DNA of 64,000 nt from Streptomyces antnestii (GTDB lineage: Bacteria > Actinomycetota > Actinomycetes > Streptomycetales > Streptomycetaceae): NCBI RefSeq assembly GCF_004005495.1, contig NZ_RZYA01000007.1:1-64000 (forward strand), given 5' to 3'. Shown here in pieces: positions 1 to 64,000 of this stretch. Numbering within the stretch: the first letter of the stretch is position 1; every line of letters begins with the position of its first letter. A program made the position numbers and the translations under genes. The notes under the pieces are model-generated. The model made no database searches and was not told where the DNA came from. It worked only from the letters and a program-made list of their open reading frames with translations.

Positions 1-161
1 CCATCCAGCACCGCGCCGGCATGCAGACCTCCAAGACCATCGTCGCCGTCAACAAGGACGCCGAAGCCCCCATCTTCGACCTCGTCGACTACGGCATCGT
101 CGGCGACCTCTTCGACGTCGTCCCCCAACTCACCCAGGAAATCAACACCCGCAAGGGCTGA
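1..161 (+). CDS. etfA: Electron transfer flavoprotein alpha subunit, C-terminal end (partial)
   Basis: Only the last 53 codons are in the window; the 5' part lies upstream. The peptide contains [17 protein letters not shown] followed by [19 protein letters not shown]. This matches the FAD-binding C-terminal domain of EtfA/FixB, where the conserved [11 protein letters not shown] strand and the D-Y-G-I-V-G-D segment contact the cofactor. EtfA with EtfB carries electrons from acyl-CoA dehydrogenases to the respiratory chain. The TGA stop at 159-161 is followed by a strong hairpin. The etfB partner would be expected just upstream, outside the window. Confidence 0.9.
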
Positions 162-187
162 CCTCTCACCGGCGGCAGCGGCAGAAC

Positions 188-230
188 GGCCGGAGGCCCG
201 GGGACCGATTCGGTCCCCGGGCCTCCGGCC
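188..230. terminator. Strong hairpin between convergent etfA and helicase genes
   Basis: A perfect 19-bp inverted repeat (188-206 and 212-230) surrounds a 5-nt loop. It sits between the etfA stop on the plus strand and the helicase stop on the minus strand, so it can serve both genes. There is no long U-tract, as is common for Streptomyces terminators. Confidence 0.85.
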
Positions 231-245
231 TTCGTGCGAAACGCG

Positions 246-1778
246 TCACCCGGCGCGGCGGACCCGCGCCGCCTTGCGGGCCTCGGCGAGCTGGCGGGCC
301 TCGGCGGACTGGCGCGAGCCGCCACCCGCGCGGCCGGGACGCGAGCCCATGCCACGGAACGGGGCGCCGCCGCGCTTGGGCTTCTCCGTGGCCGGCGCGC
401 CGCCCGTGATCGGAACGCCGGACGGCGCCTGCGCGCCGGTGATCCGGCTCAACTCGGCCTCGCCGGAACGGACTTGGGTGATCTTCGGACGGATACCGGC
501 GTCGCGCATCAAGCGGCTCATGTCGCGGCGCTGGTTCGGCAGGACCAGGGTGACGACGCTGCCGGACTCACCGGCACGGGCGGTCCGGCCACCACGGTGC
601 AGGTAGTCCTTGTGGTCGCTCGGCGGGTCGACGTTGACCACGAGGTCGAGGTTGTCGACGTGGATGCCGCGCGCCGCGACGTTCGTGGCGACGAGCACCG
701 AGACCGTACCGGCCTTGAACTGGGCGAGGGTCCGGGTGCGCTGCGGCTGGGACTTCCCGCCGTGCAGTGCGGCCGCCCGCACACCGCTGCCGAGCAGGTG
801 CTTGGTGAACTGGTCGACGGCGTGCTTGGTGTCCAGGAACATGATGACGCGCCCGTCACGGGCCGCGATCTCGGTGGCGGCGCCGAGCTTGTCCGCGCCG
901 TGCACGTGCAGCTCGTGGTGTTCCATCGTGGTGACGGCGCCGGCCGACGGGTCGACCGAGTGGACGACCGGGTCGTTCAGGTAGCGGCGCACCAGCAGGT
1001 CGACGTTGCGGTCGAGGGTGGCGGAGAACAGCATCCGCTGCCCCTCCGGGTGCACGAGGTCGAGGAGCTCGGTGACCTGCGGCATGAAGCCCATGTCCGC
1101 CATCTGGTCGGCCTCGTCCAGGACCGTGATCCTGACCCGGTCCAGGCGGCAGTCCTTGCGCTCGATGAGGTCCTTGAGGCGTCCGGGCGTCGCGACGACG
1201 ACCTCGGCGCCACCGCGCAGCGCGCTGGCCTGGCGGCCGATGGACATGCCGCCGACGACGGTGGCCATCCGCAGCCTCAGCGACCGCGCGTACGGGGTGA
1301 GGGCCTCGGTGACCTGCTGGGCGAGCTCCCGGGTGGGGACGAGGATCAGTCCGAGCGGCTGCTTGGCGTCGGCACGCTGACCGGCCATGCGCGCGAGGAG
1401 CGCCAGGCCGAAGGCGAGGGTCTTGCCCGATCCGGTGCGCCCGCGTCCGAGGACGTCCCGGCCGGCGAGGGAGTTCGGCAGGGTGGCCGCCTGGATGGGG
1501 AACGGCACGGTCACGTCGAGGCCGGTGAGTGTCTTGAGGATCTCGGCCGGCAGGTCGAGCTCGTCGAACGTCTCGACGGCGGGGAGCGCGGGGGTGACGG
1601 TGACGGGGAGAGCGAACTCACCCTGCGGCGCGGCGGGCCTGCGTCCCGGGCCACGCGATCCCTGGCCGGGTCGTCCCTGGCCCTGGCCCTGCGGGCGGAA
1701 CCGGGCGCCCCGGTCGCCGCCGGCGGATCCGCGGCGGGGGTTGGAGTAACGGTCGTTCGTGCGAGCTGAACGGTTCAA
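246..1778 (-). CDS. DEAD-box ATP-dependent RNA helicase
   Basis: The protein is 510 residues and should unwind short RNA duplexes with ATP. Motifs appear in the canonical order: a Q-motif region PFPIQAATLPN (about 92-102), motif I GRTGSGKT (113-120), Ia PTRELAQQ, Ib TPGR, motif II DEAD (221-224), motif III SAT (252-254), and in the second RecA domain ATNVAARGI and HRGGRTARAG. Both ends are basic, Gly/Arg-rich tails that probably bind RNA (about 1-55 and the last 60 residues). The start is the TTG at 1778-1776, placed 5 nt after GAGGAAGG. A cold-shock gene lies upstream on the same strand but has its own terminator. Part of the ribosome site lies in a hairpin (see 1788-1810). Confidence 0.95.
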   Translation of the reverse strand: MNRSARTNDRYSNPRRGSAGGDRGARFRPQGQGQGRPGQGSRGPGRRPAAPQGEFALPVTVTPALPAVETFDELDLPAEILKTLTGLDVTVPFPIQAATLPNSLAGRDVLGRGRTGSGKTLAFGLALLARMAGQRADAKQPLGLILVPTRELAQQVTEALTPYARSLRLRMATVVGGMSIGRQASALRGGAEVVVATPGRLKDLIERKDCRLDRVRITVLDEADQMADMGFMPQVTELLDLVHPEGQRMLFSATLDRNVDLLVRRYLNDPVVHSVDPSAGAVTTMEHHELHVHGADKLGAATEIAARDGRVIMFLDTKHAVDQFTKHLLGSGVRAAALHGGKSQPQRTRTLAQFKAGTVSVLVATNVAARGIHVDNLDLVVNVDPPSDHKDYLHRGGRTARAGESGSVVTLVLPNQRRDMSRLMRDAGIRPKITQVRSGEAELSRITGAQAPSGVPITGGAPATEKPKRGGAPFRGMGSRPGRAGGGSRQSAEARQLAEARKAARVRRAG

Positions 1779-1787
1779 GAGAACCTT

Positions 1788-1810
1788 CCTCGATATGGCA
1801 CGTATCGAGG
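1788..1810 (-). promoter_or_regulatory. 5'-UTR hairpin overlapping the helicase ribosome-binding site
   Basis: An 8-bp perfect inverted repeat (1788-1795 and 1803-1810) with a 7-nt loop lies about 10 nt upstream of the TTG start. On the minus-strand mRNA, the 3' arm TATCGAGG supplies the first half of the GAGGAAGG ribosome site. Folding would therefore hide part of it. This is a structural observation; temperature or helicase feedback control is only an inference. Confidence 0.5.
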
Positions 1811-2048
1811 AATTCCCGGCGGAGGCGCCGGACGAATTGCAAGAACGAGCCGAATAACAGACTGAAAATCAGCCGGCGCGCCGGTGCGGAGAATGGCGGC
1901 GCCTGATGGAGGAATACGGGGATTCCGTGCGGCGGCCGGATCTCGGACGGGCCGGGCCAATGAGGTGCGGGTCGTGCGTACCCCGCGGGGGTGGTGTGTC
2001 ACCCGGTGGACGTGCCTACCCGGGCGGGAAACCCCTCAAACAGCAACG
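1811..2048. other. Intergenic region upstream of the helicase gene
   Basis: These 238 bases separate the helicase leader from the cold-shock terminator. I see no gene with supporting family motifs. The helicase promoter should lie here, but no convincing -35/-10 pair stands out. Confidence 0.5.
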
Positions 2049-2085
2049 AGCTGGTACCCGCACCACGAGGGTGCGGGTACCAGCT
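2049..2085 (-). terminator. Terminator of the cold-shock gene
   Basis: A perfect 16-bp inverted repeat (2049-2064 and 2070-2085) with loop acgag starts 19 bases after the cold-shock stop codon. It should stop transcription before the helicase gene. Confidence 0.85.
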
Positions 2086-2103
2086 GTGCTCAACGCTTCA
2101 GCG

Positions 2104-2307
2104 TCAGGCGGGAACGATGTTCTCCGCCTGCGGGCCCTTCTGGCCCTGCGTCACATCGAAGTTCACCTTCTGGCCTTCCTGAAGCTCACGGAAGCCCTGG
2201 GTGGCGATGTTCGAGTAGTGGGCGAAGACGTCGGGGCCGCCACCCTCCTGCTCGATGAAGCCGAAGCCCTTTTCCGAGTTGAACCACTTCACGGTGCCAG
2301 TAGCCAT
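2104..2307 (-). CDS. Cold-shock protein, CspA family
   Basis: This is a 67-residue single cold-shock domain, the normal family length. It begins [20 protein letters not shown] and carries RNP1 (KGFGFI) and RNP2-like (VFAHYS) single-strand nucleic-acid binding motifs. Such proteins melt or protect mRNA structure as chaperones. The ATG at 2307 was chosen because GGAGA precedes it at good spacing and the family starts exactly here; the frame is open further upstream but without homology. A long AT-richer leader precedes it and a strong terminator follows. Many Streptomyces Csp proteins are constitutive, so cold induction cannot be assumed. Confidence 0.95.
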
Positions 2308-2602
2308 ATGCAAATTCTCCTTCGGGGCAGTGCCCGAAGCCCGCACTGTGCGAGCCTCGGCGTCGCCGCAATGATTGCCCCGCCCGGAAAACTGCATCCG
2401 GAAATAGAAAAGTGCCCGGCAACGTGAAGTCACCTAAGGCACTTGAAGTATCTATGGGAACCACAACTGCAACTGACATCAACAGTAGCACGGAACGAGC
2501 TTCAGGGCACGGTGCGCCGGAATATTTCGCGCGTCGTCATCGGCCTTCACCCGCACCTTCACTCCACATTGAGCAAAATCCAGGGTCTCCGTAGGCGAAT
2601 AT
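2308..2602. other. Long leader and promoter region of the cold-shock gene
   Basis: These 295 bases separate the csp and xdhC-like genes, both on the minus strand. The stretch is visibly less GC-rich than its surroundings, which suits a long structured 5' untranslated region as seen in many csp genes. I found no conserved reading frame and could not fix a promoter with confidence. Confidence 0.45.
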
Positions 2603-3712
2603 TCAATGATGGATCGGTGTGCGCGAGCCCGTCAGGGGTAGGCCCGTGCCCCCCTGCCTGGCCGCGACGATCTCCGCCGCGATGGACAGGGCCGTCTCCT
2701 CGGGCGTGCGGGCGCCGAGGTCGAGGCCGATCGGCGAGCGCAGGCGCGACAGCTCCTCGTCGGTCAGGCCGGCCTCGCGCAGCCGCGCGTCGCGGTCCTC
2801 GTGGGTGCGGCGTGAGCCCATCGCCCCGACGAACGCGACGGGCAGCCGCAGCGCGACCTCCAGGAGCGGGATGTCGAACTTCGCGTCGTGGGTGAGCACG
2901 CACAGGACCGTGCGGTCGTCTGTCGTGGTGCGCTTCAGATAGCGGTCGGGCCACTCGACCACGATGTCGTCCGCCGACGGGAACCGGGCCCGCGTGGCGA
3001 AGACGGGGCGGGCGTCGCACACCGTGACGTGGTAGCCGAGGAACTTGCCGGCGCGCACCAGTGCCGCCGCGAAGTCGACCGCTCCGAAGACGATCATCCG
3101 GGGCGGCGGCACGCTCGACTCGACGAAGAGCGTCAGGTCGGTGTCGCAGTGGGTACCGCTCGCCGAGAGGTGGAAGGTGCCGGTCCGGCCGGCGGCGAGC
3201 AGGGCGCGCGCCTCGGCGGCCACGGTGCGGTCGAGGCCGGTGTCCCCGTCGAGCTCTCCCTCGTACGATCCGTCCGCGTGGACGAGCAGTGCTCTGCCCA
3301 GCAGGTCGGCCGGGCCGCGGGCCACGCGGGCGAGCGCGGCCGTGCCGCCCCGCGCGGCGGCCGCGAGGGCCGCCGCGAGAACGGGACGGTCGGGCGTGTC
3401 CGCGCGCACCGGCGTGACCAGGACGTCGATGACCCCGCCGCAGGTGAGCCCCACGGCGAAGGCGTCCTCGTCGCTGTAGCCGAACCGCTCCAGGACGGTG
3501 ACGCCGTCCTGGAGCGCCTGGGCGCACAGCTCGTAGACCGCCGCCTCGACGCAGCCGCCGGAGACCGAACCGATGACCGTGCCCTCGCTGTCGACGGCGA
3601 GGGCGGCGCCGGGCGGGCGGGGTGCGCTGCCGCCCACCGAGACGACGGTGGCGACGGCGAAGTCCCGGCCCTGCCCGGTCCAGCGGTCCAGCTCGTCGGC
3701 GATGTCAAGCAT
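2603..3712 (-). CDS. XdhC/CoxI family molybdenum-enzyme maturation protein
   Basis: The 369-residue protein resembles XdhC. Members of this family bind molybdenum cofactor and help insert its sulfurated form into xanthine-dehydrogenase-type enzymes. The N-terminal half has the XdhC/CoxI signatures ATVVSVGGSAPRPPGA, GSVSGGCVE and LTCGGVIDV. The C-terminal half is a Rossmann-like domain with FVGAMGSRRTHEDR and a later GLDLGARTPEETALSI stretch. It is the last gene of the paoABC-like operon, and its start overlaps the end of the large-subunit gene by 8 bp. That position fits a dedicated role for this enzyme. Confidence 0.9.
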   Translation of the reverse strand: MLDIADELDRWTGQGRDFAVATVVSVGGSAPRPPGAALAVDSEGTVIGSVSGGCVEAAVYELCAQALQDGVTVLERFGYSDEDAFAVGLTCGGVIDVLVTPVRADTPDRPVLAAALAAAARGGTAALARVARGPADLLGRALLVHADGSYEGELDGDTGLDRTVAAEARALLAAGRTGTFHLSASGTHCDTDLTLFVESSVPPPRMIVFGAVDFAAALVRAGKFLGYHVTVCDARPVFATRARFPSADDIVVEWPDRYLKRTTTDDRTVLCVLTHDAKFDIPLLEVALRLPVAFVGAMGSRRTHEDRDARLREAGLTDEELSRLRSPIGLDLGARTPEETALSIAAEIVAARQGGTGLPLTGSRTPIHH

Positions 3713-5837
3713 CGCTGTCCCCCGCGGCCGGTGCCCCGGCCGACAGGACGCGGTCGGGCCGGATCGGCAGGTGCCGGTGGCGGGCGCCGGTCGCGTGCCA
3801 GACCGCGTTGGCGACGGCCGCCGCGGCGCCCACGATGCCGATCTCGCCGATGCCCTTGATCCCGACGGGGTCGTCCGCGTCCGGGTCGTCGACCCAGTCC
3901 GCCTCGATGAGCGGTACGTCGGCGTTCGCCGCGAAGTGGTAGCCGGCGAGGTCGGCGCCGACGTGGCCGCCCGTGGCCCGGTCCCTGATGGCCTCCTCGT
4001 GCAGCGCCATGGACAGGCCCCAGGTCATGCCGCCCACGAGCTGGCTGCGCGCGGTCAGCGGGTTGACGATCCGGCCCGCGGCGAAGATGCCCAGCATCCT
4101 CCGGACGCGCACCTCGCCGCTGGTGATGTCCACGGCGACCTCGGCGAACTGTGCCCCGTAGGAGTGCCGTTCGCGCTCCGCGAGCGTGCCGACGGCGGCG
4201 CTGGTGTCGGACCGGACGGTGATGCCCTGTGGCGGGATGTCGCCGCCGAGGGCCAGTTGCTCACGCAGGTCGCGGGCCGCGGCCGTGACGGCCCAGCCCC
4301 AGGAGCGGGTGCCCATGGAGCCGCCCGAGATCGCCGCCGGGCCGAAGTCGCTGTCGCCGATGCGTACGTGGACGCGTTCCCCGGGAACGTCGAGGGTCTC
4401 CGCCGCGAGCAGGGTCAGCGCGGTGCGCGCGCCCGTACCGACGTCCGACGCGGTGATCCGGACGGTGAAGGTGCCGTCGGCCTCCGCGGTCACGGCCGCC
4501 GTGGACGGCATGACGATCACGGGGAAGGTGGCGGCGGCGACGCCGGTGCCGAGCAGCCAGCGCCCGTCGCGCCGCAGGCCGGGGCGCGGGTCCCGGTCCG
4601 CCCAGCCGAACCTGCGGGCCCCTTCCTCGAAGCAGGCCAGGAGATTGCGGGAGCCGAACGGCAGCCCGGAGACGGGGCCCACGTCGGGTTCGTTGCGGGC
4701 GCGCAGCGCGATCGGGTCGAGGCCGCACCGCTCGGCGAGTTCGTCGAGCGCGGACTCCATGGCGAAGGATCCCGGAGCCTCACCGGGCGCGCGCATGAAG
4801 GTGGGGGTCGGCACGTCGAGGCGGACCACGCGGTTGACGCTGCGATGGGCGTCGGAGGCGTACATCGGACGGGCGAACCCGGCGCTGCCCTCGACGAATT
4901 CGTGGACCGTCGACGTGAGGGAGTGCGCCTGGTGGTCGAGGGCGCGCAGCCGTCCGTCGGCGTCGGCGCCGAGCCGGACACGCTGGGCGGTGGGGCTGCG
5001 GTAGCCGACGAGCGAGAACATCTGGCGCCGGGTCATCACGACCCTGACCGGGCGGTCGAGCGCGGTCGCCGCCATCACGGCGAGGATCTGGGTCACGCGT
5101 ACGCCCTTGGACCCGAATGCGCCGCCGACGTGCTCGGACCGTACCCGTACCGAGTCCGGGTCGAGGGAGAACAGCTTCGCCAGTTCCTGCGCGACCCAGG
5201 TGCTGCCCTGGTTGGAGTCGACGACCTCCAGGCGTCCGTTGTCCCAGCGGGCCATCGCCGCGTGCGGTTCCATCGAGCTGTGGTGCTCTTCGGGGGTGGT
5301 GTACTCCTCGTCCACGAGGTGGGCGGACGCGGCGAGTCCGGCCGCGAGGTCACCCTTCTCCACCAGGCTGCCGTCCGGCGTGTAGATGCCGGGGTGCGCG
5401 GAGGAGAACTCGACGTCGTGCGGCTCCTCCTCGTAGTGCACCACCAGTGCCTCGGCGGCCTCCCTGGCCTGCTCGGAGGTCTCGGCGACGACCAGGGCCA
5501 CCGGCCAGCCGACGAACGGCACGTGGTCGTGCTGGAAGACCTCGACGATCGGGTCGGGCCGCCCGAGCATGCCCATGTAGTCCCCGTCGACGCGCGGCGC
5601 GTTGCCGTGGTGCAGGACGGTCAGGACTCCCGGCATCGCGCGGACGGTGTCCGACTCGACGGAGAGGACCCGGCCGCGGGCGATGGTGGACAGCACCAGC
5701 CAGCCGTGGGCGAGTTCGGCGAAGGGGACGTCTCCCGCGTACCGGGCCGCCCCGGTGACCTTGTCGCGGCCCTCGACGCGCGTGTACGAGGTGCCGACGG
5801 CGCCGGTCACCGGGACGTTCGTGGTCGTCGTGGTCAT
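3705..5837 (-). CDS. Molybdopterin-binding large subunit of aldehyde/xanthine dehydrogenase (PaoC-like)
   Basis: The 710-residue protein is the Mo-cofactor catalytic subunit of a three-subunit molybdenum hydroxylase. It has the N-terminal 'a/b hammerhead' (VTGAARYAGDVPF), the cofactor-binding GGAFGSKG segment near residue 240 and GSMGTRSWG. The C-terminal GIKGIGEIGIVGAAAAVANA carries the conserved catalytic Glu. Length and division into three polypeptides match E. coli PaoC (YagR) rather than single-chain xanthine dehydrogenase. Such enzymes oxidise aldehydes or N-heterocycles with water as oxygen donor. The gene overlaps the FAD-subunit gene by 4 bp and xdhC by 8 bp. The substrate cannot be read from the sequence. 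Confidence 0.92.
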   Translation of the reverse strand: MTTTTTNVPVTGAVGTSYTRVEGRDKVTGAARYAGDVPFAELAHGWLVLSTIARGRVLSVESDTVRAMPGVLTVLHHGNAPRVDGDYMGMLGRPDPIVEVFQHDHVPFVGWPVALVVAETSEQAREAAEALVVHYEEEPHDVEFSSAHPGIYTPDGSLVEKGDLAAGLAASAHLVDEEYTTPEEHHSSMEPHAAMARWDNGRLEVVDSNQGSTWVAQELAKLFSLDPDSVRVRSEHVGGAFGSKGVRVTQILAVMAATALDRPVRVVMTRRQMFSLVGYRSPTAQRVRLGADADGRLRALDHQAHSLTSTVHEFVEGSAGFARPMYASDAHRSVNRVVRLDVPTPTFMRAPGEAPGSFAMESALDELAERCGLDPIALRARNEPDVGPVSGLPFGSRNLLACFEEGARRFGWADRDPRPGLRRDGRWLLGTGVAAATFPVIVMPSTAAVTAEADGTFTVRITASDVGTGARTALTLLAAETLDVPGERVHVRIGDSDFGPAAISGGSMGTRSWGWAVTAAARDLREQLALGGDIPPQGITVRSDTSAAVGTLAERERHSYGAQFAEVAVDITSGEVRVRRMLGIFAAGRIVNPLTARSQLVGGMTWGLSMALHEEAIRDRATGGHVGADLAGYHFAANADVPLIEADWVDDPDADDPVGIKGIGEIGIVGAAAAVANAVWHATGARHRHLPIRPDRVLSAGAPAAGDSDA

Positions 5838-6853
5838 CGTGCGGCCCCCTCGGTCGGCTCGGACGGCTCAGTCGGCTCGGTGAGCTCGGTCAGCATGGCG
5901 ACGACGAGGTTGCGCATCAGCGTCACCTTGTAGCCGTTGTGCGGCAGTGTCTTCGCGGCGGCCAGTTCGGCGTCCGCTGCGGCGGCGAACGCCTCGGCGG
6001 TCGCCGGGCCGCCCGTCAGCACCCGCTCGGCCTCCCTGGCGCGCCAGGGCCGGGACGCCACCGCGCCGAAGGCGAGGCGCACTTCGTGGACGACGCCGTC
6101 CCGGACGTCGAGCGCGGCGGCGATCGAGCCGATCGCGAACGCGTAGGACGCGCGCTCGCGCACCTTGCGGTAGCGGGAGTGGGCGGCGACCGGGGCCGGC
6201 GGCAGCGTGACGGCGGTGATGAGCGCGCCGGACGGCAGCGCGGTCTCCAGGTGCGGGGTGCTGCCCACGGCCAGGTAGAAGTCGGCGAGCGGCAACTCGC
6301 CGGTGCCTTCCGCCGTTTCATAGGAGACGACGGCGTCGAAGGCGGCGAGCGCGACCCCCATGTCGGAGGGATGGACGGCCACGCAGTGTTCGGTGGCGCC
6401 GAGGATCGCGCCGTTGTGGTGTTCGCCCTCGACGGCGGGGCAGCCGCTGCCGGGGGTGCGCTTGTTGCAGGCCTTGGTCACGTCGGTGAAGTAGCCGCAG
6501 CGGGTGCGCTGGAGCAGGTTCCCGCCGACGGTGGCCATGTTGCGCAGCTGGCCCGAGGCGCCGGCGAGGACGGCCGCGGCCAACGCCGGGTAGCGGCGCC
6601 GTACTTCGGGGTGGGCCGCGAGATCGCTGTTGGTGACGGTCGCGCCGATCCGCAGTCCGCCGTCGTCCGACACCTCGATGCGGTCGAGCGGCAACTCCCG
6701 TACGTCGATGAGCAGTCCGGGGCGCTCGACGCCGGTCTTCATCAGGTCGACGAGGTTGGTGCCGCCGCCGAGTACCCGCGCCTCGGGCTCGGACCCGAGC
6801 AGCGCGACCGTGCCGGGGACGTCGGACGCCCGCCGGTAGCCGAATTCCCTCAT
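5834..6853 (-). CDS. FAD-binding subunit of the molybdenum hydroxylase (PaoB-like, with extra Fe-S insertion)
   Basis: This is a 339-residue FAD-binding_5/CO-dehydrogenase-flavoprotein-C protein. It starts MREFGYRRA and has the FAD loops LGGGTNLVDLM and ATVGGNLLQRTRC. An insertion containing RCGYF, KACNKR, GSGCPA and TEHC follows. E. coli PaoB (YagS) has a [4Fe-4S] cluster in the corresponding loop, and the Cys pattern suggests the same here. It relays electrons between the 2Fe-2S subunit and an acceptor. The start at 6853 was taken because it overlaps the upstream stop (ATGA) and matches the family N-terminus; the frame stays open further upstream but is a shadow of the next gene. Confidence 0.92.
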   Translation of the reverse strand: MREFGYRRASDVPGTVALLGSEPEARVLGGGTNLVDLMKTGVERPGLLIDVRELPLDRIEVSDDGGLRIGATVTNSDLAAHPEVRRRYPALAAAVLAGASGQLRNMATVGGNLLQRTRCGYFTDVTKACNKRTPGSGCPAVEGEHHNGAILGATEHCVAVHPSDMGVALAAFDAVVSYETAEGTGELPLADFYLAVGSTPHLETALPSGALITAVTLPPAPVAAHSRYRKVRERASYAFAIGSIAAALDVRDGVVHEVRLAFGAVASRPWRAREAERVLTGGPATAEAFAAAADAELAAAKTLPHNGYKVTLMRNLVVAMLTELTEPTEPSEPTEGAAR

Positions 6854-7416
6854 GCCATGGCCTCCGTGCCCTCGGTCGAACCCTTGGTGCCGGCCGCCGC
6901 CGCGCGGGCGACGGCCTGGACGATCGACACGTACGCGCCGCAGCGGCACAGGTTGCCGCTCATCCGCTCGCGGATCTCGTCGGCGGTCAGCTCCGGGACG
7001 CCCGCTTCGGGCCGTACGTCGGTGGTCGCGGCGCTGGGCCAGCCCGCCGCGTGCTCCTCGATCACGGCGATGGCCGAACAGATCTGTCCCGGCGTGCAGT
7101 AGCCGCACTGGTATCCGTCGAGGTCGAGGAAGGCCTGCTGCACCGGGTGCAGCCCGTCGCCGTCCGCCACGCCCTCGATGGTGGTGATCGCCCGCCCCTC
7201 GGAGGCGACGGCGAGCTGCAGGCAGGAGACGGCGCGGCGGCCGTCGACGAGCACGGTGCAGGCGCCGCACTGGCCCTGGTCGCAGCCCTTCTTGGTGCCC
7301 GGCAGTTCGAGGCGCTCGCGCAGGGCGTCGAGCAGGGTGGTGCGGTGGTCGACGGGCAGCGTGTACTTCTCGCCATTGATGTTCAGCGTGATGACGCTGG
7401 ACGTCGATGGGGCCAT
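6850..7416 (-). CDS. 2Fe-2S subunit of the molybdenum hydroxylase (PaoA-like)
   Basis: The 188-residue protein has a ferredoxin-type N-terminal 2Fe-2S domain (GCDQGQCGACTVLVDG, then a fourth Cys in AVSCLQLA). A second helical 2Fe-2S domain follows (CGYCTPGQ, then GNLCRCGAY). This is the standard small subunit of xanthine-dehydrogenase-family enzymes. It is first in the operon. The ATG at 7416 is preferred because GAAGG lies 6 nt upstream; an in-frame ATG at 7437 lacks a visible ribosome site. Unlike E. coli PaoA I see no clear Tat signal, so the complex is probably cytoplasmic. Confidence 0.92.
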   Translation of the reverse strand: MAPSTSSVITLNINGEKYTLPVDHRTTLLDALRERLELPGTKKGCDQGQCGACTVLVDGRRAVSCLQLAVASEGRAITTIEGVADGDGLHPVQQAFLDLDGYQCGYCTPGQICSAIAVIEEHAAGWPSAATTDVRPEAGVPELTADEIRERMSGNLCRCGAYVSIVQAVARAAAAGTKGSTEGTEAMA

Positions 7417-7569
7417 GATCAGCCTTCTTTCGCTCATGGGGTGCGAGGGCTGTGCGTAGCGGGAGGAATGTCGGGATTCCGGGTGCGGCGCGTCCTCGTC
7501 GGCCGAAAAACCGCTTGCGCCGGCGACCGGCTGTCCACTCGAGCCGGGTCTGCCGCTATGGTGGACCTA

Positions 7570-7624
7570 AGCGGACAGGTGTCCGCTCCTCAGAAAACCT
7601 AACGGACAGCTGTCCGCTTAGCAA
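7570..7624. promoter_or_regulatory. paoABC promoter with two TetR-type palindromic operators
   Basis: Two related palindromes lie in the divergent gap: AGCGGACAGGTGTCCGCT at 7570-7587 (8-bp arms) and the perfect core CGGACAGCTGTCCG at 7603-7616. On the minus strand a -35 TTGCTA (7619-7624) and -10 TAGGTT (7596-7601) are separated by exactly 17 bp. The second palindrome fills that spacer. Binding of the adjacent TetR protein here would block the dehydrogenase promoter. The sites are seen; the pairing with this TetR is inferred. Confidence 0.7.
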
Positions 7625-7674
7625 GGCGTATCAGTAAGGCCGTATCAGCAAGGCCGTATCAGCGAGGGCGTACC
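7621..7674. repeat. Short 14-bp direct repeats in the TetR gene leader
   Basis: Roughly four tandem copies of a 14-bp unit close to GCAAGGCCGTATCA lie between the operators and the TetR start; the first is one base short and the last is degenerate. Their role is unknown. Confidence 0.6.
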
Positions 7675-7701
7675 GGTTCGCGATTCCCGGAAGGGGGACG
7701 G

Positions 7702-8280
7702 GTGCAGCAGAAGAAGGGCGCGCCGCTGCGCTCCGACGCGCAGCGCAATCGCGACCGCATCCTGGAAGTGGCGCTGGCCGAGCTGACGCGGTCGGCGGAC
7801 GCCCCGCTCAGCGCGATCGCGAAGAAGGCGGGCGTCGGGCAGGGCACGTTCTACCGGAACTTCCCGAACCGCGAGTCCCTCGTACTGGAGATCTACCGCC
7901 ACGAGGTGCAGCAGGTCGCCGACACCGCGTCCCAGCTCCTGGAGACCCGCCCGCCCGAGGAGGCGCTGCGCGCCTGGATGGACCGCCTCGCCCGGTACGC
8001 CATGGCGAAGGCGGGCCTCGCCGACGCGCTGCGCAAGGCCACGGCGTGCGGCAGCAGCCTGGCGGGCCTCAGCCACGGCCCGGTGACGTCGGCCGTGACG
8101 CTTCTGCTCGAGGCGAACGAGAACGCGGGCACCATCCGCCCGGGGGTGACCCCGGAGGACTTCCTGCTCGCGATCGCCGGCCTCTGGCAGATCGATCCGC
8201 ACGGCGACTGGCAGACTCGCGCCGGACGGCTGCTCGACCTCGTCATGGACGGCCTGCGCACCGGCGCCCCGGGGTCCTGA
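7702..8280 (+). CDS. TetR/AcrR family transcriptional regulator
   Basis: The 192-residue protein has a TetR N-terminal helix-turn-helix at about residues 12-58, including ALAELTRSADAPLSAIAKKA and GVGQGTFYRNFPNRESLV. An all-helical ligand-binding domain follows. The start is GTG at 7702, a few bases after AGGGGG. It is transcribed away from the molybdenum dehydrogenase operon, and two palindromes lie between them, so it probably represses that operon and itself. The effector may be the aldehyde or heterocycle substrate, but that is inference. Confidence 0.9.
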   Translation: MQQKKGAPLRSDAQRNRDRILEVALAELTRSADAPLSAIAKKAGVGQGTFYRNFPNRESLVLEIYRHEVQQVADTASQLLETRPPEEALRAWMDRLARYAMAKAGLADALRKATACGSSLAGLSHGPVTSAVTLLLEANENAGTIRPGVTPEDFLLAIAGLWQIDPHGDWQTRAGRLLDLVMDGLRTGAPGS

Positions 8281-8305
8281 GACACGTTCCGTGCGGTCCC
8301 GTCGG

Positions 8306-9154
8306 CTACCTGCCGTGGACGAGTGCGGCGCGAAGGCGGCTCAGGGTGCGGGACAGGATGCGGGACACGTGCATCTGCGAGATCCCGAGCTCCTCGCCGA
8401 TCGCGCTCTGGGTCATGTCCGCGCCGTAGCGCAGGGCGAGGATCCTGCGCTCGCGGGCCGGGAGCGCCGCCACCAGCGGCTGGAGGGTCTGCAGGTCCTC
8501 GACCTTCTCCAGGCCGGGATCCGCGAATCCGATGTGGCCGGAGAGTGTCTCCTCCGGGTCCCCGGTGTCGTTCGGATGCTCCAGGGAGGACGCGCGGTAG
8601 CCGTTGGCGGCGACCAGGCCCTCGATGATCTCTTCCTCGGACAGGCCCAGATGCGCGGCGAGTTCGGGCACGGTCGGCGCGTGTCCGCGGGTCTGTTCGA
8701 GGTGGGCCGAGGCCCTGGTCAGGTCGATGCGCAGCTCCTGGAGTCTGCGCGGGACGCGTACGGCCCAGGTGCTGTCGCGGAAGTACCGCTTGATCTCTCC
8801 GAGGACGGTGGGCAGGGCGAAGGTGGGGAACTCGACGCCCCGTCCGGGGTCGAACCGGTTGATCGCCTTGATCAGCCCGATCGTGCCCACCTGGACGACG
8901 TCCTCGTACGACTGACCGCGCACGCCCGTCCTGCCGACGGCGAAGCGGACCAGGGCGAGGTTGAGTTCGACCAGGGAGTTGCGTACGTAGGAGAACTCCG
9001 CGGTGCCCTCCTCCAGGGAGTCGAGCCGCGCGAACAGGGTTTTCGACAGTGCCCTCGCGTGCGTGGTGTCGACGCTCGCCGGGTCGGCGGGCAGCGGCGG
9101 GAGGTCTCGCGGGGCGGACGGGGCGGCCTTCGTGGTGCGGGGCGTGGTCGCCAT
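8306..9154 (-). CDS. RNA polymerase sigma factor, SigB/SigF/SigG subfamily
   Basis: The 282-residue protein has region 2 (QSYEDVVQVGTIGLIKAINR and GVEFPTFALPTVLGEIKRYF), region 3 (a VPELAAHLGLSEEEI helix-turn-helix) and region 4 (RERRILALRYGADMTQSAI followed by GISQMHVSR). Length and signatures match the stress and development sigma factors of the SigB/SigF group, which are abundant in Streptomyces. These are usually held by anti-sigma kinases and freed by STAS proteins. A STAS gene lies just upstream on the same strand, but no anti-sigma kinase gene is present here. The start at 9154 follows a GGGGAGAG ribosome site. Confidence 0.93.
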   Translation of the reverse strand: MATTPRTTKAAPSAPRDLPPLPADPASVDTTHARALSKTLFARLDSLEEGTAEFSYVRNSLVELNLALVRFAVGRTGVRGQSYEDVVQVGTIGLIKAINRFDPGRGVEFPTFALPTVLGEIKRYFRDSTWAVRVPRRLQELRIDLTRASAHLEQTRGHAPTVPELAAHLGLSEEEIIEGLVAANGYRASSLEHPNDTGDPEETLSGHIGFADPGLEKVEDLQTLQPLVAALPARERRILALRYGADMTQSAIGEELGISQMHVSRILSRTLSRLRAALVHGR

Positions 9155-9336
9155 CGTCTCTCCCCGAAACGATCAGGGCACCCCTGACACGGAGCGCGTC
9201 GTGAACGGGCTGCTACCCGGCCCGTGCCGTGCTACTCCCGTGACATGACGCACCGTCGGGCCCGCGCTCACCGGTGGGCGGGCGTGCGGTAGGTGGGTGT
9301 TCGGCAGGCGGGCCTGCGGGGGGGGCGGGTGTTCGG

Positions 9337-9786
9337 TCACGGTGAGGGCGGCCGCGGCCGCGGAGGTCTGGGGCCGTCGTCCAAGGCTTCGGGACTCGCC
9401 GCGGGCGGCCAGACCGGGCGGTGGGACGCGGGGAGCGACAACAGGGCCTGGCCCACGGACCGTTGGGCGGGCAGCAGCTCGACACTGCCGGTCTGGGTGA
9501 GCAGTTCGGTCAGCCGCCGCCCCGCCCCCGCCAGCAGCAGTCGGCCGCCCCTGCGGTCCAGCAGCCACCGCATGGCCAGCAGGCAGTACAGGCCCCGCGA
9601 GTCGCAGAAGGTGAGCGCGGTGACGTCGAGGACGAGGTACGGGTGACCCGCGTCGACGCAGGCACCGAGCGTGCCCAGGAAGAGTTCCTCGCCACTCTGG
9701 TCGAGTTCGCCCCTGACCCGCAGCACCGCGCAGCCGTCGCAGCTCGCCAGTTCGGTGATGATCAAGCGGTGGCTCTGCGTGGACAT
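9337..9786 (-). CDS. STAS-domain anti-anti-sigma factor
   Basis: The 149-residue protein has one STAS domain (about residues 10-110) with VLRVRGELDQSGEE and the phosphorylation-site region TALTFCDSRGLYCL. The Ser after Asp matches the SpoIIAA/RsbV target. When unphosphorylated, such proteins trap an anti-sigma kinase and release the sigma factor. The C-terminal ~35 residues are a Pro/Arg-rich tail. GGAGG precedes the ATG at 9786. The sigma gene follows after a 182-bp gap, so shared regulation is plausible but not proven. Confidence 0.85.
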   Translation of the reverse strand: MSTQSHRLIITELASCDGCAVLRVRGELDQSGEELFLGTLGACVDAGHPYLVLDVTALTFCDSRGLYCLLAMRWLLDRRGGRLLLAGAGRRLTELLTQTGSVELLPAQRSVGQALLSLPASHRPVWPPAASPEALDDGPRPPRPRPPSP

Positions 9787-10070
9787 CGCACCTCCATCGG
9801 GCGGGCGTACGAGGGCCCTTGACGTCGGGCCTCGCCCACACCGGCGGCATCGGAGCGCGGGCCGGACGCGTGTTCCCGGGGAGAAGCGATCAGGCCGGGG
9901 CGGGCCCCGGTGCACGGTCGGCACGGCTGCCGGGCGGCCGATGCGGCGAGGTGCCTCCCACCATGCCTCGGATCGCGCGGCGCGTCACCGGTCCGGTGGC
10001 GAACACGGCGATCGGACGCCCCGCCGTCCACTTCGAGGCCCGACCGGTGGGGCGCCGCCCGAAAACGGCG
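9787..10070. other. Intergenic region, no gene recognised
   Basis: These 284 bases lie between the STAS start and the terminator of the flavin reductase gene. Open frames here are GC-driven and match no family I recognise. The STAS promoter should be in this stretch. Confidence 0.5.
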
Positions 10071-10115
10071 GCGGCCGGAGGCCTGGGACGGTTCTCGTCC
10101 CGGGCCTCCGGCCGC
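10071..10115 (-). terminator. Terminator of the flavin reductase gene
   Basis: A 20-bp inverted repeat (10071-10090 and 10096-10115) with one G-T wobble and a 5-nt loop lies 18 bases after the reductase stop. Its arms share the ggccggaggcc core with the hairpin at 188-230. Confidence 0.85.
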
Positions 10116-10132
10116 AGTTACGCCAGGAAGGG

Positions 10133-10693
10133 TCAGGCCGCGGCGGCGGTGGCCTGCTCGCTCAGGCGGCCGAGGACCTCGGTCAGGGCGGTCGCGACCT
10201 CGGCGTCGTCGGCGGGGTGCGTCTCGGCGAAGCGCGTCACCGAGCCGGGGATGGACAGCTTGACGTCCTCGAGGACCTTGGCACCGGCGACGCCGGCGGA
10301 CTTGCGCACGTCGTCCTGCGCCCACACGCCGCCGTACTGGCCGAACGCGGTGCCGACGACGGCGACCGGCGTGCCGGAGATCGCGCCGGCGCCGTAGGGA
10401 CGGGACAGCCAGTCGATCGCGTTCTTCAGGACGGCCGGCATCGTGCCGTTGTACTCGGGCGAGAAGAGGAGGAAGGCGTCGGCCTGGGCGGCGGCCTCAC
10501 GCAGGCGCACGGCGGCGGCCGGGACGCTTCCCTCGACGTCGACGTCCTCGTTGTAGAACGGCACGTCGGCGAGGCCCTCGAAGATGTCGATGTCCACGCC
10601 GGCGGGGGCGTGCTTGGCGGCGGCCTCGGCGAGCTGACGGTTGTGGGAACCGGCACGGAGGCTGCCGACGAGGGCGAGGATACGAACAGACAT
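10133..10693 (-). CDS. NAD(P)H-dependent FMN reductase, flavodoxin-like fold
   Basis: The 186-residue protein has the FMN-reductase signatures LALVGSLRAGSHNRQLA (phosphate loop for FMN) and LFSPEYNGTMPAVLKNAIDWL. It reduces FMN or quinone/azo-type substrates with NAD(P)H. GGAG lies 7 nt before the ATG at 10693; an earlier in-frame ATG at 10726 has no family support. It is divergent from a TetR gene with palindromes between them, a common arrangement for xenobiotic- or redox-responsive reductases. A strong terminator follows, so it is monocistronic. Confidence 0.9.
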   Translation of the reverse strand: MSVRILALVGSLRAGSHNRQLAEAAAKHAPAGVDIDIFEGLADVPFYNEDVDVEGSVPAAAVRLREAAAQADAFLLFSPEYNGTMPAVLKNAIDWLSRPYGAGAISGTPVAVVGTAFGQYGGVWAQDDVRKSAGVAGAKVLEDVKLSIPGSVTRFAETHPADDAEVATALTEVLGRLSEQATAAAA

Positions 10694-10738
10694 GGCGAAC
10701 TCCAGATAAGTGCGAACGGATCTCATACGCGGCCCAAC

Positions 10739-10786
10739 CGGACCGAAGTCCGTTTAAAGTTGTACCACCAATCCGGACCGCGGTCC
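10739..10786. promoter_or_regulatory. Operator-like palindromes between reductase and TetR genes
   Basis: CGGACCGAAGTCCG (10739-10752, 5-bp arms) and the perfect 12-bp palindrome GGACCGCGGTCC (10775-10786) share a GGACC/GTCC theme. A candidate minus-strand promoter places the second palindrome over its -35 element. Autoregulation by the TetR protein encoded at 10818 is inferred. Confidence 0.55.
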
Positions 10787-10817
10787 ACTTATTGATTTCC
10801 GGCGCTACGCTGAACCC

Positions 10818-11474
10818 ATGACCGGCCCGATCCCCCCTCTCGACACGACGCCCGGCGCCCTGGGCGGACCGACCGACCTCACCCTCACCCCCGCCGGCGA
10901 GGGGCCTGCGCTCCGCGCCGACGCCGCCCGCAACCGCACACGCCTCCTCGAGGCCGCGTCGTGCCTGATGGCGCAGTGCGGGGCCGCGAACCTGACCATG
11001 GAGGCGGTGGCGTCCGCCGCCGGCGTCGGCAAGGGGACCGTCTTCCGGCGCTTCGGCGACCGCACCGGGCTGCTCATCGCCCTCCTGGACCACCGTGAGC
11101 AGCTGCTTCAGGCCGCGTTCCTGACGGGCCCGCCGCCGCTCGGCCCGGACGCGCCCGCCCTGGAGCGCCTGCACGCCTTCGGGCCCACGCTCGTCCGCCA
11201 CGAGCGGGACCACCACGAGCTGATCCTCGCCGCCCGCACCGACCCCCGGCGCAACTACGCGGTCCCCGCGGCCCGCCTGCGCCACACCCACGTCATGCTG
11301 CTGCTGCGCCAGGCAGGCGTGACGGGTGACACCGATCTCCTCGCCCACACGCTGCTCGCCACGACGGACGCGGCGCTCGTGCACCATCTGACGGTCGGGC
11401 GGGGCATGCCGCTGGAGCGCGTGGAGGCGGCTTGGCACGACTTGGTGGACCGGGTGGCGGGAACGACATCCTGA
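10818..11474 (+). CDS. TetR/AcrR family transcriptional regulator
   Basis: The 218-residue protein has a disordered ~30-residue N-terminal leader. The TetR helix-turn-helix follows (RNRTRLLEAASCLMAQCG, TMEAVASAAGVGKGTVFRRF, GDRTGLLIALLDHRE), then a helical effector domain with a long amphipathic stretch around HTHVMLLLRQAGVTGD. It is divergent from the FMN reductase gene and separated by 124 bp containing two palindromes. It is therefore most likely the repressor of that gene. The ligand is unknown. Confidence 0.9.
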   Translation: MTGPIPPLDTTPGALGGPTDLTLTPAGEGPALRADAARNRTRLLEAASCLMAQCGAANLTMEAVASAAGVGKGTVFRRFGDRTGLLIALLDHREQLLQAAFLTGPPPLGPDAPALERLHAFGPTLVRHERDHHELILAARTDPRRNYAVPAARLRHTHVMLLLRQAGVTGDTDLLAHTLLATTDAALVHHLTVGRGMPLERVEAAWHDLVDRVAGTTS

Positions 11475-11549
11475 CCCGGGCCTGACCCGGGGCAGGCAGC
11501 GCCGAGGCGGGGCAGACCGCCGCCGCTCCTCAGCTCAGGTCAGGTCAGG

Positions 11550-11837
11550 TCACGGAGCCGAATCCGAGCCGTCTGCAGGGCCGTCTCCGGGGCCGTTCTC
11601 CGGCCCGTCCGGCCCCCAGTAGTCCGGTCCCGCGCTGTGCCAGTCGATGAGTTCCGGGTCGTCGATGGTCGTGTCGGTCTTGGGAAGGCCCGCGGTGTGC
11701 AGGAATTCCAGGACATCGAGCAGGTTGTAGGCGGTGCCCACGTCGGCACCGCGGATCGTCACCCGTCGACCGCCGTCCGGCGAAGGCGGGTACACGCTCA
11801 CCGGCGCGCCTTTGGCCATACCTCCAGAATGATCCAA
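11550..11837 (-). CDS. Conserved small actinobacterial protein of unknown function
   Basis: This is up to 95 residues with no domain that I can name. The ordered core reads VTIRGADVGTAYNLLDVLEF and PELIDWHSAGPDYWG, and the tail is acidic and Gly/Pro-rich. The start is uncertain. TTG at 11837 opens the frame. An ATG at 11819 follows GGAGG by only one base, which is too close for normal initiation but may still be used. The gene stands alone between two regulators, with several small CAGGT repeats just after its stop. Confidence 0.55.
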   Translation of the reverse strand: MDHSGGMAKGAPVSVYPPSPDGGRRVTIRGADVGTAYNLLDVLEFLHTAGLPKTDTTIDDPELIDWHSAGPDYWGPDGPENGPGDGPADGSDSAP

Positions 11838-11883
11838 CCGGTCCGAATGTGCACGCGGAGCACTACCCGGAGTACCGGCCCGC

Positions 11884-12831
11884 CTACGCCGCCCCCGCCG
11901 CCCTGGCCTGCCGCCGGTAGCCGCCCGGGGCGAGCCCGTACTCCCGTTTGAACGCCTTGGCGAAGGCGAACTCCGAGCCGTACCCGGTGCGGGCCGCGAC
12001 CGTCGTCAGGGGCGCGTCGGACTCCCGCAGGAGGCGGGCCGCCGTCGTCATGCGCCAGCGGGTCAGATAGGCCATCGGCGGCTCGCCCACCAGTGCGGCG
12101 AACCGCCGGGCGAACGCCGCGCGGGACAGCCCCGCCCGGCCGGCAAGCGCCTCGACCGTCCACGTGGCCGACGGATCGTCGTGGATCGCCGACAGCGCGG
12201 GCGCCACCGCCGAGTCACCGAGGGCCGCGGCCCAGCCGTGGGCGGCGGACGCGGGCTGGTCGTCCAGCCAGGCCCGCAGGATGTAGAGGAGCAGCGAGTC
12301 GATCAGCGTGGGCACGATGCCGTCCGATCCGATGCGGGGGTTCTCCAGCTCGGCGCCGAGGAGTTGCACCGCCGCGCTGAGCTCCGGGTGGCGGCCGTTC
12401 CTTGTCGGCAGATGGATCACCTCGGGCAGCTGGCGCACCAGGGGGTGCGGGCGGCCCTGGTCCAGGTGGTAGTTGCCGCACAGCAGGCGCGTCTCGGGCC
12501 CGTCCCCGCCGAGGCTGACCGAGCCGATCGGCGATCCCTCCCGGACCTGCTCGGCCGTGGGCACCACGGCCGGGCTCGACGGGTGGTCGGCGAGGATGTG
12601 TCCCCGCCCGTCGCGCAGGAAGACGACGTCGCCGGCGCCGAGCGGGATCGCCTTCAGGTGCGGGGCGGAGTCCTCCAGCGGGATCAGCCAGCAGCTGCCG
12701 TACAGGACCACGTGGAATCCGGCGCCGACGACCGGTGGGAGGCGCAGGCCCCAGGGAGCGCGGCCGTTCGTGCGGACGGACGCGGGGTGTCCCGTGCGCA
12801 TCGAGGCCAGCGCCTCGGTGAGGATGTCCAT
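11884..12831 (-). CDS. AraC family regulator with N-terminal cupin domain
   Basis: The 315-residue protein has an N-terminal cupin-type sensor (about 1-190, with GFHVVLYGSCWLIPLEDS and LGAGDVVFLRDGRGHILAD). Its C-terminal tandem helix-turn-helix (about 205-310) includes WTVEALAGRAGLSRAAFARR, EPPMAYLTRWRM, then TGYGSEFAFAKAFKREYGLAPGGYRR. This layout is typical of 'cupin_6' AraC activators that often control a neighbouring oxidoreductase gene. The oxidoreductase gene next to it (12865-13788) is on the same strand, 33 bp upstream, so the two may be co-transcribed. Confidence 0.92.
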   Translation of the reverse strand: MDILTEALASMRTGHPASVRTNGRAPWGLRLPPVVGAGFHVVLYGSCWLIPLEDSAPHLKAIPLGAGDVVFLRDGRGHILADHPSSPAVVPTAEQVREGSPIGSVSLGGDGPETRLLCGNYHLDQGRPHPLVRQLPEVIHLPTRNGRHPELSAAVQLLGAELENPRIGSDGIVPTLIDSLLLYILRAWLDDQPASAAHGWAAALGDSAVAPALSAIHDDPSATWTVEALAGRAGLSRAAFARRFAALVGEPPMAYLTRWRMTTAARLLRESDAPLTTVAARTGYGSEFAFAKAFKREYGLAPGGYRRQARAAGAA

Positions 12832-12864
12832 CCGGTCCCGCCTCCCTGCTGCGGCCCGCCCCGG

Positions 12865-13788
12865 TCAGACCGTCAGGACAATCTTGCCCTGTACATGTCC
12901 CCCGGCGACGAGTTCGTGGGCCTTGCCCGCGTCCTCCAGCGCGAATGTCTCCTCGACGTGCGGCCGGATCGCGCCCGCGTCGACGAGAGCGGCGATGGCC
13001 TCGAGGGACGCGTAGTCCGGCTCGACCGAGATGCCTGCGAAGCGCCGCCCCGCCGCCTCCACCCGCGCGGCGAGTTCCGGGTTGCCGTGTTCCAGGACGC
13101 TGATGAGTACGCCGCCCGGCCGCAGCGCCCGGAGCGAAGCGTCTCCCTGCGCAAGCGAGTCGAGGACGATGTCAGCATCGTCGACTACGTCGGTGAAGTC
13201 GGTGGTCCGGTAGTCGATGACCTCGTCGGCGCCGAGACCGCGGACGAAGTCGTGCCGCCCTGCACTGGCGACGGCGATCACGTGGGCGCCTCGCGCCTTC
13301 GCGATCTGTACGGCGAAGTGGCCGACCCCGCCCGCCGCCCGCTGGATCACGACCCGGTCCCCCGCCTTGACGCCGGCCGCCTGGACGAGGCCCTGCCAGG
13401 CGGTGAGAGCGGCCAGGGGGACGGCGGCGGCGTGCACGTGGTCGACCGAGGCGGGCTTACGGGCCAGTTGGCGGGACGGGGCCGCGACGTACTCGGCGTA
13501 TCCCTGGGCGGCGCGGGGGAAGAACGGCATGCCGTAGACCTCGTCGCCCACGGCGAACCGGCTGCCCGGGGCGGCCTCCTCGACCACACCGGAGATGTCC
13601 CAGCCGACGCCGAACGGCGGCTCGCCGAGCAGCGGGAAGGCACCGGCCCTGACGGCCACGTCCACCGGATTGACCGCGGCGGCACGGACCTTGACGAGGA
13701 CCTCACCGGAGAGCGGCCTGGGCCGTTCGGCCTCGACGACCTCGAGCACCTCGGGACCACCGAAGGACTTCTGAATCACTGCACGCAC
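12865..13788 (-). CDS. NADP-dependent medium-chain oxidoreductase (quinone-oxidoreductase type, zinc-free)
   Basis: The 307-residue protein has the GroES-like N-terminal half (VNPVDVAVRAGAFP, PPFGVGWDISGVVEE). Its Rossmann half carries GDRVVIQRAAGGVGHFAVQIA, the NADPH-binding AAGGVG loop. Catalytic and structural zinc Cys/His ligands are missing, as in QOR-type enzymes acting on quinones or enones. The GTG at 13788 is chosen because GGGAGAG lies 5 nt upstream and the family begins MRAVIQKSFGGPEVL; the frame remains open far upstream without homology. Confidence 0.9.
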   Translation of the reverse strand: MRAVIQKSFGGPEVLEVVEAERPRPLSGEVLVKVRAAAVNPVDVAVRAGAFPLLGEPPFGVGWDISGVVEEAAPGSRFAVGDEVYGMPFFPRAAQGYAEYVAAPSRQLARKPASVDHVHAAAVPLAALTAWQGLVQAAGVKAGDRVVIQRAAGGVGHFAVQIAKARGAHVIAVASAGRHDFVRGLGADEVIDYRTTDFTDVVDDADIVLDSLAQGDASLRALRPGGVLISVLEHGNPELAARVEAAGRRFAGISVEPDYASLEAIAALVDAGAIRPHVEETFALEDAGKAHELVAGGHVQGKIVLTV

Positions 13789-14029
13789 GATAACTCTCCC
13801 TTGTCCGGGCCGGGTTGAAGGGCCAGCCCCTCTCGATGCCTCCACCCTAGGAAGCCGGAACGAGCGCCTGAATAGCCTTCCGTCTCGCCTACATGTCCCA
13901 GCGTCTTGATCACGGTGGGCGAGGTCAGCGCGGGCGCCGCTTCCACCTCCGCGGCCGAACCGCACAGACCGGCTCCTCGTCCGGGGAAGCCGAACCGCAC
14001 AGACCGGCTCCTCGTCCGGGGAATGCGGC
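13789..14029. other. Intergenic stretch with tandem duplication
   Basis: No intact gene is visible here. The stretch includes the 35-bp tandem duplication at 13954-14023 and leads into a decayed regulator frame. Confidence 0.5.
13954..14023. repeat. Perfect 35-bp tandem duplication
   Basis: Bases 13954-13988 are repeated without change at 13989-14023. The unit is not a multiple of three, so a second copy shifts any reading frame crossing it. The lack of mismatches points to a recent slippage event. Confidence 0.9.
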
Positions 14030-14032
14030 ACC

Positions 14033-14395
14033 CCGCCCCCGGAATTCACGCCGGAGCCGTCCACCGAGTTCGGCGACGAACTGAGGAAACGGCGACTGCA
14101 GGCCGGGCCGGGCCTCACTCGTGCAGCAGTCGCGCACGGCCGCCAGGACCCGATGCCGGACGCACCTGCAACACCTCATCGGTACGGGCTCCGTCACCAC
14201 CGCCGAACTCCGCGCCCTGATCTACGCTCTGCGGGACCGGCCACGGACTCGATGCCCCGCCCCGGCACCGTCCACAACGAGATCGACGGCGGGGTCCACC
14301 ACGCCCCGATCATCCAGTCGGGCCACATCAGCGGACTCCCTGCACGTCCACCGGCCCTAGGCAGGAACCATGCTCCGAGCGGGCGGCCGCCCTGA
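14033..14395 (+). pseudogene. Possible remnant of an XRE-type regulator
   Basis: One open frame reads CGTPPPEFTPEPSTEFGDEL, then RKRRLQAGPGLTRAAVAHG. This resembles the N-terminus of Streptomyces helix-turn-helix regulators. Further on comes HNEIDGGVHHAPIIQSGHIS, similar to the 'GGV..VVQAG.I' segment placed after the HTH in some NB-ARC or tetratricopeptide regulators. The region between lacks a complete HTH and the downstream domain is absent. Family assignment rests on these two weak resemblances. Confidence 0.35.
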
Positions 14396-14401
14396 GCAGG
14401 A

Positions 14402-14426
14402 AACCCGGCGGGTTTGCCGCCGGGTT
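14402..14426 (-). terminator. Terminator after the substrate-binding protein gene
   Basis: A perfect 10-bp inverted repeat (14402-14411 and 14417-14426) with loop gtttg lies 34 bases beyond the TAG stop of the ABC operon's last gene. Confidence 0.75.
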
Positions 14427-14460
14427 CCCCGCCTTGGGCCCAAGTGGAGTCGCGTGACGC

Positions 14461-16116
14461 CTACTTGGCCGAGCCCGTGAGGTGTGCCGCCCACGGGTAG
14501 TAGACGTAGTCGAACGCCGCCGGTGCGCCGGTGATCTTGCTGCCGAGCCACACGTCGTTCGTCAGCTGGATGCCGGAGAACATCGGGTTCATCTCGTCGT
14601 GCAGCTTCGTCTCCATCTGGACGACCAGCTTGGAGCGGGCGCTCTCGTCCTTCGTGCCGACCGCCTTGGCGTAGAGCCCGTCGATGCCCTTGTAGCCGGA
14701 CTGGTTGAAGGTGCCGCCGGTCACCGCGGTGAGGCCGAGCCAGTCGAGCGGGTTCGGGATGTTCGGCCAGAACTGCGTGTACAGCAGGTCGGTGCTGCCG
14801 CGCGTCGCCGGGTCGTAGAGGTAGTTCGAGTAGCCGGTCGCGGGGACGACGTCGAGCTTGAACTTCAGGCCGATCTTGTCAGCCGCGTCCTTGATCCCGA
14901 CGCCCAGCTGCTGCGTCTCCGCCTGCTGCGGGACCACGAGGCTGATCTGCTTCGACTTCACGTCGGCCGGGACGCCGGCGAGCAGCTTCTTGGCGGCGTC
15001 TATCTTCGCGGTGCCGTCGGTCTTGACCGAGTCGGCGTACGGGGTCAGGCCGTCCTTCGCGAAGCCGTACACGGCGGGAACGGTCTGCAGCGAGGCAGGG
15101 GTGCCCTCACCGCCGTACACCTGCTTGCCGATGCCCTTCCAGTCGATGGCCATCTGGAGCGCCTTGCGCACGTCGGCGTTGCCCATCGCGCCCTTGTGGT
15201 TCGCGACCACGAGCGTGACGGCCAGGGGTGCGGGGCCCGAGTAGAGCTTGCCCGCCGAGGACGCCCGCAGCTGGGACAGGCCGGCCATCGGCGGACCGTA
15301 CGTGCCGTCGATCTGGCCCGAGAGCAGGCCTGAGGTGATCGCGGAGTCGTCGGTCAGGAAGGTGAAGTCGATGTTCTTCACCTTCAGGGGCAGCGACTTG
15401 TTCCAGTAGCCGTCATAGCGGCTGGCCGTGATCGACTGACCCCGCGTCCACTTGGCGAACTTGTACGGGCCCGTGCACATGACGCCGACGCCGGGCGTGC
15501 CGACCTTCTTGCCGTGCTGCTCGTAGAACTTCTTCTGGACGACCACACCGGCGTAGCTCGCCAGTTCGTCGTTGAAGAGGTAGTCGGGCTTCTTGAGCTT
15601 GACGGTCACTTCGGCGGTGCCGCTCTTCGTGACCGAGGCGACGTTCGCGTACAGGTAGCCGTAGAAGCTCGACTTGTCCGTCATGTTGTGGCGCATGCTC
15701 CACACGACGTCGTCGACCGTCATGGGCGAGCCGTCCCAGAAGGTGACGCCGCTGCGCAGCTTGTAGACCCAGGTCTTCGGGTCGGGGTTCGTGTACGACG
15801 TCGCCAGATTGGGCTTGATCTTGAAGTCGGGCGTCTGGGCGAGCAGGGTCTCGCACATGTTCGAGTTGATCATGTTCGGCGTGTAGTCGGCCGACTGGAA
15901 GGGGTCGACGGTCTGCGGCTCGCCCTGGAAGACGTTCCAGGTGATCTTGTCGACCGAGCCCGAGCCCTTCGGCGTGAAGGTCGTCAGCGCGTCGGAGGAC
16001 TTGGCCGCGTCGGTGCCGGTGGTGCCGCCTCCGCCTCCGGAACAGCCGGCCAGCACGAGAGTGGCGGCGACGACGGCGAACGCCGCTGTCCGTCCGCGCG
16101 GGTGGGGTGAGTTCAT
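14461..16116 (-). CDS. Peptide-type ABC transporter substrate-binding lipoprotein (SBP family 5)
   Basis: The 551-residue protein has a lipoprotein signal with lipobox LAGC near residue 25, followed by a Gly-rich linker. The family-5 fold shows ITWNVFQGEPQTVDP, SGVTFWDGSPMTVDDVVWSM and CTGPYKFAKWTRGQSI. Such proteins capture di/oligopeptides, nickel or other solutes outside the membrane. AGGAG precedes the ATG at 16116. It is the last gene of a seven-gene operon, an unusual place for the binding protein, which is more often first. The ligand is unknown; the two hydrolases at the operon head suggest an amide or peptide-like compound. Confidence 0.93.
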   Translation of the reverse strand: MNSPHPRGRTAAFAVVAATLVLAGCSGGGGGTTGTDAAKSSDALTTFTPKGSGSVDKITWNVFQGEPQTVDPFQSADYTPNMINSNMCETLLAQTPDFKIKPNLATSYTNPDPKTWVYKLRSGVTFWDGSPMTVDDVVWSMRHNMTDKSSFYGYLYANVASVTKSGTAEVTVKLKKPDYLFNDELASYAGVVVQKKFYEQHGKKVGTPGVGVMCTGPYKFAKWTRGQSITASRYDGYWNKSLPLKVKNIDFTFLTDDSAITSGLLSGQIDGTYGPPMAGLSQLRASSAGKLYSGPAPLAVTLVVANHKGAMGNADVRKALQMAIDWKGIGKQVYGGEGTPASLQTVPAVYGFAKDGLTPYADSVKTDGTAKIDAAKKLLAGVPADVKSKQISLVVPQQAETQQLGVGIKDAADKIGLKFKLDVVPATGYSNYLYDPATRGSTDLLYTQFWPNIPNPLDWLGLTAVTGGTFNQSGYKGIDGLYAKAVGTKDESARSKLVVQMETKLHDEMNPMFSGIQLTNDVWLGSKITGAPAAFDYVYYPWAAHLTGSAK

Positions 16117-16130
16117 GGCGCAACTCCTGG

Positions 16131-16937
16131 TCAGTGTCGAGCGGTGAGGGTTTCGGGGTCCCATCCGCCGCGCGGGACGCTGTCGCGCAGCAGGCGGGTG
16201 TAGGGGTCCTGGGGGTTGTCGAGCACGTCGGCGGTGGGCCCTTGCTCGACGACTGCGCCGTGCCGCATGACGATCGTGTCGTCGGTGACCTGGCGGATGA
16301 CGGCGAGATCGTGGCTGATGAACAGGTAGCTCACGCCACGCTTGCGCCGGATGTCCGAGAGCAGATTGAGGATCTGGGCCTGGATCGAGACGTCCAGGGC
16401 CGACACGGCCTCGTCGAGGATGAGGACGGCCGGATCGGCGGCGAGCGCGCGGGCGATGGCGACGCGCTGGCGCTGCCCTCCGGACAGTGACCTCGGCAGT
16501 GCCGCGAGCTGCCGGTCGTCGAGTCCGACGAGCTCGGCGAGTTCGCTCACGCGCTTCCTGGTCTCGTCGCGGCCGAGCCGGGAGTGCACGCCGACGACCT
16601 CCGCGAGGCAGTCGCCGACGCGCTGGCGGCGGTCGAGCGAGGTGTACGGGTCCTGGAAGACGATCTGGATGTCCCGGCCCCGCTCACGGCGGCTGCGGGC
16701 GGAACGCGCCGGATGGGTCCGGTCCTCGCCCCGGTACGTGATGCGGCCGCCTGAGGGACGCTCCAGGCCGATGATCATCCGCGCGGTGGTCGTCTTGCCG
16801 GAGCCGGACTCGCCGACGATGCCGAGGGATCCGCCCGGCGCGAGGGCGAAGCTCACGTCGGCGACCGCGGTCGCCTGGGCACGCCCGTGGCCGAACGTCT
16901 TGGTCAGGTGCTCGACCACGAGCAGCGGTTCGGTCAT
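16131..16937 (-). CDS. ABC transporter ATP-binding protein (OppF/DppF type)
   Basis: The 268-residue ATPase has Walker A GESGSGKTTTAR, Q-loop VFQDPYTSLD, signature LSGGQRQR, Walker B AVLILDEAVSALD and the switch His in FISHDLAV. It energises import with the neighbouring OppD-type partner. AGGAGG lies before the ATG at 16937, and the start overlaps the upstream gene's stop by 4 bp. The frame remains open upstream but is then a shadow of the partner gene. It lacks the long C-terminal oligopeptide Cys domain seen in the partner, and is short for DppF. Confidence 0.93.
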   Translation of the reverse strand: MTEPLLVVEHLTKTFGHGRAQATAVADVSFALAPGGSLGIVGESGSGKTTTARMIIGLERPSGGRITYRGEDRTHPARSARSRRERGRDIQIVFQDPYTSLDRRQRVGDCLAEVVGVHSRLGRDETRKRVSELAELVGLDDRQLAALPRSLSGGQRQRVAIARALAADPAVLILDEAVSALDVSIQAQILNLLSDIRRKRGVSYLFISHDLAVIRQVTDDTIVMRHGAVVEQGPTADVLDNPQDPYTRLLRDSVPRGGWDPETLTARH

Positions 16938-17956
16938 CGCTGGACCTCCTCGTTCGAAGCGGAGCCGACGTGCTCCTGCGGCACCAACTGGCCGCGCAGT
17001 GCGGGCATTCGGACACACCGGGTCTGCGACGGGCCGATCTGCAGCAGGGGCGGCACCCCCGCCCTGCACTCCTCCTCGGCGAAGCGGCAGCGCGGGGCGA
17101 ACGCGCAGCCGTCCGGCGCCTCGTACGCGGTGGTGGGGTGACCGGCGATGGCGGGCAGCCGCTCGACGCGCCGGTCGATCTCGGGCCGAGCCTGCACCAG
17201 TGCGGCGGTGTAGGGGTGGAGCGGGTCCTCGTGCAGCCGCTTCGAATCCTGACGCTCCATCACCTGGCCCGCGTACAGCACGATCGTCTCGTCGCACACG
17301 GCGCCGGCGAGTTCCAGGTCGTGCGTGATGAAGAGCATCGCCATGCCGTACTCGCGCTGCATGCGCCGCAGGATCGCCATCACCTCCGCCTGCGTGGTGA
17401 CGTCGAGCGCGGTCGTCGGCTCGTCCGCGAGGATGAGCCGGGGCCGCGCGGCGACCGCGGCGGCGATCATCACACGTTGCAGCAGACCGCCGGAGAGCTC
17501 GTGCGGGAACTGCCGCAGCCGGCGCTCCGGGTCGGAGATCCCGACCTCGGCGAGCAGCTCCTGCGCGCGCTTGCGGGCGGCGGACTTCGGCATCTTGTCG
17601 TTGATGCGCATCGCCTCGGTGAGGAAGTCGCCGATCGTGCGGACGGGGTTCGTGTAGGCCCGCGCGTCCTGGAAGATCATCGCGACGTCCTTGGCCCGGT
17701 AGGACCGCAGGGCGTCGGTGCGCAGGTCGAACACCTCGGCGCCGTCGAAGCGGACACCGCCCCGGACGTCGGCGCCGTCGGGGAGCAGGCGCGCGATGGT
17801 GCGCACCGTCATCGACTTGCCCGAGCCGGACTCGCCGACCAGGCCGAGCGTGCTGCCGCGGTCGAGCGAGAACGAGACGTCGCGCAGTACGGTGCGCAGC
17901 TCGCCCCCGACGGGCAACTGGACTGTCAGATCCTCGACTTCGAGAAGTGCGTTCAC
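16934..17956 (-). CDS. ABC transporter ATP-binding protein (OppD/DppD type)
   Basis: The 340-residue ATPase has Walker [14 protein letters not shown]-loop IFQDARAYTNP, signature LSGGLLQR, Walker [13 protein letters not shown] and FITHDLEL. The C-terminal oligopeptide domain carries the Cys cluster GCAFAPRCRFAEEEC and a later RCV, which in some family members binds an Fe-S cluster. GTG at 17956 follows GGGAGG at 7 nt and overlaps the permease stop (GTGA). Confidence 0.93.
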   Translation of the reverse strand: MNALLEVEDLTVQLPVGGELRTVLRDVSFSLDRGSTLGLVGESGSGKSMTVRTIARLLPDGADVRGGVRFDGAEVFDLRTDALRSYRAKDVAMIFQDARAYTNPVRTIGDFLTEAMRINDKMPKSAARKRAQELLAEVGISDPERRLRQFPHELSGGLLQRVMIAAAVAARPRLILADEPTTALDVTTQAEVMAILRRMQREYGMAMLFITHDLELAGAVCDETIVLYAGQVMERQDSKRLHEDPLHPYTAALVQARPEIDRRVERLPAIAGHPTTAYEAPDGCAFAPRCRFAEEECRAGVPPLLQIGPSQTRCVRMPALRGQLVPQEHVGSASNEEVQR

Positions 17957-18828
17957 GAGCGGGCCTCCCAGCGCTCCGTGAGCCGGTCGCCGAGCATGTT
18001 GACGGCGCCGACGGTGATGACGATGAGCGCGCTGGCGTACAGGGCCTCCTGCGGGTGCTGCTGCAGCACACCGGCCATGCCGGTGCCGACCATCGCGCCC
18101 CAGTCCGAGGTCGGCGGCTGCACCCCGAGGCCGATGAAGGAGAGACCCGCGAGGTCCATCAGGGCGAACCCGAAGGCGAGGGTGGCGTTGGCGACGATCA
18201 GGCCGCCCACGTTGGGCAGGATGTGCCGCAGCGCGATCCGCATCCCGTGCACGCCCTGGACCTGCAGCGCCGCGATGTAGGGCAGGTTGCGCTCGCGCAG
18301 CGCGGCGCTCCGCACGATCCGTGCGATGTAGGGGATGTAGGCGATGGACAGCGCCACGACGGCGGCCGGCAGGCCGGAACCGAACAGGGCGGTCGCCAGG
18401 ATCGCGAGGAGCAGGCCGGGGAAGGCGAACACCGCGTCGACGACGCGCACCACCATCTGGTCGAACCATCCGCCGAACCACACGGCCGCGAGCGCGAGGA
18501 CCGTCCCGAGGAGCGTCGAGATCACCACGACGAGGAACGGCCCGACGAGGGCGGTCCGGGAGCCGTGGACGAGGCGCGCGAGCAGGTCCCGCCCGCTCGC
18601 GTCGGTGCCCAACAGGTGCGTACCGCTCGAACTCTGGTAAGCGCCCGAGAGATCGACGGTGTTCGGGTCGTGCGGCGAGAGGAGCGGCGCGAGGAGGGCG
18701 CAGCAGACGACGAGTCCGAGGAGCGTGACCGCCACCCAGCCGGACATGCCGATGCCGCTCGTGCGAAGCGTCGTCCGCCGGCCGGCCTTCCGGGCCCCGG
18801 TACGGCGTACCGCTGCTGTTGCGCTCAT
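17953..18828 (-). CDS. ABC transporter permease (DppC type)
   Basis: The 291-residue protein has an N-terminal membrane helix after a basic leader (GWVAVTLLGLVVCCALLAPL). The DppC 'GTDASGRDLLARLVHGSRTAL' region follows, then five further hydrophobic segments. The EAA loop reads AALQVQGVHGMRIALRHILP. It forms the membrane channel with the DppB-type partner. The ATG at 18828 overlaps the stop of the upstream permease gene. Confidence 0.93.
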   Translation of the reverse strand: MSATAAVRRTGARKAGRRTTLRTSGIGMSGWVAVTLLGLVVCCALLAPLLSPHDPNTVDLSGAYQSSSGTHLLGTDASGRDLLARLVHGSRTALVGPFLVVVISTLLGTVLALAAVWFGGWFDQMVVRVVDAVFAFPGLLLAILATALFGSGLPAAVVALSIAYIPYIARIVRSAALRERNLPYIAALQVQGVHGMRIALRHILPNVGGLIVANATLAFGFALMDLAGLSFIGLGVQPPTSDWGAMVGTGMAGVLQQHPQEALYASALIVITVGAVNMLGDRLTERWEARS

Positions 18829-19874
18829 GAGTCCTTCTTCCCGATCGACACGCGCGGGTCGAGCAGTGTGTAGGCGATGTCGATGAGGGTGTTCAGCACG
18901 ATGAAGGCGGCGACGTACAGCAGACAGATGGCCTGTACGACGGGGAAGTCCTTCTGCTGGACCGAGCTGACGAGGAACTGGCCGAGCCCGCCGAGCTGGA
19001 AGACCTGTTCCACGACGACGCTGCCCGCGATGAGGCCCGCGATCGTGAGGCCGGCGACGGTGAGCACCGGCATCGCGGCGTTGCGCATCACGTGTCTGCG
19101 CACGACGGCCCCGCGGGGCAGTCCGCGGCTGATCGCCGTCTGCACGTGATCGGCGGACAGCTCCGCGCGGACCGCGGTCTGGGCGAGTCGCGCGACGAAC
19201 GCGACGGACGCGAGGGCGAGCGCGACCGACGGAAGGACCAGGTGGTAGACCTCGTCGAGGCCCGCGCGGCCGGCGCCGAACACCGGGAACCACTCCAGGT
19301 CGACCGCGAACACGACGATCAGCACGACCGCTCCGACGAAGGTCGGTACCGCCATGACCCCCGTCGCGCCGGCCATGGCCGACCGGGACAGCCAGCCGGG
19401 CCTGAGGCCGGCGAGCGTGCCGATGGCCAGACCGACCACCAGGACGATCGCCGCGGCCATGATGACGAGCAGTGTGGTCACCGAGGCGCGGCTGCCGACC
19501 AGCGACGACACCGGCTGGTTGTAGATGATCGAGGTGCCGAAGTCGCCGTGCAGCACGCCGCCCAGCCACCTCAGGTACTGCTGCCAGATGGAGTCGTCGA
19601 GGTGGTACTCGGCCTTGATCGCGGCGATCGCCTCGGGGGTCATGGTGCGGCCGTGCGTGAGATACGTGAGCGGGTTTCCCGGCGCGGCGTAGAGCGCTCC
19701 GAAGACGACCAGGCTCGCGATGAACAAGGTCACCACGAGGCCCGCGACGCGAACGGAGACGAACCGCAGGATCGCCCCGCCGTGCCGCCGCTTCGCCTTC
19801 GCCTCGGCCTGTCCTGACGGGACGGGTGAGGACGAGGGTGAGGGTGAGGGTGGGGTCATGGTCGCGTCGCTCAT
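18825..19874 (-). CDS. ABC transporter permease (DppB type)
   Basis: The 349-residue protein has a Ser/Pro-rich cytoplasmic leader (about 35 residues). Six predicted membrane segments and the EAA motif (AISRGLPRGAVVRRHVMRNA) follow. The periplasmic loop between helices 1 and 2 carries the DppB-typical PGNPLTYLTHGRTMTPEAI. GGAGGT precedes the ATG at 19874. The start overlaps the amidohydrolase stop by 4 bp, so translation is probably coupled. Confidence 0.92.
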   Translation of the reverse strand: MSDATMTPPSPSPSSSPVPSGQAEAKAKRRHGGAILRFVSVRVAGLVVTLFIASLVVFGALYAAPGNPLTYLTHGRTMTPEAIAAIKAEYHLDDSIWQQYLRWLGGVLHGDFGTSIIYNQPVSSLVGSRASVTTLLVIMAAAIVLVVGLAIGTLAGLRPGWLSRSAMAGATGVMAVPTFVGAVVLIVVFAVDLEWFPVFGAGRAGLDEVYHLVLPSVALALASVAFVARLAQTAVRAELSADHVQTAISRGLPRGAVVRRHVMRNAAMPVLTVAGLTIAGLIAGSVVVEQVFQLGGLGQFLVSSVQQKDFPVVQAICLLYVAAFIVLNTLIDIAYTLLDPRVSIGKKDS

Positions 19875-21520
19875 CGGGTCACCTCCGGCTGCGTGTGATG
19901 GACCGCGCGGCCGCCCACGACGGTTCGCAGCACGCGCGTGTCGAGCAGTTCCTCGAGCGGCCGGGCGAAGATGTCCCGGTCGAGCACGATGAAGTCGGCG
20001 TACAGCCCCTCGGCGAGGCGGCCGTGCAGGTGCTCGGAGCGGCTCGCCCAGGCGGCGTCACGCGTGGCGTGCACGATCGCGTCGGCGAGCGGCAGCGCGT
20101 AGTGCGCGAGGTTGGCGGGCAGCGACGGATCCAGTGCCGAACGCCGCGTCGCCGCGATGAACATGTTGGGCAGCGGCGCGTGCGGCGAGGTCGGGGAGTC
20201 GGTGCCGAGCACGAGGGTGGCCCCGGCGTCGGTCATCTCGGGCCAGGGGAAGCCGCGTTCGACCCGTTCGTCACCGAGTACACGTCGCCAGTTCTCCTGG
20301 ATGGCCGGATCGGCGTGGACGGGCTGCATGCTCGCCGTGATGCCGAGTGCCGCGAGCCGGCCGATGTCCGCGGGGTCGACGACTTCTAGGTGTTCGATGC
20401 GGTGGCGGCGCTCCTTGGGGCCGTTGAGGGCGACGGCGTGCTCGACGGCGCCGATCGCGACGCGGGTCGCCTCGTCGCCGATGGCGTGCATGGCGACCTG
20501 GAGGCCGGCCGCGTCGGCGGCGGCCACCACGGGGGCGAGCTCGGCGAGGCTCCAGATCGGGTCGGCGTTCGTGCCGTTCGCGTAGGGCCTGCCGAGGGAT
20601 GCGGTGCATCCGTCGACGGTTCCGTCGACCATGACCTTGATGCCGGTCACGCGCAGGAACGGGGTCGTCCGGTGGGTGGCGAGTTCGACCACGCGCTCGA
20701 CCTGGGCGAGGTTCCGGGCCTCGTCGCCGGTGGGCTGGACGCGCCAGAACGCGCTGATGCGGGTGGTCAGTTGCCCCGCCGCGTCGGCACGGCGCATCGC
20801 CGCGTAGTCGTCCTCGTTCAGCGCCATCTCGGTCGAGCCGACGACCCCGGACTCGGCGTACGCGGCGAGGGCGACCGCCAGGGCCTCGTCGCGGTCGGAG
20901 TCCGTGGTGAAACCGTCGAGCACCGGCCACACGAGGTGGTGCATCGCGGTCTCGTCGACCAGGCCGGTGGCCGCGCCCGTCTCGTCCCGGTGGACCGTTC
21001 CCCCGGGCGGTGACGCGGTGGCGCCGTCGATGCCGACGTCGGTGAGGGCCGCCGAGTTCAGCCAGATCGAGTGGAAGTCGTAGGCCTGCGCGTAGACGGG
21101 CCGGTCGGCGACGACGGCGTCGAGCATGCCGCGGTCGGGTACGCCGCCAGGTATGTCACCGTGCTTCCACCCGGTGGCGAGCACGCGCGGTGCGTCGGGG
21201 TTCTCCCGCGCCCACGTCCCGATGCGCCGCTGGATCTCCTCCACGGTGTTGGCGCCCCAGAGATCGACCTGGGACGCCGCTTCGCCGGTGCCGACGACGT
21301 GCGCGTGGCCGTCGACGAATCCGGGGAGGACGGTCGAACCGTCGAGGTCGTGGACCAGGGCGTCCGGTCCGGCCACCCGTGTCGCGGTGGCCTCGTCGCC
21401 GACGTAGGCGAGCCTGTCGCCCACCACCACGAGCGACTCGGCCCAGGTGCGCCGGTCGGAGGTGAAGATGCGGGCGTTGCGGTAGAGATGAGCGGTCGTC
21501 GTGGTCACGTCGTTGTCCAT
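19871..21520 (-). CDS. Amidohydrolase family protein, YtcJ-like
   Basis: The 549-residue protein belongs to the metal-dependent amidohydrolase-3 group. It has the N-terminal strand domain, metal-binding DGHAHV, HAIGDEATRVAIGAVEHAV, HRIEHLEVV and the late catalytic GTDSPTSPHAPLPNM. YtcJ-type members hydrolyse amide or ester bonds in poorly defined substrates. It is second in the operon after the C45 protein and before the importer genes. This suggests that an imported amide is cut inside the cell. No signal peptide is seen. Confidence 0.92.
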   Translation of the reverse strand: MDNDVTTTTAHLYRNARIFTSDRRTWAESLVVVGDRLAYVGDEATATRVAGPDALVHDLDGSTVLPGFVDGHAHVVGTGEAASQVDLWGANTVEEIQRRIGTWARENPDAPRVLATGWKHGDIPGGVPDRGMLDAVVADRPVYAQAYDFHSIWLNSAALTDVGIDGATASPPGGTVHRDETGAATGLVDETAMHHLVWPVLDGFTTDSDRDEALAVALAAYAESGVVGSTEMALNEDDYAAMRRADAAGQLTTRISAFWRVQPTGDEARNLAQVERVVELATHRTTPFLRVTGIKVMVDGTVDGCTASLGRPYANGTNADPIWSLAELAPVVAAADAAGLQVAMHAIGDEATRVAIGAVEHAVALNGPKERRHRIEHLEVVDPADIGRLAALGITASMQPVHADPAIQENWRRVLGDERVERGFPWPEMTDAGATLVLGTDSPTSPHAPLPNMFIAATRRSALDPSLPANLAHYALPLADAIVHATRDAAWASRSEHLHGRLAEGLYADFIVLDRDIFARPLEELLDTRVLRTVVGGRAVHHTQPEVTR

Positions 21521-21538
21521 CGGGTTCCTCTTCGTTCC

Positions 21539-22612
21539 TCAGAACTGGTCGAGACCCTCGCGGGCCGCGGTGTCGGGGTTGCCCGCCCGGTACTGGAGGG
21601 CGAAGCGGGGAAGGTCGAGAGAGGCCGTGAGCAACGTCCCCCACTGTTCGTGGCCCGGCTGGGACGTGTCGGCGTGGACGCACACCACGGCGCCTGCACC
21701 CTCGCCCCCGCAGAAGGCTGCCGCGCGCTCCGGCGCGGAGCGGCCCGACATGCCGCCCCGCACACCGCGCGCGTGCTCGTACCGCTCGGCCGACAGCGAT
21801 TCCGGGGTGCCGGCGTCGCCGTCGGCGAGGGCGGGATCGAGGAAGTGGTTCGTGTGAACGACCCAGCCGTCGGTGCCGGGCCGCACCACGGCGATGCCGG
21901 CGGGTGACATCTCGATGGACGCCGCTTCGGCGTGACCGTCCCGGTAGCTCGCGACGGTCAGCACGGTCGACGCGCTCAGAGTGGCGGAGGCGGCGATGTC
22001 GCGGGCCTCCGCCACCGTCGTCGCCTCTTCCAAAACCCGACGCGCGACGGCATGGACGGGTACTCCGCCGGTGGCGCTGTCGGAGCGGTGCCTCAGGATG
22101 TTGAAGTGCAGGCCGAGGCCGGCGTCGTTGACCCCGATCTTCGTGGCCGTGCCGAACTCGGTGAAGAGCTTCACCCGGCGCCCTGTTCCGGTCGCGAGCG
22201 ACAGCAGGAGGCCGTCCGGGGTGAGCGCGTCGTGCCAGTCCCACGTCTGGATCGTCTCGGGTGGCCCGCCGTTGGGCGGCGCGTACACGGCGGTCGTGCA
22301 CTCGCCCTTCCCGGGGGGCGCCGCGGCGAGCACCTCGGTCCGTGCGCCGACCGCGGCCACGTGCCACGGCTCGACCCCGGCCGCCTCGGCGATTCCGTCG
22401 GACTCCTCGGCCAGACCCGGGTACCAGTCGCGCAAGGCGTCGTGACTGCGGGCGGCGGTGTCGCGGACGGTCGTCCCCGAGATGCCCAGAACCTCGAAAT
22501 GCGCGAGGTACCGGGCGCTGACGTCACGCACCTGGTCCGCGTATCGCGTGCCGATCTCGCGTCCACGGGCGTGGGGGTCGGAAGTGGTCGTGCGAAGTGT
22601 GTGCAGCTTCAT
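21539..22612 (-). CDS. C45 family autoproteolytic acyltransferase/hydrolase
   Basis: The 357-residue protein resembles isopenicillin-N acyltransferase (peptidase family C45, Ntn-hydrolase fold). The putative nucleophile is Cys105 in GKGECTTAVY, at the usual place, about 105 residues in. In this family the precursor self-cleaves before that Cys. Other conserved parts are WDWHDAL and GTATKIGVNDAGLGLHFN. Bacterial members cleave or transfer acyl groups on amides. It heads the operon behind a LacI-controlled promoter. There is no signal peptide, so it probably acts in the cytoplasm. Confidence 0.85.
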   Translation of the reverse strand: MKLHTLRTTTSDPHARGREIGTRYADQVRDVSARYLAHFEVLGISGTTVRDTAARSHDALRDWYPGLAEESDGIAEAAGVEPWHVAAVGARTEVLAAAPPGKGECTTAVYAPPNGGPPETIQTWDWHDALTPDGLLLSLATGTGRRVKLFTEFGTATKIGVNDAGLGLHFNILRHRSDSATGGVPVHAVARRVLEEATTVAEARDIAASATLSASTVLTVASYRDGHAEAASIEMSPAGIAVVRPGTDGWVVHTNHFLDPALADGDAGTPESLSAERYEHARGVRGGMSGRSAPERAAAFCGGEGAGAVVCVHADTSQPGHEQWGTLLTASLDLPRFALQYRAGNPDTAAREGLDQF

Positions 22613-22687
22613 CGTGTTGCCGTTCGACCTTTGCTGTTGCTCTTCGACCTTTGCTTGTGAGGCCAGTCACAGTGAGAAGTGGGCGAC

Positions 22688-22716
22688 ACGCTAAGTTGGT
22701 AAAACGTTTAATACAA
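22688..22716 (-). promoter_or_regulatory. Promoter of the C45/ABC operon with LacI-type operator
   Basis: On the minus strand, -35 TTGTAT (22711-22716) and -10 TAGCGT (22688-22693) are spaced by 17 bp. The spacer contains AAACGTTT (22702-22709), a centrally symmetric core typical of LacI-family operators. The divergent neighbour encodes a LacI repressor, which would block this promoter. Confidence 0.65.
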
Positions 22717-22781
22717 CGGTGTGCGTCATGTCACTTTCCGCGCCCGGGCGGTAGCGGAAAGTGCAGATGGAGGAGGTCGTC

Positions 22782-23810
22782 GTGGCTCGCTCGAAGGGCG
22801 TGACCATTCGCGATGTCGCCCAGCGCGCGGGGGTTTCCGTCGCGGCCGTCTCGATGGCGCTCAACGACACCGGGACACTGAGCGCGGCCACGCGACTGCG
22901 CATCCGCGCCACAGCCGAGGAGATGGAGTACCAGGCCGACGCGCTCGCGCGAGGTCTGCGGGGTTCGCCGGTGGGGGCGATCGGACTCGTCATGCGATCA
23001 CTGGACGCGCTGAGCGAGTACGCGCCGCCGGGCGTCGACTTGTTCACCCGCTACATCGGCGCCGCCTCGGCGCAGGCGATGGACCGCGGACTCAGTCTGA
23101 TGCTCGTGCGTGACCCGACCAAGCGGCCGACACCACCACTCGCGCTGTCGCTCGACGGCTACATCGTGACGATGCCTCACGTGGACGATCCGGTGATCGA
23201 TCTCCTCGAACGGCGCGGGATCCCGTACGTGACGCTGGGGCGCGATCCCAGCCGCCCCGACTTCACCGACTGGGCCACCGAGGACGAGATCTCCACCTTC
23301 CGGCGCATCTACGAGCACTTCGCCGCAGCCGGTGCCCGGTCGATCGTCCTGTTGCGCGGAACCGACCCCAACGCGTGGAACATCGACAGCGAGGCGACGT
23401 ACCGCGCATGGTGCGAGAGCGTCGGGATCACGCCGCGCGTCTACCTGTCGGCCGAGCGCGCCGGCGAACGCGGCGGCGAGGAGGTGGCGCAGGCGATCGT
23501 GGACGACGAGATCCCCGATGCGATCCTGTGCCACACGGGCCGTCAGGCGGCCGGTGTGCTCACGGGCCTCACGGCTCGTGGCGTCGCCGTACCCGACCGG
23601 ACGCTGCTCGCCACGGCTTCCGACTCCGAGCACACCCGGCACAGCAGGCCCGCCATCTCGGCGGTCGAACTCCACGCCGAGGAAACGACGTTGGCGCTGC
23701 TCGACCTCCTCCAGGCGCGCATCGCGGGCGAGCCGAGCGCGGGCCCGATCCTGACGACGGGCCGGTTCCGGGTACGGGCGTCTTCCCGGCGGGCCCACAC
23801 GAGCGGCTGA
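22782..23810 (+). CDS. LacI family transcriptional repressor
   Basis: The 342-residue protein has the LacI helix-turn-helix with hinge (VTIRDVAQRAGVSVAAVSMALN, then RATAEEMEYQADALARGLRG). A periplasmic-binding-protein-like sensor domain follows. GTG at 22782 was chosen because GGAGGAGG lies 5 nt upstream and the HTH then starts at the family's usual position. It is divergent from the amidohydrolase/ABC operon, whose promoter holds a LacI-type palindrome. The inducer is probably the imported compound or a breakdown product, although the sensor domain does not reveal which. Confidence 0.93.
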   Translation: MARSKGVTIRDVAQRAGVSVAAVSMALNDTGTLSAATRLRIRATAEEMEYQADALARGLRGSPVGAIGLVMRSLDALSEYAPPGVDLFTRYIGAASAQAMDRGLSLMLVRDPTKRPTPPLALSLDGYIVTMPHVDDPVIDLLERRGIPYVTLGRDPSRPDFTDWATEDEISTFRRIYEHFAAAGARSIVLLRGTDPNAWNIDSEATYRAWCESVGITPRVYLSAERAGERGGEEVAQAIVDDEIPDAILCHTGRQAAGVLTGLTARGVAVPDRTLLATASDSEHTRHSRPAISAVELHAEETTLALLDLLQARIAGEPSAGPILTTGRFRVRASSRRAHTSG

Positions 23811-24004
23811 CACGCCCCCCGTTCACCGGAAGCCCTCCCGTACGACGCATCCACCTGGGTAGCACCCGGAACACCACCTGCGCCGTTCCGGATGGCAGGC
23901 GACTCGCCGCCCCGCCACCGTCCCCGGCCAGGGCACACCTCCGAGCCCGACCGTCACGCCCTGACCCGCCCGCGATCTCGCGTACCGACCGGCCGGGGTC
24001 TCCG

Positions 24005-25336
24005 TCAGCTCGTCCCGGCGGCGAGGACGCGGCGGGCGGCGAGCGTGGCCGAGTGGACGGCGGCCTCGCTGTTGGGGCGGAGCGCCACCCAGTCGCCGGC
24101 GTAGTCGACACGGCGCAGGGGGCGTTCGAGGAACGCCCGCCGCAGGCGCAGCGCGTCCGGTGTCGCTTCCGGCAGGCCGTTGGGCCAGCGCACCACGATG
24201 GCCGTACGCGTAGCCTCGGTCAGGCCCGGCAGATACCGCTCGGCGTGTGCGCTGACTTCGGACACGATCTCGTCGTCGGTACGTTCAAGCAGGCGCGCCG
24301 ACGCGTACGGCGAGACGAACAGGCTGAGCAGACCGCGGCCGGACGGTACCCGGTCGGGTGCCCTGATGTGGTCGAGGACGACTCCGGCGCACACCTGGTC
24401 ATCCGCGGCCCGGACATGAAGGGCGTAGGACGGCCGGCGGGTCGGGCTCGGCAGGGGTCGGTCCAGCAAGCACAGAACCTTCAGCATCGGGCGGTAGGTG
24501 CTCGCCGCCAGGTAGGGACGCTCGTCGTCCGGGACATCGGCGTGGAGCGTGAGCGCCACCGGCGCGGGCACGGCCAGCACGGCGCGTCCGGCGGTCACCG
24601 TCTTGCCATCGGCCAGGTCGAGGCTTACGGTGCGCGGGCCCGGCTTGACCGCGACGACTGCGTTTCCGGTGACGACGTCAAGGCGGTCGGCCAGCGCACG
24701 GGTCAGGGTGTCCATGCCGTTCCGGTAGGTCACCCAGCGCGCTCCGGCGCCGCCGACGGCGAGCAGCAGCGCGGCCATCGGACCGATCGCCGACCGCTCC
24801 GGTTGCCAGCCGAAGAAGCCACCGGCCATGGGCTGCAACAGGCAGTCGTACACGTCGCGGTGGTAGCGATGGGCGTATTCCGCGATGGTCGCGTCGCCCA
24901 GCGGTGTCGCCTCGGGGCGGTCCTGGTCGAAGCCGTTCCTGTGCCGCATGAGCGCCGCGGTGAACCGCAGCCAGGACAGCCGGCCGCGCCAGGACATTCC
25001 GGCGCCGGTCAGCAGACCCGCCGGATGACCGAAGTTGGCATGGGCGCGCCCGTCACGCCACAGCGCGATGCGGCCGCCCACCGGAACGACGGCGTCCTCG
25101 GCCAGGCCGACCGCCCGGATCAGCTGCCAGGTGTTGTCGTAGCCCCGGACCGCGATGCTCTCCGCGCCCTCGTCGAGGACAAAGCCCTCGTGGCGGCGGC
25201 CCGCCATCCGCCCGCCGACCCGGGTGCACGCCTCGTACACGCGCACCGATCTGCCGGTCTCCGCCAGGTGGAAGGCGGTGGCCAGGCCCGAGATCCCGGC
25301 CCCCACCACAGCGACGTCGACGTCTGTGTCAGCCAT
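24005..25336 (-). CDS. FAD-dependent oxidase resembling protoporphyrinogen/amine oxidases
   Basis: The 443-residue protein has the dinucleotide-binding N-terminus VAVVGAGISGLATAFHLAET and the second FAD motif VGGRMAGRRHEGFVLDEGAE. The C-terminal FAD segment reads VDYAGDWVALRPNSEAAVHS. Overall layout is that of protoporphyrinogen-oxidase-like flavoproteins. No heme genes are nearby, so a tailoring oxidation in the operon's own pathway is more likely than heme synthesis. It is the last gene of the methyltransferase-to-oxidase operon, after an 82-bp gap from the acyl-activating gene. Confidence 0.85.
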   Translation of the reverse strand: MADTDVDVAVVGAGISGLATAFHLAETGRSVRVYEACTRVGGRMAGRRHEGFVLDEGAESIAVRGYDNTWQLIRAVGLAEDAVVPVGGRIALWRDGRAHANFGHPAGLLTGAGMSWRGRLSWLRFTAALMRHRNGFDQDRPEATPLGDATIAEYAHRYHRDVYDCLLQPMAGGFFGWQPERSAIGPMAALLLAVGGAGARWVTYRNGMDTLTRALADRLDVVTGNAVVAVKPGPRTVSLDLADGKTVTAGRAVLAVPAPVALTLHADVPDDERPYLAASTYRPMLKVLCLLDRPLPSPTRRPSYALHVRAADDQVCAGVVLDHIRAPDRVPSGRGLLSLFVSPYASARLLERTDDEIVSEVSAHAERYLPGLTEATRTAIVVRWPNGLPEATPDALRLRRAFLERPLRRVDYAGDWVALRPNSEAAVHSATLAARRVLAAGTS

Positions 25337-25418
25337 CGGCAGTTCACCTCTCGTGTAGATATATCGATACGAACGCCCCGGGACTCGCGCGGTCCGCCCT
25401 CCGGAGCGGCGGTGCGGG

Positions 25419-27026
25419 TCAGGTCCAGTGCCCGCAGCCGTGCGGCGGGGCCCCGTCGAGCAGCCGGTCCCGCAGCTCCTGCCGCCGCACCTTGCCCGTC
25501 GCGGTGAGCGGAAGCTGGTCGAGGCGCAGGAGCGCCGGCTCGCCGAGGGGCGGCAGATCGGCCACGGCCCGCTGCCACGCCTCGCGGGCGAGCGTGCCGT
25601 CCCGGGTCACCAGGACCGGCAGCGGCAAACCGCTCGCCCGGCCGAGCACCACCGCCTCGACGACGTCCGGCAGCCGGTCGTGGAGCACGTCCTCGATCTC
25701 GACACAGCTGCCGCCCGGGACCGTGTCCACCTCGCGGTCGAGCAGGAGCATCCGGCCGGACCGGGTGGCGACGCCGAGGTCCCCGGTGGCGAACCAGCCA
25801 CCGGCGGACTTGGCCAGGAGCCGCTCCTGTTCACCTGCGTATCCCGCGCACAGGGCACGGGTACGCGCCATCACCAGGCCGGGCTCACCGCGCGGAACCC
25901 GCCGGTAGGTGACCGGGTCCACCACCCGCAGCCTCGTCCGGCCGGGAACCGGACGGCCCAGGTCGCGAGTTGTGGGGTGCCGCTCCCCGGACACGCGCAC
26001 CGACCTGCGGGTGAAGCAGCGGAAGGTGAGCGGCCCGGTCTCGGACTGCCCCCAGACCTGTACCCACAGCGGCAGGCGGCGGCGTGTGGCGGCGAGGTAG
26101 GTGCGCACCGTGGGCGGGTGGATCGCGTCGAAGGTGTTGATGTACAGGCGCACGTCACGGAACGGGTTGTCCGGTGCTGTGGCGAGCGACTGCCAGCGCA
26201 CGAAGGCCGAGGGGGTGGCCTCCAGGGTGGTCGGGGGGTGGGCGCGCAGGAGGGGTTCGGCATGCTGCGGATCGAAGCTGTCCAGGAGGAGCACCTTGCG
26301 CGGGGCGAGCCAGAACGCGCTGAGCGACCAGGTGAGGCCGCGCCCGTGGGCGTACGACGTGGCCTGGGCGACGGTGTCGTCGCGCCGGCTGGCCACCATC
26401 GGCCAGCGCCGTGCCTCGGCCGCGGCGAGCCGGTGGACCAGCGAGGTGGTGGTGTGGACGACCAGCTTGGGCGTCCCGGTGGTGCCCGAGGTGTGCATGA
26501 TGGCCAACGGGGCGTCGTCGGGGCGGCGTTGAGGGGGCGGCGGCCTGTGTCCGCGTACGTCCGCCAGAGGGACGGCGCCGGGGGCGGCGCCGGGCGCGGG
26601 GGCGTCGAGCGTGAGGGTGCGGCGGGTGAAGGCGGTCAGGTCGGTCCCGGCGGCGCGGGCGGCCGCGAGTGTGTCCGAGGTGGTGACCAGGGCGGTGGCG
26701 TCGAGGCGCTTCAGCAGCAGTTGGAGTGTCTCGGGAGGGAGGTTGCCGGAGATCAGCGCGGGCACCGCGCCGATGCGGGCGGCCGCGCAGGCGAGCAGGA
26801 CGTAGTCCCAGTGGTTGGGCTTGATCACGGCAACTCTGTCGCCCCGCGCGATGCCCAGACCGGCGAGCCAGCCCGCGGCTTGCGCCACCAGTTCGGCGAT
26901 GTTCTCGATGCCGTACGTCGTCCGGCCGTCGTGCGCGATGTCCAGCGGGCGGCTCAGGTGCACCTGCGTCCCGGTGCCGCGGTCGGCCAGGATGTCGAAG
27001 AACGGACCGGGTTCGAGCGATTTCAT
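25419..27026 (-). CDS. AMP-dependent acyl-CoA synthetase/ligase (second copy)
   Basis: The 535-residue member of the ANL superfamily should activate a carboxylic acid with ATP. Core motifs are the phosphate loop MHTSGTTGTPKLVV, WGQSETGPLT, GWFATGDLGV and the C-terminal catalytic Lys in LTATGKVRRQEL. No carrier-protein domain is attached, so the acyl group goes to CoA or to a separate acceptor. AAGGAC precedes the ATG at 27026. A 15-bp minisatellite separates it from the upstream UbiA gene. Confidence 0.9.
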   Translation of the reverse strand: MKSLEPGPFFDILADRGTGTQVHLSRPLDIAHDGRTTYGIENIAELVAQAAGWLAGLGIARGDRVAVIKPNHWDYVLLACAAARIGAVPALISGNLPPETLQLLLKRLDATALVTTSDTLAAARAAGTDLTAFTRRTLTLDAPAPGAAPGAVPLADVRGHRPPPPQRRPDDAPLAIMHTSGTTGTPKLVVHTTTSLVHRLAAAEARRWPMVASRRDDTVAQATSYAHGRGLTWSLSAFWLAPRKVLLLDSFDPQHAEPLLRAHPPTTLEATPSAFVRWQSLATAPDNPFRDVRLYINTFDAIHPPTVRTYLAATRRRLPLWVQVWGQSETGPLTFRCFTRRSVRVSGERHPTTRDLGRPVPGRTRLRVVDPVTYRRVPRGEPGLVMARTRALCAGYAGEQERLLAKSAGGWFATGDLGVATRSGRMLLLDREVDTVPGGSCVEIEDVLHDRLPDVVEAVVLGRASGLPLPVLVTRDGTLAREAWQRAVADLPPLGEPALLRLDQLPLTATGKVRRQELRDRLLDGAPPHGCGHWT

Positions 27027-27045
27027 CTCACGTCCTTGTCTCACT

Positions 27046-27135
27046 GGATCAGGGTTCCGCGGATCCGGGTTCCGCGGATCCGGGTTCCGCGGATCCGGGT
27101 TCCGCGGATCCGGGTTCCGTGGGTCAGGGTTCCGT
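27046..27135. repeat. 15-bp minisatellite between UbiA and ligase genes
   Basis: Six tandem units of 15 bp, consensus GGATCCGGGTTCCGC, occupy the entire gap between two operon genes. Units two to four are identical and the outer ones carry one to four changes. The unit contains overlapping palindromes (CCGCGG and GGATCC when joined), so the transcript could form alternative hairpins. Confidence 0.95.
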
Positions 27136-27138
27136 GGG

Positions 27139-28137
27139 TCAAACCGGGGCGGCCATCAGCAGGTTGGCCGCCACCAGCGCGGCGACCAGGACCCGGTGTG
27201 CCCGGATCCCGATGAGCCGGCCGCGCAGGATGTCGCCGCGCACGATGCCGACCGTGAACTGCGTGATGCGGGCCGCCGTCACGGGAAGGAGGGCCAGCGG
27301 GAACCACCACGGTGCGATCCCCAGGAGGGCCGCCGCGACGATCACCGCGGTCTCCAGGGCGGAGAGCGCGCCGATGAACACGGCGTTGCCGCGGCGGGAG
27401 AGCAGACACGCGACGGTGGGCCGCCCCACCGCACGGTCGCCGGCGATGTCGTTCGTGTTCGAGTACACGCCGAAGAGGAGCGGACCCAGGCCGAACAGGA
27501 AGGTCTCCACCGCGGCGAGGCCGGCCGCCTCGCCGGTGAGCAGGCCGTACAGCGGCAGCACGAAGAACCAGCCGACGGCGGCGAGGAACAACTCCTGGAA
27601 CCCCCGGTGGCCGAGTCGCAGGCCCCACGAGTACTGCGGGACGAGGAAACCGGCGGTCACGACGCTGAGCACGGCCCACATCGGCCGGTGGGGCGCGAGA
27701 TACAGAGCAGCCGCCCAGAACAGCACGCCGGCGGCGAGCACCGTGCCGGCGAAGCGGACGGCGTCCCTCTCGGTCAGGACGCCGGCCAGCAGCGGTTTAC
27801 GGGCGATTCTGCGCACCGGCGCGTCCGTACCGTAGTTCGCGAGATCGCTGCCGTCGCGGTACCCGGCGATGTCGTCCAGCGCGACCGACGCGCTGACCAG
27901 GCACACCTCGCCCAGCAGGAAGGCCGCCAGGGTCGCCACCGACGGTGCGTCGAGGTGGCGGCCGCTGAGGGGAAGCAGCGACACCACGACGAGCAGGCTC
28001 AGGTAGTAGTCGTACATGCCGAGCTTGGCCAGCCGCAGATAGGCGGGCAGACGCGCCGTCATGCGCCGGCCGGGCCGGGCGGCGAGCACACGGGGCGGGT
28101 GCGCGGTGGCGGTGCCCGTAGTCGTCTCACCGGCCAT
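27139..28137 (-). CDS. UbiA family prenyltransferase
   Basis: The 332-residue integral membrane protein has about eight or nine hydrophobic segments. It carries the two Asp motifs that bind Mg-prenyl diphosphate: SVALDDIAGYRDGSD (about 87-101) and YSNTNDIAGDRAVGRPT. UbiA enzymes join a prenyl chain to an aromatic or other acceptor. AGGGAG precedes the ATG at 28137. An alternative ATG at 28374 overlaps the stop of the upstream ligase (ATGA). It would add 79 residues including an 'APRSST'-type repeat; the shorter form fits the family better. The acceptor is unknown, but acyl-activating genes on both sides suggest a carboxylate. Confidence 0.88.
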   Translation of the reverse strand: MAGETTTGTATAHPPRVLAARPGRRMTARLPAYLRLAKLGMYDYYLSLLVVVSLLPLSGRHLDAPSVATLAAFLLGEVCLVSASVALDDIAGYRDGSDLANYGTDAPVRRIARKPLLAGVLTERDAVRFAGTVLAAGVLFWAAALYLAPHRPMWAVLSVVTAGFLVPQYSWGLRLGHRGFQELFLAAVGWFFVLPLYGLLTGEAAGLAAVETFLFGLGPLLFGVYSNTNDIAGDRAVGRPTVACLLSRRGNAVFIGALSALETAVIVAAALLGIAPWWFPLALLPVTAARITQFTVGIVRGDILRGRLIGIRAHRVLVAALVAANLLMAAPV

Positions 28138-28162
28138 GGATACTCCCTGCTCGCAGACCGTC

Positions 28163-28252
28163 GAAGACAATGGCGCCGTCGAAGACCGTGGCGCCGTCGA
28201 AGACCGTGGCGCCGTCGAAGACAATGGCGCCGTCGAAGACCGTGGCGCCGTC
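28163..28252. repeat. 18-bp minisatellite upstream of the UbiA start
   Basis: Five tandem units of 18 bp, GAAGACCGTGGCGCCGTC with a CCGTGG/CAATGG variant, followed by degenerate copies to about 28290. Because the unit is a multiple of three, it could be translated as a six-residue repeat if UbiA starts at 28374. Confidence 0.95.
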
Positions 28253-28370
28253 GGGTCGGGGACCGCAGCGCCGTCGCAGACCGTCGTGCCGTCCCGGTGT
28301 CCTCGATCCGCTGAACACCGCTGCCGCTCGCCGGCGCCGGTCACCACGGCATGGGTGCGGTCGCGCTCGC

Positions 28371-30065
28371 TCATCGGGAGGCTCCCTCGCAGGTCGAGGC
28401 GGTACGCGGCACGTCCGGGCCTTGCGTGGCCGCGCGCCGCGCCAGGGTGCTTCGGCAGACCTTTCCGGTCGGACCGAGAGGCAGTTGATCCAGCGTCAGT
28501 AGCTGCTCGGGCAGCTTGCGGCGCTCCAGCCCCCGCTCGCGTTCCAGGAACGCCTGGAGCTCTTTGAGGGTGGGAGGTTCGGTGCCGGGGCGCTTCGCCA
28601 CGCAGGCACACATGCGCTCGCCGAGCTCGGGGTCGGGCACCGGGACGCAGGCCGCGTCGGCGATCCCCGGGTGCGCGCCGATGTGACGCTCGACCTCGGC
28701 CGGGCTGATCGTGTAGCCGCCGCGGATGACGGTGCTGCGGAGCCGGTCGAGCACCCACAACTCCCCGTCGCCGTCGACGAGTCCGCGATCCCCCGTCCGC
28801 ACCCAGCCGTCCGGGGTGCGGTGGGCGGCGTCGAGCTCGGGCGCACCCAGGTAGCACCGGGGTGTCATCGGGCCGCGGGCCTGGATCTCGCCCGCCTCCC
28901 CGGAGGGCAGCGGCCGGCCGTCCGGCCCGACGACGCGGATCTCGGCCACGGCGGGGTCGGCACGGCCTGCCCTGCGGGTGTCCGTGGCCGGACAGGCCCA
29001 TGTCGTATGGCAGTTGACGCCATCGGTCGATCCGTAGATGTTCACCACGGGGCAGCCGAATCTGCCGAGGGCGGCGCGCAGCGTCTCGGGCGGCAGGGGC
29101 GCGGCGCTGGAGACGACGGCGCGGAGCGACGAGAGGTCCTCGCCGGGCGTCCACGGCGCCTCCGCCATGCGGCGCAGCATCGTGGGTACGGCGAAGACGT
29201 GGCTCGGCCGATGCTCGGTCACGGCACTCAGCGCCAGGGTCGCCTCGAAGCGGTCCAGCAGCACGAGCGTCCCGCCGTGCCGGACGAGTACGACCAGGCC
29301 GAGCGAGCCGTACGAGGACGCGAGCGGCATCAGGACCAGGCATCGCAGGGGATCCGCGCCGCGGCGCAGAGCGCTGACGTAGTTGCCGCGGCCGCCGGCC
29401 AGGGCGTTGTGCGAGTAGGCGACCATCTTCGGCCGGTCCTCGGAACCGGAGGAGACCAGGATCCGGGCCGGTGTCTCCGCATCGACGGCGACCGGTTCCC
29501 ACGGCTCACCCTCCGGGCGGCCGACGAGCCACGGATCCAGCGGAACGCAGCCGTCCGGCGACGCGCCGAAGACGGCGACGGTCCGCAGGTACGGGAGGTC
29601 GGCTCGCAGGTCGGCCAGGGTCCGCGCGAGCGGGACGCCGTCCCATTCGGCCGTGGTGATCACGGCGCGGGCGCGCGACCTGCCGAGCAGGGCCAGGGAG
29701 TCCTGGCGGCCGCGCCCCACCGGATAGGGCAGCGCCACGGCACCGATCGCGGCCAGGGCGAGGTCCGCGGCAAGCGCCCGCCGGCCGCTGGGCAGTTGGA
29801 CGCCGACCACGTCGCCCGCGCCGATGCCGAGCGCCACGAACCCGGTGGCGAGGCGCCGGGCATGCCGGTCGAGAGTCGCGTAGTCGAGCGTCCCCTCAGG
29901 GTCGACGACAGCCGGGCGCTCGGGGTGGGCCACCACGTGCGCGCGGAACAGCGAGTAGAGGTCGCGGTCGGGCACGAGCCCCTGCTCGACGTACCGGCGG
30001 CGCAGTCGCGCCGGTACCCGGTCGGGTACGTCGATGCCTTGGGCCGATGCCCAGGTCGCCGTCAT
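28371..30065 (-). CDS. AMP-dependent acyl-activating enzyme (first copy)
   Basis: The 564-residue ANL-superfamily enzyme has an atypical phosphate loop, LVSSGSEDRPKMVAYSHN, in place of the usual TSGTTG-PK. VNIYGSTDGVN, DGWVRTGDRGLVD, the hinge DRLRSTVIRGGYTISPAEVE and C-terminal PTGKVCRST with the catalytic Lys follow. It resembles 2,3-dihydroxybenzoate-AMP-ligase-like or aryl-CoA ligases, but substrate cannot be assigned. The ATG at 30065 overlaps the CoA-transferase stop (ATGA). Confidence 0.9.
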   Translation of the reverse strand: MTATWASAQGIDVPDRVPARLRRRYVEQGLVPDRDLYSLFRAHVVAHPERPAVVDPEGTLDYATLDRHARRLATGFVALGIGAGDVVGVQLPSGRRALAADLALAAIGAVALPYPVGRGRQDSLALLGRSRARAVITTAEWDGVPLARTLADLRADLPYLRTVAVFGASPDGCVPLDPWLVGRPEGEPWEPVAVDAETPARILVSSGSEDRPKMVAYSHNALAGGRGNYVSALRRGADPLRCLVLMPLASSYGSLGLVVLVRHGGTLVLLDRFEATLALSAVTEHRPSHVFAVPTMLRRMAEAPWTPGEDLSSLRAVVSSAAPLPPETLRAALGRFGCPVVNIYGSTDGVNCHTTWACPATDTRRAGRADPAVAEIRVVGPDGRPLPSGEAGEIQARGPMTPRCYLGAPELDAAHRTPDGWVRTGDRGLVDGDGELWVLDRLRSTVIRGGYTISPAEVERHIGAHPGIADAACVPVPDPELGERMCACVAKRPGTEPPTLKELQAFLERERGLERRKLPEQLLTLDQLPLGPTGKVCRSTLARRAATQGPDVPRTASTCEGASR

Positions 30066-31774
30066 GCGGTGAACTCCCAGGGCCTGCCGGGCAGTACACA
30101 GTCGTCCCGGATCAGCGCGGCGCTGAAACGCGGGTCGGCGGCCAGCTCGGTGAGGTCGGTGCAGAGCGGGACCGGGGGCGCGGGCTGGCGCGGGTCGGAC
30201 GCGGCGCCGCGTCCGTGCGCGGTCAGTACCGTCGCGGCGGAGAGCAGGGAGGTGTGCACCCGTCGGCCGTGCCCGGTGGCGGCGCGCGCCAGCAGCGCGG
30301 CGAGCACTCCTTCCGCGCAGACCAGGCCGCCGAGCACATCGAGCAGCGTCATCAGTGAGGGGGTCGGTGGCTCGCCGGGCCGCGCGGTCAGCTCGGCAAG
30401 GCCGGCGCCGGCCTGCACCACGTAGTCGGTGCCGATCGGCGGGGTGGGGCCCATGGCGTCGCCCCAGCCGGACGCCCAGGCGTGGACGAGGCCGGGCCGG
30501 ACACCGGCCAGATCGGCGGCGTCGAGCTGCCATGCGGCCGCCTTGCCGGGGGCCCAGTTGTGCAGGAACACGTCCGCGTCGCGGACGAGTTCGCGCACCG
30601 TGCCGCGGCCACCGGGGGTGCGCAGGTCCGCCTCGACGGCCTCCTTGCCGCGGTTGAGCGCGAGGAACCGGGCCGAGCAGTCGCCCGCCATCGGTGCGGT
30701 TCCGCGCATCGGGTCGCCGCCCGGCGGTTCGACCCGGATCACCCTGGCCCCGAGCAGGGCGAGTGCGTGGCCGGCGAGCGGCCCCTGCACCCGCCCGGTG
30801 GACTCGACGACCACCAGCCCGGCGAGCGGTCGGTGCGGCGCGGGAGGCGGCACGGCGGGTGACAGCCCCGGGGTGGCGTGCCGGTCCGCGGGCAGTGGTG
30901 TGACGGTCCAGGGAGCCCGAGGCGGGGCGAGAAGCTCCTCCCGGCCGAGGTCGCGCACGCGCAGTACGCTGACGCCCGCTTGAGCGGCCGCGGTACGGAT
31001 CACGGAGTAGGGAGTCCGCGCGGTGGCGCGGTGGAGTTCGGCGGGGAGCGGGCAGACGCCGGTGGCGTACCGGTGCTGGAACGGCGGCCAGCCTCTGCGG
31101 ATCGCGGAAAGGTCGGCACCGAGCACGGCCCAGAACCGCTGCCACACCTCGGCGTCGAGCGTCTCGATCTCGAACCTGACCCCGTCGCCGCTGGTGAACG
31201 GTGGCGCGGCGGCATCCGGCGCGGTGGGCGGCGCCGGGATGCGCACGTCGTCGGCCGCGGTCGCCACCGCCAGGTACTGACCGACGGCGAGCAGGGCGCC
31301 CTGGGCGACGGAGGTGCGGACCTCGTCGATCCGTACGCCGCGCCTGGCGGCATGGAGAGCGGCGAGCGCACCGGTCACGGCGAGCACGCCGGTCACCGCT
31401 TCGGCGTAGTCGAGGCGGAGCGGCGTGGGTCGGCCGTACCTGCGCCCGTGCACGTGGGCGATGCCGCAGGCGGCCTGCACGTCGGCCTCGCTCGCCAGCG
31501 GCAGCTCGACCGGTCCCGCCCAGTCGATGGCGCAGGTGAGTACGTGCGGTTCGGCACCGGCACCGGCACCGCATGCGATGCCGAGGGTGCCCGCCCCCTC
31601 GGCATCGGGCCCCTGCGCGTCCTGGGCGATCTCGCAGCCGAGGCGCGCCAGGTGGTCCGCGGCGACGGCGAGCGCTGTCGAGCTGCCGACGGCCGTCGCC
31701 GAGGTCCCGGCCAGTGGCTGGTTCGGCTCGGACGTCCGTGGCGCGTCGGTGCTTACGACTTTGCCTACGGTCAT
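30062..31774 (-). CDS. Double-length class III CoA-transferase (CaiB/BaiF family)
   Basis: The 570-residue protein is longer than the usual ~400 of this family and appears to hold two CoA-transferase III modules. The second half has LAGLVVVESTGRVQGPLAGHA, LGARVIRVEPPGGDPMRG, FLALNRGKEAVEADLRTPGG and a conserved GTDYVVQAGAG. The first half retains RLDYAEAVTGVLAVTGALAA and a degraded C-terminal domain. The catalytic Asp region of such enzymes is near the start of the long conserved segment; which half is active is unclear. It would move CoA between acids without ATP. It is coupled by ATGA overlaps to genes on both sides. Confidence 0.85.
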   Translation of the reverse strand: MTVGKVVSTDAPRTSEPNQPLAGTSATAVGSSTALAVAADHLARLGCEIAQDAQGPDAEGAGTLGIACGAGAGAEPHVLTCAIDWAGPVELPLASEADVQAACGIAHVHGRRYGRPTPLRLDYAEAVTGVLAVTGALAALHAARRGVRIDEVRTSVAQGALLAVGQYLAVATAADDVRIPAPPTAPDAAAPPFTSGDGVRFEIETLDAEVWQRFWAVLGADLSAIRRGWPPFQHRYATGVCPLPAELHRATARTPYSVIRTAAAQAGVSVLRVRDLGREELLAPPRAPWTVTPLPADRHATPGLSPAVPPPAPHRPLAGLVVVESTGRVQGPLAGHALALLGARVIRVEPPGGDPMRGTAPMAGDCSARFLALNRGKEAVEADLRTPGGRGTVRELVRDADVFLHNWAPGKAAAWQLDAADLAGVRPGLVHAWASGWGDAMGPTPPIGTDYVVQAGAGLAELTARPGEPPTPSLMTLLDVLGGLVCAEGVLAALLARAATGHGRRVHTSLLSAATVLTAHGRGAASDPRQPAPPVPLCTDLTELAADPRFSAALIRDDCVLPGRPWEFTA

Positions 31775-32598
31775 GCGGGCCGCCGCCCCTGGACGGAGTA
31801 GATGACGCACGAGCTGGCCCGGAACTCAGGATGCCGCATGACCTGGCGCACCTCGGCCAGTTCCGCGTCGGTCATCCCGGCGGCGACCAGTTGGTCACGT
31901 AGCTGGTGGGTGAGGTGGATCAGGAGGTGGACGCCGGGCGAGCCGGCGTGCCAGGGCACCACGTAGGGCACCGGGTCGACATCGACCAGGCCCGCTTCCC
32001 GCATGGCCGCCGCCGCGCGCCGCCCCCAGGCGCCGTCCGCTCCCGCGTCCGCGAACAGGCGCGCCTTGGCCGCCAGGAACCGCTCGTACAGTTCACCGGC
32101 GGCGCGACTCGGCGCGAGCAGCACCGGACCGTAGTCGATGTCGAACTCGTCGATCTGCAGCCAGCCGCCCGGTCGCAGCGCGCGCATCATCGCGGCGAGC
32201 GCCGCGTGCCGCTCGGCCAGGTGCCGCAGCACCAGACGGGAGAGGACGAGGTCGAAAGCCTCCTGGGGCAGCGGGTCGCGCACCACGTCGTGCCGCTGGA
32301 CTCGCAGGCCGGGAGCCGCGGGGATGTGCACCGGGTTGACGTCCGTTGCCAGCACCTGCCCGGTGGGCGCCACTCGTTCGGCCAGCCAGGAGGCGATGCT
32401 GCCGCCGCCGGCGCCCACTTCGAGGCAGTGCCAGCCGTCGGTCACACCGGTGGCGACGAGGCGGGCGGTCGTGATCGGGTCGAGGGACGCCGCGAGGCAG
32501 CGGTGGTGCTCGTCCGCGTGGACGTTGTCGTTGTCAAAGACGTATCCCTCGCCGGACGTTGAGGCCGCGACGGCCGGCGTGGGGAAGGGGGTCTTCAC
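31771..32598 (-). CDS. SAM-dependent class I methyltransferase
   Basis: The 275-residue protein has the SAM-binding motif I CLEVGAGGGSIASWLAERV (about 58-76), motif II-like LATDVNP, motif post-I RHDVVRDPLP and motif III RALRPGGWLQIDE. It methylates a small molecule rather than nucleic acid, judging from size and lack of extra domains. GTG at 32598 follows AGGAG by 5 nt. It is first in a six-gene operon running to 24005. Confidence 0.9.
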   Translation of the reverse strand: MKTPFPTPAVAASTSGEGYVFDNDNVHADEHHRCLAASLDPITTARLVATGVTDGWHCLEVGAGGGSIASWLAERVAPTGQVLATDVNPVHIPAAPGLRVQRHDVVRDPLPQEAFDLVLSRLVLRHLAERHAALAAMMRALRPGGWLQIDEFDIDYGPVLLAPSRAAGELYERFLAAKARLFADAGADGAWGRRAAAAMREAGLVDVDPVPYVVPWHAGSPGVHLLIHLTHQLRDQLVAAGMTDAELAEVRQVMRHPEFRASSCVIYSVQGRRPA

Positions 32599-32643
32599 CG
32601 GGGCTCCTGACGTGGTGGAACGTATGTGACGGGGTGAACCGGT

Positions 32644-32670
32644 GAGGCCGGGCGGTGGCCGCCCGGCCTC
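32644..32670 (-). terminator. Hairpin between secreted-protein gene and methyltransferase operon
   Basis: A perfect 12-bp inverted repeat (32644-32655 and 32659-32670) with a 3-nt loop lies 18 bases after the stop of the 32689 gene and 45 bases before the methyltransferase start. It should separate the two transcription units, or act as an attenuator for the operon. Confidence 0.8.
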
Positions 32671-32688
32671 AGGTGCGGCCGGCTGTCC

Positions 32689-33009
32689 TCACGAGGAGAA
32701 GGAGCCGGCGACCTGCCCGGTGTGCATCCCGTATCCGGGCTGGATCGGGATCCCTGGGGTCAGGCAGAGCGGGTCCGCGTGCAGATAGACGGTCCGCGAG
32801 GTCTGGTTGTTCAGGACGTGCGAGACCGTGGGAAGGGCCGTGCAGCCGTGCGGGTCGGGGTAGACCGTCAGCGGGAGCAGTTCGCTGCTGAACACGACCA
32901 CTTGGTCGGTGTCGGCCCGGGATCCCTGGGCGTTCTGTGCGGCTGCGGAGCCCGTGGAAGCGAGGACGAGGCCGGCGGCCAACGTGGCGAGGAGCGCGCT
33001 ACGACGCAT
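32689..33009 (-). CDS. Small secreted protein of unknown function
   Basis: The 106-residue precursor has a clear Sec signal peptide (RRSALLATLAAGLVLASTG, then SAAAQ cleavage). The mature part of about 80 residues contains two Cys (HGCTALP and DPLCLTPG) that could form one disulfide, plus HVLNNQTSRTVYLHAD. I recognise no family. GAGAGG precedes the ATG at 33009. Its terminator and neighbour suggest an extracellular partner of the locus, but this is only positional. Confidence 0.75.
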   Translation of the reverse strand: MRRSALLATLAAGLVLASTGSAAAQNAQGSRADTDQVVVFSSELLPLTVYPDPHGCTALPTVSHVLNNQTSRTVYLHADPLCLTPGIPIQPGYGMHTGQVAGSFSS

Positions 33010-33030
33010 GGATTCACCTCTCGGGAAGGG

Positions 33031-33058
33031 GGAGCCGCCGGAACACTCCGGCGGCTCC
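33031..33058 (-). terminator. Terminator of the barrel-protein gene
   Basis: A perfect 12-bp inverted repeat (33031-33042 and 33047-33058) with loop acac lies 16 bases after the stop of the 33075 gene, just upstream of the next secreted-protein start. Confidence 0.85.
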
Positions 33059-33074
33059 GTGTGGCCTGCTCAGG

Positions 33075-33566
33075 TCACTTGAACTGAACGTCGACCTTGT
33101 AGACGCCGGGCTTCTGGGCCGTGACGGTCGCCTCTCCGTTGACGCCGTTGTAGGCCCCGGTGCCACCCTCCACCACGGCCTTGAACGTGTACGGGTAGTC
33201 GAGCGGGTTGACGTCGATCGGGGCCTGGGCGCTCAGGTTGAGCTCGTCACCGTTGGCGAAGATGACGTACGCGCCGCACTGGGCGTCCAGCTTCGTGGGG
33301 CTCTCGATGCCGTCGACGCCGCAGGTGTCGAAGGTCTTGCCGATCTGCTTGCCCGAGGCGTCGAGCACCGGGCCGTTGCCGGCGAAGCTTCCGCCCAGGG
33401 TGGGAGTCTGGGGGATGGACGTGGCCTTGGTGTAGTCAATGGTGAAGCTCAGCGGCGCGGGAGCATCCGCCAGGGCCGGTGCCGCGCCGGCGAGGCCGAG
33501 GCCACCGGCGAGGGACGCGGTGGCGACGGCGGCGGCGATGCGCTTGCCCATAGCAATTTTCTGCAT
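33075..33566 (-). CDS. Secreted allene-oxide-cyclase-like barrel protein
   Basis: The 163-residue precursor has a Sec signal (GKRIAAAVATASLAGGLGLA, APALADA). The mature chain carries GKTFDTCGVDG, AQCGAYVIFANGDELNLSAQ and VVEGGTGAYNGVNGEATVT. The GGTGAYxGxxG turn is characteristic of allene-oxide-cyclase and dirigent-type beta barrels, which bind small hydrophobic ligands or steer radical coupling. Two Cys may pair. AGGAGA precedes the ATG at 33566. Enzymatic activity cannot be claimed from the fold. Confidence 0.7.
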   Translation of the reverse strand: MQKIAMGKRIAAAVATASLAGGLGLAGAAPALADAPAPLSFTIDYTKATSIPQTPTLGGSFAGNGPVLDASGKQIGKTFDTCGVDGIESPTKLDAQCGAYVIFANGDELNLSAQAPIDVNPLDYPYTFKAVVEGGTGAYNGVNGEATVTAQKPGVYKVDVQFK

Positions 33567-33900
33567 GAAGTCTCCTTGGACGTCTCGGGCCCGGTTGCCC
33601 GACGACATCCACAGTTGATCACAGGGCGTAGCCAATCGATCATGAAGTGCGACACGCTCGAATCTCTGAACTATCCGGCGCCATAGGGGCGCTCACCAGC
33701 GCTTTTGTCCCAAGCGGCCACACCTGCCAGGCACACCATATTCACTACGGAGAGTGAGTAAGGTACTCCGATCAGACGTCCGGGCCTGTCGCGCCCGGGT
33801 GCCCCGGCCGGGCTGCTGACACGATGCGCCGCAGGTGGGGGGCGGCAGTGGGCCGGCCTCCAGTCCTGGCGATAGGAGCCTGGTGAGGAGAGAGGCGCGG
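33567..33900. other. Divergent promoter region of barrel-protein and sugar-dehydrogenase genes
   Basis: The 334 bases hold no recognisable gene. Short inverted repeats such as gcgct-cacc-agcgc (near 33690) and cact-acggag-agtg (near 33746) are present, but none is strong enough to name an operator. Both outward promoters must lie here. Confidence 0.45.
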
Positions 33901-35157
33901 ATGGTGCGCGAGCTGGTCGTCGTAGGTCTCGGATACGTGGGGCTTCCGCTCGCCAGAACCGCCGGAGCCGCCGGGCTCACGGTCACCGGGCTGGACGTGT
34001 CGGACCAGGTCGTCGCCGGCCTTCGCGCAGGGCGCTCACACGTCAAGGACATCGGCGACGCCGACGTGGAGGGGATGCTGGCCGCGGGGTTCACCGCGAC
34101 CACGGATCCCGCCGTCCTCGCCGGGGCGGAGACGGTGGCGATCTGTGTCCCCACCTCGCTCGGGGCCGACGGGACGCCCGATCTCGGCCCCCTGACGCGG
34201 GCGGCCGGCGCGGTGGCCGAGCATCTGCGGCCGGGCACCCTCCTCGTGGTCGAGTCGACCTCCCACCCGGGCACCACCAGTGACGTGATCCGGCCGATCC
34301 TGGAGCGCACGGGGCTCGTCGCGGGAACCGACTTCTACCTGGCGTACTCGCCGGAACGGATCGACCCGGGCAATCACGAGTTCGGGATCACCAACACCCC
34401 CAAGGTCGTCGGCGGACACACACCGCTGTGCGCCAAGCGCTGCGCCGCGTTCTACGAACGCTTCGTCGACACCGTGGTGATCGCCGGCGGCACGCGCGAG
34501 GCGGAGCTCGCCAAGCTGCTGGAGAACACCTACCGGAACGTCAACATCGCCCTGGTCAACGAGTTCGCGATGTACTGCCACGGGCTCGGCGTCGACGTCT
34601 GGGACGTCCTGCGCTGCGCGGCGACGAAGCCCTTCGGGTACCAGCCCTTCCGGCCCGGCGCGGGGGTCGGCGGCCACTGCATTCCGGTGGACCCCGTGTA
34701 TCTGACGCACCAGGCGCGCCGGGAGGGGTTCAGCTTCCGGACGGTCGCCGCCGCACAGGCGGTGAACCACGCGATGCCCGACCATGTGGCGCAGCGGGTG
34801 ACCGGGCTGCTCGGCGAGGCCGGGCGCCGGATCGAGGGAGCCGAGGTGCTGCTGCTCGGCGTGAGCTACAAGCCGGACATCGACGACCTGCGCGAGACAC
34901 CCGCGACCGCGGTGGCACGGTGCCTGACCGGGCTCGGCGCCACGGTCCGCTTCCACGACCCGCACGTGGCGCGGTTCCCCGTGGACGGAACGGTCCTTGA
35001 CCGGGTGGACCGGCCGTACCACGCCGCCATGCGCGCCGACATCAGCGTCCTGCTGCAGGGGCACCGCTCCTACGACCTGGACCGCCTTGCCCGCTCCGCC
35101 GCGCTGCTCTTCGACACGACGGGCCGGGCCTGCGGGGAGCGGGTGGTACGGCTGTGA
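33901..35157 (+). CDS. UDP-N-acetylhexosamine 6-dehydrogenase-like nucleotide-sugar dehydrogenase
   Basis: The 418-residue protein has N-terminal Rossmann VVVGLGYVGLPLARTAG and TDFYLAYSPERIDPGN. The central KLLENTYRNVNIALVNEFA and the catalytic Cys in GAGVGGHCIPVDP follow, then the C-terminal UDP-binding LLLGVSYKPDIDDLRETPA. These match WecC/WbpA-type enzymes that oxidise C6 of UDP-HexNAc to a uronic acid with 2 NAD. ATG at 33901 follows GAGGAGAGAGG. Its stop codon lies inside a bidirectional terminator. Distinguishing ManNAc, GlcNAc or Glc as substrate is not possible by eye. Confidence 0.88.
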   Translation: MVRELVVVGLGYVGLPLARTAGAAGLTVTGLDVSDQVVAGLRAGRSHVKDIGDADVEGMLAAGFTATTDPAVLAGAETVAICVPTSLGADGTPDLGPLTRAAGAVAEHLRPGTLLVVESTSHPGTTSDVIRPILERTGLVAGTDFYLAYSPERIDPGNHEFGITNTPKVVGGHTPLCAKRCAAFYERFVDTVVIAGGTREAELAKLLENTYRNVNIALVNEFAMYCHGLGVDVWDVLRCAATKPFGYQPFRPGAGVGGHCIPVDPVYLTHQARREGFSFRTVAAAQAVNHAMPDHVAQRVTGLLGEAGRRIEGAEVLLLGVSYKPDIDDLRETPATAVARCLTGLGATVRFHDPHVARFPVDGTVLDRVDRPYHAAMRADISVLLQGHRSYDLDRLARSAALLFDTTGRACGERVVRL

Positions 35158-35191
35158 CTCATGCGCCGGGGGCCACCGGCGCATGAGTCAC
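35154..35191. terminator. Bidirectional terminator containing both convergent stop codons
   Basis: A perfect 16-bp inverted repeat (35154-35169 and 35176-35191) with a 6-nt loop. The plus-strand TGA (35155-35157) lies in its left arm and the minus-strand TGA (35188-35190) in its right arm. Confidence 0.9.
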
Positions 35192-36321
35192 CGGTCCGTG
35201 CCGGGGCCGCCGGTGGCGAACGCGCAGACCGCGTCGGCGATGTGCTCCACCTGCGCGTCGGTGAGCAGCGGGTGCACGGGGATCGACAGGGTGCACCGGC
35301 TCGCCCGCTCGGCCCCCGGCCACCGGCGGCCCGCCGGCGCGTAGGGCGCGAAGGCCGCCTGGGCGGGCAGCGGCCGCGGATAGTACACATGGGCGGCGAT
35401 GCCGCGCTGGGCCAGATGGTCGCGCAGCGCGTCCCGCCGCTCGGTCAGCAGCGTGTAGACGTAGTAGCAGCGGCCGTTGCGGCCCGGGGGCGGTGCGAGC
35501 AGCCCGTGCTCGGCGAGGGGGCCGAACCGCTCGGCGTAGTAGTCGGCGATCCGCGCCCGGCGCTCGAGGCGGGCCGGGAAGCCGGGCAGCCGGTGGAGCA
35601 GGAACTCCGCTTGGATCTCGTCGAACCGGCTGTTGTGGCCGATCACGTGGTGCAGGAAGCGGTGGCGTCCGTCCTGACCATGGTTGCGCAACATGCGGAC
35701 GGTGCGGGCCAGTTCGGAGTCGTCGGTCACAACGGCCCCGCCCTCGCCGGCCGTGCCGAAGCTCTTGACCTGGACGAACGAGTACAGCCCGGCATCGCCC
35801 CACAGTCCGGCCGGTCGGCCGTCGAGCACCGCGCCCTGGGCGACCGCGGAGTCCTCGACCACCCGCACGCCGTGCCGCCGCGCGATCTCCAGCAGGCGGG
35901 GCATGTCGGCCATCACCGAGTAGATGTGCGCCGGGAGCAGCACCTTGGTGCGTTCGGTGAGACATGCCTCGGCGTCGGACGGGTCGATCACCAGCATCCG
36001 CGGGTCGATGTCGGCGAACACCGGCGTGGCGCCCAGGTTGACCACGGTGCTCGCCAGCGGCGCGCATCCGTACGCGGGGACGATGACCTCGTCGCCCTCC
36101 CCCACTCCCATCGCGTGCAGGATCAGGGTGAGTGCCGAGGTGCCGCTGGAGCACGCGACGGCGTCCGCGGCGCCGACGCTCGCGGCGAGCTCCTTCTCGA
36201 AGCGGGCGGTGGCGTCACCGAGGATGAACCGCTGTTCCGGCCCGGTGCCGACCGCCCGCACGATGTCGAACAGGGTGTCGTGGTCGGCCTCGAAGATGTC
36301 GGGCGGAAAGAACTCGATCAC
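35188..36321 (-). CDS. DegT/DnrJ/EryC1/StrS family PLP aminotransferase (copy A)
   Basis: The 377-residue protein has the sugar-aminotransferase signatures ACSSGTSALTLILHAMGV, GDEVIVPAYG, VVEDSAVAQGA and the PLP Lys in FVQVKSFGTAGEGGAV. C-terminal YYVYTLL and YYPRPLPAQ follow. Such enzymes transfer an amino group to keto-sugars or keto-cyclitols. GTG at 36321 is preceded by AGGAGGA and overlaps the stop of copy B (GTGA), so the two are translated together. The sequence is generic for the family and does not carry the AHBA-synthase signature I know. Confidence 0.9.
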   Translation of the reverse strand: MIEFFPPDIFEADHDTLFDIVRAVGTGPEQRFILGDATARFEKELAASVGAADAVACSSGTSALTLILHAMGVGEGDEVIVPAYGCAPLASTVVNLGATPVFADIDPRMLVIDPSDAEACLTERTKVLLPAHIYSVMADMPRLLEIARRHGVRVVEDSAVAQGAVLDGRPAGLWGDAGLYSFVQVKSFGTAGEGGAVVTDDSELARTVRMLRNHGQDGRHRFLHHVIGHNSRFDEIQAEFLLHRLPGFPARLERRARIADYYAERFGPLAEHGLLAPPPGRNGRCYYVYTLLTERRDALRDHLAQRGIAAHVYYPRPLPAQAAFAPYAPAGRRWPGAERASRCTLSIPVHPLLTDAQVEHIADAVCAFATGGPGTDR

Positions 36322-37529
36322 GCTGCTTCCTCCTGTGCGAACGCCCGGATCGTCTCGCAGACGTGGTCCACCTGATCCATCGTCAGGTCCGGGTGGAACG
36401 GCAGGGCCAGGGTCCGCCGGCACGCGGCCTCGGCGTGCGGGAAGTCCCCTTCGTCGTAGCCGAGTTGGGCGAAACAGGGCTGACGGTGCAGGGGCACCGG
36501 GTAGTACGTCTCCGTTCCGATGCCGCGCTGGGCCAGGAACGCGGCCAGTGCGTCCCGGTGCCGGACCTCGATGAGATAGACGTAATACACGGGATTGGTC
36601 GCGGAGGTGCGTGCGACGACGGTCGGCAGCCGCAGGATTCCCGGCACCGTGGCGAGGCGTTCGGTGTAGGCGGCGGCGAGCTCCGCGCGCCGCGCGATGT
36701 CGGCGTCCAGACGGTCGAGTTTGGCCAGCAGGACGGCCGCCTGGATGTCGTCCGCCTTGCTGTTCTGGCCGGCTTGCGTGGTCTCCGTCGAGATCCGCCG
36801 GAAGTCCCCGAGTGTGGGCCCGAACCTGCCGTGGTGCCGCAGCGCGCCGACGGTCTCGGCGATCCGGTCGTCGTCGGTGAGCACCGCGCCGGCGTCGCCG
36901 AGCGCCCCGAGTGTCTTGGTCGGGAAGAACGACAGGACGCCGCCGGCGCCGAGCAGCCCCGCGTGCTTCCCGTTCCAGCGCATGCCGATGGCCTCGGCGC
37001 TGTCCTCGACGATCGTGAGCCCGTGGTCGGCGGCGACCCCGGCAAGGGCGTCCATGTCGGCCATCTGACAGAACAGGTGGACCGGCATGACGAACCGGGT
37101 ACGCGGCGTGATCGCGGCCGCGACCGACTCCGGGTCGAGGGCGTAGCTGACCGGGTCGATGTCGGCGAACACCGGCCGGCCGCCGGCCAGGACGACCGAG
37201 GAGGCGGAGGCCACGAAGGTGAAGGCCGGGACGACGACCTCGTCGCCGGGACGCAGCCCGGCCGCGCGCAGCAGCAGGACGAGCGCGTCGGTGCCGCTGT
37301 TGACGGCGACGGCGTGCCGCGCACCGGTGTACGCGGCCAGCGCCCGCTCGAACTCGGCGACCTTCTGACCGTGGGAGAACTTCCCGCTCCCGGCCACCTC
37401 CGTGAGGTGGCGCCGGACCTCCGGCCAGATTCGCTCGAACGATTCCACCTGAGTGAAGAAGGGCACCGGTGGAGACGGCGCCCGTGGCGGTTCGACGAGG
37501 CCGCACTCGGTCAGTGAGGTGGGCTGCAA
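36318..37529 (-). CDS. DegT/DnrJ/EryC1/StrS family PLP aminotransferase (copy B)
   Basis: The 403-residue protein has AVNSGTDALVLLLRAAGL, GDEVVVPAFTFVASAS, IVEDSAEAIGM and the PLP Lys in SFFPTKTLGALGDAGAV. NPVYYVYLIEV and TYYPVPLHRQPCF follow. TTG at 37529 is preferred because GGGAGA lies 4-5 nt upstream; the frame is open further. The ~35 residues before PVPFFTQV are extra compared with relatives. It differs clearly from copy A, so two amination steps or two substrates are likely. Confidence 0.9.
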   Translation of the reverse strand: MQPTSLTECGLVEPPRAPSPPVPFFTQVESFERIWPEVRRHLTEVAGSGKFSHGQKVAEFERALAAYTGARHAVAVNSGTDALVLLLRAAGLRPGDEVVVPAFTFVASASSVVLAGGRPVFADIDPVSYALDPESVAAAITPRTRFVMPVHLFCQMADMDALAGVAADHGLTIVEDSAEAIGMRWNGKHAGLLGAGGVLSFFPTKTLGALGDAGAVLTDDDRIAETVGALRHHGRFGPTLGDFRRISTETTQAGQNSKADDIQAAVLLAKLDRLDADIARRAELAAAYTERLATVPGILRLPTVVARTSATNPVYYVYLIEVRHRDALAAFLAQRGIGTETYYPVPLHRQPCFAQLGYDEGDFPHAEAACRRTLALPFHPDLTMDQVDHVCETIRAFAQEEAA

Positions 37530-37635
37530 GGGATCTCCCGCGAGGTCGGGTGAAGGGTGCGACAGCCTGGACCGGCGGTGCGTTTCCCCTCGTGAGCAGC
37601 CGACCACGATGCCGTCGGCCCGGCTCGGGCCCGGT

Positions 37636-37747
37636 CACCGGCGCGCCGGTGGGGGCACGTTCACCCGGTCGGCGGCCGGTGTCGGGAGCGTCGCGTTGAC
37701 ATCCCCATTGAAGATCGAAAACCTACGCAAAGCCGACAGTTGATCAA
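37636..37747. promoter_or_regulatory. Divergent promoter region with perfect palindrome
   Basis: CACCGGCGCGCCGGTG (37636-37651) is a perfect 16-bp palindrome. On the minus strand -35 TTGATC (37742-37747) and -10 TAGGTT (37720-37725) are spaced by 16 bp and would drive the aminotransferase pair. A perfect plus-strand -35 TTGACA (37696-37701) is present without a clear matching -10. The palindrome lies downstream of the minus-strand promoter, where a repressor could act. Confidence 0.5.
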
Positions 37748-37805
37748 TACAGGTACGGCTGAACAGAGGCATGGAAAGTGGCATGGAAAGGGGGAGGCGG
37801 GCCCG

Positions 37806-38834
37806 ATGTACCGCACTCTCGTCGTCGGGCTCGGCCGCGCCGGTACCGGTCTGCATCTGCCCACTCTGGACCGGCTGCGCAAGGGGACCCGCGCGGGCAC
37901 ACTGTTCGCCGGAGCACCGATGGTGGCCGTCGATCCAGTGCCCGCGCCCGCCACCCTCCCGCCGGGCACCGTCCGGTTGCCGACCCTGGAACTGGCGCGC
38001 GCCGAACTCGACCCGCAGCGAACCGTCGTCCACGTGTGCACGCCGCCGGACGGCCGCGACGCCGTGATCGAACGCCTTGCCCGGCTCGGGTTCGTCAACC
38101 TGCTCGTGGAGAAGCCGCTGACGGCGGACACCGCCCAGCTCACCCGGATCGAAGACCTCCGCCGGCAGTACGGGTTGCGGCTTGTCGTGGTCGCGCAGTG
38201 GCTGGTCAGCAGCCTGACCGGGCGGCTCAAGGACCACGTGGCCACCGGCGAGTTCGGTGCGCTCCGCGCGATCCGCGTCGTCCAGCGCAAACCGCGCTTC
38301 AGTCGCAGCCTGGCCACTTCGGGCCATCCGACCGCCTTCGACGTCGAGATCCCGCACGCGCTGGGCGTGGCCCTGGACCTGGCCGGGCCCGCCCGGTTGA
38401 CCGACGCCGCCTGGTCGGACCTGAGGACGGACGTTGCCGTACGTCCCCGCCTGGGCACCGCGACGCTGCGCCTGACCCACGAGGGGGGTGCCTCGACCCG
38501 TATCGCCTCGGACCTGACGGCGCCGGTCCGCGAGCGGCGGATCACCTGCGAGTTCACCGAAGCGACCGTCGTGGGCCACTACCCGATCAGCCAGGACGAC
38601 GGGTTTGCCCAACTCGCCGTCGAAGGGCGCGAGTTCACGAAGCGTGAGGTGTTCCCCGACGACGCGCTGCCCGAGTTCTTCCGCCATGCCTACCAACGCT
38701 TCGCCGACGGCGGGGAGTTCGGCATCGACCTGGCGGCGCGGACGGTACGCCTTGTGGACGAGGCCAAGCAGCTCTGCCTCCTGCGCGAGCGGCCGACTCC
38801 CCTCCCGGCCGGAGCGGTGCGCGATGCCGGCTGA
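37806..38834 (+). CDS. Gfo/Idh/MocA family oxidoreductase (copy 1)
   Basis: The 342-residue protein has N-terminal Rossmann TLVVGLGRAGTGLHLPTL, the family EKP motif in NLLVEKPLTADT and RLVVVAQWLVSSLTGRL. An alpha/beta domain with FDVEIPHALGVALDL follows. Members oxidise or reduce sugars, cyclitols or nucleotide sugars with NAD(P). The spacing of GLGRAG in the loop is slightly unusual. ATG at 37806 follows GGGGGAGG. It starts the rightward seven-gene operon; the next gene overlaps it by 11 bp. Confidence 0.88.
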   Translation: MYRTLVVGLGRAGTGLHLPTLDRLRKGTRAGTLFAGAPMVAVDPVPAPATLPPGTVRLPTLELARAELDPQRTVVHVCTPPDGRDAVIERLARLGFVNLLVEKPLTADTAQLTRIEDLRRQYGLRLVVVAQWLVSSLTGRLKDHVATGEFGALRAIRVVQRKPRFSRSLATSGHPTAFDVEIPHALGVALDLAGPARLTDAAWSDLRTDVAVRPRLGTATLRLTHEGGASTRIASDLTAPVRERRITCEFTEATVVGHYPISQDDGFAQLAVEGREFTKREVFPDDALPEFFRHAYQRFADGGEFGIDLAARTVRLVDEAKQLCLLRERPTPLPAGAVRDAG

Positions 38835-39786
38835 CGCCCCGCATGCCCTCGCCCCCGCCCCCGCCTGCGCCCCCGCCCTCGCCCCCGCCCTCGCCCTCGC
38901 CGGAATCGGCGACGAGGCGGGGTACGGGATCCACGCCCAGGTGGCCGCGGTCCGGGCCCTCGGCTGGGACACGATCGAGCTGCGCACCGTCGACGGAATC
39001 CCCCTGGCCGACCTCACCGAACCGGCGTTCGCACAGGTGGTCGCCGCGGTCGAGGACGCCGGGCTGCGGGTGGTCGCGGTCTGCTCGCGGATCGGCGGGT
39101 GGTCGAGGTCGGCGGACCAGGACGTCACCGCCGACCTTGCCGAACTCCGCGTCCTGAGCCGACGCTGCCGCACCCTTGGGACCCGTCATGTCCGGATCAT
39201 GTCCTACCCGAGCGGGGGGCTCGCCGAGCCCCTGTGGCGCGCGGCCGTGATCGAGCGGACCAAGGCACTCGCGGACCACGCGGAGCGCACCGGCCTGAGC
39301 CTGCTGCACGAGAACTGCGCCGGCTGGGCCGGAACCAGCGCCTTGCGCATGCGCGACCTGCTGGACGCCGTGAACAGCCCCGCGCTCGGCCTGCTGTTCG
39401 ACACCGGCAACGGCATCGCCTATGACTACTCCGCCTATGACCTGCTCGGCGAGATCATCGAGTGGGTCCGGCACGTCCACATCAAGGACGCCATCACGGA
39501 CGCCATCACGGACGCAGAATGCCCGGCCGAGGCTCCGCGGTACTGCCTGCCGGGCCACGGCCAGTCACGGGTCGCGGACTGCCTGCGCCTGCTGCTCGAC
39601 GCCGGCTACACCGGCGCACTGTCGATCGAGCCGCACCTGGCCGTGGTCCCGCACGAAGGCCGACGGGCCCCCGACGCCGAGTGCGCCGCCGCGTTCACCG
39701 CCCACGGGCGGGCGCTCACCGACCTGCTGGCAGGGCTCACCGCCGAGCGCCCCCGCAGCGCCGCTGCCACGGGAGGGGCTCGATGA
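38824..39786 (+). CDS. Sugar-phosphate isomerase/epimerase-like TIM-barrel protein
   Basis: The 320-residue AP-endonuclease-2-type barrel has HAQVAAVRALGWDTIELRTV, VVAVCSRIGGW, HVRIMSYPSGG, SLLHENCAGWAG, LGLLFDTGNGIAYDYSA, WVRHVHIKDA and TGALSIEPHLAVV. The Glu, Asp, His and Glu metal ligands (H-E-N, D-T-G-N, H-I-K-D, I-E-P-H) are preserved. It probably isomerises or dehydrates a sugar or cyclitol. The ATG at 38824 lies inside the preceding gene. An Ala/Pro-rich leader is encoded by short CCGCCC/CTCGCC repeats (38844-38901). Confidence 0.88.
   Translation: MPADAPHALAPAPACAPALAPALALAGIGDEAGYGIHAQVAAVRALGWDTIELRTVDGIPLADLTEPAFAQVVAAVEDAGLRVVAVCSRIGGWSRSADQDVTADLAELRVLSRRCRTLGTRHVRIMSYPSGGLAEPLWRAAVIERTKALADHAERTGLSLLHENCAGWAGTSALRMRDLLDAVNSPALGLLFDTGNGIAYDYSAYDLLGEIIEWVRHVHIKDAITDAITDAECPAEAPRYCLPGHGQSRVADCLRLLLDAGYTGALSIEPHLAVVPHEGRRAPDAECAAAFTAHGRALTDLLAGLTAERPRSAAATGGAR
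38844..38901 (+). repeat. GCCCCC/GCCCTC hexamer repeats coding an Ala-Pro/Ala-Leu leader
   Basis: About nine hexamers of GCCCCC or GCCCTC type encode APAPACAPALAPALALA near the N-terminus of the TIM-barrel protein. The tract is in frame and low in complexity. Confidence 0.85.
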
Positions 39787-41180
39787 CCGCTCCCCTCGTC
39801 GGCCGCGCCGACCACGAACTGCTCCTGGATCTGCTGCATCTGCCCACGGCGGGACCGCTCGAGACCGGCGCCGACCTGCCCGCGCCGGAACTGTGGGCGG
39901 CGCAGCGCCGGTACGCCGAGCACGCCGCTGCCCTCGGTTTCGCGGTGCGCCACCACGCACCCTCGCGTCCCGAGGACATCGAGGCGGACGATGTGCCGCT
40001 CGCGGTGCGCGAGGCCGTGCAGGCCGGCCCCGGATTCCTCGCCTGCCAGCCCAGCCTGGTCCTTGAGCTGGGCGCGGCACATACGCGAGACCGGACCGTC
40101 ATGTTCAACGTGCACCTGGACACCGTGGCCGGCATGGAACAAGTCGGCTTCGACGGACGGCGGTTCACCGGCCGGGGCGCGGTCGACGCCAAGGGACCCG
40201 CCGTCGGCCTGCTCGCCGGGATCAGGGCTGCGCTGGCCGAACGGCCCGGCCTCGCCCGCGACATCCGCATCCTCGTCCAGGCGGTCGCCGGCGAGGAGGG
40301 CGGCGCGCTGGGCACGATCGGCACCCGGCCGCTGGTCGAGCGGGGCTGGTACGGCCGCCTCAACGTGTTCTGCGAACCGACCGGCCTGCGCTATCTCCCC
40401 CGGGCCAGCGCGGCGATGACCGCCTGTGTGCGCGTCGAAGGTGACGACGCCATCGACGACCGGCCCGAGCACGGACACAACGCCACGGTGCTCCTGGGCT
40501 ACTTGGCGCAGCACCTGGGCCTGGTCCTGCCACCGCTGGCCGCCGAGGGGCGCGTGTGCGTCGCCGGACTGACGACCGGCCCCCTGCACAACCGCGTGTA
40601 CGGCCGCGGCGCGCTGCTGCTCAACCTCTCGTACACGAACGCCGAGACGGCGCGCCGCCTCGAAAGCGCCACAACTGACGCCCTGCACGAGGGACTCGCG
40701 GCCTTCCGCGCCCGCTTCGGCGCCGTGCGCGAGCTCGCCCGTACCGCTCGGGACGCCGCCGCGATCACCCGCCTGCACTGGCGGAAGAGGGGAATTCCCG
40801 CGCTCACGGGCACCTCGCCCTGGGCCGAGCGGCTGCTCGGCGAGGCGGCCGGCATCGGCCGCTGGCCCGACGACGAAGCCGCGTTCACCTGCGACGCGAT
40901 CTGGCTGGCCGACCGCGAGGACGCGGCGACGGTGGTGTACGGGCCCGGATCGCTGGAGGGCAACCACGCGCACGCGCAGGGGGAGTACGTCGATCTGGCC
41001 GACCTGGAGTCGTTCGCCGCCGGCATCGCGAGGATCCTGCTCGCGTTCCACGACGACTGTGCCAACGACAACTGTGTCGAGGACAGCTGCGTCAATGACG
41101 GCCGCGTCAACGACAGCTGCGTCGACGACACCGAAAGCACCTGTATCAGCAGCGCCGGAAGCAAGGAGCCGTCACGGTGA
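39783..41180 (+). CDS. M20 family metallohydrolase
   Basis: The 465-residue protein has the dizinc M20 layout: MFNVHLDTVAG (His, Asp), GRGAVDAKGPAVGL (bridging Asp), VQAVAGEEGGALGT (Glu-Glu catalytic and ligand), a CEPT segment and a late EGNHAHAQGEYV (His). Family members remove acyl or amino-acid groups from amides. In a pathway with amino-sugar genes it may remove a protecting acyl group. The ATG at 39783 overlaps the previous stop (ATGA). A Cys-containing C-terminal tail of four 'DSCVN' repeats follows the catalytic domain and is absent from ordinary relatives. Confidence 0.87.
   Translation: MTAPLVGRADHELLLDLLHLPTAGPLETGADLPAPELWAAQRRYAEHAAALGFAVRHHAPSRPEDIEADDVPLAVREAVQAGPGFLACQPSLVLELGAAHTRDRTVMFNVHLDTVAGMEQVGFDGRRFTGRGAVDAKGPAVGLLAGIRAALAERPGLARDIRILVQAVAGEEGGALGTIGTRPLVERGWYGRLNVFCEPTGLRYLPRASAAMTACVRVEGDDAIDDRPEHGHNATVLLGYLAQHLGLVLPPLAAEGRVCVAGLTTGPLHNRVYGRGALLLNLSYTNAETARRLESATTDALHEGLAAFRARFGAVRELARTARDAAAITRLHWRKRGIPALTGTSPWAERLLGEAAGIGRWPDDEAAFTCDAIWLADREDAATVVYGPGSLEGNHAHAQGEYVDLADLESFAAGIARILLAFHDDCANDNCVEDSCVNDGRVNDSCVDDTESTCISSAGSKEPSR
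41067..41126 (+). repeat. 15-bp in-frame repeats coding a DSCVN tail
   Basis: Four tandem 15-bp units encode D-N/S/G-C/R-V-E/N/D at the end of the M20 protein. They keep the frame and give a Cys- and Asp-rich extension. Confidence 0.85.
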
Positions 41181-42427
41181 TCGGAACGAGCGCACCCACC
41201 GAAGTGCGCATCCCCTACGAGCAGTTGCTCGACCTCGTCACCGCCGTCTTCGCCGCGCGCGGCCTGCCTCAGGACAGAGCGCGACAGGCGTCCGAAGCGC
41301 TCTGCTACGGCGACCTGGCCGGCTTCGGCTCGCACGGCACCGCCAACCTGTCCCGGCTCTATCTGCCGCTGCTCGACGACGGACGCGCCGACCCGGCCGG
41401 CTCCCCCGTCGTCCTGGCCGATCATGGCGCGGCCCTCCTCGTCGACGCGCGGCGCGCACTGGGCCTGTGGCAGGCGAGCGAGGCCATGGACCTGGCGATC
41501 GAGCGGGCGGCGCGGTTCGGGGTCGGCCTGGTCTCCGTCCGGAACGGGACACACTTCGGCTGCGCCGGCTACCACGCCCGGCGCGCCGCCGAGCAGGGCA
41601 TGGTGGGCCTGGTGGCGTCCAACTGCGGCGGGCAGCGCATCGCCCGCCCGCCCGGCGGCCGGGTGACGTTGCTGGGCACCAACCCGCTGAGCATCGCCGC
41701 GCCCGCCGGCCCGCACCCGCCGTTCGTCCTCGACATGAGCACCACCGCGGTACCGACCGGGCGGGTGCGGGCGGCGGCCCGTGCCGGCCGGACGGTCCCG
41801 CCGGGGTGGCTCGCCGACGAGGAGGGCCGGCCGGTGACCGACCCGGCGGCCTTCGACCGTGGTGAGGCGCACCTGCTCTGGCTCGGCGCGTCGAGCGGCG
41901 GCGACCACAAGGGGTTCGGACTCGGCCTGATGGTGGAGGTGCTCGCCGCCCTGGTCTCCGGCTCCGGTGCCGGTCCCGCCACCGAGGCACTGTCCGGCGA
42001 CGGCCGCCCGTCGGGCCGGGACGACGACATCGGCATGCTGATGGTGGCGATCGCGCCCGGCCTGCTGCGCGGGCCGGAGGCCGTGATCCGGGACGCGGAG
42101 CAGCTGTTCGGCACCGTACTGGCCTGCCCCCCGGTCGACGAGAGCGCCCCCGTCGGCTACCCCGGCCGGCCGGAGGCGGAGCGGGCCCGGCTCCACCGCG
42201 AGCACGGCGTCCCGGTGGAGCCGGTGGTCCACCACGAACTGGCCGGGCTCGCCGCGACGCTCGGCCTGCCGTTCCCGGCAGATACGTCCGACCCGTTCCC
42301 GGCAGAAACGTCCGACCCGTTCCCGGCGGATACATCCGACCTGCCGCGCCCATCCGACACCTCCGACCAGCCGTTGCCAACCGACACCTCCGACCTGCCG
42401 TTCCCGGCGCGAGCGGGGCAGCGGTGA
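41177..42427 (+). CDS. Ldh family (malate/lactate/ureidoglycolate dehydrogenase-type) oxidoreductase
   Basis: The 416-residue protein of the LDH2/MDH2 family has GDLAGFGSHGTANLSRL with the conserved His, SVRNGTHFGCAGYHA, GTNPLSIAAPA, VLDMSTTAVPTGRV and GDHKGFGLGLMVEVL. The family reduces 2-keto acids or oxidises 2-hydroxy acids or imines with NAD(P) and is unrelated to classical LDH. GTG at 41177 overlaps the previous stop (GTGA). Its last ~50 residues are tandem PFPADTSD repeats (42269-42394), an extension outside the fold. Confidence 0.88.
   Translation: MIGTSAPTEVRIPYEQLLDLVTAVFAARGLPQDRARQASEALCYGDLAGFGSHGTANLSRLYLPLLDDGRADPAGSPVVLADHGAALLVDARRALGLWQASEAMDLAIERAARFGVGLVSVRNGTHFGCAGYHARRAAEQGMVGLVASNCGGQRIARPPGGRVTLLGTNPLSIAAPAGPHPPFVLDMSTTAVPTGRVRAAARAGRTVPPGWLADEEGRPVTDPAAFDRGEAHLLWLGASSGGDHKGFGLGLMVEVLAALVSGSGAGPATEALSGDGRPSGRDDDIGMLMVAIAPGLLRGPEAVIRDAEQLFGTVLACPPVDESAPVGYPGRPEAERARLHREHGVPVEPVVHHELAGLAATLGLPFPADTSDPFPAETSDPFPADTSDLPRPSDTSDQPLPTDTSDLPFPARAGQR
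42269..42394 (+). repeat. 24/27-bp in-frame repeats coding PFPADTSD
   Basis: Three 24-bp units (42269-42340) encode PFPADTSD or PFPAETSD. Two degenerate 27-bp units follow (42341-42394). They form a disordered acidic C-terminal tail on the Ldh-type enzyme. Confidence 0.92.
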
Positions 42428-43380
42428 GGGGGCCGCGGCGGATCGCCGTCGTCGGACTCGGGGCGATCTCCCGGTTCTACCTGGCCGCGATCGAGGCATC
42501 GCCCGCCTGGCAACTGGCCGCGGTGTGCGACGTGTCGCCCGAGAGGCTGCGCCCCCACGGAGAGAGCCTGCCGGTCTACACGGACCACCGCGCGATGCTC
42601 GCCGGGGCAGAGTTGGACGCGGTGGTGGTCACCGTCCCCAACGACGTGCACGCGTCGATCGCGGCGGATGTGATCGCCGCGGGTGTCCCGGTGTGCGTGG
42701 AGAAGCCGCTGGCCACCCGGCTTGAGGACGCCGAGTCGCTGGTGGCGGCGGCCAGGGCGCGTGGGGTGTGCCTGTTCACCGCGTTCCACCGCCGCTACAA
42801 CCACGAAATCACGGCCCTGCACCGCGAGTTGCGCACCGCGGCGGCACCGGTCGAGGTCACCATCCGCTACCTGGAACGGATCGAGGAACACATCGGCGGT
42901 GACGCCTGGTACCTGGACCCCACGCGGTGCGGCGGCGGCTGTGTCGCCGACAACGGGCCGAACGCCTACGACCTCGCCCGGCTGCTGACCGGCGACGTGA
43001 GCGTCGAGCACGCGCAGGTGACGTGGGACGCGCAGGGCGTGGACCGGCGCGCCACGGTGCGGCTGCGTTCCGGCAGCGGAGTACCGGTGCGCGTCGAGCT
43101 CGACTGGTCCTACCCGGGCGAGGTGAAGGACGCCACGGTCCGGCTGGCGGACGGCTCGGTGCGCACGGCGGACATGCTGCGCGGGTTCCCCGAGTTCAAG
43201 GGCTCGCTGTGGCACGAGTACGTCGGTGTGCTCGACGACTTCGAGCAGGCGATCCGGGAGCGCGGCGACCGCGGCGGCGACGGTTTCGCCGCGCTCGCGC
43301 TGACCGAGCGGACGTACCAACTCGCGCACCCCGGTGCGGTGTCGGGATCCCCGACGGCTCAGGAGGTGCCTGCGCGGTGA
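42424..43380 (+). CDS. Gfo/Idh/MocA family oxidoreductase (copy 2)
   Basis: The 318-residue protein has RIAVVGLGAISRFYLAAIE, PNDVHASIAADVIAAGVPV, the EKP motif CVEKPLATRLEDAE, FTAFHRRYNHEIT and GGGCVADNGPNAYDLARLL. The position of copy 1's catalytic His motif is here occupied by DNGPNAYD. It is a typical single-unit sugar dehydrogenase otherwise. GTG at 42424 overlaps the previous stop (GTGA). With copy 1 and two aminotransferases it could supply the keto intermediates for amination. Confidence 0.88.
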   Translation: MRGPRRIAVVGLGAISRFYLAAIEASPAWQLAAVCDVSPERLRPHGESLPVYTDHRAMLAGAELDAVVVTVPNDVHASIAADVIAAGVPVCVEKPLATRLEDAESLVAAARARGVCLFTAFHRRYNHEITALHRELRTAAAPVEVTIRYLERIEEHIGGDAWYLDPTRCGGGCVADNGPNAYDLARLLTGDVSVEHAQVTWDAQGVDRRATVRLRSGSGVPVRVELDWSYPGEVKDATVRLADGSVRTADMLRGFPEFKGSLWHEYVGVLDDFEQAIRERGDRGGDGFAALALTERTYQLAHPGAVSGSPTAQEVPAR

Positions 43381-43886
43381 CCGTGGAAAGCGGCGGCAAG
43401 CGAGCGGTCCACGGGATCCTGGTCAAGGTCCTGATCCATCGCAGGGACGATCGCGGCATGCGCATGGAGGAGTTCGCCGGCCGGTGCGTGCGCCGCGGTG
43501 AGGTCCACGAGCTGGTGACCACGGACCAGCAGGACACCGCGCCCGGAGCCCGGGTGGACCGGGTCGGTTTCCTCGGCTTCGCGGAAATCGGCTGCGCCGG
43601 TGTCCTCGACCGGGGCGACGAGGTCTGGATCGACGGCCAACTGGTGGGCACCGTCCTCGGCTTCGACTCCTGCCACTTCCCCAACCACTACAACATCCTG
43701 ATCTCCGTCCCGGAACCGGTGACCGGGCGCGACCTCGCGCTGCGGCCGGAGACCGAGGTGCGGTTCGTGCCCACCGACGTGACCCCGGAGCCGCGCCCGG
43801 ACCACCACACCGCCGCCATGCCCCTACTCATGCCCGTGCCCATGCCCACGACCCGCTCGGTCGACGACCTCGAGGAGACACCATGA
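43377..43886 (+). CDS. Conserved protein of unknown function (possibly DUF6917)
   Basis: The 169-residue protein has a compact core (about 10-130) with AVHGILVKVLIHRRDDRG, EVHELVTTDQQDTAPGARVD, RVGFLGFAEI and TVLGFDSCHFPNHYNILI. A Pro/Met-rich tail (MPLLMPVPMPTTRS) follows. I associate this core with a domain of unknown function seen in actinobacterial gene clusters, perhaps DUF6917, but cannot verify it. It looks like a small beta-rich ligand-binding protein. GTG at 43377 overlaps the previous stop and its own stop overlaps the next start, so it is firmly part of the operon. Confidence 0.65.
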   Translation: MTVESGGKRAVHGILVKVLIHRRDDRGMRMEEFAGRCVRRGEVHELVTTDQQDTAPGARVDRVGFLGFAEIGCAGVLDRGDEVWIDGQLVGTVLGFDSCHFPNHYNILISVPEPVTGRDLALRPETEVRFVPTDVTPEPRPDHHTAAMPLLMPVPMPTTRSVDDLEETP

Positions 43887-44374
43887 CCCCCGACCTCACC
43901 AACGCCCCGGTCGTCGACCGGGTGGACGCGGTGGCCGCCGCGCCCGACGTCTACCAGGCCATGGTCGCCTTCCAGCAGGTGGCCGGGAAGGGGCTCGACC
44001 CGCTCCTCGCCGAGCTGGTGCGCCTCCGCGTTTCGCAGATCAACGGCTGCACCTTCTGCATGGACCTGCACACACGCGCGGCGCGGGAGGCCGGCGAGAG
44101 CGAGCAGCGTCTCGACGCACTCCCGGCCTGGCGCGAGTCGACGCTGTTCGCCCCCGCGGACCGGGCCGCGCTCGCCCTCTGCGAGGCCCTGACCCTGTTG
44201 CCCGAGGCCGGGGTCCCCGACGCCGTGTACAAGGAGGCGGCCGCCTGCTTCGACGAGACCAGCCTCACCCACCTGCTGTGGACGGCCGCGGCGACCAACG
44301 TCTGGAACCGGATCGGCGTCGCCACGGCCATGGGCAGGCGCACGACGCAGCGCCCGGAAGCACAGGGAACCTGA
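43883..44374 (+). CDS. AhpD-like carboxymuconolactone decarboxylase family protein
   Basis: The 163-residue all-helical protein has the AhpD redox core RVSQINGCTFCMDLHTRAA (CxxC plus downstream His) and ESTLFAPADRAALALCEALT. The C-terminal SLTHLLWTAAATNVWNRIGV also matches the family. This type is found as alkylhydroperoxidase-related and often carries peroxidase activity. Its ATG overlaps the previous stop. It is the last gene of the operon, followed by a strong terminator. A redox or protective role in the pathway is a guess. Confidence 0.88.
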   Translation: MTPDLTNAPVVDRVDAVAAAPDVYQAMVAFQQVAGKGLDPLLAELVRLRVSQINGCTFCMDLHTRAAREAGESEQRLDALPAWRESTLFAPADRAALALCEALTLLPEAGVPDAVYKEAAACFDETSLTHLLWTAAATNVWNRIGVATAMGRRTTQRPEAQGT

Positions 44375-44418
44375 GGGACGACGCCCTGGCCGCGTCGCTG
44401 CCGTGAGTCGCATCGTTT

Positions 44419-44455
44419 GCCCCGGGTCACGTGCCTGCGCACGGGGACCCGGGGC
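44419..44455. terminator. Bidirectional terminator after the AhpD-like gene
   Basis: Outer arms of 10 bp (44419-44428 and 44446-44455) pair perfectly, with an inner short pairing around cgtgc/gcacg. It lies between convergent stops and can serve the M14 peptidase gene too. Confidence 0.8.
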
Positions 44456-44463
44456 GAGCGAGG

Positions 44464-45750
44464 TCAGTCCGCCGTGGTCTCCCACCCGTAGTCCGGCAGC
44501 TCGAAGAAGTCGTCCCCGTCGACCCGGTCGGCGCTGCCGGTGGCCAGGCCCGTCAGCAGGGACTCCACTCCGGTCCGTACGGACTGCACGAACATGCCGC
44601 GCTGCCGCTGCCCCAAGTCGTCCTGCTGCCCTCGGACTTCGAAGAGGACCGTGCCGGTTCCGTTGAGGGCGAAGGCGGAGCGGCCCTGGCCGGCGTATTC
44701 GCGCGCGTCGGGATGGAGGTAGCGGCCGGTCGCGGCGAGCCTCGACTGCTCGCCGTAGGCGGCGGCGATGCCATTGGCCACGGTGAGCGCGTAGCGGCGG
44801 GACTTGTCCTGGTCCAGCTTCGGCCACTGCTTCTTGTACTTGGCCCCGTCGTTCACGCCGAGCGGCGGATAGTCCAGCGAGACCGTGATCAGCTTGCCGT
44901 CCTGAGGGCCGCCCGTGATGCGCTCGCAGGGACCCATGTGGTGCAGGTCGATGAACGCGTCGACCGACCCCTTCTCGGTGCGCATCTTCACGTACGTGTC
45001 ACGGATCGCGCGCGACTCTGGGGAGAGGAAGAAGCCGGCGTCGGTCTGCTTGCCGGGGAGGTCGGAGGCCCGCGGGACGTAGTTCAGATCGGGGTTGAAG
45101 TCCCGGTTGAGGTCGTAGCCGGGCTGGTCGATGCCGTCGCCGCTGAGGCTGTGGTACCAGGCGCGCGGCGCCCCGGCCAGCTGCGGGAACTGCGCGACGG
45201 TCTGGTCCCAGGAGCGTACGTCGATACGGCGGTTGAGCTCGCCGCCGTCCGGGTTCACCATCGGCATGGCAACCAGGGTGACTTTGCTGAGGAGTTCGGC
45301 GGTCTTCGGATCAGAGCTCGAACCGAGGTCCTTGAGGATGCCGATGAGGGCCTCCGTGCCGGTGCGCTCGTTGCCGTGAATGGCGCTGGTGACCATCAGG
45401 ACGCGCGGGCCGGTGCCCACGCGCGCGGCCCAGAGTTCGCGGCCCTGGGTGGTGCGCCCGGCGACGTCGACCCGCACCCGGCCCTTGCTGGTCTGCTCGA
45501 TCTGCCGCAGTGTGGCGCCGAGTTGATCGTGGTCGGTCCAGCCGGACCAGGACGGATCGCCGGAAGTCTTGCAGTTGCCGGGTTCGCTTCCGGCGGCCGT
45601 GACGGTGGCCGCGGCCGGTGAGGTGACCAGCACGGTGCCTAAGGCGGCGGAGGCCGCGACGGTGGCAACGGCTGTGCGTAGCGCTCGCGTACGGGTCGTG
45701 CGGGTCGTGCGGGTCGTACGGGTGTTGCGCGTGCTGCGGTCGGTGCGCAT
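44464..45750 (-). CDS. Secreted M14 family zinc carboxypeptidase
   Basis: The 428-residue precursor starts with a basic, repeated leader (RNTRTTRTTRTTRTRA). A hydrophobic signal segment (TAVATVAASAALGTVLVTS) and a SPAAA-type cleavage region follow. The catalytic domain has the zinc motif in VTSAIHGNERTGTEAL (HxxE), MPMVNPDGGELNRR, GYDLNRDFNPD, the third ligand in FIDLHHMGPC and a late catalytic Glu likely in TVLFEVRGQ. Carboxypeptidases of this family trim C-terminal residues or peptidoglycan peptides outside the cell. It stands alone between terminators. Confidence 0.9.
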   Translation of the reverse strand: MRTDRSTRNTRTTRTTRTTRTRALRTAVATVAASAALGTVLVTSPAAATVTAAGSEPGNCKTSGDPSWSGWTDHDQLGATLRQIEQTSKGRVRVDVAGRTTQGRELWAARVGTGPRVLMVTSAIHGNERTGTEALIGILKDLGSSSDPKTAELLSKVTLVAMPMVNPDGGELNRRIDVRSWDQTVAQFPQLAGAPRAWYHSLSGDGIDQPGYDLNRDFNPDLNYVPRASDLPGKQTDAGFFLSPESRAIRDTYVKMRTEKGSVDAFIDLHHMGPCERITGGPQDGKLITVSLDYPPLGVNDGAKYKKQWPKLDQDKSRRYALTVANGIAAAYGEQSRLAATGRYLHPDAREYAGQGRSAFALNGTGTVLFEVRGQQDDLGQRQRGMFVQSVRTGVESLLTGLATGSADRVDGDDFFELPDYGWETTAD

Positions 45751-45896
45751 CGGGGCGGGCTCCTCACGACGTTACGGGTGGGACTGGCGTGGGGGGCGTT
45801 CCGGACGATGCTGACCCGCGGGTCAAGGAATGGTCAATGGGGCGTACATGAATGCCCATGCCGGCGAACAGCCCGCCGTCGAGCCCGCCTGTCCCC

Positions 45897-45965
45897 GACC
45901 GCGGCCGGACTTCCCCTACGACCGCGGCCGGGCTTCTCCTACGACCGCGGCCCGCGGTCCCCTAC
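45897..45965. repeat. 23-bp direct repeats at the end of the AraC gene
   Basis: Three tandem 23-bp units, consensus near GACCGCGGCCGGGCTTCCCC plus TAC, run into the stop codon of the AraC gene at 45962. The third unit has the most changes. The unit is not a multiple of three. Confidence 0.88.
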
Positions 45966-46942
45966 GCCCGCAACGTCTCCGAAGGAGACTCCCCGAACTG
46001 CCGGCGGTACGCGAGAGAGAAGCGGCCCGGGTGCAGGAAGCCCCAGCGGGATGCGACGGCCGTGACGGTCGTGGTGCCCGGGTCGGAGGTCAGGAGTTCC
46101 TTGCGTACGCGGTCCAGGCGGACCTCGCGCAGGTACGCGAGCGGTGTCGTGTCGAGGTGGCGGCGGAAGCCCTCCTGGAGGGCCCGTACGCCGACGCCGA
46201 CGCATTCCGCGATCTCGACGACGGTGAGCGGCTCGGCGGCGTGTCCCTCGATGACCTCCATCGCGCGGCGGACCGCGGGCGGTGCGACGCGTGGCTGCTC
46301 GCCCAGCAGCGCCGGCGTGTAGTTGCTGGGCTGGGCCATCAACAGCTGGGTCATGAGGAGGGATTCGAGCTGCTTGGTCACGACGGGCCGGCTTGTCATG
46401 CCGTCAGGCCCCTCCGCCTCCCGGCGCATGAGGTCGACGATGTTGAGCCAGGAGCGGGAGTCCGGCGCGGTGAGGTCCATACCGAGCGAGAAGCGGATCG
46501 GGCGGCGCACTGTGCGGCCGAGCAGACCGCCCAGGTGCGCTTCCAGGGCTGACCGGTCGAACCACACGATCAGTTGCGGATTGCCGGCACCCCAGCGCAT
46601 GTCAAGGCGTCCGGCCGGAGAGGGGACGGAAGCAAGTTCGGGGGACGAGATGATCTCCTCCCGGCCGCAGGTGATCTCGGCGTGACCGGCGAGCGGTATC
46701 TGGACGAGGAAGAAGCTCTCCAGGTCACCCGGAGTGATCCGGACCTCGGCTCCGTAATCGAGGTAATACAGACCTGTCCGGTCGAAGGGTGCGCCGTGCA
46801 GCCGGGCGTCGAGCGTCGCCGAGCGCTGCACGATGCGCAGCTCATGCGGACAGAAGGCGCGGCCGACCTCGGCCCGCGCCTCCCAAATGTCCGCTGTATG
46901 AAACCGCTGGTGATTTGCGAGGGGTGGCTCTTCAGCGGGCAT
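45962..46942 (-). CDS. AraC family activator, probably of the adjacent monooxygenase genes
   Basis: The 326-residue protein has an N-terminal 'AraC_binding_2'-type sensor (about 30-200). Its C-terminal double helix-turn-helix includes LTVVEIAECVGVGVRALQEG, DTTPLAYLREVRLDRV, and WGFLHPGRFSLAYRRQFGES. ATG at 46942 is chosen because GGAGGT precedes it at 4-5 nt; a GTG at 46954 is less well placed. It is divergent from the StyA1/StyA2B-type genes and two direct repeats with AraC-like spacing lie between. An effector such as indole, styrene or a related aromatic is plausible only by analogy. Confidence 0.92.
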   Translation of the reverse strand: MPAEEPPLANHQRFHTADIWEARAEVGRAFCPHELRIVQRSATLDARLHGAPFDRTGLYYLDYGAEVRITPGDLESFFLVQIPLAGHAEITCGREEIISSPELASVPSPAGRLDMRWGAGNPQLIVWFDRSALEAHLGGLLGRTVRRPIRFSLGMDLTAPDSRSWLNIVDLMRREAEGPDGMTSRPVVTKQLESLLMTQLLMAQPSNYTPALLGEQPRVAPPAVRRAMEVIEGHAAEPLTVVEIAECVGVGVRALQEGFRRHLDTTPLAYLREVRLDRVRKELLTSDPGTTTVTAVASRWGFLHPGRFSLAYRRQFGESPSETLRA

Positions 46943-47288
46943 GTGGACCTCCACCGCCGAGTTGCGCGATCAGGACAGCGATCCGCGTGATCCGGATAGC
47001 AAAGATGATCTTTTCATACCAAGGTTGAACCCCGGCCGGGCGCCCCGCGCCCCCTCCCCCGGTCCTACGGGTGCCCCGGCTTCCCGCGACTGCCCGTCGG
47101 CCCCCTCCGGCAGGCAGCCGTGTTCCACGCATACGAACCCCCCACTCGTTGAAGCCGCCAGTCGTCAGTCGCCACGTCACCAAAACGCTGCACCGGTGCA
47201 CGTCACCGCACTGCACGGCACCGCAGGCACTGCGCGGCACTGCACCGCTCACCACCGCACATACCGACCGACCCCCGGAGGTCCCCCC
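46943..47288. other. Divergent control region of AraC and monooxygenase genes
   Basis: The 346 bases hold no recognisable gene. The AraC-like direct repeats lie near the left end (46968-46999), next to a less GC-rich stretch (47000-47030). The right part (47180-47280) is rich in cactgcaccg-like short repeats of unknown role. A GGAGGT ribosome site at 47277-47282 serves the first monooxygenase gene. Confidence 0.55.
46968..46999. promoter_or_regulatory. Candidate AraC activator direct repeats
   Basis: GATCAGGACAG (46968-46978) and GATCCGGATAG (46989-46999) match at 9 of 11 positions and are spaced 21 bp start to start, two helical turns. This is the usual layout for AraC dimers. A further GATCC lies between them. 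Confidence 0.5.
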
Positions 47289-48509
47289 ATGCGCAAGATC
47301 ACCATCGTCGGAGCAGGCCAGGCCGGCCTCCAGCTCGGTATCGGCCTGCTCGGCCACGGCTACGACGTCACCATCGCGTCCAACCGCACCGGAGACGAGA
47401 TCCGTGACGGTCGGGTCATGTCCAGCCAGGCCATGTTCGGCACCGCGCTGGCCCACGAGCGCGGCCTCGGGCTCGACTTCTGGGGCGACGCCTGCCCGCC
47501 GATCGCCGGGCTCGGCGTGAACATCGCCGACGGCCAGGGCGGCCGGGCGCTCGCCTTCGACGCCCGCCTCGACGCCACCGCCCGCTCGGTCGACCAGCGC
47601 GTCAAGATGCCGATCTGGATGGGCGAGTTCGCGCGCCGCGGCGGACGTCTTGTCATCCACGAGGCCGGCGTCGAGGACCTGGAGCGCTACGCCGCCGAGT
47701 CCGATCTGGTGATCGTCGCGGCAGGCAAGGGCGAGATCGCCGGACTGTTCGAGCGGGACGCCGAGCGTTCCCCGTACGACGCTCCGCAGCGCGCGCTGGC
47801 CCTGGCGTACGTCACCGGCATGGCACCACTCCCCCACCGCACCGGCGTCAGCTTCAACGTCATCCCGGGTGTGGGCGAGTACTTCACCATGCCCAGCCTC
47901 ACCACCAGCGGCCCCTGCGACATCATGTTCTTCGAGGGCGTCCCGGGCGGCCCGCTCGACTGCTTCGACGGGCTCACCCCCGACGAGCAGCTGGCGAAGT
48001 TCCAGGAGCTGCTGCGGGCGTACGTCCCGTGGGAGGCCGAGCGCTGCACCGACATCGCGCTCACCGACCAGAACGGCACCCTCGCGGGCCGCTTCGCGCC
48101 GACCGTCCGCAAGCCCGTCGCCACGCTGCCCTCGGGCGCGCAGGTGCTCGGCCTCGCCGACGTCGTCGTCCTCAACGACCCGATCACCGGCCAGGGTTCG
48201 AACAACGCCGGCAAGTGCGCCGCCGCCTACCTCGCCGCCATCCTGGACCACGGCGAGCGCCCGTACGACGCCGCGTTCATGGAGCTGGCCTTCGGCCGCT
48301 TCTGGGACAACGCGCAGTCCGCCACGGCCTGGACGAACGCGATGCTCGGCGCCCCGCCGCAGCACATCCTGGAGCTCTTCGGCGCGGCGAGCGTCAACCC
48401 CCGGATCGCCGCCCGCTTCGTCAACGGCTTCGACGACCCGCGTGACTTCTTCCACTGGTTCATGGACCCGGTCGCCGCGAAGAACTACCTGGCTGACGTC
48501 AGCGCCTGA
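47289..48509 (+). CDS. styA1: StyA1-type flavin monooxygenase (styrene/indole monooxygenase, group E)
   Basis: The 406-residue protein has N-terminal FAD-binding KITIVGAGQAGLQLGIGL, DGRVMSSQAMFGTALAHE, ATARSVDQRVKMPIWM, PGVGEYFTMPSLTTSGPCD, FEGVPGGPLDCFD and VVLNDPITGQGSNNAGKC. These are the signatures of styrene monooxygenase oxygenase subunits, which use free reduced FAD to epoxidise styrene or oxidise indole. GGAGGT lies 6 nt upstream. It is followed after 83 bp by an oxygenase-reductase fusion, the same order as StyA1/StyA2B described in Rhodococcus opacus 1CP. Confidence 0.85.
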   Translation: MRKITIVGAGQAGLQLGIGLLGHGYDVTIASNRTGDEIRDGRVMSSQAMFGTALAHERGLGLDFWGDACPPIAGLGVNIADGQGGRALAFDARLDATARSVDQRVKMPIWMGEFARRGGRLVIHEAGVEDLERYAAESDLVIVAAGKGEIAGLFERDAERSPYDAPQRALALAYVTGMAPLPHRTGVSFNVIPGVGEYFTMPSLTTSGPCDIMFFEGVPGGPLDCFDGLTPDEQLAKFQELLRAYVPWEAERCTDIALTDQNGTLAGRFAPTVRKPVATLPSGAQVLGLADVVVLNDPITGQGSNNAGKCAAAYLAAILDHGERPYDAAFMELAFGRFWDNAQSATAWTNAMLGAPPQHILELFGAASVNPRIAARFVNGFDDPRDFFHWFMDPVAAKNYLADVSA

Positions 48510-48544
48510 GGGTGCGTCAGGCTCCACCATCAGCAGCCTGATGG
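48504..48544 (+). promoter_or_regulatory. Two small hairpins between styA1 and styA2B
   Basis: A 6-bp stem (48504-48509 and 48517-48522) overlaps the styA1 stop. It is followed by a 7-bp stem (48527-48533 and 48538-48544). They may protect the upstream mRNA or lower read-through to the second gene. Confidence 0.35.
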
Positions 48545-48592
48545 AACGTCAGTGATGCGCACCACACGTAACGAGAGCAGGACAGCAGGACC

Positions 48593-50317
48593 ATGAGAAG
48601 GATCGCGGTGATCGGCGCCGGGCAGGCGGGTGCCCAACTCGCCCTGGGGCTCCAGGCGCACGGCTACGACGTCACCCTGGTCTCCGACCGCGGCCCCGAC
48701 GAGATGCGTCGCGGCCCGGTCATGTCCAGCCAGTGCATGTTCGACACCGCGCTGCAGAGCGAGCGCGAACTCGGCCTGCACCGCTGGGAGGGCCAGGTCC
48801 CGGACATCACCGGCATCGCGCTCTCTCTCATCGGTCCGCACGGCACTCCTGAAGTCTCCTGGCGCGCACCGCTGGAGGGCCCCGCCCACTCCGTCGACCA
48901 GCGCGTCAAGTGTGCCGCCTGGATCGAACAGTTCGCGGAGGGCGGCCGCGGCGAGATCGTGCTGCACGAGGCGGGCGTGGCCGACCTCGAGTGGTACGCC
49001 CGTACGCACGATCTCGTCGTGGTCTCCACGGGCAAGGGCGAGCTGAGCAGCCTCTTCCCGCGCAACGCCGAGCTCTCCCCGTACGACAAGCCACGGCGCG
49101 CGCTGGCTCTGACCTACGTCACGGGAACGGCACCGCGCGAGGGGGAGGCCTCCGTTCACTACCGCATGGTCCCGGGCGTCGGCGAGTACTTCACCTTCCC
49201 CGCCCTCACCACCACCGGCCCCTGCGACATCATGGTCTTCGAGGGCGTCCCCGGCGGCCCGATGGACTGCTGGGACGACATCGTCACCCCCGAGGCCCAC
49301 CTCGTCCGCTCGCTGGAGATCCTCCACCGGTTCTTCCCCGACGAGTACGAACGCTGCCGGCACGCCCGACTCACGGACAGCGGCGGTGTGTTGCGCGGCC
49401 GGGTCACCCCCACCGTCCGGCACCCCGTCGCCCGCCTGGCCTCCGGCCGGCACGTCCTCGGCATGGCCGACGCTGTCGTCCTCAACGACCCGATCACCGG
49501 CCAGGGTTCGAACAACGCTGCCCAGGCCGCGAGCCACTACCTCGACAGCACCCTGCGCCACGGCGCCGCCGAGTTCACCCCGCAGTGGATGCAGCGCACC
49601 TTCGACAGCTTCTGGCGCGGCTGGGCCCAATGGGCCGTCGGCTGGACCAACTCCCTCCTCACCGACCTGCGTCCGCACCACCACGACCTGCTCACGGCGG
49701 CTGCCGAGGTCCCCTCGGTCGCGAGCGCCCTGGCCACCGGATTCGACGACCCGCGCACGCTCTACCGCTGGTGGTTCGAGGAAGGCGAAGCGCAGCGCTT
49801 CCTCGCCGACAAGCGCGCCCAGCACGCCGCCCGCTTCGACGGCCGCGAACTGCGCCGCGCGCTGGGCCAGTACGCCACCGGCGTGACCGTGGTGACGGCC
49901 CGCACCCCCGACGGCCGCAACGTCGGCATGACCGCGAACTCCTTCACCTCCGTCTCCCTGGACCCGCCCCTCGTCCTGTGGTGCCCTGGCAAGAACGCGC
50001 CGAGCCTCCCGGACTTCACCGACGCCTCGCACTTCGCCGTCCACGTACTGGCCGCCGACCAGCACCACCTCTCCCGTCAGTTCGCCACCCCGGCCGAGGA
50101 CAAGTTCCACGGCACCCCCGCCACCCACGGCATCGCCGGCACCCCCCTCCTGGACGGCGCGGTGGCACGCTTCCAGTGCCGCACCGTCCAGCGCCTCGAC
50201 GCCGGCGACCACATCATCTTCCTCGGCGAGGTCGAACAGTACGAGTCCGACGGCGGCGCCCCACTGGTGTTCCACTCGGGGTACTACCACGTGGCGACGA
50301 AGCATCCGGATCTCTGA
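48593..50317 (+). CDS. styA2B: StyA2B-type self-sufficient monooxygenase: StyA-like oxygenase fused to a flavin reductase
   Basis: This is a 574-residue natural fusion. Residues 1 to ~410 are StyA-like (RIAVIGAGQAGAQLALGL, HSVDQRVKCAAWIEQF, PGVGEYFTFPALTTTGPCD, VVLNDPITGQGSNNAAQ). From about 417 a flavin-reductase domain follows (LRRALGQYATGVTVVTA, VGMTANSFTSVSLDPPLVLW, DHIIFLGEVEQYES, GYYHV). The reductase would make reduced FAD from NADH for both its own and the StyA1 oxygenase. In Rhodococcus, StyA2B is largely the reductant donor while StyA1 gives most oxygenation. The ribosome site is weak (AGCAGGA). Confidence 0.85.
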   Translation: MRRIAVIGAGQAGAQLALGLQAHGYDVTLVSDRGPDEMRRGPVMSSQCMFDTALQSERELGLHRWEGQVPDITGIALSLIGPHGTPEVSWRAPLEGPAHSVDQRVKCAAWIEQFAEGGRGEIVLHEAGVADLEWYARTHDLVVVSTGKGELSSLFPRNAELSPYDKPRRALALTYVTGTAPREGEASVHYRMVPGVGEYFTFPALTTTGPCDIMVFEGVPGGPMDCWDDIVTPEAHLVRSLEILHRFFPDEYERCRHARLTDSGGVLRGRVTPTVRHPVARLASGRHVLGMADAVVLNDPITGQGSNNAAQAASHYLDSTLRHGAAEFTPQWMQRTFDSFWRGWAQWAVGWTNSLLTDLRPHHHDLLTAAAEVPSVASALATGFDDPRTLYRWWFEEGEAQRFLADKRAQHAARFDGRELRRALGQYATGVTVVTARTPDGRNVGMTANSFTSVSLDPPLVLWCPGKNAPSLPDFTDASHFAVHVLAADQHHLSRQFATPAEDKFHGTPATHGIAGTPLLDGAVARFQCRTVQRLDAGDHIIFLGEVEQYESDGGAPLVFHSGYYHVATKHPDL

Positions 50318-51019
<702 letters not shown>

Positions 51020-51070
51020 TAACGCACTCAAAGTGCGGGCGCACCCCCCCACCCCGCAAGAGGCACTTTC

Positions 51071-52081
51071 ATGTCGCTCAAGAAGATCCTTCCCGGCCGG
51101 CTCGGCTTCGGCACCGCCCCGCTCGGCAACATGTTCCGCGCGATCCCCGACGAGGAGGCCCGCGCCACCGTCGAGGCCGCCTGGGACCAGGGCACCCGCT
51201 ACTTCGACACCGCCCCCTTCTACGGTGCGGGCCTGTCCGAGGAGCGTCTGGGCGAGGTCCTGTCCGCCAAGCCCCGTGGCGAGTACGTCCTGTCCACAAA
51301 GGTCGGTCGGGTCGTCCTCGACGAGCTGGAGGAGGGTGCCCGCGACCTCGGTGAGAAGGGTGGCCTGTTCGAGCACGGCAACCCGAACAAGATGCTCCAC
51401 GTGTGGACCGCCGAGGCCACCGAGCGGTCCATCGAGGACAGTCTCAAGCGCCTGGGCACCGACCGCCTGGACATCGTCTGGGTCCACGACATCGCCCAGG
51501 ACTTCCACGGCGACCTGTGGCTGCAGAAGTTCGAGGAGGCCCGTACCGGCGCCTTCCGCGTCCTGTCCCGCCTGCGTGACGAGGGCGTGATCAAGGCCTG
51601 GGGCCTGGGCGTGAACAAGACCGAGCCCATCGAGCTGACCCTCGCCCTGGACGAGCCGAAGCCCGACGGATTCCTCCTCGCCGGCCGCTACACCCTCCTG
51701 GACCACGAGCACGCCCTGCAGCGGCTGCTCCCCATGGCGCAGGAGCACAACGTCGACATGGTCGTCGGCGGCCCCTACAGCTCCGGCATCCTCGCCGGCG
51801 GCGCCCACTTCGAGTACCAGCAGGCCCCGCCGGAGATCATCGAGAAGGTCTCGCGCCTGAAGGCCCTGGCCCACAAGCACGGCGTCTCCATCAAGGCCGC
51901 CGCCCTCCAGTTCTCCCTGGCCCACCCCGTCTCCGCCGCCGTCGTCGCCGGCGCCACCCGGCCCAGCCGCATCGCCGAGGACATCGCCGCCCTGAACGAG
52001 ACCGTCCCGGCCGCGTTCTGGGACGAGCTGCGCGCCGCCGGCCTCGTCAGCCCGGCCGCCCCGCTGCCCAACAACGCCTGA
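51071..52081 (+). CDS. Aldo/keto reductase
   Basis: The 336-residue NADPH-dependent TIM barrel has LGFGTAPLGNMF, DQGTRYFDTAPFYGAG (catalytic Asp and Tyr), YVLSTKVGRVV (catalytic Lys) and LDIVWVHDI (catalytic His). The C-terminal cofactor segment is AAVVAGATRPSRIAEDI. It resembles D-threo-aldose 1-dehydrogenase/pyridoxal-4-dehydrogenase-type members with the insertion after Lys (EEGARDLGEKGGLFEHGN). It reduces or oxidises carbonyls such as aldehydes. It is followed after 41 bp by an SRPBCC gene, so the two form an operon. Confidence 0.92.
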   Translation: MSLKKILPGRLGFGTAPLGNMFRAIPDEEARATVEAAWDQGTRYFDTAPFYGAGLSEERLGEVLSAKPRGEYVLSTKVGRVVLDELEEGARDLGEKGGLFEHGNPNKMLHVWTAEATERSIEDSLKRLGTDRLDIVWVHDIAQDFHGDLWLQKFEEARTGAFRVLSRLRDEGVIKAWGLGVNKTEPIELTLALDEPKPDGFLLAGRYTLLDHEHALQRLLPMAQEHNVDMVVGGPYSSGILAGGAHFEYQQAPPEIIEKVSRLKALAHKHGVSIKAAALQFSLAHPVSAAVVAGATRPSRIAEDIAALNETVPAAFWDELRAAGLVSPAAPLPNNA

Positions 52082-52122
52082 CACCCACCACCCCCCACGC
52101 ACGTCCGCACAGGAGAAAGATC

Positions 52123-52542
52123 ATGGCTTCCACGTCCGTCTCCCGCACCGTCCCCGCCTCCCCCGACAAGGTCTGGAGCCTCATCGGCGGCTTCGACGCC
52201 CTGCCCGACTGGCTCCCCTACATCCCCGAGAGCACGCCGCTCGAGGGCGGTCGGGTCCGCCGCCTGGCCAACGCCGAGGGCGAGGTCATCATCGAACGCC
52301 TCGTCGACTTCAACGAGGCCGAGCGCCACTACAGCTATGCCATCCTCCAGGCCCCGTTCCCCGTCAACGGCTACGTCTCCACCCTGCGCGTCCACGCGAT
52401 CCCCGGCCACGACGACATCGCCGAGGTCCAGTGGTCCGGCCGCTTCAACCCCGACCACGCCACCGAGCAGGAAGTCGTCGACCTCTTCACCGGCATCTAC
52501 GCCGACGGCCTCGACGCACTCCACAAGACCCTCACCGCCTGA
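52123..52542 (+). CDS. SRPBCC (START/Bet v 1-like) family protein
   Basis: The 139-residue helix-grip protein starts STSVSRTVPASPDKVWSLIG and has FDALPDWLPYIPES, VIIERLVDFNEAERHYSYAI and VQWSGRFNPDHATEQEVVDLF. Such proteins bind hydrophobic ligands and can be cyclases or carriers. AGGAGAAAG precedes the ATG. It follows the aldo/keto reductase and lies close to the monooxygenase pair. A role in handling an epoxide or indole product is only suggested by location. Confidence 0.88.
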   Translation: MASTSVSRTVPASPDKVWSLIGGFDALPDWLPYIPESTPLEGGRVRRLANAEGEVIIERLVDFNEAERHYSYAILQAPFPVNGYVSTLRVHAIPGHDDIAEVQWSGRFNPDHATEQEVVDLFTGIYADGLDALHKTLTA

Positions 52543-52899
52543 CACCACAGGCGCAGGCACAGACCGCACCACCGACCCGCCCGGCCCGGACACGCCCCAC
52601 GCGTGCCCGGGCCGCGGGCGAGGACCTGCCCGGGTGTTCGACGGCGAGGAGGCGATCACTCTGATCCCCGACCCTGAGTCCGGAGCCCAGGGCACCATGT
52701 GCAGCGGGCCGGCCCCCCGACCAACTGAGGCAGGTCGTCCGGGACTTCCACGACGGGCCTCGCCGGGCCCGCTGATCGACCCGGCGAAGCGCGACGACCG
52801 CTCGCGCTGCGCTGGGCATGACCGTTGCGTCCGGGCGGATCCAGCCGGACCGCCCGGACGAACTGATGGCTGCCGGTGCTCGCCTCTGCGAGGCTCGAT
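52543..52899. other. Intergenic region, no gene recognised
   Basis: The 357 bases lie between convergent genes. Several open frames cross them but none shows a domain I recognise. I see no clean terminator hairpin for either gene. Confidence 0.5.
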
Positions 52900-53997
52900 T
52901 CAGCGCAGAGGGTCGTACGGCGACAGGTCGATCTCAGGGTCGGCCTGCCGGGCCAGGCGGGCCGCGATCGCGCCCGCGTAAGGGCCGACCATCAGACCCG
53001 ACGCCCCGAGACCGTTCACCACGACAAGTCCGGGCACCTGCGGGACCTCGCCCAGCAAGGGGCGGATGTCAGGTCCGACCGGACGGAAGCCGATGCGGGT
53101 CTCCACGTGCGTCGCGTCGGCCAGTCCGGGCGCGACCGACAGCGCTTCGCCGAGCACTTCCGCGATCCCGGCCGCGGTGATCCGGTGATCGAAGCCCACG
53201 TCGTCCTCGCGCGTGGCGCCGACGACGACCCGTGAGTCGTCGAAGGACAGGAGGTAGTGCCGCGACCGCGGCAGCACCACAGGCCAGTTCGCCGTGTCGG
53301 CGCCCGGCATCCGCAAATGCGCGATCTGCCCGCGCTGAGGCGCGATCCGTATGTGGACGCCCAGCGGTTCGAGCAACTGCGGCGCCCAGGCGCCGGCCGC
53401 CACGATCACCGAGTCCGCAGCGACGAAGACATCGTCGATCCGTACCCCTTGCACCGCTCCGTCGGCGACGATCGTGGCCGTTCCCTCGACGATCCGTGCG
53501 CCGTGCCGCACTGCCGCGCGACACATGGCATCACGGACCGAGCGGCCGTCCAGCCGTGCTCCCCCTGGAACATGGATCGCCGGGCCGTCGTGGGCAAGTG
53601 GCGGGAACAGCTCCCGCGCCCGGCGCGCGCCGATCAGTTCCACCTTGCCGGCCGACGGAGACTCCTCCGCGCGCGCGGACACACGTTTCAGCACCTCGGT
53701 GGACTCGGTCTCTTCCACGAGGCGCAGCGAGCCGACCTGCCGGTAGCCGAACTCGGTCTCACCGTCCGTCGCCAGCGCCGCCCGGAGCTCCCGGTAGTAC
53801 TCCGCGCCGGCCACCGCGATCCGGTACCAGTCCTCGTCGTCCACCTCGGACGACCACGGGCAGATGATGCCCGCGCCGGCCGACGTCGCGCGCCCCGGGA
53901 CCCGGGAGTCCACCAGCACCACGTCCGCCCCGGTCCGCGCCAGGTCGTAGCCTGCCGCCGCACCGGCGATGCCGCACCCGACCACCACTACGCGCAT
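52900..53997 (-). CDS. DAO-type FAD-dependent amine/amino-acid oxidoreductase
   Basis: The 365-residue protein has N-terminal FAD binding RVVVVGCGIAGAAAGYDLA, SAGAGIICPWSSEV, VIVAAGAWAPQLL, RPVGPDIRPLLGEVP and NGLGASGLMVGPYAG. Layout matches D-amino-acid oxidase, glycine oxidase or PuuB-like enzymes, which oxidise amines or amino acids to imines. AGGAGAGG lies ahead of the ATG at 53997. It is downstream of a POT transporter and an XRE-cupin regulator, in line with catabolism of an amino compound. Which amine is used cannot be told. Confidence 0.9.
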   Translation of the reverse strand: MRVVVVGCGIAGAAAGYDLARTGADVVLVDSRVPGRATSAGAGIICPWSSEVDDEDWYRIAVAGAEYYRELRAALATDGETEFGYRQVGSLRLVEETESTEVLKRVSARAEESPSAGKVELIGARRARELFPPLAHDGPAIHVPGGARLDGRSVRDAMCRAAVRHGARIVEGTATIVADGAVQGVRIDDVFVAADSVIVAAGAWAPQLLEPLGVHIRIAPQRGQIAHLRMPGADTANWPVVLPRSRHYLLSFDDSRVVVGATREDDVGFDHRITAAGIAEVLGEALSVAPGLADATHVETRIGFRPVGPDIRPLLGEVPQVPGLVVVNGLGASGLMVGPYAGAIAARLARQADPEIDLSPYDPLR

Positions 53998-54047
53998 CTT
54001 CCGCCTCTCCTGCCTCGACCTCTCCTGCCTCGACTCTGTTCCGCTCA

Positions 54048-55532
54048 CTACTTCACGCCTCCCATGTGTCGTCGCACCCATGGCGTCAACAGGTGCATGA
54101 CAATCCCTGCCCCCATGACCGCAGCTCCGACCCCTGCGAAGTAGGCGACCTCGGTCTCGGGCCTGTAGAGCTGCACCAGCTGCGCGTTGATACCTCCCGC
54201 CGCCGCGGAGGCCAGGAACCACAAACTCATCATCTGCGCCAGGAAGGCTCGCGGCGCGAGTTTGGTGGTGGCGGAGAGCCCGACCGGCGAGAGGCACATC
54301 GAACCGCAGATCACGATGAAGTAGCTCGCGACGAGCCACCACGGACTGGCGGTCTCGTGCACGCCGTTCAACAGTCCTGGGCCCGCCATCAGGATGAACG
54401 AGGCTCCGCCGAGCAGCAGTCCGACGGCGAACTTGCGCGGCGTGGCCGGCTGTCTGTCCCCCAGCTTGATCCACAGCCAGGCGAAGGCCGGAGCCAGGAG
54501 AAGAGTGGCGACCGGGTTCAGCGACTGGAACCAGGAGGACGGGACCGCCATCCCGAAGATCCGGAGGTCGGTCCGTGTGTCGGCGAACTGTGCGAGCACC
54601 GAACCCGACTGTTCGTTGACCACCCAGTAGAACACCGCGCCGATGAAGAGCGGCACATAGGCGATCAGCCGGGACCGCTCCACGGGATCGGTGTGCGAGC
54701 TGCGCAGCATCATGATCAGATAGCCCGCCGGCACCAGCACGGCGAGCACCGACACGACGTTGATCAGCGTCTGCACCGTCAGCGAATCCACAACGCCGAG
54801 CAACACCACCGCGACAACCACCACGACGGCACCCACGGTCGAGCGCCTCACCACCTGGCGCAGTTCACCGGGCTGAAGCGCCTGCGTCGGCGCGTCTCCG
54901 GCCTGTCCCAGGCTCTTCCGGCCCCGGGTGTACACGGCCAGCCCCGCCGCCATGCCGACCGCGGCGAGGCCGAAGCCGAGGTGGTAGTCGACCTGCTGCC
55001 CGAGCGTGCCCACCAGATACGGCGCCACGAAGGCACCCAGGTTGATGCCCATGTAGAAGAGGGAGAACCCGGCATCACGGCGATGGTCGGCGGGCGCGTA
55101 CAACTCACCCACCATGCTGGACACGTTGGGCTTGAGGAGCCCTGTGCCGAGCACGATCAACAGCATCGACACGAGCAGCGCGGGCAGGCCGCCGGGAACC
55201 GCCAGCGCCAGGTGACCGCCCATGATCAGAAATCCGCCCAGCAGAACCGCGCGGCGCATGCCCAGCAGTCGGTCGGCCGTCCAGCCTCCGAGGACGCCCG
55301 ACATGTAGACCAGGGCGCCGTAGACGGACACGAGCGCGGCCGCGGTGGGCTTGTCGAGGCCGAGCCCACCGTCCGAGGTGCGGTCGTACAGGTAGTACAG
55401 CAGGATCGCGGACATCCCGTAGTAGGAGAACCGCTCCCACGCCTCGAGGAAGAACAGCGTGGCGAGGCTGCGTGGATGCCCGAAGAAGCCTCGCTCGTCG
55501 GATGGAACCTTCGTCAGTTCGAGTTCGCTCAT
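54048..55532 (-). CDS. POT/PTR family proton-coupled peptide transporter
   Basis: The 494-residue membrane protein has the POT signature LFFLEAWERFSYYGMSAILLY (ExxERF). GTGLLKPNVSSMVGELY, FSLFYMGINLGAFVAPYLVG and WVVNEQSGSVLAQFA follow, with about 14 hydrophobic segments. It imports di- and tripeptides with protons. It sits in one run of genes with the oxidase (50 bp apart) and after the XRE-cupin regulator, and complements the ABC peptide importer of the upstream operon. Confidence 0.94.
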   Translation of the reverse strand: MSELELTKVPSDERGFFGHPRSLATLFFLEAWERFSYYGMSAILLYYLYDRTSDGGLGLDKPTAAALVSVYGALVYMSGVLGGWTADRLLGMRRAVLLGGFLIMGGHLALAVPGGLPALLVSMLLIVLGTGLLKPNVSSMVGELYAPADHRRDAGFSLFYMGINLGAFVAPYLVGTLGQQVDYHLGFGLAAVGMAAGLAVYTRGRKSLGQAGDAPTQALQPGELRQVVRRSTVGAVVVVVAVVLLGVVDSLTVQTLINVVSVLAVLVPAGYLIMMLRSSHTDPVERSRLIAYVPLFIGAVFYWVVNEQSGSVLAQFADTRTDLRIFGMAVPSSWFQSLNPVATLLLAPAFAWLWIKLGDRQPATPRKFAVGLLLGGASFILMAGPGLLNGVHETASPWWLVASYFIVICGSMCLSPVGLSATTKLAPRAFLAQMMSLWFLASAAAGGINAQLVQLYRPETEVAYFAGVGAAVMGAGIVMHLLTPWVRRHMGGVK

Positions 55533-55576
55533 TGCCGCCTCTCAGTGGTGGTGTGCACCGCGGAGGTGAACCGCGG

Positions 55577-56200
55577 TCAGCAGAGAGTTCCGTCGGGGCG
55601 CCGCAGCAGAGGACGGTCGACCGCCCAGAGCACCTCTGCCGCTTCGATGCCGCGGTTGTGAATGGCGTGTGGAATCCGGGACTTGAAGTGGATCGAGTCG
55701 CCCCCGGCGAGCACAGCGGTCTCGTCCGGCAGCAGAAACGTCAGCTCGCCGCGCAGCACGTAGCAGAACTCCTCGCCGTCGTGCTGTGTGAACGGTGACG
55801 GCTCGTCCGTCGGGCGCACCTTGGTGACCAGTGCTTCGATGCGCTGCTCCACCAGGTCCGCGGTCAGGACGCGGTGCTCGCGCTCCCCCATCACCACCCG
55901 CTCGACGAGCGGGTCGTCGTGCCGAGCGATCGCGTAGGCGTGCCTGCCTCGACGGCCGGCGGCGCCCAGCAGGTCGGAGGCGTCCACCTCCAGCGCGTCG
56001 GCCAGCGCGAAGAGCGAGGTCAGTGAGATCGAGTTGATGCCTCGCTCGGCCAGCGAGAGGAAGCCGGCCGACAGCCCGCAGCGTTCCGCCAGGTCCCGAA
56101 GTGTCAGACCATGCCGCGTGCGGAGCCGTTTGATCTCCGCCCCCACCAGGCGAGCGGGCTCTCGGGCCGCCCGGTCGGCCGGATTCACGCTGTCGACCAC
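55577..56200 (-). CDS. XRE family regulator with C-terminal cupin domain
   Basis: The 207-residue protein has an HTH of XRE type (VGAEIKRLRTRHGLTLRDLA, ERCGLSAGFLSLAERGINSI) at about 20-78. A cupin at about 120-195 has FTQHDGEEFCYVLRGELTF and GDSIHFKSRIPHAIHN. This is the PuuR-type layout often found controlling amine or amino-acid catabolism. The GTG at 56200 follows AGGAG by only 2 nt, so the exact start is unsure. It is located between the CoA/ABC operon and the POT/oxidase genes, all on one strand, and may control both. Confidence 0.92.
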   Translation of the reverse strand: MVDSVNPADRAAREPARLVGAEIKRLRTRHGLTLRDLAERCGLSAGFLSLAERGINSISLTSLFALADALEVDASDLLGAAGRRGRHAYAIARHDDPLVERVVMGEREHRVLTADLVEQRIEALVTKVRPTDEPSPFTQHDGEEFCYVLRGELTFLLPDETAVLAGGDSIHFKSRIPHAIHNRGIEAAEVLWAVDRPLLRRPDGTLC

Positions 56201-56267
56201 AGCTCCTGCCCCTTCCCCCGCCCGCGTGGCACCGTTCGGCCGTTCGGTGATGAAGCGTCACATCCCG

Positions 56268-56672
56268 CTACTCGCTGTCGAGATCAGCACGCGGCATGAC
56301 GCTGACGTAGTCGCCTCGTGCGACGACCTCCGGCGGCTCGTGGACGATCCCCTTCGTGGTCTGACCGCGCTCTCCCGGATCTGTGCTGATCAGTTTCACG
56401 ACCTCGGTACGCATCGTGCGGGACCGGTTGCCCACCCGGATGAGTTCGCAGCGGACCTCGATGTAGTCACCGACGTGACACACCGCGGTGAAGTCGACGC
56501 TCTCCCAGCGGGCGAGGTATCCGGCGGACTCGCCACGCATCACACCCAGCATCGCGCCGGCGTCGGACATCAACTGCATGTAATGCGCGGCCGGGATGAC
56601 TCCACCCGCGTACTTGGTGTCATCGGCCCGCAGTCGCACACGGAGCGTGGTGCTGGTCGGGGTGCCGTCCAT
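56268..56672 (-). CDS. 3-aminobutyryl-CoA (beta-aminoacyl-CoA) ammonia-lyase-like hotdog protein
   Basis: The 134-residue hotdog-fold protein reads TLRVRLRADDTKYAGGVIPA, LMSDAGAMLGVM, WESVDFTAVCHVGDYIEV and IRVGNRSRTMRTEVVKLIS. The order R-M/L-x-x-D-x-x-Y-x-G-G, V-x-F-x-A-x-V-x-x-GD-x-I and VGN-S-R resembles Kal, the 3-aminobutyryl-CoA ammonia lyase of lysine fermentation, and beta-alanyl-CoA ammonia lyases. Such enzymes release ammonia to give an enoyl-CoA. The second of two adjacent ATGs, 6 nt after AGGAGG, was taken as start. A thioesterase function remains possible. Confidence 0.68.
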   Translation of the reverse strand: MDGTPTSTTLRVRLRADDTKYAGGVIPAAHYMQLMSDAGAMLGVMRGESAGYLARWESVDFTAVCHVGDYIEVRCELIRVGNRSRTMRTEVVKLISTDPGERGQTTKGIVHEPPEVVARGDYVSVMPRADLDSE

Positions 56673-56726
56673 CATGTGCCTCCTGGTCGTGGAAGAAGTG
56701 GAAGAGGTGGAAGAGGTGGCGCCCGG

Positions 56727-57731
56727 TCACTCGGGGAAGTGGCATGCGACGGTGCGCTCGCCGGCGCCGGCCGGCTCGAGTGCGGGGTCGAGCGAGGCGC
56801 ACAGGTCGCTCGCCTTCCAGCAGCGGGTACGGAACGCGCAGCCCGACGGCACCCTGGCGGGCGAGGGGAGGTCGCCCTGAAGCACGATGCGGGCACCGCG
56901 CGCGTTCGCGTCGGGGTCGGGTGCGGGCGCCGACGACAGCAATGCCTTGGTGTAGGGGTGCTTCGGGTCGTCGTACACGGTGTCGGTGGGGCCGTACTCC
57001 ACGATGCGGCCGAGGTACATCACCGCGATGTGATCGGAGATGGTCGCGACGACGCTCAGGTTGTGTGCGATGAAGATGTACGCGACGCCGAGCTCGTCCT
57101 GGAGGTCCTTGAGCAGATTGATGACCTGTGCCTGGATCGACACGTCGAGCGCGGAGACGGGTTCGTCGCAGATGACCACGTCCGAGCCGGAGGCCAGAGC
57201 CCGTGCCAGACCGACGCGTTGCTGCTGTCCGCCCGAGAGCTGGCTGGGCCGCCGGTCGGCCAGGTAGCCGGGGAGGCCGACGGCGTCCATCAGTTCCGCC
57301 GCACGTGCGTCGCGCTCGGCGCGTGGGCCCTTGGAACGCAGCACGTCGAGCGGTTCGCGGATGATCTGCTGGACGGTCATCCGCGGATCGAGGGAGGTGA
57401 ACGGCGACTGGAAGACCATCTGCACGCGCCGCATCAGCTCGTCCCGCCGGCGTCGCCCCACCGCGTCCACGCGGTGTCCGGCGACCGAGAGGGAACCGCT
57501 GGTCGGCTCCTCCAGGCCGACGAGAAGTCGGGCGAGGGTGGACTTGCCGCATCCCGACTCGCCGACGACGCCGACGGTCTTGCCGGCGGGCACCTCCAAC
57601 GAGACACCCCGGACGGCCTGGATGAGGCCGCCCTTGCCATGGCCCGGGTACGACTTGACGAGTGCGTCCGCCGACAGCACGGGATCCGCCACCCGGGCCT
57701 CGTCCCGGACGGCCGGATCAGTCGGCACCAT
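56727..57731 (-). CDS. Oligopeptide-type ABC transporter ATPase (DppF/OppF)
   Basis: The 334-residue ATPase has GESGCGKSTLARLL (Walker A), VFQSPFTSLDP (Q-loop), LSGGQQQRVGLARA (signature), CDEPVSALDVSIQ (Walker B) and FIAHNLSVV. The C-terminal oligopeptide domain has the GCAFRTRCWKASDLC cluster. The start overlaps the DppD-type gene by 11 bp. Just after its stop, toward the lyase gene, is a short GAAGTGGAAGAGGTGG-type repeat (about 56690-56720). Confidence 0.94.
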   Translation of the reverse strand: MVPTDPAVRDEARVADPVLSADALVKSYPGHGKGGLIQAVRGVSLEVPAGKTVGVVGESGCGKSTLARLLVGLEEPTSGSLSVAGHRVDAVGRRRRDELMRRVQMVFQSPFTSLDPRMTVQQIIREPLDVLRSKGPRAERDARAAELMDAVGLPGYLADRRPSQLSGGQQQRVGLARALASGSDVVICDEPVSALDVSIQAQVINLLKDLQDELGVAYIFIAHNLSVVATISDHIAVMYLGRIVEYGPTDTVYDDPKHPYTKALLSSAPAPDPDANARGARIVLQGDLPSPARVPSGCAFRTRCWKASDLCASLDPALEPAGAGERTVACHFPE

Positions 57732-58728
57732 GGAAATTCTCCTTCCAGTATCGGCAGGCCGACGCGTGGCCCGGTGCGACGATCTCGAGGCCGGCGGGAA
57801 CCGACGCGCAGTCGGCCCGCGCGTAGGCGCACCGGGTGTGGAAGCGGCATCCGCTCGGCCGCGTCGTCGGGCTCGGCGGCGAGCCGGGGATCGACGCGAG
57901 ACGCTCCGCGCGCCGGTCCGACCGTGGTACGGCGTTCAGGAGGCCTTCCGTGTACGGGTGCCGTGGCGAGGTGAAGATGTCCCGCATGCCGCCGGACTCG
58001 ACCACGGCGCCCGCGTACATCACGGTGACGCGTTCCGCGATCTCGGCGACGACTCCCATGTCGTGCGTGATGATCACGAGCGCCATCCCGGTCTCCTGGC
58101 GCAGGTCCCGCAGCAGCTGCAGGATCTGCGCCTGGATCGTCACGTCGAGTGCCGTGGTCGGTTCGTCGGCGATCAGCAGGTCCGGATCGAGGGCGAGTCC
58201 GGTGGCGATCAGAACGCGTTGCCGCATCCCGCCGGAGAACTGGTGGGGATAGTCCTTGAGGCGTTCCGCCGCCGACGGAATCCCCACCAGGTCCAGGAGT
58301 TCGACCGCTCGCTTCCGGCAGCGTCCCGCGCTCCAGCCTTTGCGGATACGGAGCGCCTCGGTGAGCTGGTAGCCCACGGTGAGGGACGGGTTCAGCGAGG
58401 ACAGCGCGTCCTGGGCGATCAGCGCCATCCGGTCGCCCCGGATCTCCCGCATGCGCCGGTTCGACAGGGTGGCCAGTTGCACGCCGTCGAAGGCGACCGC
58501 TCCCCGGATCCGTGTGCGTCTGTTCTCCGGATACAGGCGCAATACGGCTCGCATCGCCGCCGACTTGCCCGAGCCCGACTCTCCGACGATGGCCACCGAC
58601 TCGCCGCGGCCGATGGACAACCCGAAGTCGTTCACGGCGGCGACGGTGCCGAGCGGGGTCATGAATTCGACCGAGAGCTGCTCGACCGTCAGCAGTGGAC
58701 TGTCGTTCTCGCGCGTGGCTGACGTCAT
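57718..58728 (-). CDS. Oligopeptide-type ABC transporter ATPase (DppD/OppD)
   Basis: The 336-residue ATPase has [14 protein letters not shown] (Walker A; Ala replaces the usual Thr after Ser), [14 protein letters not shown] (Q-loop), [12 protein letters not shown] (signature), [13 protein letters not shown] (Walker B) and ITHDMGVV. The C-terminal [15 protein letters not shown] is the oligopeptide Cys domain. The ATG at 58728 follows GAGGAGGGG at 2-5 nt; an ATG at 58749 is less well supported. It pairs with the DppF-type ATPase. Confidence 0.94.
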
Positions 58729-58745
58729 GTCCCCTCCTCGGCCGG

Positions 58746-60296
58746 TCACTTCAGCCTGATGTCCTGGAGGGTGATTCCCTCACCCATCTCCGGCGTCCAG
58801 ACCATGCGGTCACTCAGGCCGTACATGGCGTCCGGCTGCCACATGGCCCCCACGGCGTACTGGTCGTGGATGACCTTCTGGGCCTTCTGCCAGAGCTCGG
58901 TGTTCTTCTTCTCGTCCGTCGTCCGGCCGGCCTCGGCCGACAGGTCGTCGAATTCCTTGATCCGGGCGATGCTCGACGTGGCGGAGGACTGGATGAAGGA
59001 GTTCAGCTTGCTGGCGTCGCCCTCACCGAAGTCCCAGCCGATGATGTAGAAGGGGCCCGCGCTGCCGCTCGTCATCTGGTTGATGAGACGGCCCCACTCG
59101 ACGGTCTGGGGCTTGATGTCAAAGCCGGCCGCGTCGAGTTGCTGGTTCATCGCTTCGTAGATCTGCTTGTCCGCCGGGTAGCGACCCTCCGAAGTCTTGG
59201 TGTGGAGGGTGAGCTTGCCGGTGTACCCGGCCTCCTTGAGGAGTTCACGGGACTTCTTCGGGTCGTAGCTGTACGGCTGGATCGACTTGTCGAACTGCTT
59301 GACGTCCGGGTCCATCGGAACATTGAGAACTCGTCCGTGTCCCTTGAGGAGTTCGTCGACGATCCCCTTCACGTCGATGGCGTGCGCGAACGCCTCGCGG
59401 ACCTTCGGGTTGTCGAAGGGCGGCTTTCGCATATCAAGGAGCACGGTGTTGACGAGGCCCTTGTGGCTCGATGCCACGTGCACGCCGTCCGCGTCGTCGA
59501 CGTGCTTGACCTCTTCGACCGGAACCCGCTCGATCATGTCCACTTCGTGGGCGCGCAAGGCGTCCACGCGTGTCTTGTCCTCGGGCACGAACACGAAGGT
59601 CGCCCCTGTCACCTGCGGCTTCCTGCCCCAGTACGAGGTGTTCGGCGATACGGTCACCGACTGCCCCTTGTTCCAGGAGGCCAGCTTGTACGGGCCCGTG
59701 CCGATGGGCTTCTCGGCGACCTTGGCGTAGCCGGCCTCGCTGAAGTACTTGGGTGGCACGATGTAGACGCGGCCGGTTCCGCCGAAGGGCTGCATGCGTC
59801 GCGGGAGCACGGGATCGGGGTACTTGGTGACGATGTCGACGGTGTATTCGTCGACCGCCTTGACTTCCTTGACGGACGCGATCTGACTGGCGCTGACCGA
59901 CGAGGTCGTCTTCGGGTCCAGGATGCGTTCGATCGAGTATTTGACCGCCTCGGCGTCGAAGGGTTCGCCGTTCGTGAACTTGACGCCCTTGCGCAGTTCG
60001 AAGCGCCAAGTCGTGGGGGTGACGAGCTTGTAGGACGTGGCGAGCTTCGGGACCAGCTTGTGCGTCTTCTTGTCGAGGTCGAGCAGGGTCTCGTAGATCT
60101 GGTTCATGATGGCGAGGTCGGGACCGCTCGCCGAACGCTGGGGGTCGAGCATGTCCACCCCGGCACTCAGCGCGATCTTTATCCTGCCGTTTCCGCCGCC
60201 GCCCTTCGCCGAAGGGTCTTCGACGGAGCATGCTGAGCTTCCTGCCAGGAGGGTTCCGGTGGCGATAGCCGCCACCAGCCGGCTGGATCCTCTCAT
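58746..60296 (-). CDS. Oligopeptide-type ABC transporter substrate-binding lipoprotein
   Basis: The 516-residue protein has a lipoprotein signal with Cys23 in AGSSACSVED and a Gly-rich linker. The family-5 fold shows AGVDMLDPQRSASG, RFELRKGVKFTNGEPFDAEA, GTGPYKLASWNKGQS and FDNPKVREAFAHAID. It binds the solute outside the cell for the adjacent permeases. AAGGAGA precedes the ATG at 60296. The ligand cannot be read out, but neighbours suggest a beta-amino acid, a peptide or a related amide. Confidence 0.94.
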   Translation of the reverse strand: MRGSSRLVAAIATGTLLAGSSACSVEDPSAKGGGGNGRIKIALSAGVDMLDPQRSASGPDLAIMNQIYETLLDLDKKTHKLVPKLATSYKLVTPTTWRFELRKGVKFTNGEPFDAEAVKYSIERILDPKTTSSVSASQIASVKEVKAVDEYTVDIVTKYPDPVLPRRMQPFGGTGRVYIVPPKYFSEAGYAKVAEKPIGTGPYKLASWNKGQSVTVSPNTSYWGRKPQVTGATFVFVPEDKTRVDALRAHEVDMIERVPVEEVKHVDDADGVHVASSHKGLVNTVLLDMRKPPFDNPKVREAFAHAIDVKGIVDELLKGHGRVLNVPMDPDVKQFDKSIQPYSYDPKKSRELLKEAGYTGKLTLHTKTSEGRYPADKQIYEAMNQQLDAAGFDIKPQTVEWGRLINQMTSGSAGPFYIIGWDFGEGDASKLNSFIQSSATSSIARIKEFDDLSAEAGRTTDEKKNTELWQKAQKVIHDQYAVGAMWQPDAMYGLSDRMVWTPEMGEGITLQDIRLK

Positions 60297-60332
60297 TACG
60301 GATCTCCTTACCTGCGCACAGGCACTAGGAAC

Positions 60333-61220
60333 CTAATTCGGGGACAAGCGGTCACGGACCGCTTCACTGATGATGTTGACGCTGAGAACGAGGAGGAATA
60401 TCGCGATTCCCGGGGTGATGGTGATCCACCAGGCCGATGCCATGTAGTCGCGTCCGTCGCTCAGGATCTCGCCCCATCCCGGGGAGGCGGACGGCGCCGA
60501 GAGGCCGATGAATCCCAGGCCGGAGATGATGACGATCGCGTTGCCGAAGGCGAGGGCGCCCAGGACCAGGATGGACGAGGCGACGTTCGGGAGAATGTGC
60601 CGGAAGACGATCCGGAGACCCGATCCCCGCATGACGCGGACGGCCAGAATGTATTCCAGTTGGCACACTTCGCGGGTCTCGATATGGACCACGCGGGCGA
60701 TTTCGACCCATGACGCGAGTGCGACCACGAATACGACGAGCCAGAAGCTTGCCCCCAGAATGCCGACAACGGCAAGAGCGAGGAGGAAGAAAGGAAAGGA
60801 GAGCTGAAGATTGGTCAGCAGAATCAGCAGATCTCCGAGCCGGCCACCGCGATATCCGCAGTACAGGCCCAGAAGGGCGCCGACGGCGGTGCCGATCACG
60901 ACGGCGAGGGCCGCCTGCACCACGATCGTCTGCGCTCCGGCCAGCACGAGGGACCACAGGTCCCGGCCCAGCGCGTCGGTGCCGAACAGATGGCTTCCGG
61001 CGGCGGTCCGGCTCCCGGGCGGCAGGAGCCGGCCCCTGAGATGCTGCGCGCCGGCGTCCATCGGCGCGAGCTTGTCCCCGGCGACGGTGATGACGGCGAA
61101 GGCCGCGACCATGAGGACCGCGATGACGGTCGGTACGCGATGGCGCAGAACGCCGCGGAACCTCCGGACACCCACCGACGGGCGGGCCTTGGACGCGTTC
61201 GCTTCCAGCGTCGTGGTCAT
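60333..61220 (-). CDS. ABC transporter permease (DppC type)
   Basis: The 295-residue protein has a hydrophobic helix after ~30 residues (TVIAVLMVAAFAVITVAG), LFGTDALGRDLWSLVLAGAQ and further membrane segments. The EAA loop reads AVRVMRGSGLRIVFRHILPN. It forms a heterodimer with the DppB-type permease next to it, 10 bp upstream in the operon. Confidence 0.93.
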   Translation of the reverse strand: MTTTLEANASKARPSVGVRRFRGVLRHRVPTVIAVLMVAAFAVITVAGDKLAPMDAGAQHLRGRLLPPGSRTAAGSHLFGTDALGRDLWSLVLAGAQTIVVQAALAVVIGTAVGALLGLYCGYRGGRLGDLLILLTNLQLSFPFFLLALAVVGILGASFWLVVFVVALASWVEIARVVHIETREVCQLEYILAVRVMRGSGLRIVFRHILPNVASSILVLGALAFGNAIVIISGLGFIGLSAPSASPGWGEILSDGRDYMASAWWITITPGIAIFLLVLSVNIISEAVRDRLSPN

Positions 61221-61230
61221 CGGTTCCTCC

Positions 61231-62151
61231 TCACACCGCTGTCCTCAGGCGCGGGTTGGCGGCGCGGGCCAGCACTTCGGTCAGGACCGTGACGACGGCG
61301 AAGATCACGGCGACGTAGACGACGATTCCCTGGACGACGGGGAAGTCGCTCCGGCTGATCGAATGGACGGCCAGCGTGCCGACCCCGGGCCAGGCGAAGA
61401 CCGTCTCGGTCAGCACGGCCCCGCCGAGCAGGCTGCCGAACTGCACTCCGCCGAGCGCGAGGACCGGCAGCAGCGCGTTGCGCAGTACGTGAACTGTCAT
61501 GACACGGCCTTCACTTGCCCCCTTGGTCCGGGCGGTGTCGACGTAGGGCATCGGCAGCACGTTGAGGACGGAGGCGCGGGTGAGGCGGGCCATGTTCGGA
61601 AAGAGGTAGAGCATCAGGTTGACGCTCGGCAGGACGAGGCTCGCGACGCCGGCCGTGCCGAAGGTCGGCAGCCACCCCAGCGTGACGGCGAAGACCTGGA
61701 GCAGCAGGAGCCCCGACCAGAACGACGGAACCGAGTTCCCCACCACGGCGACGGCCTGCACGACCCGGTCGAGTACACCTCCCCGCCGCATCGCGGCCAG
61801 GGTTCCGAGGGGTACGGCGACCAGGACGGTCAGCGCGAACGACGCCGCTGCGAGAATCGCGGTGTTCGGCAGGTAGCGCAGCACGACGGCCGACACCGAC
61901 GAGCTGTCGAAGTAGGACTTCCCCAGGTCGCCCCGCGCCGCCCCGCCCAGATACGAGAAGTACTGGGAGAGGAGCGGCTTGTCGATCCCCAGCTGTGCTC
62001 GCAGCTGGGCGCGCTGTGCGGCACTGGCGTCCTGGGGAAGGATGAGGCCCGTCGGGTCGCCACTCATGCGGACGAGGACGAAGGTGAGCGTGAGCGCGCC
62101 GAAGACGACCAGAAGACCGATCGCAATGTGCTTGACCAGGAGTTTCCTCAT
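61231..62151 (-). CDS. ABC transporter permease (DppB type)
   Basis: The 306-residue protein starts with a membrane helix (HIAIGLLVVFGALTLTFVLV). The DppB loop RMSGDPTGLILPQDAS and LGGAARGDLGKSYFDSS follow, then the EAA loop DTARTKGASEGRVMTVHVLR. ATG at 62151 overlaps the enoyl-CoA hydratase stop by 4 bp, so import and CoA metabolism are translated together. Confidence 0.93.
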   Translation of the reverse strand: MRKLLVKHIAIGLLVVFGALTLTFVLVRMSGDPTGLILPQDASAAQRAQLRAQLGIDKPLLSQYFSYLGGAARGDLGKSYFDSSSVSAVVLRYLPNTAILAAASFALTVLVAVPLGTLAAMRRGGVLDRVVQAVAVVGNSVPSFWSGLLLLQVFAVTLGWLPTFGTAGVASLVLPSVNLMLYLFPNMARLTRASVLNVLPMPYVDTARTKGASEGRVMTVHVLRNALLPVLALGGVQFGSLLGGAVLTETVFAWPGVGTLAVHSISRSDFPVVQGIVVYVAVIFAVVTVLTEVLARAANPRLRTAV

Positions 62152-62984
62152 GGCTGGGAAGGTTCGACGGGGCGCGGGGTGGGCTGGTAGTACTCGGTGC
62201 GCCACGCGGCCGCCTTCTTGGCGCCGTTCTCCTCGACCTGCCGCTTGAACTCTCGGGTCACCTCGTCCTCGAACGTGGCCACGTGGGCCGCGGTGTCCAC
62301 CCAGCCGTCCATGTGCGCGATCATTCCGGCGGTCTCGTAGGCGCGGTTGATGCCCTGCTTGGTGGCGCGCAGTGCTCCGGAGGGCAGCTTCCGCAGCCGG
62401 TCGGTGACGTCGTGCACCCGTTCGTCGAAGCGTTCGTCAGGTACGGCCTCCGACACGAGGCCCATGCGGAGGGCCTCGGCGGCGTCGAACCGGTCGCCGA
62501 GCAGCAGCACTTCCTTGGCCTGCTTGTGGTTCACCATCCACGGCACCATGAGGAATGCGATACCGGCCCCGAACTGGACCTCTGGCAGGCCGAGTTGACA
62601 GGACTCGGACGCGATGGTGAAGTCCGCCGGAAGTGCGAGTTCGAAGGCTCCGGCCAGGCAGTATCCGTGGACGGCGGCCACGACGGGCTTGGGCGAGTTC
62701 CAGATCGTCCAGCGGGTCCGGTTGGAGCCGGAACGCAGGCTGTCGATCCGCGATTCGGCGTCCCCGTCCGCCACCTGCTCGGCCAGATCGAATCCGGCCG
62801 AGAACGCACGGCCCCTCCCCCGCAGCACGATCACGCGGCAGGCGTGGTCCTTGGCGGCCCGCTCGACCAGCCGCCCGATCTCGTCGTACATCGGGAAGCT
62901 GAGGGCGTTGAGCTTGTCCGGGCGGTTCAGCCAGATGGTGAGGACGCCCTGCGACTGTTCGGCCTGTACCCATTCATCGGTCAT
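62148..62984 (-). CDS. Enoyl-CoA hydratase/isomerase family protein
   Basis: The 278-residue crotonase-fold protein has WLNRPDKLNALSFPMYDEI, VIVLRGRGRAFSAGFDLAEQ (oxyanion-hole segment and first loop) and KPVVAAVHGYCLAGAFELAL. LPEVQFGAGIAFLMVPW follows, with Glu at the position of one catalytic residue. It would add water to an enoyl-CoA or isomerise a double bond. It lies between the acyl-CoA synthetase and transport genes; the ammonia-lyase-like product would be a suitable substrate. GAGGAG precedes the ATG. Confidence 0.9.
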   Translation of the reverse strand: MTDEWVQAEQSQGVLTIWLNRPDKLNALSFPMYDEIGRLVERAAKDHACRVIVLRGRGRAFSAGFDLAEQVADGDAESRIDSLRSGSNRTRWTIWNSPKPVVAAVHGYCLAGAFELALPADFTIASESCQLGLPEVQFGAGIAFLMVPWMVNHKQAKEVLLLGDRFDAAEALRMGLVSEAVPDERFDERVHDVTDRLRKLPSGALRATKQGINRAYETAGMIAHMDGWVDTAAHVATFEDEVTREFKRQVEENGAKKAAAWRTEYYQPTPRPVEPSQP

Positions 62985-64000
62985 CGTCGGCTCCTCGGGT
63001 CTCCCGTTTCCGGCTCGCTCTCCAGAACGACCGCGGCGTCGACGGCCTGCAGCCTGCTGCCCACCACCGTGAGCGGATTGATGTCGACGCTCTCGATGTC
63101 CGCGTCGGCACGGCACATGGCGTGCAGCGCGCTCACCTGCCGATGGAGGTCTTCGAGGTCGACGGCCGGCTTTCCGCGCCAGGCACGGAGGTACGCGGCC
63201 ACCGGCGAATTCTCGATCGCGTGGGCGAACTCGGTGCTGTCGAGAGGCGGAATCATCACGGCGACGCGGGCCGCGACCTCGCTCAGGACGCCGCCGATGC
63301 CGACGACGACCGTGTGTCCGAAGGTCGCGTCCTTGCGGATGCCGAGCAGCAACTCCCGTTCGGCGGCTATCTGTTGTGACACCGTGCAGGCGATCCCCGG
63401 TCCGGCGCCGGGGATCGCGCTCATCTGCCGGAACGCGGCCGCCACCTCGTCGGCCGAGGAGAGCCCGAGCCGGACGCCGTTCACGTCCGACTTGTGGGCC
63501 ACGTCGGCGAGTTGGGCCTTGAGGACCACGGGGTATCCGATGGCTTCCCCGGCCGCCACCGCCTCCTCGGCGGAGGTCACAAGTTCCTGACGGACCGTGG
63601 TGACTCCTGCGTCCGCGACCCGCTGGAGGGACTCGTACTCGGTCAGGGCGTACCCCGGGCCGGCCCCGGACGGCGATGCCTGGTCCTGCCCGGTCCCTTC
63701 CTGTCCCTCGGTCCGGGCCAGGAAGGAGCCGCGCGCCTTGAGTGCCGCGAGGGCGGCCGCCGCCTCCGCGAGTGAGCCGTAGCACGGCACACCGCTGAGG
63801 CGCATCGCGGTGAACGCCTCCTCGTGTTCCTTCGCGAAGGGCGTGTAGAAGACGATCGGCTTGCCCAGCTCCTCCTGCAGGGTGGCGAGGAGCGGGGCCG
63901 CGCTCTCGAAGGTTCGTCCGTTGTCGTCGACGAGGCCCGGGCGCCACCCTTCGCCGTACAGGCCGTAGCTGAGGCCGCCGTGGAACTCCGGGCGGCTCAG
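62981..64000 (-). CDS. ADP-forming acetyl/acyl-CoA synthetase, C-terminal part (partial)
   Basis: The last 339 codons of a larger gene are seen; it continues past the window edge. The end of the second CoA-ligase domain (KPIVFYTPFAKEHEEAFTAM, RLSGVPCYGSLAEA) is followed by the ATP-grasp domain (YPVVLKAQLADVAHKSDVNG, VRLGLSSADEVAAAF, VGIGGVLSEVAARVAVMIPP, DADIESVDINPLTVV). This is the acetate-CoA ligase (ADP-forming) family, which makes acyl-CoA from acid, CoA and ATP via a phosphohistidine. The N-terminal part is missing, so the phosphorylated His cannot be checked. Its stop overlaps the hydratase start (ATGA). Confidence 0.88.
   Translation of the reverse strand: MSRPEFHGGLSYGLYGEGWRPGLVDDNGRTFESAAPLLATLQEELGKPIVFYTPFAKEHEEAFTAMRLSGVPCYGSLAEAAAALAALKARGSFLARTEGQEGTGQDQASPSGAGPGYALTEYESLQRVADAGVTTVRQELVTSAEEAVAAGEAIGYPVVLKAQLADVAHKSDVNGVRLGLSSADEVAAAFRQMSAIPGAGPGIACTVSQQIAAERELLLGIRKDATFGHTVVVGIGGVLSEVAARVAVMIPPLDSTEFAHAIENSPVAAYLRAWRGKPAVDLEDLHRQVSALHAMCRADADIESVDINPLTVVGSRLQAVDAAVVLESEPETGDPRSRR

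What the first reader, a model, noticed from the sequence alone, without database searches (positions are those of the whole stretch)
24005..44374. Unassigned specialised-metabolism locus combining acyl activation, prenylation and amino-sugar chemistry
Two gene sets lie next to each other. The first is methyltransferase, double CoA-transferase III, two ANL ligases, UbiA prenyltransferase and PPO-like oxidase. The second is UDP-sugar 6-dehydrogenase, two DegT aminotransferases, two Gfo/Idh enzymes, TIM-barrel isomerase, M20 hydrolase, Ldh-type enzyme, unknown protein and AhpD-like protein. No polyketide or peptide synthase and no glycosyltransferase is seen. The combination does not match any product class I know. 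Dehydrogenase plus Gfo/Idh plus DegT recalls the WbpA/WbpB/WbpE route to amino-uronic acids (established), but the whole pathway is inference.
Basis: partly seen in the sequence, partly recalled or inferred. Interest (0 to 1): 0.78.

Follow-up and report, generated by a model that had tools for sequence, protein, structure and literature searches.

The report
Prenylated amino-sugar metabolite gene cluster
A recurring but apparently undescribed set of bacterial genes seems to turn a nucleotide amino sugar into an unusual nitrogen-rich acid and attach an isoprenoid chain to it, pointing to a family of natural products still to be isolated.

Summary
A related UbiA prenyltransferase (40% identity or more) is in 27 of 29 genomes with DUF6917, against 3 of 264 without. 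The second half (UDP-HexNAc-type dehydrogenase, two Gfo/Idh, two DegT, TIM barrel, M20, Ldh_2, DUF6917) is a portable cassette. It usually comes with UbiA, AMP-ligase and flavin oxidase, but in 4 loci with a tryptophan operon, and in 3 (without Ldh_2) with an enolase-like gene. Fusions pair g37 with g38 and g34 with g35. Best reading: the cassette builds an amino-acid-like block from UDP-GlcNAc-uronate; UbiA, not a glycosyltransferase, joins it to an isoprenoid; ligases, CoA-transferase and methyltransferase finish it. The linkage is shown; chemistry and product are inference. Searches of the held library found no matching paper; MIBiG and most subscription journals could not be searched. Caution: the window's PPO-ligase-UbiA trio has closer relatives (74-80%) in a small locus without the cassette, so it may have been swapped in. 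Verdict: real, a new variant of a known kind.

The parts
24005..25336 (-). g22, PPO/HpnE-like FAD amine oxidase
   Evidence: Pfam PF01593 3.7e-45; relatives (40-57%) in 13 of 14 long-flank genomes; 80% relative in a stand-alone trio
25419..27026 (-). g23, AMP-forming ligase of ANL family
   Evidence: PF00501 4.9e-52; TSGTTG and PLTATGK motifs; 13 of 14 genomes
27139..28089 (-). g24, UbiA-family membrane prenyltransferase
   Evidence: PF01040 6.9e-15; Asp motifs DDIAGYRD and NDIAGD; 14 of 14 genomes; linkage test
28371..30065 (-). g25, second AMP-forming ligase with C-terminal domain; atypical P-loop (SSGSEDRPK) but A10 lysine present
   Evidence: PF00501 1.3e-61, PF13193 1.8e-11; motifs read; 11 of 14 genomes
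30062..31774 (-). g26, double CoA-transferase family III protein
   Evidence: PF02515 1.6e-67, two stretches; 4-bp overlaps with both neighbours; 11 of 14 genomes
31771..32598 (-). g27, SAM methyltransferase
   Evidence: PF08241 1.2e-15; 14 of 14 genomes
32689..33009 (-). g28, small secreted-type protein (106 aa, signal-like N-terminus judged by eye)
   Evidence: Translation; relatives in 55 of 119 loci; no Pfam match for the called 70-aa part
33075..33566 (-). g29, secreted-type 163-aa protein
   Evidence: No Pfam; relatives in 2 of 119 loci and one (63%) beside the stand-alone UbiA trio in G135; membership in the cluster uncertain
33901..35157 (+). g30, nucleotide-sugar 6-dehydrogenase, UDP-HexNAc type
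   Evidence: TIGR03026 6.6e-116, above cut-off; GGHC motif; PDB nearest 4r16 and Cap5O
35188..36321 (-). g31, DegT aminotransferase (SFVQVK...GEGG type)
   Evidence: PF01041 3.6e-93; motif classes
36318..37466 (-). g32, DegT aminotransferase (SFFPTKTLGALGDAG type, DesV/WbpE-like)
   Evidence: PF01041 6.5e-117; PDB nearest 2oga, 7b0d, WbpE
37806..38834 (+). g33, Gfo/Idh-like oxidoreductase, start corrected
   Evidence: PF01408 at threshold for the shorter call; N-terminus with GLGRAG; 105 of 119 loci
38824..39786 (+). g34, xylose-isomerase-like TIM barrel
   Evidence: PF01261 6.7e-30; in one frame with the g35 homologue in 8 of 106 loci
39783..41180 (+). g35, M20 metal-dependent amidohydrolase
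   Evidence: PF01546 9.6e-15; HLD and EE motifs
41204..42427 (+). g36, type-2 malate/lactate dehydrogenase (Ldh_2)
   Evidence: PF02615 2.3e-99; SHG motif; not found in the variant loci L174, L175, L178
42424..43380 (+). g37, Gfo/Idh oxidoreductase
   Evidence: PF01408 3.5e-26; in one frame with the g38 homologue in 8 of 111 loci
43377..43886 (+). g38, DUF6917, all-beta protein with CHxPNHYN motif
   Evidence: PF21891 3.4e-57; alignments; AF2 model mean pLDDT 87.8
43883..44374 (+). g39, CMD/AhpD-like protein
   Evidence: PF02627 6.4e-22; CxxC; optional, 12 of 119 loci

Best explanation
One biosynthetic gene cluster for a prenylated metabolite whose polar head is an amino-acid-like acid built from a UDP-N-acetylhexosamine. 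Proposed order (inferred): g30 oxidises C6 to a uronate; the Gfo/Idh enzymes and the two DegT enzymes carry out two rounds of keto formation and transamination on the sugar; g34 isomerises, epimerises or dehydrates and g35 removes the N-acyl group as a coupled step; g37 and g38 (DUF6917) act as a second coupled step; g36 adjusts the oxidation state next to the acid. UbiA (g24) joins the block to a prenyl diphosphate, taking the place of a glycosyltransferase. g23, g25 and g26 activate carboxylates and pass acyl/CoA groups, g27 methylates, g22 oxidises. Shown: the genes, their conserved linkage, the swapping of partner sets, the fusions, expected motifs in most of the enzymes checked. Inferred: substrate, order, position of every reaction, product.
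For: All six first-half genes beside the cassette in 11 of 14 genomes. UbiA (at least 40% identity) in 27 of 29 DUF6917 genomes against 3 of 264 others, the window's own genome included, Fisher p 1.5e-32; on the same contig within 25 kb in 26 of 27. DXS, IspG, IspH or polyprenyl synthase genes in view of the cassette in 14 of 107 core loci. UDP-HexNAc-type dehydrogenase. Fusions g37::g38 in 8 of 111 loci holding both and g34::g35 in 8 of 106; the first confirmed by Pfam in L055. Cassette beside ATP-grasp ligase genes in G208, L171 and L173 and L178 (two with L-amino acid ligase C-terminal domain above cut-off), which suggests an amino-acid-like product. Relatives of the UbiA (43-46%) sit with NDP-hexose genes and isoprenoid-supply genes in G281 and G197.
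Against: No substrate or product is known. UbiA-family members usually prenylate aromatics (recalled); sugar acceptors are rare. 31 of 107 core loci show no first-half gene at 40% identity within the roughly 10-kb view: 7 are other types (L055, L171-L175, L178), 8 have at least UbiA further out (L031, L032, L039, L067, L096, L103, L104, L124), and 16 were not followed. The window's g22-g24 are closer (74-80%) to a stand-alone trio in G135 than to those of the 14 long-flank genomes (38-59%), so the trio can exist without the cassette. g25 has an atypical P-loop. The absence of a glycosyltransferase in the G281/G197 loci rests on four genes scanned and the rest judged by eye from N-terminal stretches.
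Confidence: 0.5

Rival explanations
1. The cassette makes a heteroaromatic amino acid (an aminopyrrole- or aminopyridine-carboxylate) from the amino sugar, as pyrrolamide producers are thought to do; UbiA then prenylates an aromatic ring as it usually does.
For: UbiA enzymes are mostly aromatic prenyltransferases (recalled); pyrrolamides use 4-acetamidopyrrole-2-carboxylate that an amidohydrolase deacetylates (passages of PMC4047045; its sugar origin is recalled), which g35 could parallel; in G208 the cassette follows TrpF, TrpD, TrpC, TrpB and TrpA with no TrpE/G found in the 40 kb read, as if it fed an anthranilate analogue.
Against: In the three other tryptophan-type loci TrpE and TrpG are present too, so plain tryptophan supply is simpler. 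No carrier protein or NRPS. No aromatising enzyme identified.
Confidence: 0.2
2. An aminocyclitol (inosamine) type pathway: IolG-like Gfo/Idh, IolE-like TIM barrel and inosose aminotransferase-like DegT enzymes act on an inositol, and the product is then acylated and prenylated.
For: Best NCBIfam matches of g37 and g34 are inositol 2-dehydrogenase and inosose dehydratase, and 7b0d (glutamine--scyllo-inositol transaminase) is among the top two PDB matches of both DegT.
Against: Those NCBIfam matches are far below cut-off (75 of 355 and 27 of 290 bits); g30 and M20 have no evident role there; no cyclase, inositol kinase or amidinotransferase among the 40 genes scanned.
Confidence: 0.1
3. A cell-wall or capsule sugar pathway of the WbpA/WbpB/WbpE kind beside an unrelated prenyl/acyl cluster.
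For: Dehydrogenase, Gfo/Idh and DegT families match that route.
Against: No WbpD-like acetyltransferase, glycosyltransferase or flippase in the 40 genes scanned; patchy distribution, 29 of 293 genomes of the order; the two halves are linked.
Confidence: 0.05
4. The locus already has a published product in literature that the library does not hold, for example a known hybrid isoprenoid whose cluster was named under other gene names.
For: The marker is common (52 of 392 genomes sampled in the genus), so somebody may have met the cluster; only open-licence papers could be searched.
Against: DUF6917/PF21891 is in 0 held papers; term combinations around UbiA, DegT, EF-hand, amino sugar, meroterpenoid and amino acid ligase listed nothing that fits.
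Confidence: 0.15

Closest known systems
WbpA/WbpB/WbpE route to UDP-diamino-uronic acids (Pseudomonas O-antigen; recalled)
   Same: UDP-HexNAc 6-dehydrogenase, Gfo/Idh, DegT of a WbpE-like kind
   Different: Here no acetyltransferase, glycosyltransferase or export seen; plus TIM barrel, M20, Ldh_2, DUF6917, a second DegT and prenyl/acyl genes
Pyrrolamide clusters (congocidine, distamycin)
   Same: Actinomycete cluster thought to convert an amino sugar into a carboxylic-acid building block (sugar origin recalled; passages of PMC4047045 seen on the pyrrole precursor and its deacetylation)
   Different: Pyrrolamides are joined by NRPS domains; none here
ebo operon (EboA-F)
   Same: UbiA-superfamily enzyme plus a xylose-isomerase-like TIM barrel; authors predict an isoprenoid-cyclitol hybrid (passages of PMC5133447)
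   Different: ebo has a sugar-phosphate cyclase-family EboD and a phosphodiesterase-like EboF; no dehydrogenase, DegT or Gfo/Idh mentioned in the passages seen
Decaprenylphosphoryl-5-phosphoribose synthase (UbiA family, mycobacteria)
   Same: A UbiA-superfamily enzyme using a prenyl phosphate (passage of PMC5133447) and joining it to a sugar phosphate (recalled)
   Different: Primary cell-wall metabolism; here a sugar-derived acceptor is only proposed
C-glycoside cleavage DgpA/DgpB/DgpC
   Same: Gfo/Idh 3-dehydrogenase plus TIM barrel plus a small beta protein (arrangement recalled); DgpA is among the PDB matches of g37 (E 3.6e-10)
   Different: DUF6917 shows no sequence or fold match to a solved small subunit, and neither of the two listed matches of g34 is named as a DgpB/C chain; this does not exclude a relation

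Membership tests
WbpA/B/E diamino-uronate pathway | UDP-HexNAc 6-dehydrogenase | tested here: met
   TIGR03026 above cut-off; UDP-ManNAc dehydrogenase models score highest among the specific ones, though below their own cut-offs; PDB 4r16 and Cap5O nearest. Family level only; substrate not assayed
WbpA/B/E diamino-uronate pathway | WbpB-like 3-dehydrogenase | tested here: inconclusive
   g37 matches the UDP-GlcNAc 3-dehydrogenase model at 66.9 bits, cut-off 450
WbpA/B/E diamino-uronate pathway | WbpD-like N-acetyltransferase | tested here: not met
   No such domain in the 40 genes scanned
WbpA/B/E diamino-uronate pathway | Polysaccharide glycosyltransferases and export nearby | tested here: not met
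   None in the 40 genes scanned
Pyrrolamide biosynthesis | NRPS condensation, adenylation-PCP and free PCP proteins | tested here: not met
   No condensation or carrier domain
Streptomycin-type aminocyclitol pathway | Inositol-derived substrate with kinase and amidinotransferase genes | tested here: not met
   No such domains in the 40 genes scanned; IolG/IolE matches far below cut-off
UbiA prenyltransferase superfamily | UbiA domain with two Asp-rich motifs | tested here: met
   PF01040 55.4 bits, cut-off 34.2; motifs
UbiA prenyltransferase superfamily | Aromatic acceptor | not testable with these tools
   No acceptor known; no PDB relative by sequence at E up to 5
ebo operon | EboD sugar-phosphate cyclase-like protein | tested here: not met
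   No such domain
DgpA/B/C-type 3-keto-glycoside cleavage | DUF6917 shares the fold of the small beta subunit | tested here: inconclusive
   Foldseek found nothing at E below 0.1; best VIA-align Z 4.3
Hybrid isoprenoid biosynthetic gene clusters | Prenyltransferase within a conserved co-localised set, with isoprenoid-supply genes in some members | tested here: met

The most novel reading that the evidence does not exclude
A clade of actinobacterial UbiA enzymes serves as the coupling enzyme between isoprenoids and nucleotide-sugar-derived blocks, in place of glycosyltransferases. The block itself comes from a new, portable amino-acid pathway with DUF6917 as a previously unknown enzyme acting directly on the product of its Gfo/Idh partner. 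The same block is also used in peptide-ligase clusters, so one cassette feeds several undiscovered natural-product classes.
Probability: 0.25. Interest if true: 0.85.

Novelty: new variant of a known kind. Interest (0 to 1): 0.62.

Why it matters
Its marker is in about a tenth of sampled genomes of the window's order (29 of 293) and in Lentzea, Amycolatopsis, Saccharopolyspora and others, yet no product turned up in the literature that could be searched, so it is a good target for product discovery. It has no polyketide or peptide synthase, so rule-based cluster finders may miss it (inference). The reuse of the cassette with different partners lets the building block be sought in whichever host makes it most readily, and the fusions say which enzymes to assay together.

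Tried and rejected
Anthranilate-analogue idea: raised by G208, where the cassette follows TrpF/D/C/B/A without TrpE/G in the stretch read; weakened when TrpE and TrpG were found in the three other tryptophan-type loci. Kept only as part of a rival.

DgpB/DgpC analogy for g34 and g38: no sequence match, no fold match of DUF6917 (Foldseek best E 0.14; VIA-align best Z 4.3). Neither shown nor excluded; absence from the lists is no evidence.

The second structure job, a natural Gfo/Idh::DUF6917 fusion from L058, gave two mostly confident domains with a disordered linker (315-352) and pTM 0.67; the domain interface was not analysed.

tRNA-Pro inside the cluster: rejected as a tandem repeat. Nitropyrrolin/heronapyrrole as product: biosynthesis stated to be unresolved (passages of PMC10897937); no link found. 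Azatryptophan and prenylated trehalose: searches listed nothing useful.

A control for g26 (CoA-transferase) across 293 genomes could not be run.

Counts are conditional on DUF6917, since the loci were found through it. One search kept the best 80 of 203, which favours the prenyl type. 8 of 127 loci were dropped as duplicates; the short loci L001-L029 were not counted. Presence needs E 1e-8 and 40% of the query length; at 40% identity the count of core loci with a first-half gene in view falls from 77 to 76 of 107.

Full report
WHAT IS THERE. Gene calling gives 56 genes in the window; 40 were scanned with Pfam. On the minus strand, from the right: methyltransferase g27, double CoA-transferase III g26, AMP-ligase g25, UbiA g24, AMP-ligase g23, PPO-like oxidase g22. 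Then nucleotide-sugar dehydrogenase g30 (+), two DegT g31 and g32 (-), and the plus-strand run g33 Gfo/Idh, g34 TIM barrel, g35 M20, g36 Ldh_2, g37 Gfo/Idh, g38 DUF6917, g39 CMD/AhpD, all but one of the joints overlapping by a few bases. g33 starts at 37806, giving a complete Rossmann motif, and g28 is a 106-aa secreted-type protein at 32689-33009. Simple motif patterns are met in g30, both DegT, g33, g35, g36, g37, g23, g24, g22, g27, g38 and g39; g25 has an atypical P-loop but keeps the A10 lysine. No glycosyltransferase, PKS or NRPS domain was seen in the 40 genes.

ONE CLUSTER, NOT TWO. DUF6917 was used as a marker. It occurs in 29 of 293 genomes of the order, 52 of 392 of the genus, only in the window's own genome among 396 drawn across the phylum, and 203 stretches in the named genome collection encode a relative, of which the best 80 were kept (Streptomyces, Lentzea, Saccharopolyspora, Amycolatopsis, Kitasatospora, Saccharothrix and others). 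Of 127 loci, 119 were distinct; g37 is in 111, g34 in 108, g35 and g36 in 107, DegT and g33 in 105, and 93 have all of g32-g38. 76 of 107 core loci (those with g35 and g37) show at least one of g22-g27 at 40% identity within the roughly 10-kb view. With longer flanks, 11 of 14 genomes hold all of g22-g27; these also hold g30-g38, except that g30 was not found in G227. The other three (G213, G150, G173) lack g25 and g26 but carry DXS and polyprenyl synthase, two of them also IspG and IspH. UbiA at 40% identity or more is in 27 of the 29 DUF6917 genomes and in 3 of the other 264 (p 1.5e-32, the window's genome included); in 26 of 27 it lies on the same contig within 25 kb. The two DUF6917 genomes without it, G208 and G242, have different neighbourhoods. 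The same control for g26 failed to run.

THE CASSETTE IS MODULAR. Four loci (L055/G208, L171/G911, L172/G729, L173/G827) have the cassette directly after TrpC, TrpB and TrpA genes and before a B3/4 editing-domain gene; ATP-grasp genes were seen in G208 (L157), L171 and L173. In G208 these trp genes are additional to a separate trpC-trpA pair. TrpE and TrpG accompany three of the four, not G208 in the stretch read. In L174, L175 and L178 an NDP-dehydrogenase, g33, DegT, TIM, M20 and Gfo/Idh::DUF6917 come with an enolase-like gene (Pfam in L174, by eye in L175 and L178) and without Ldh_2; in L178 two ATP-grasp proteins with L-amino acid ligase domains are added and the second DegT is short, while in L174 and L175 no ATP-grasp gene was seen. 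In L176, L177 and L185 DUF6917 stands without the rest of the cassette near an ATP-grasp gene. So the cassette product seems to be something that peptide-type ligases can use, most simply an amino acid (inference).

COUPLED STEPS. g37 and g38 lie in one open frame in 8 of the 111 loci holding both, including a locus with the window's own gene order (L058), and g34 and g35 in 8 of 106; g33 and g34 do so in one. Pfam confirms the first fusion in L055. Such fusions often join consecutive steps (general knowledge, recalled). DUF6917 is modelled as an all-beta protein at high confidence, with an invariant CHxPNHYN core in the alignments, without a matching solved fold found.

THE PRENYL SIDE. Relatives of g24 also occur elsewhere: with a sugar nucleotidyltransferase, a 4,6-dehydratase-type gene and an NDP-hexose 2,3-dehydratase plus DXS, IspG, IspH and polyprenyl synthase in G281 (L193) and, by similarity and by eye, G197 (L194), and with NDP-dehydrogenase, two DegT, AMP-ligase, PPO and polyprenyl synthase in a second G173 locus (L199, L195). 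I recognised no glycosyltransferase among those genes, but most were judged by eye only. This recurrent company suggests that the UbiA enzyme itself joins sugar-derived blocks to isoprenoids, as decaprenylphosphoryl-phosphoribose synthase does (recalled). It is not shown.

RESULTS AGAINST. The window's g22, g23 and g24 are 74-80% identical to a stand-alone trio in G135 (L191, with a g29 relative at 63%), and g24 and g23 are 71-75% identical to a pair in G156 (L192), but only 38-59% to those of the long-flank genomes. So the prenyl trio here may have been exchanged, and it can exist without the cassette. The EF-hand protein found in 75 of 119 loci is absent from the window. 31 of 107 core loci show no first-half gene in view: seven are the tryptophan and enolase-like types, eight have at least UbiA further out, and 16 were not followed.

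LITERATURE. DUF6917/PF21891 is in none of the held papers. Searches combining UbiA, DegT, EF-hand, amino sugar, meroterpenoid, nucleotide sugar and amino acid ligase listed nothing that fits. Only passages were seen of PMC11195616, PMC5133447, PMC4047045, PMC10897937 and PMC4650096. MIBiG and most subscription journals could not be searched, so 'undescribed' is limited to this library.

CONCLUSION. Established by sequence: one conserved cluster with a reusable amino-sugar cassette and a UbiA/ANL/PPO partner set. Inferred: UDP-HexNAc-uronate as intermediate, an amino-acid-like block, prenyl coupling by UbiA, acyl activation and methylation.

Noticed in passing
window 27030-27145: Tandem repeat of a 15-base unit (cggatccgggttccg, read by eye) in the gap between g23 and g24, called as a tRNA-Pro by ARAGORN.
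   Followed up: partly
window 47289-50317: Two adjacent styrene-monooxygenase-like genes (52% identical), the second fused to a flavin reductase domain, near an AraC-type regulator resembling AndR at 45962-46831.
   Followed up: no
window 14461-22531: Oligopeptide-type ABC transporter with amidohydrolase and penicillin-acyltransferase-like genes beside the cluster; a second transporter set of that kind around 56727-62151. Not seen as a constant neighbour of the cassette.
   Followed up: no
L053:10376-10909 and relatives: EF-hand protein of about 177 aa in 75 of 119 cassette loci, but not in the window. Role unknown.
   Followed up: partly
L055:10273-10947 and L171:10237-10902: B3/4 editing-domain protein next to the tryptophan-type cassette in 4 of 4 loci; could be self-protection against a mischarged amino acid analogue (inference).
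   Followed up: no
L176, L177, L185, L056: DUF6917 without the cassette, near ATP-grasp genes (L176, L177, L185) or, by eye, with threonine-synthase-like and thiamine-enzyme-like genes (L056, L176).
   Followed up: no
L191:6439-11115: Stand-alone PPO, AMP-ligase, UbiA and secreted-protein set, 63-80% identical to window g22, g23, g24, g29.
   Followed up: partly
L193 and L194: UbiA with NDP-hexose 2,3-dehydratase, sugar nucleotidyltransferase and DXS, IspG, IspH and polyprenyl synthase genes: a second undescribed-looking sugar-isoprenoid cluster type.
   Followed up: partly
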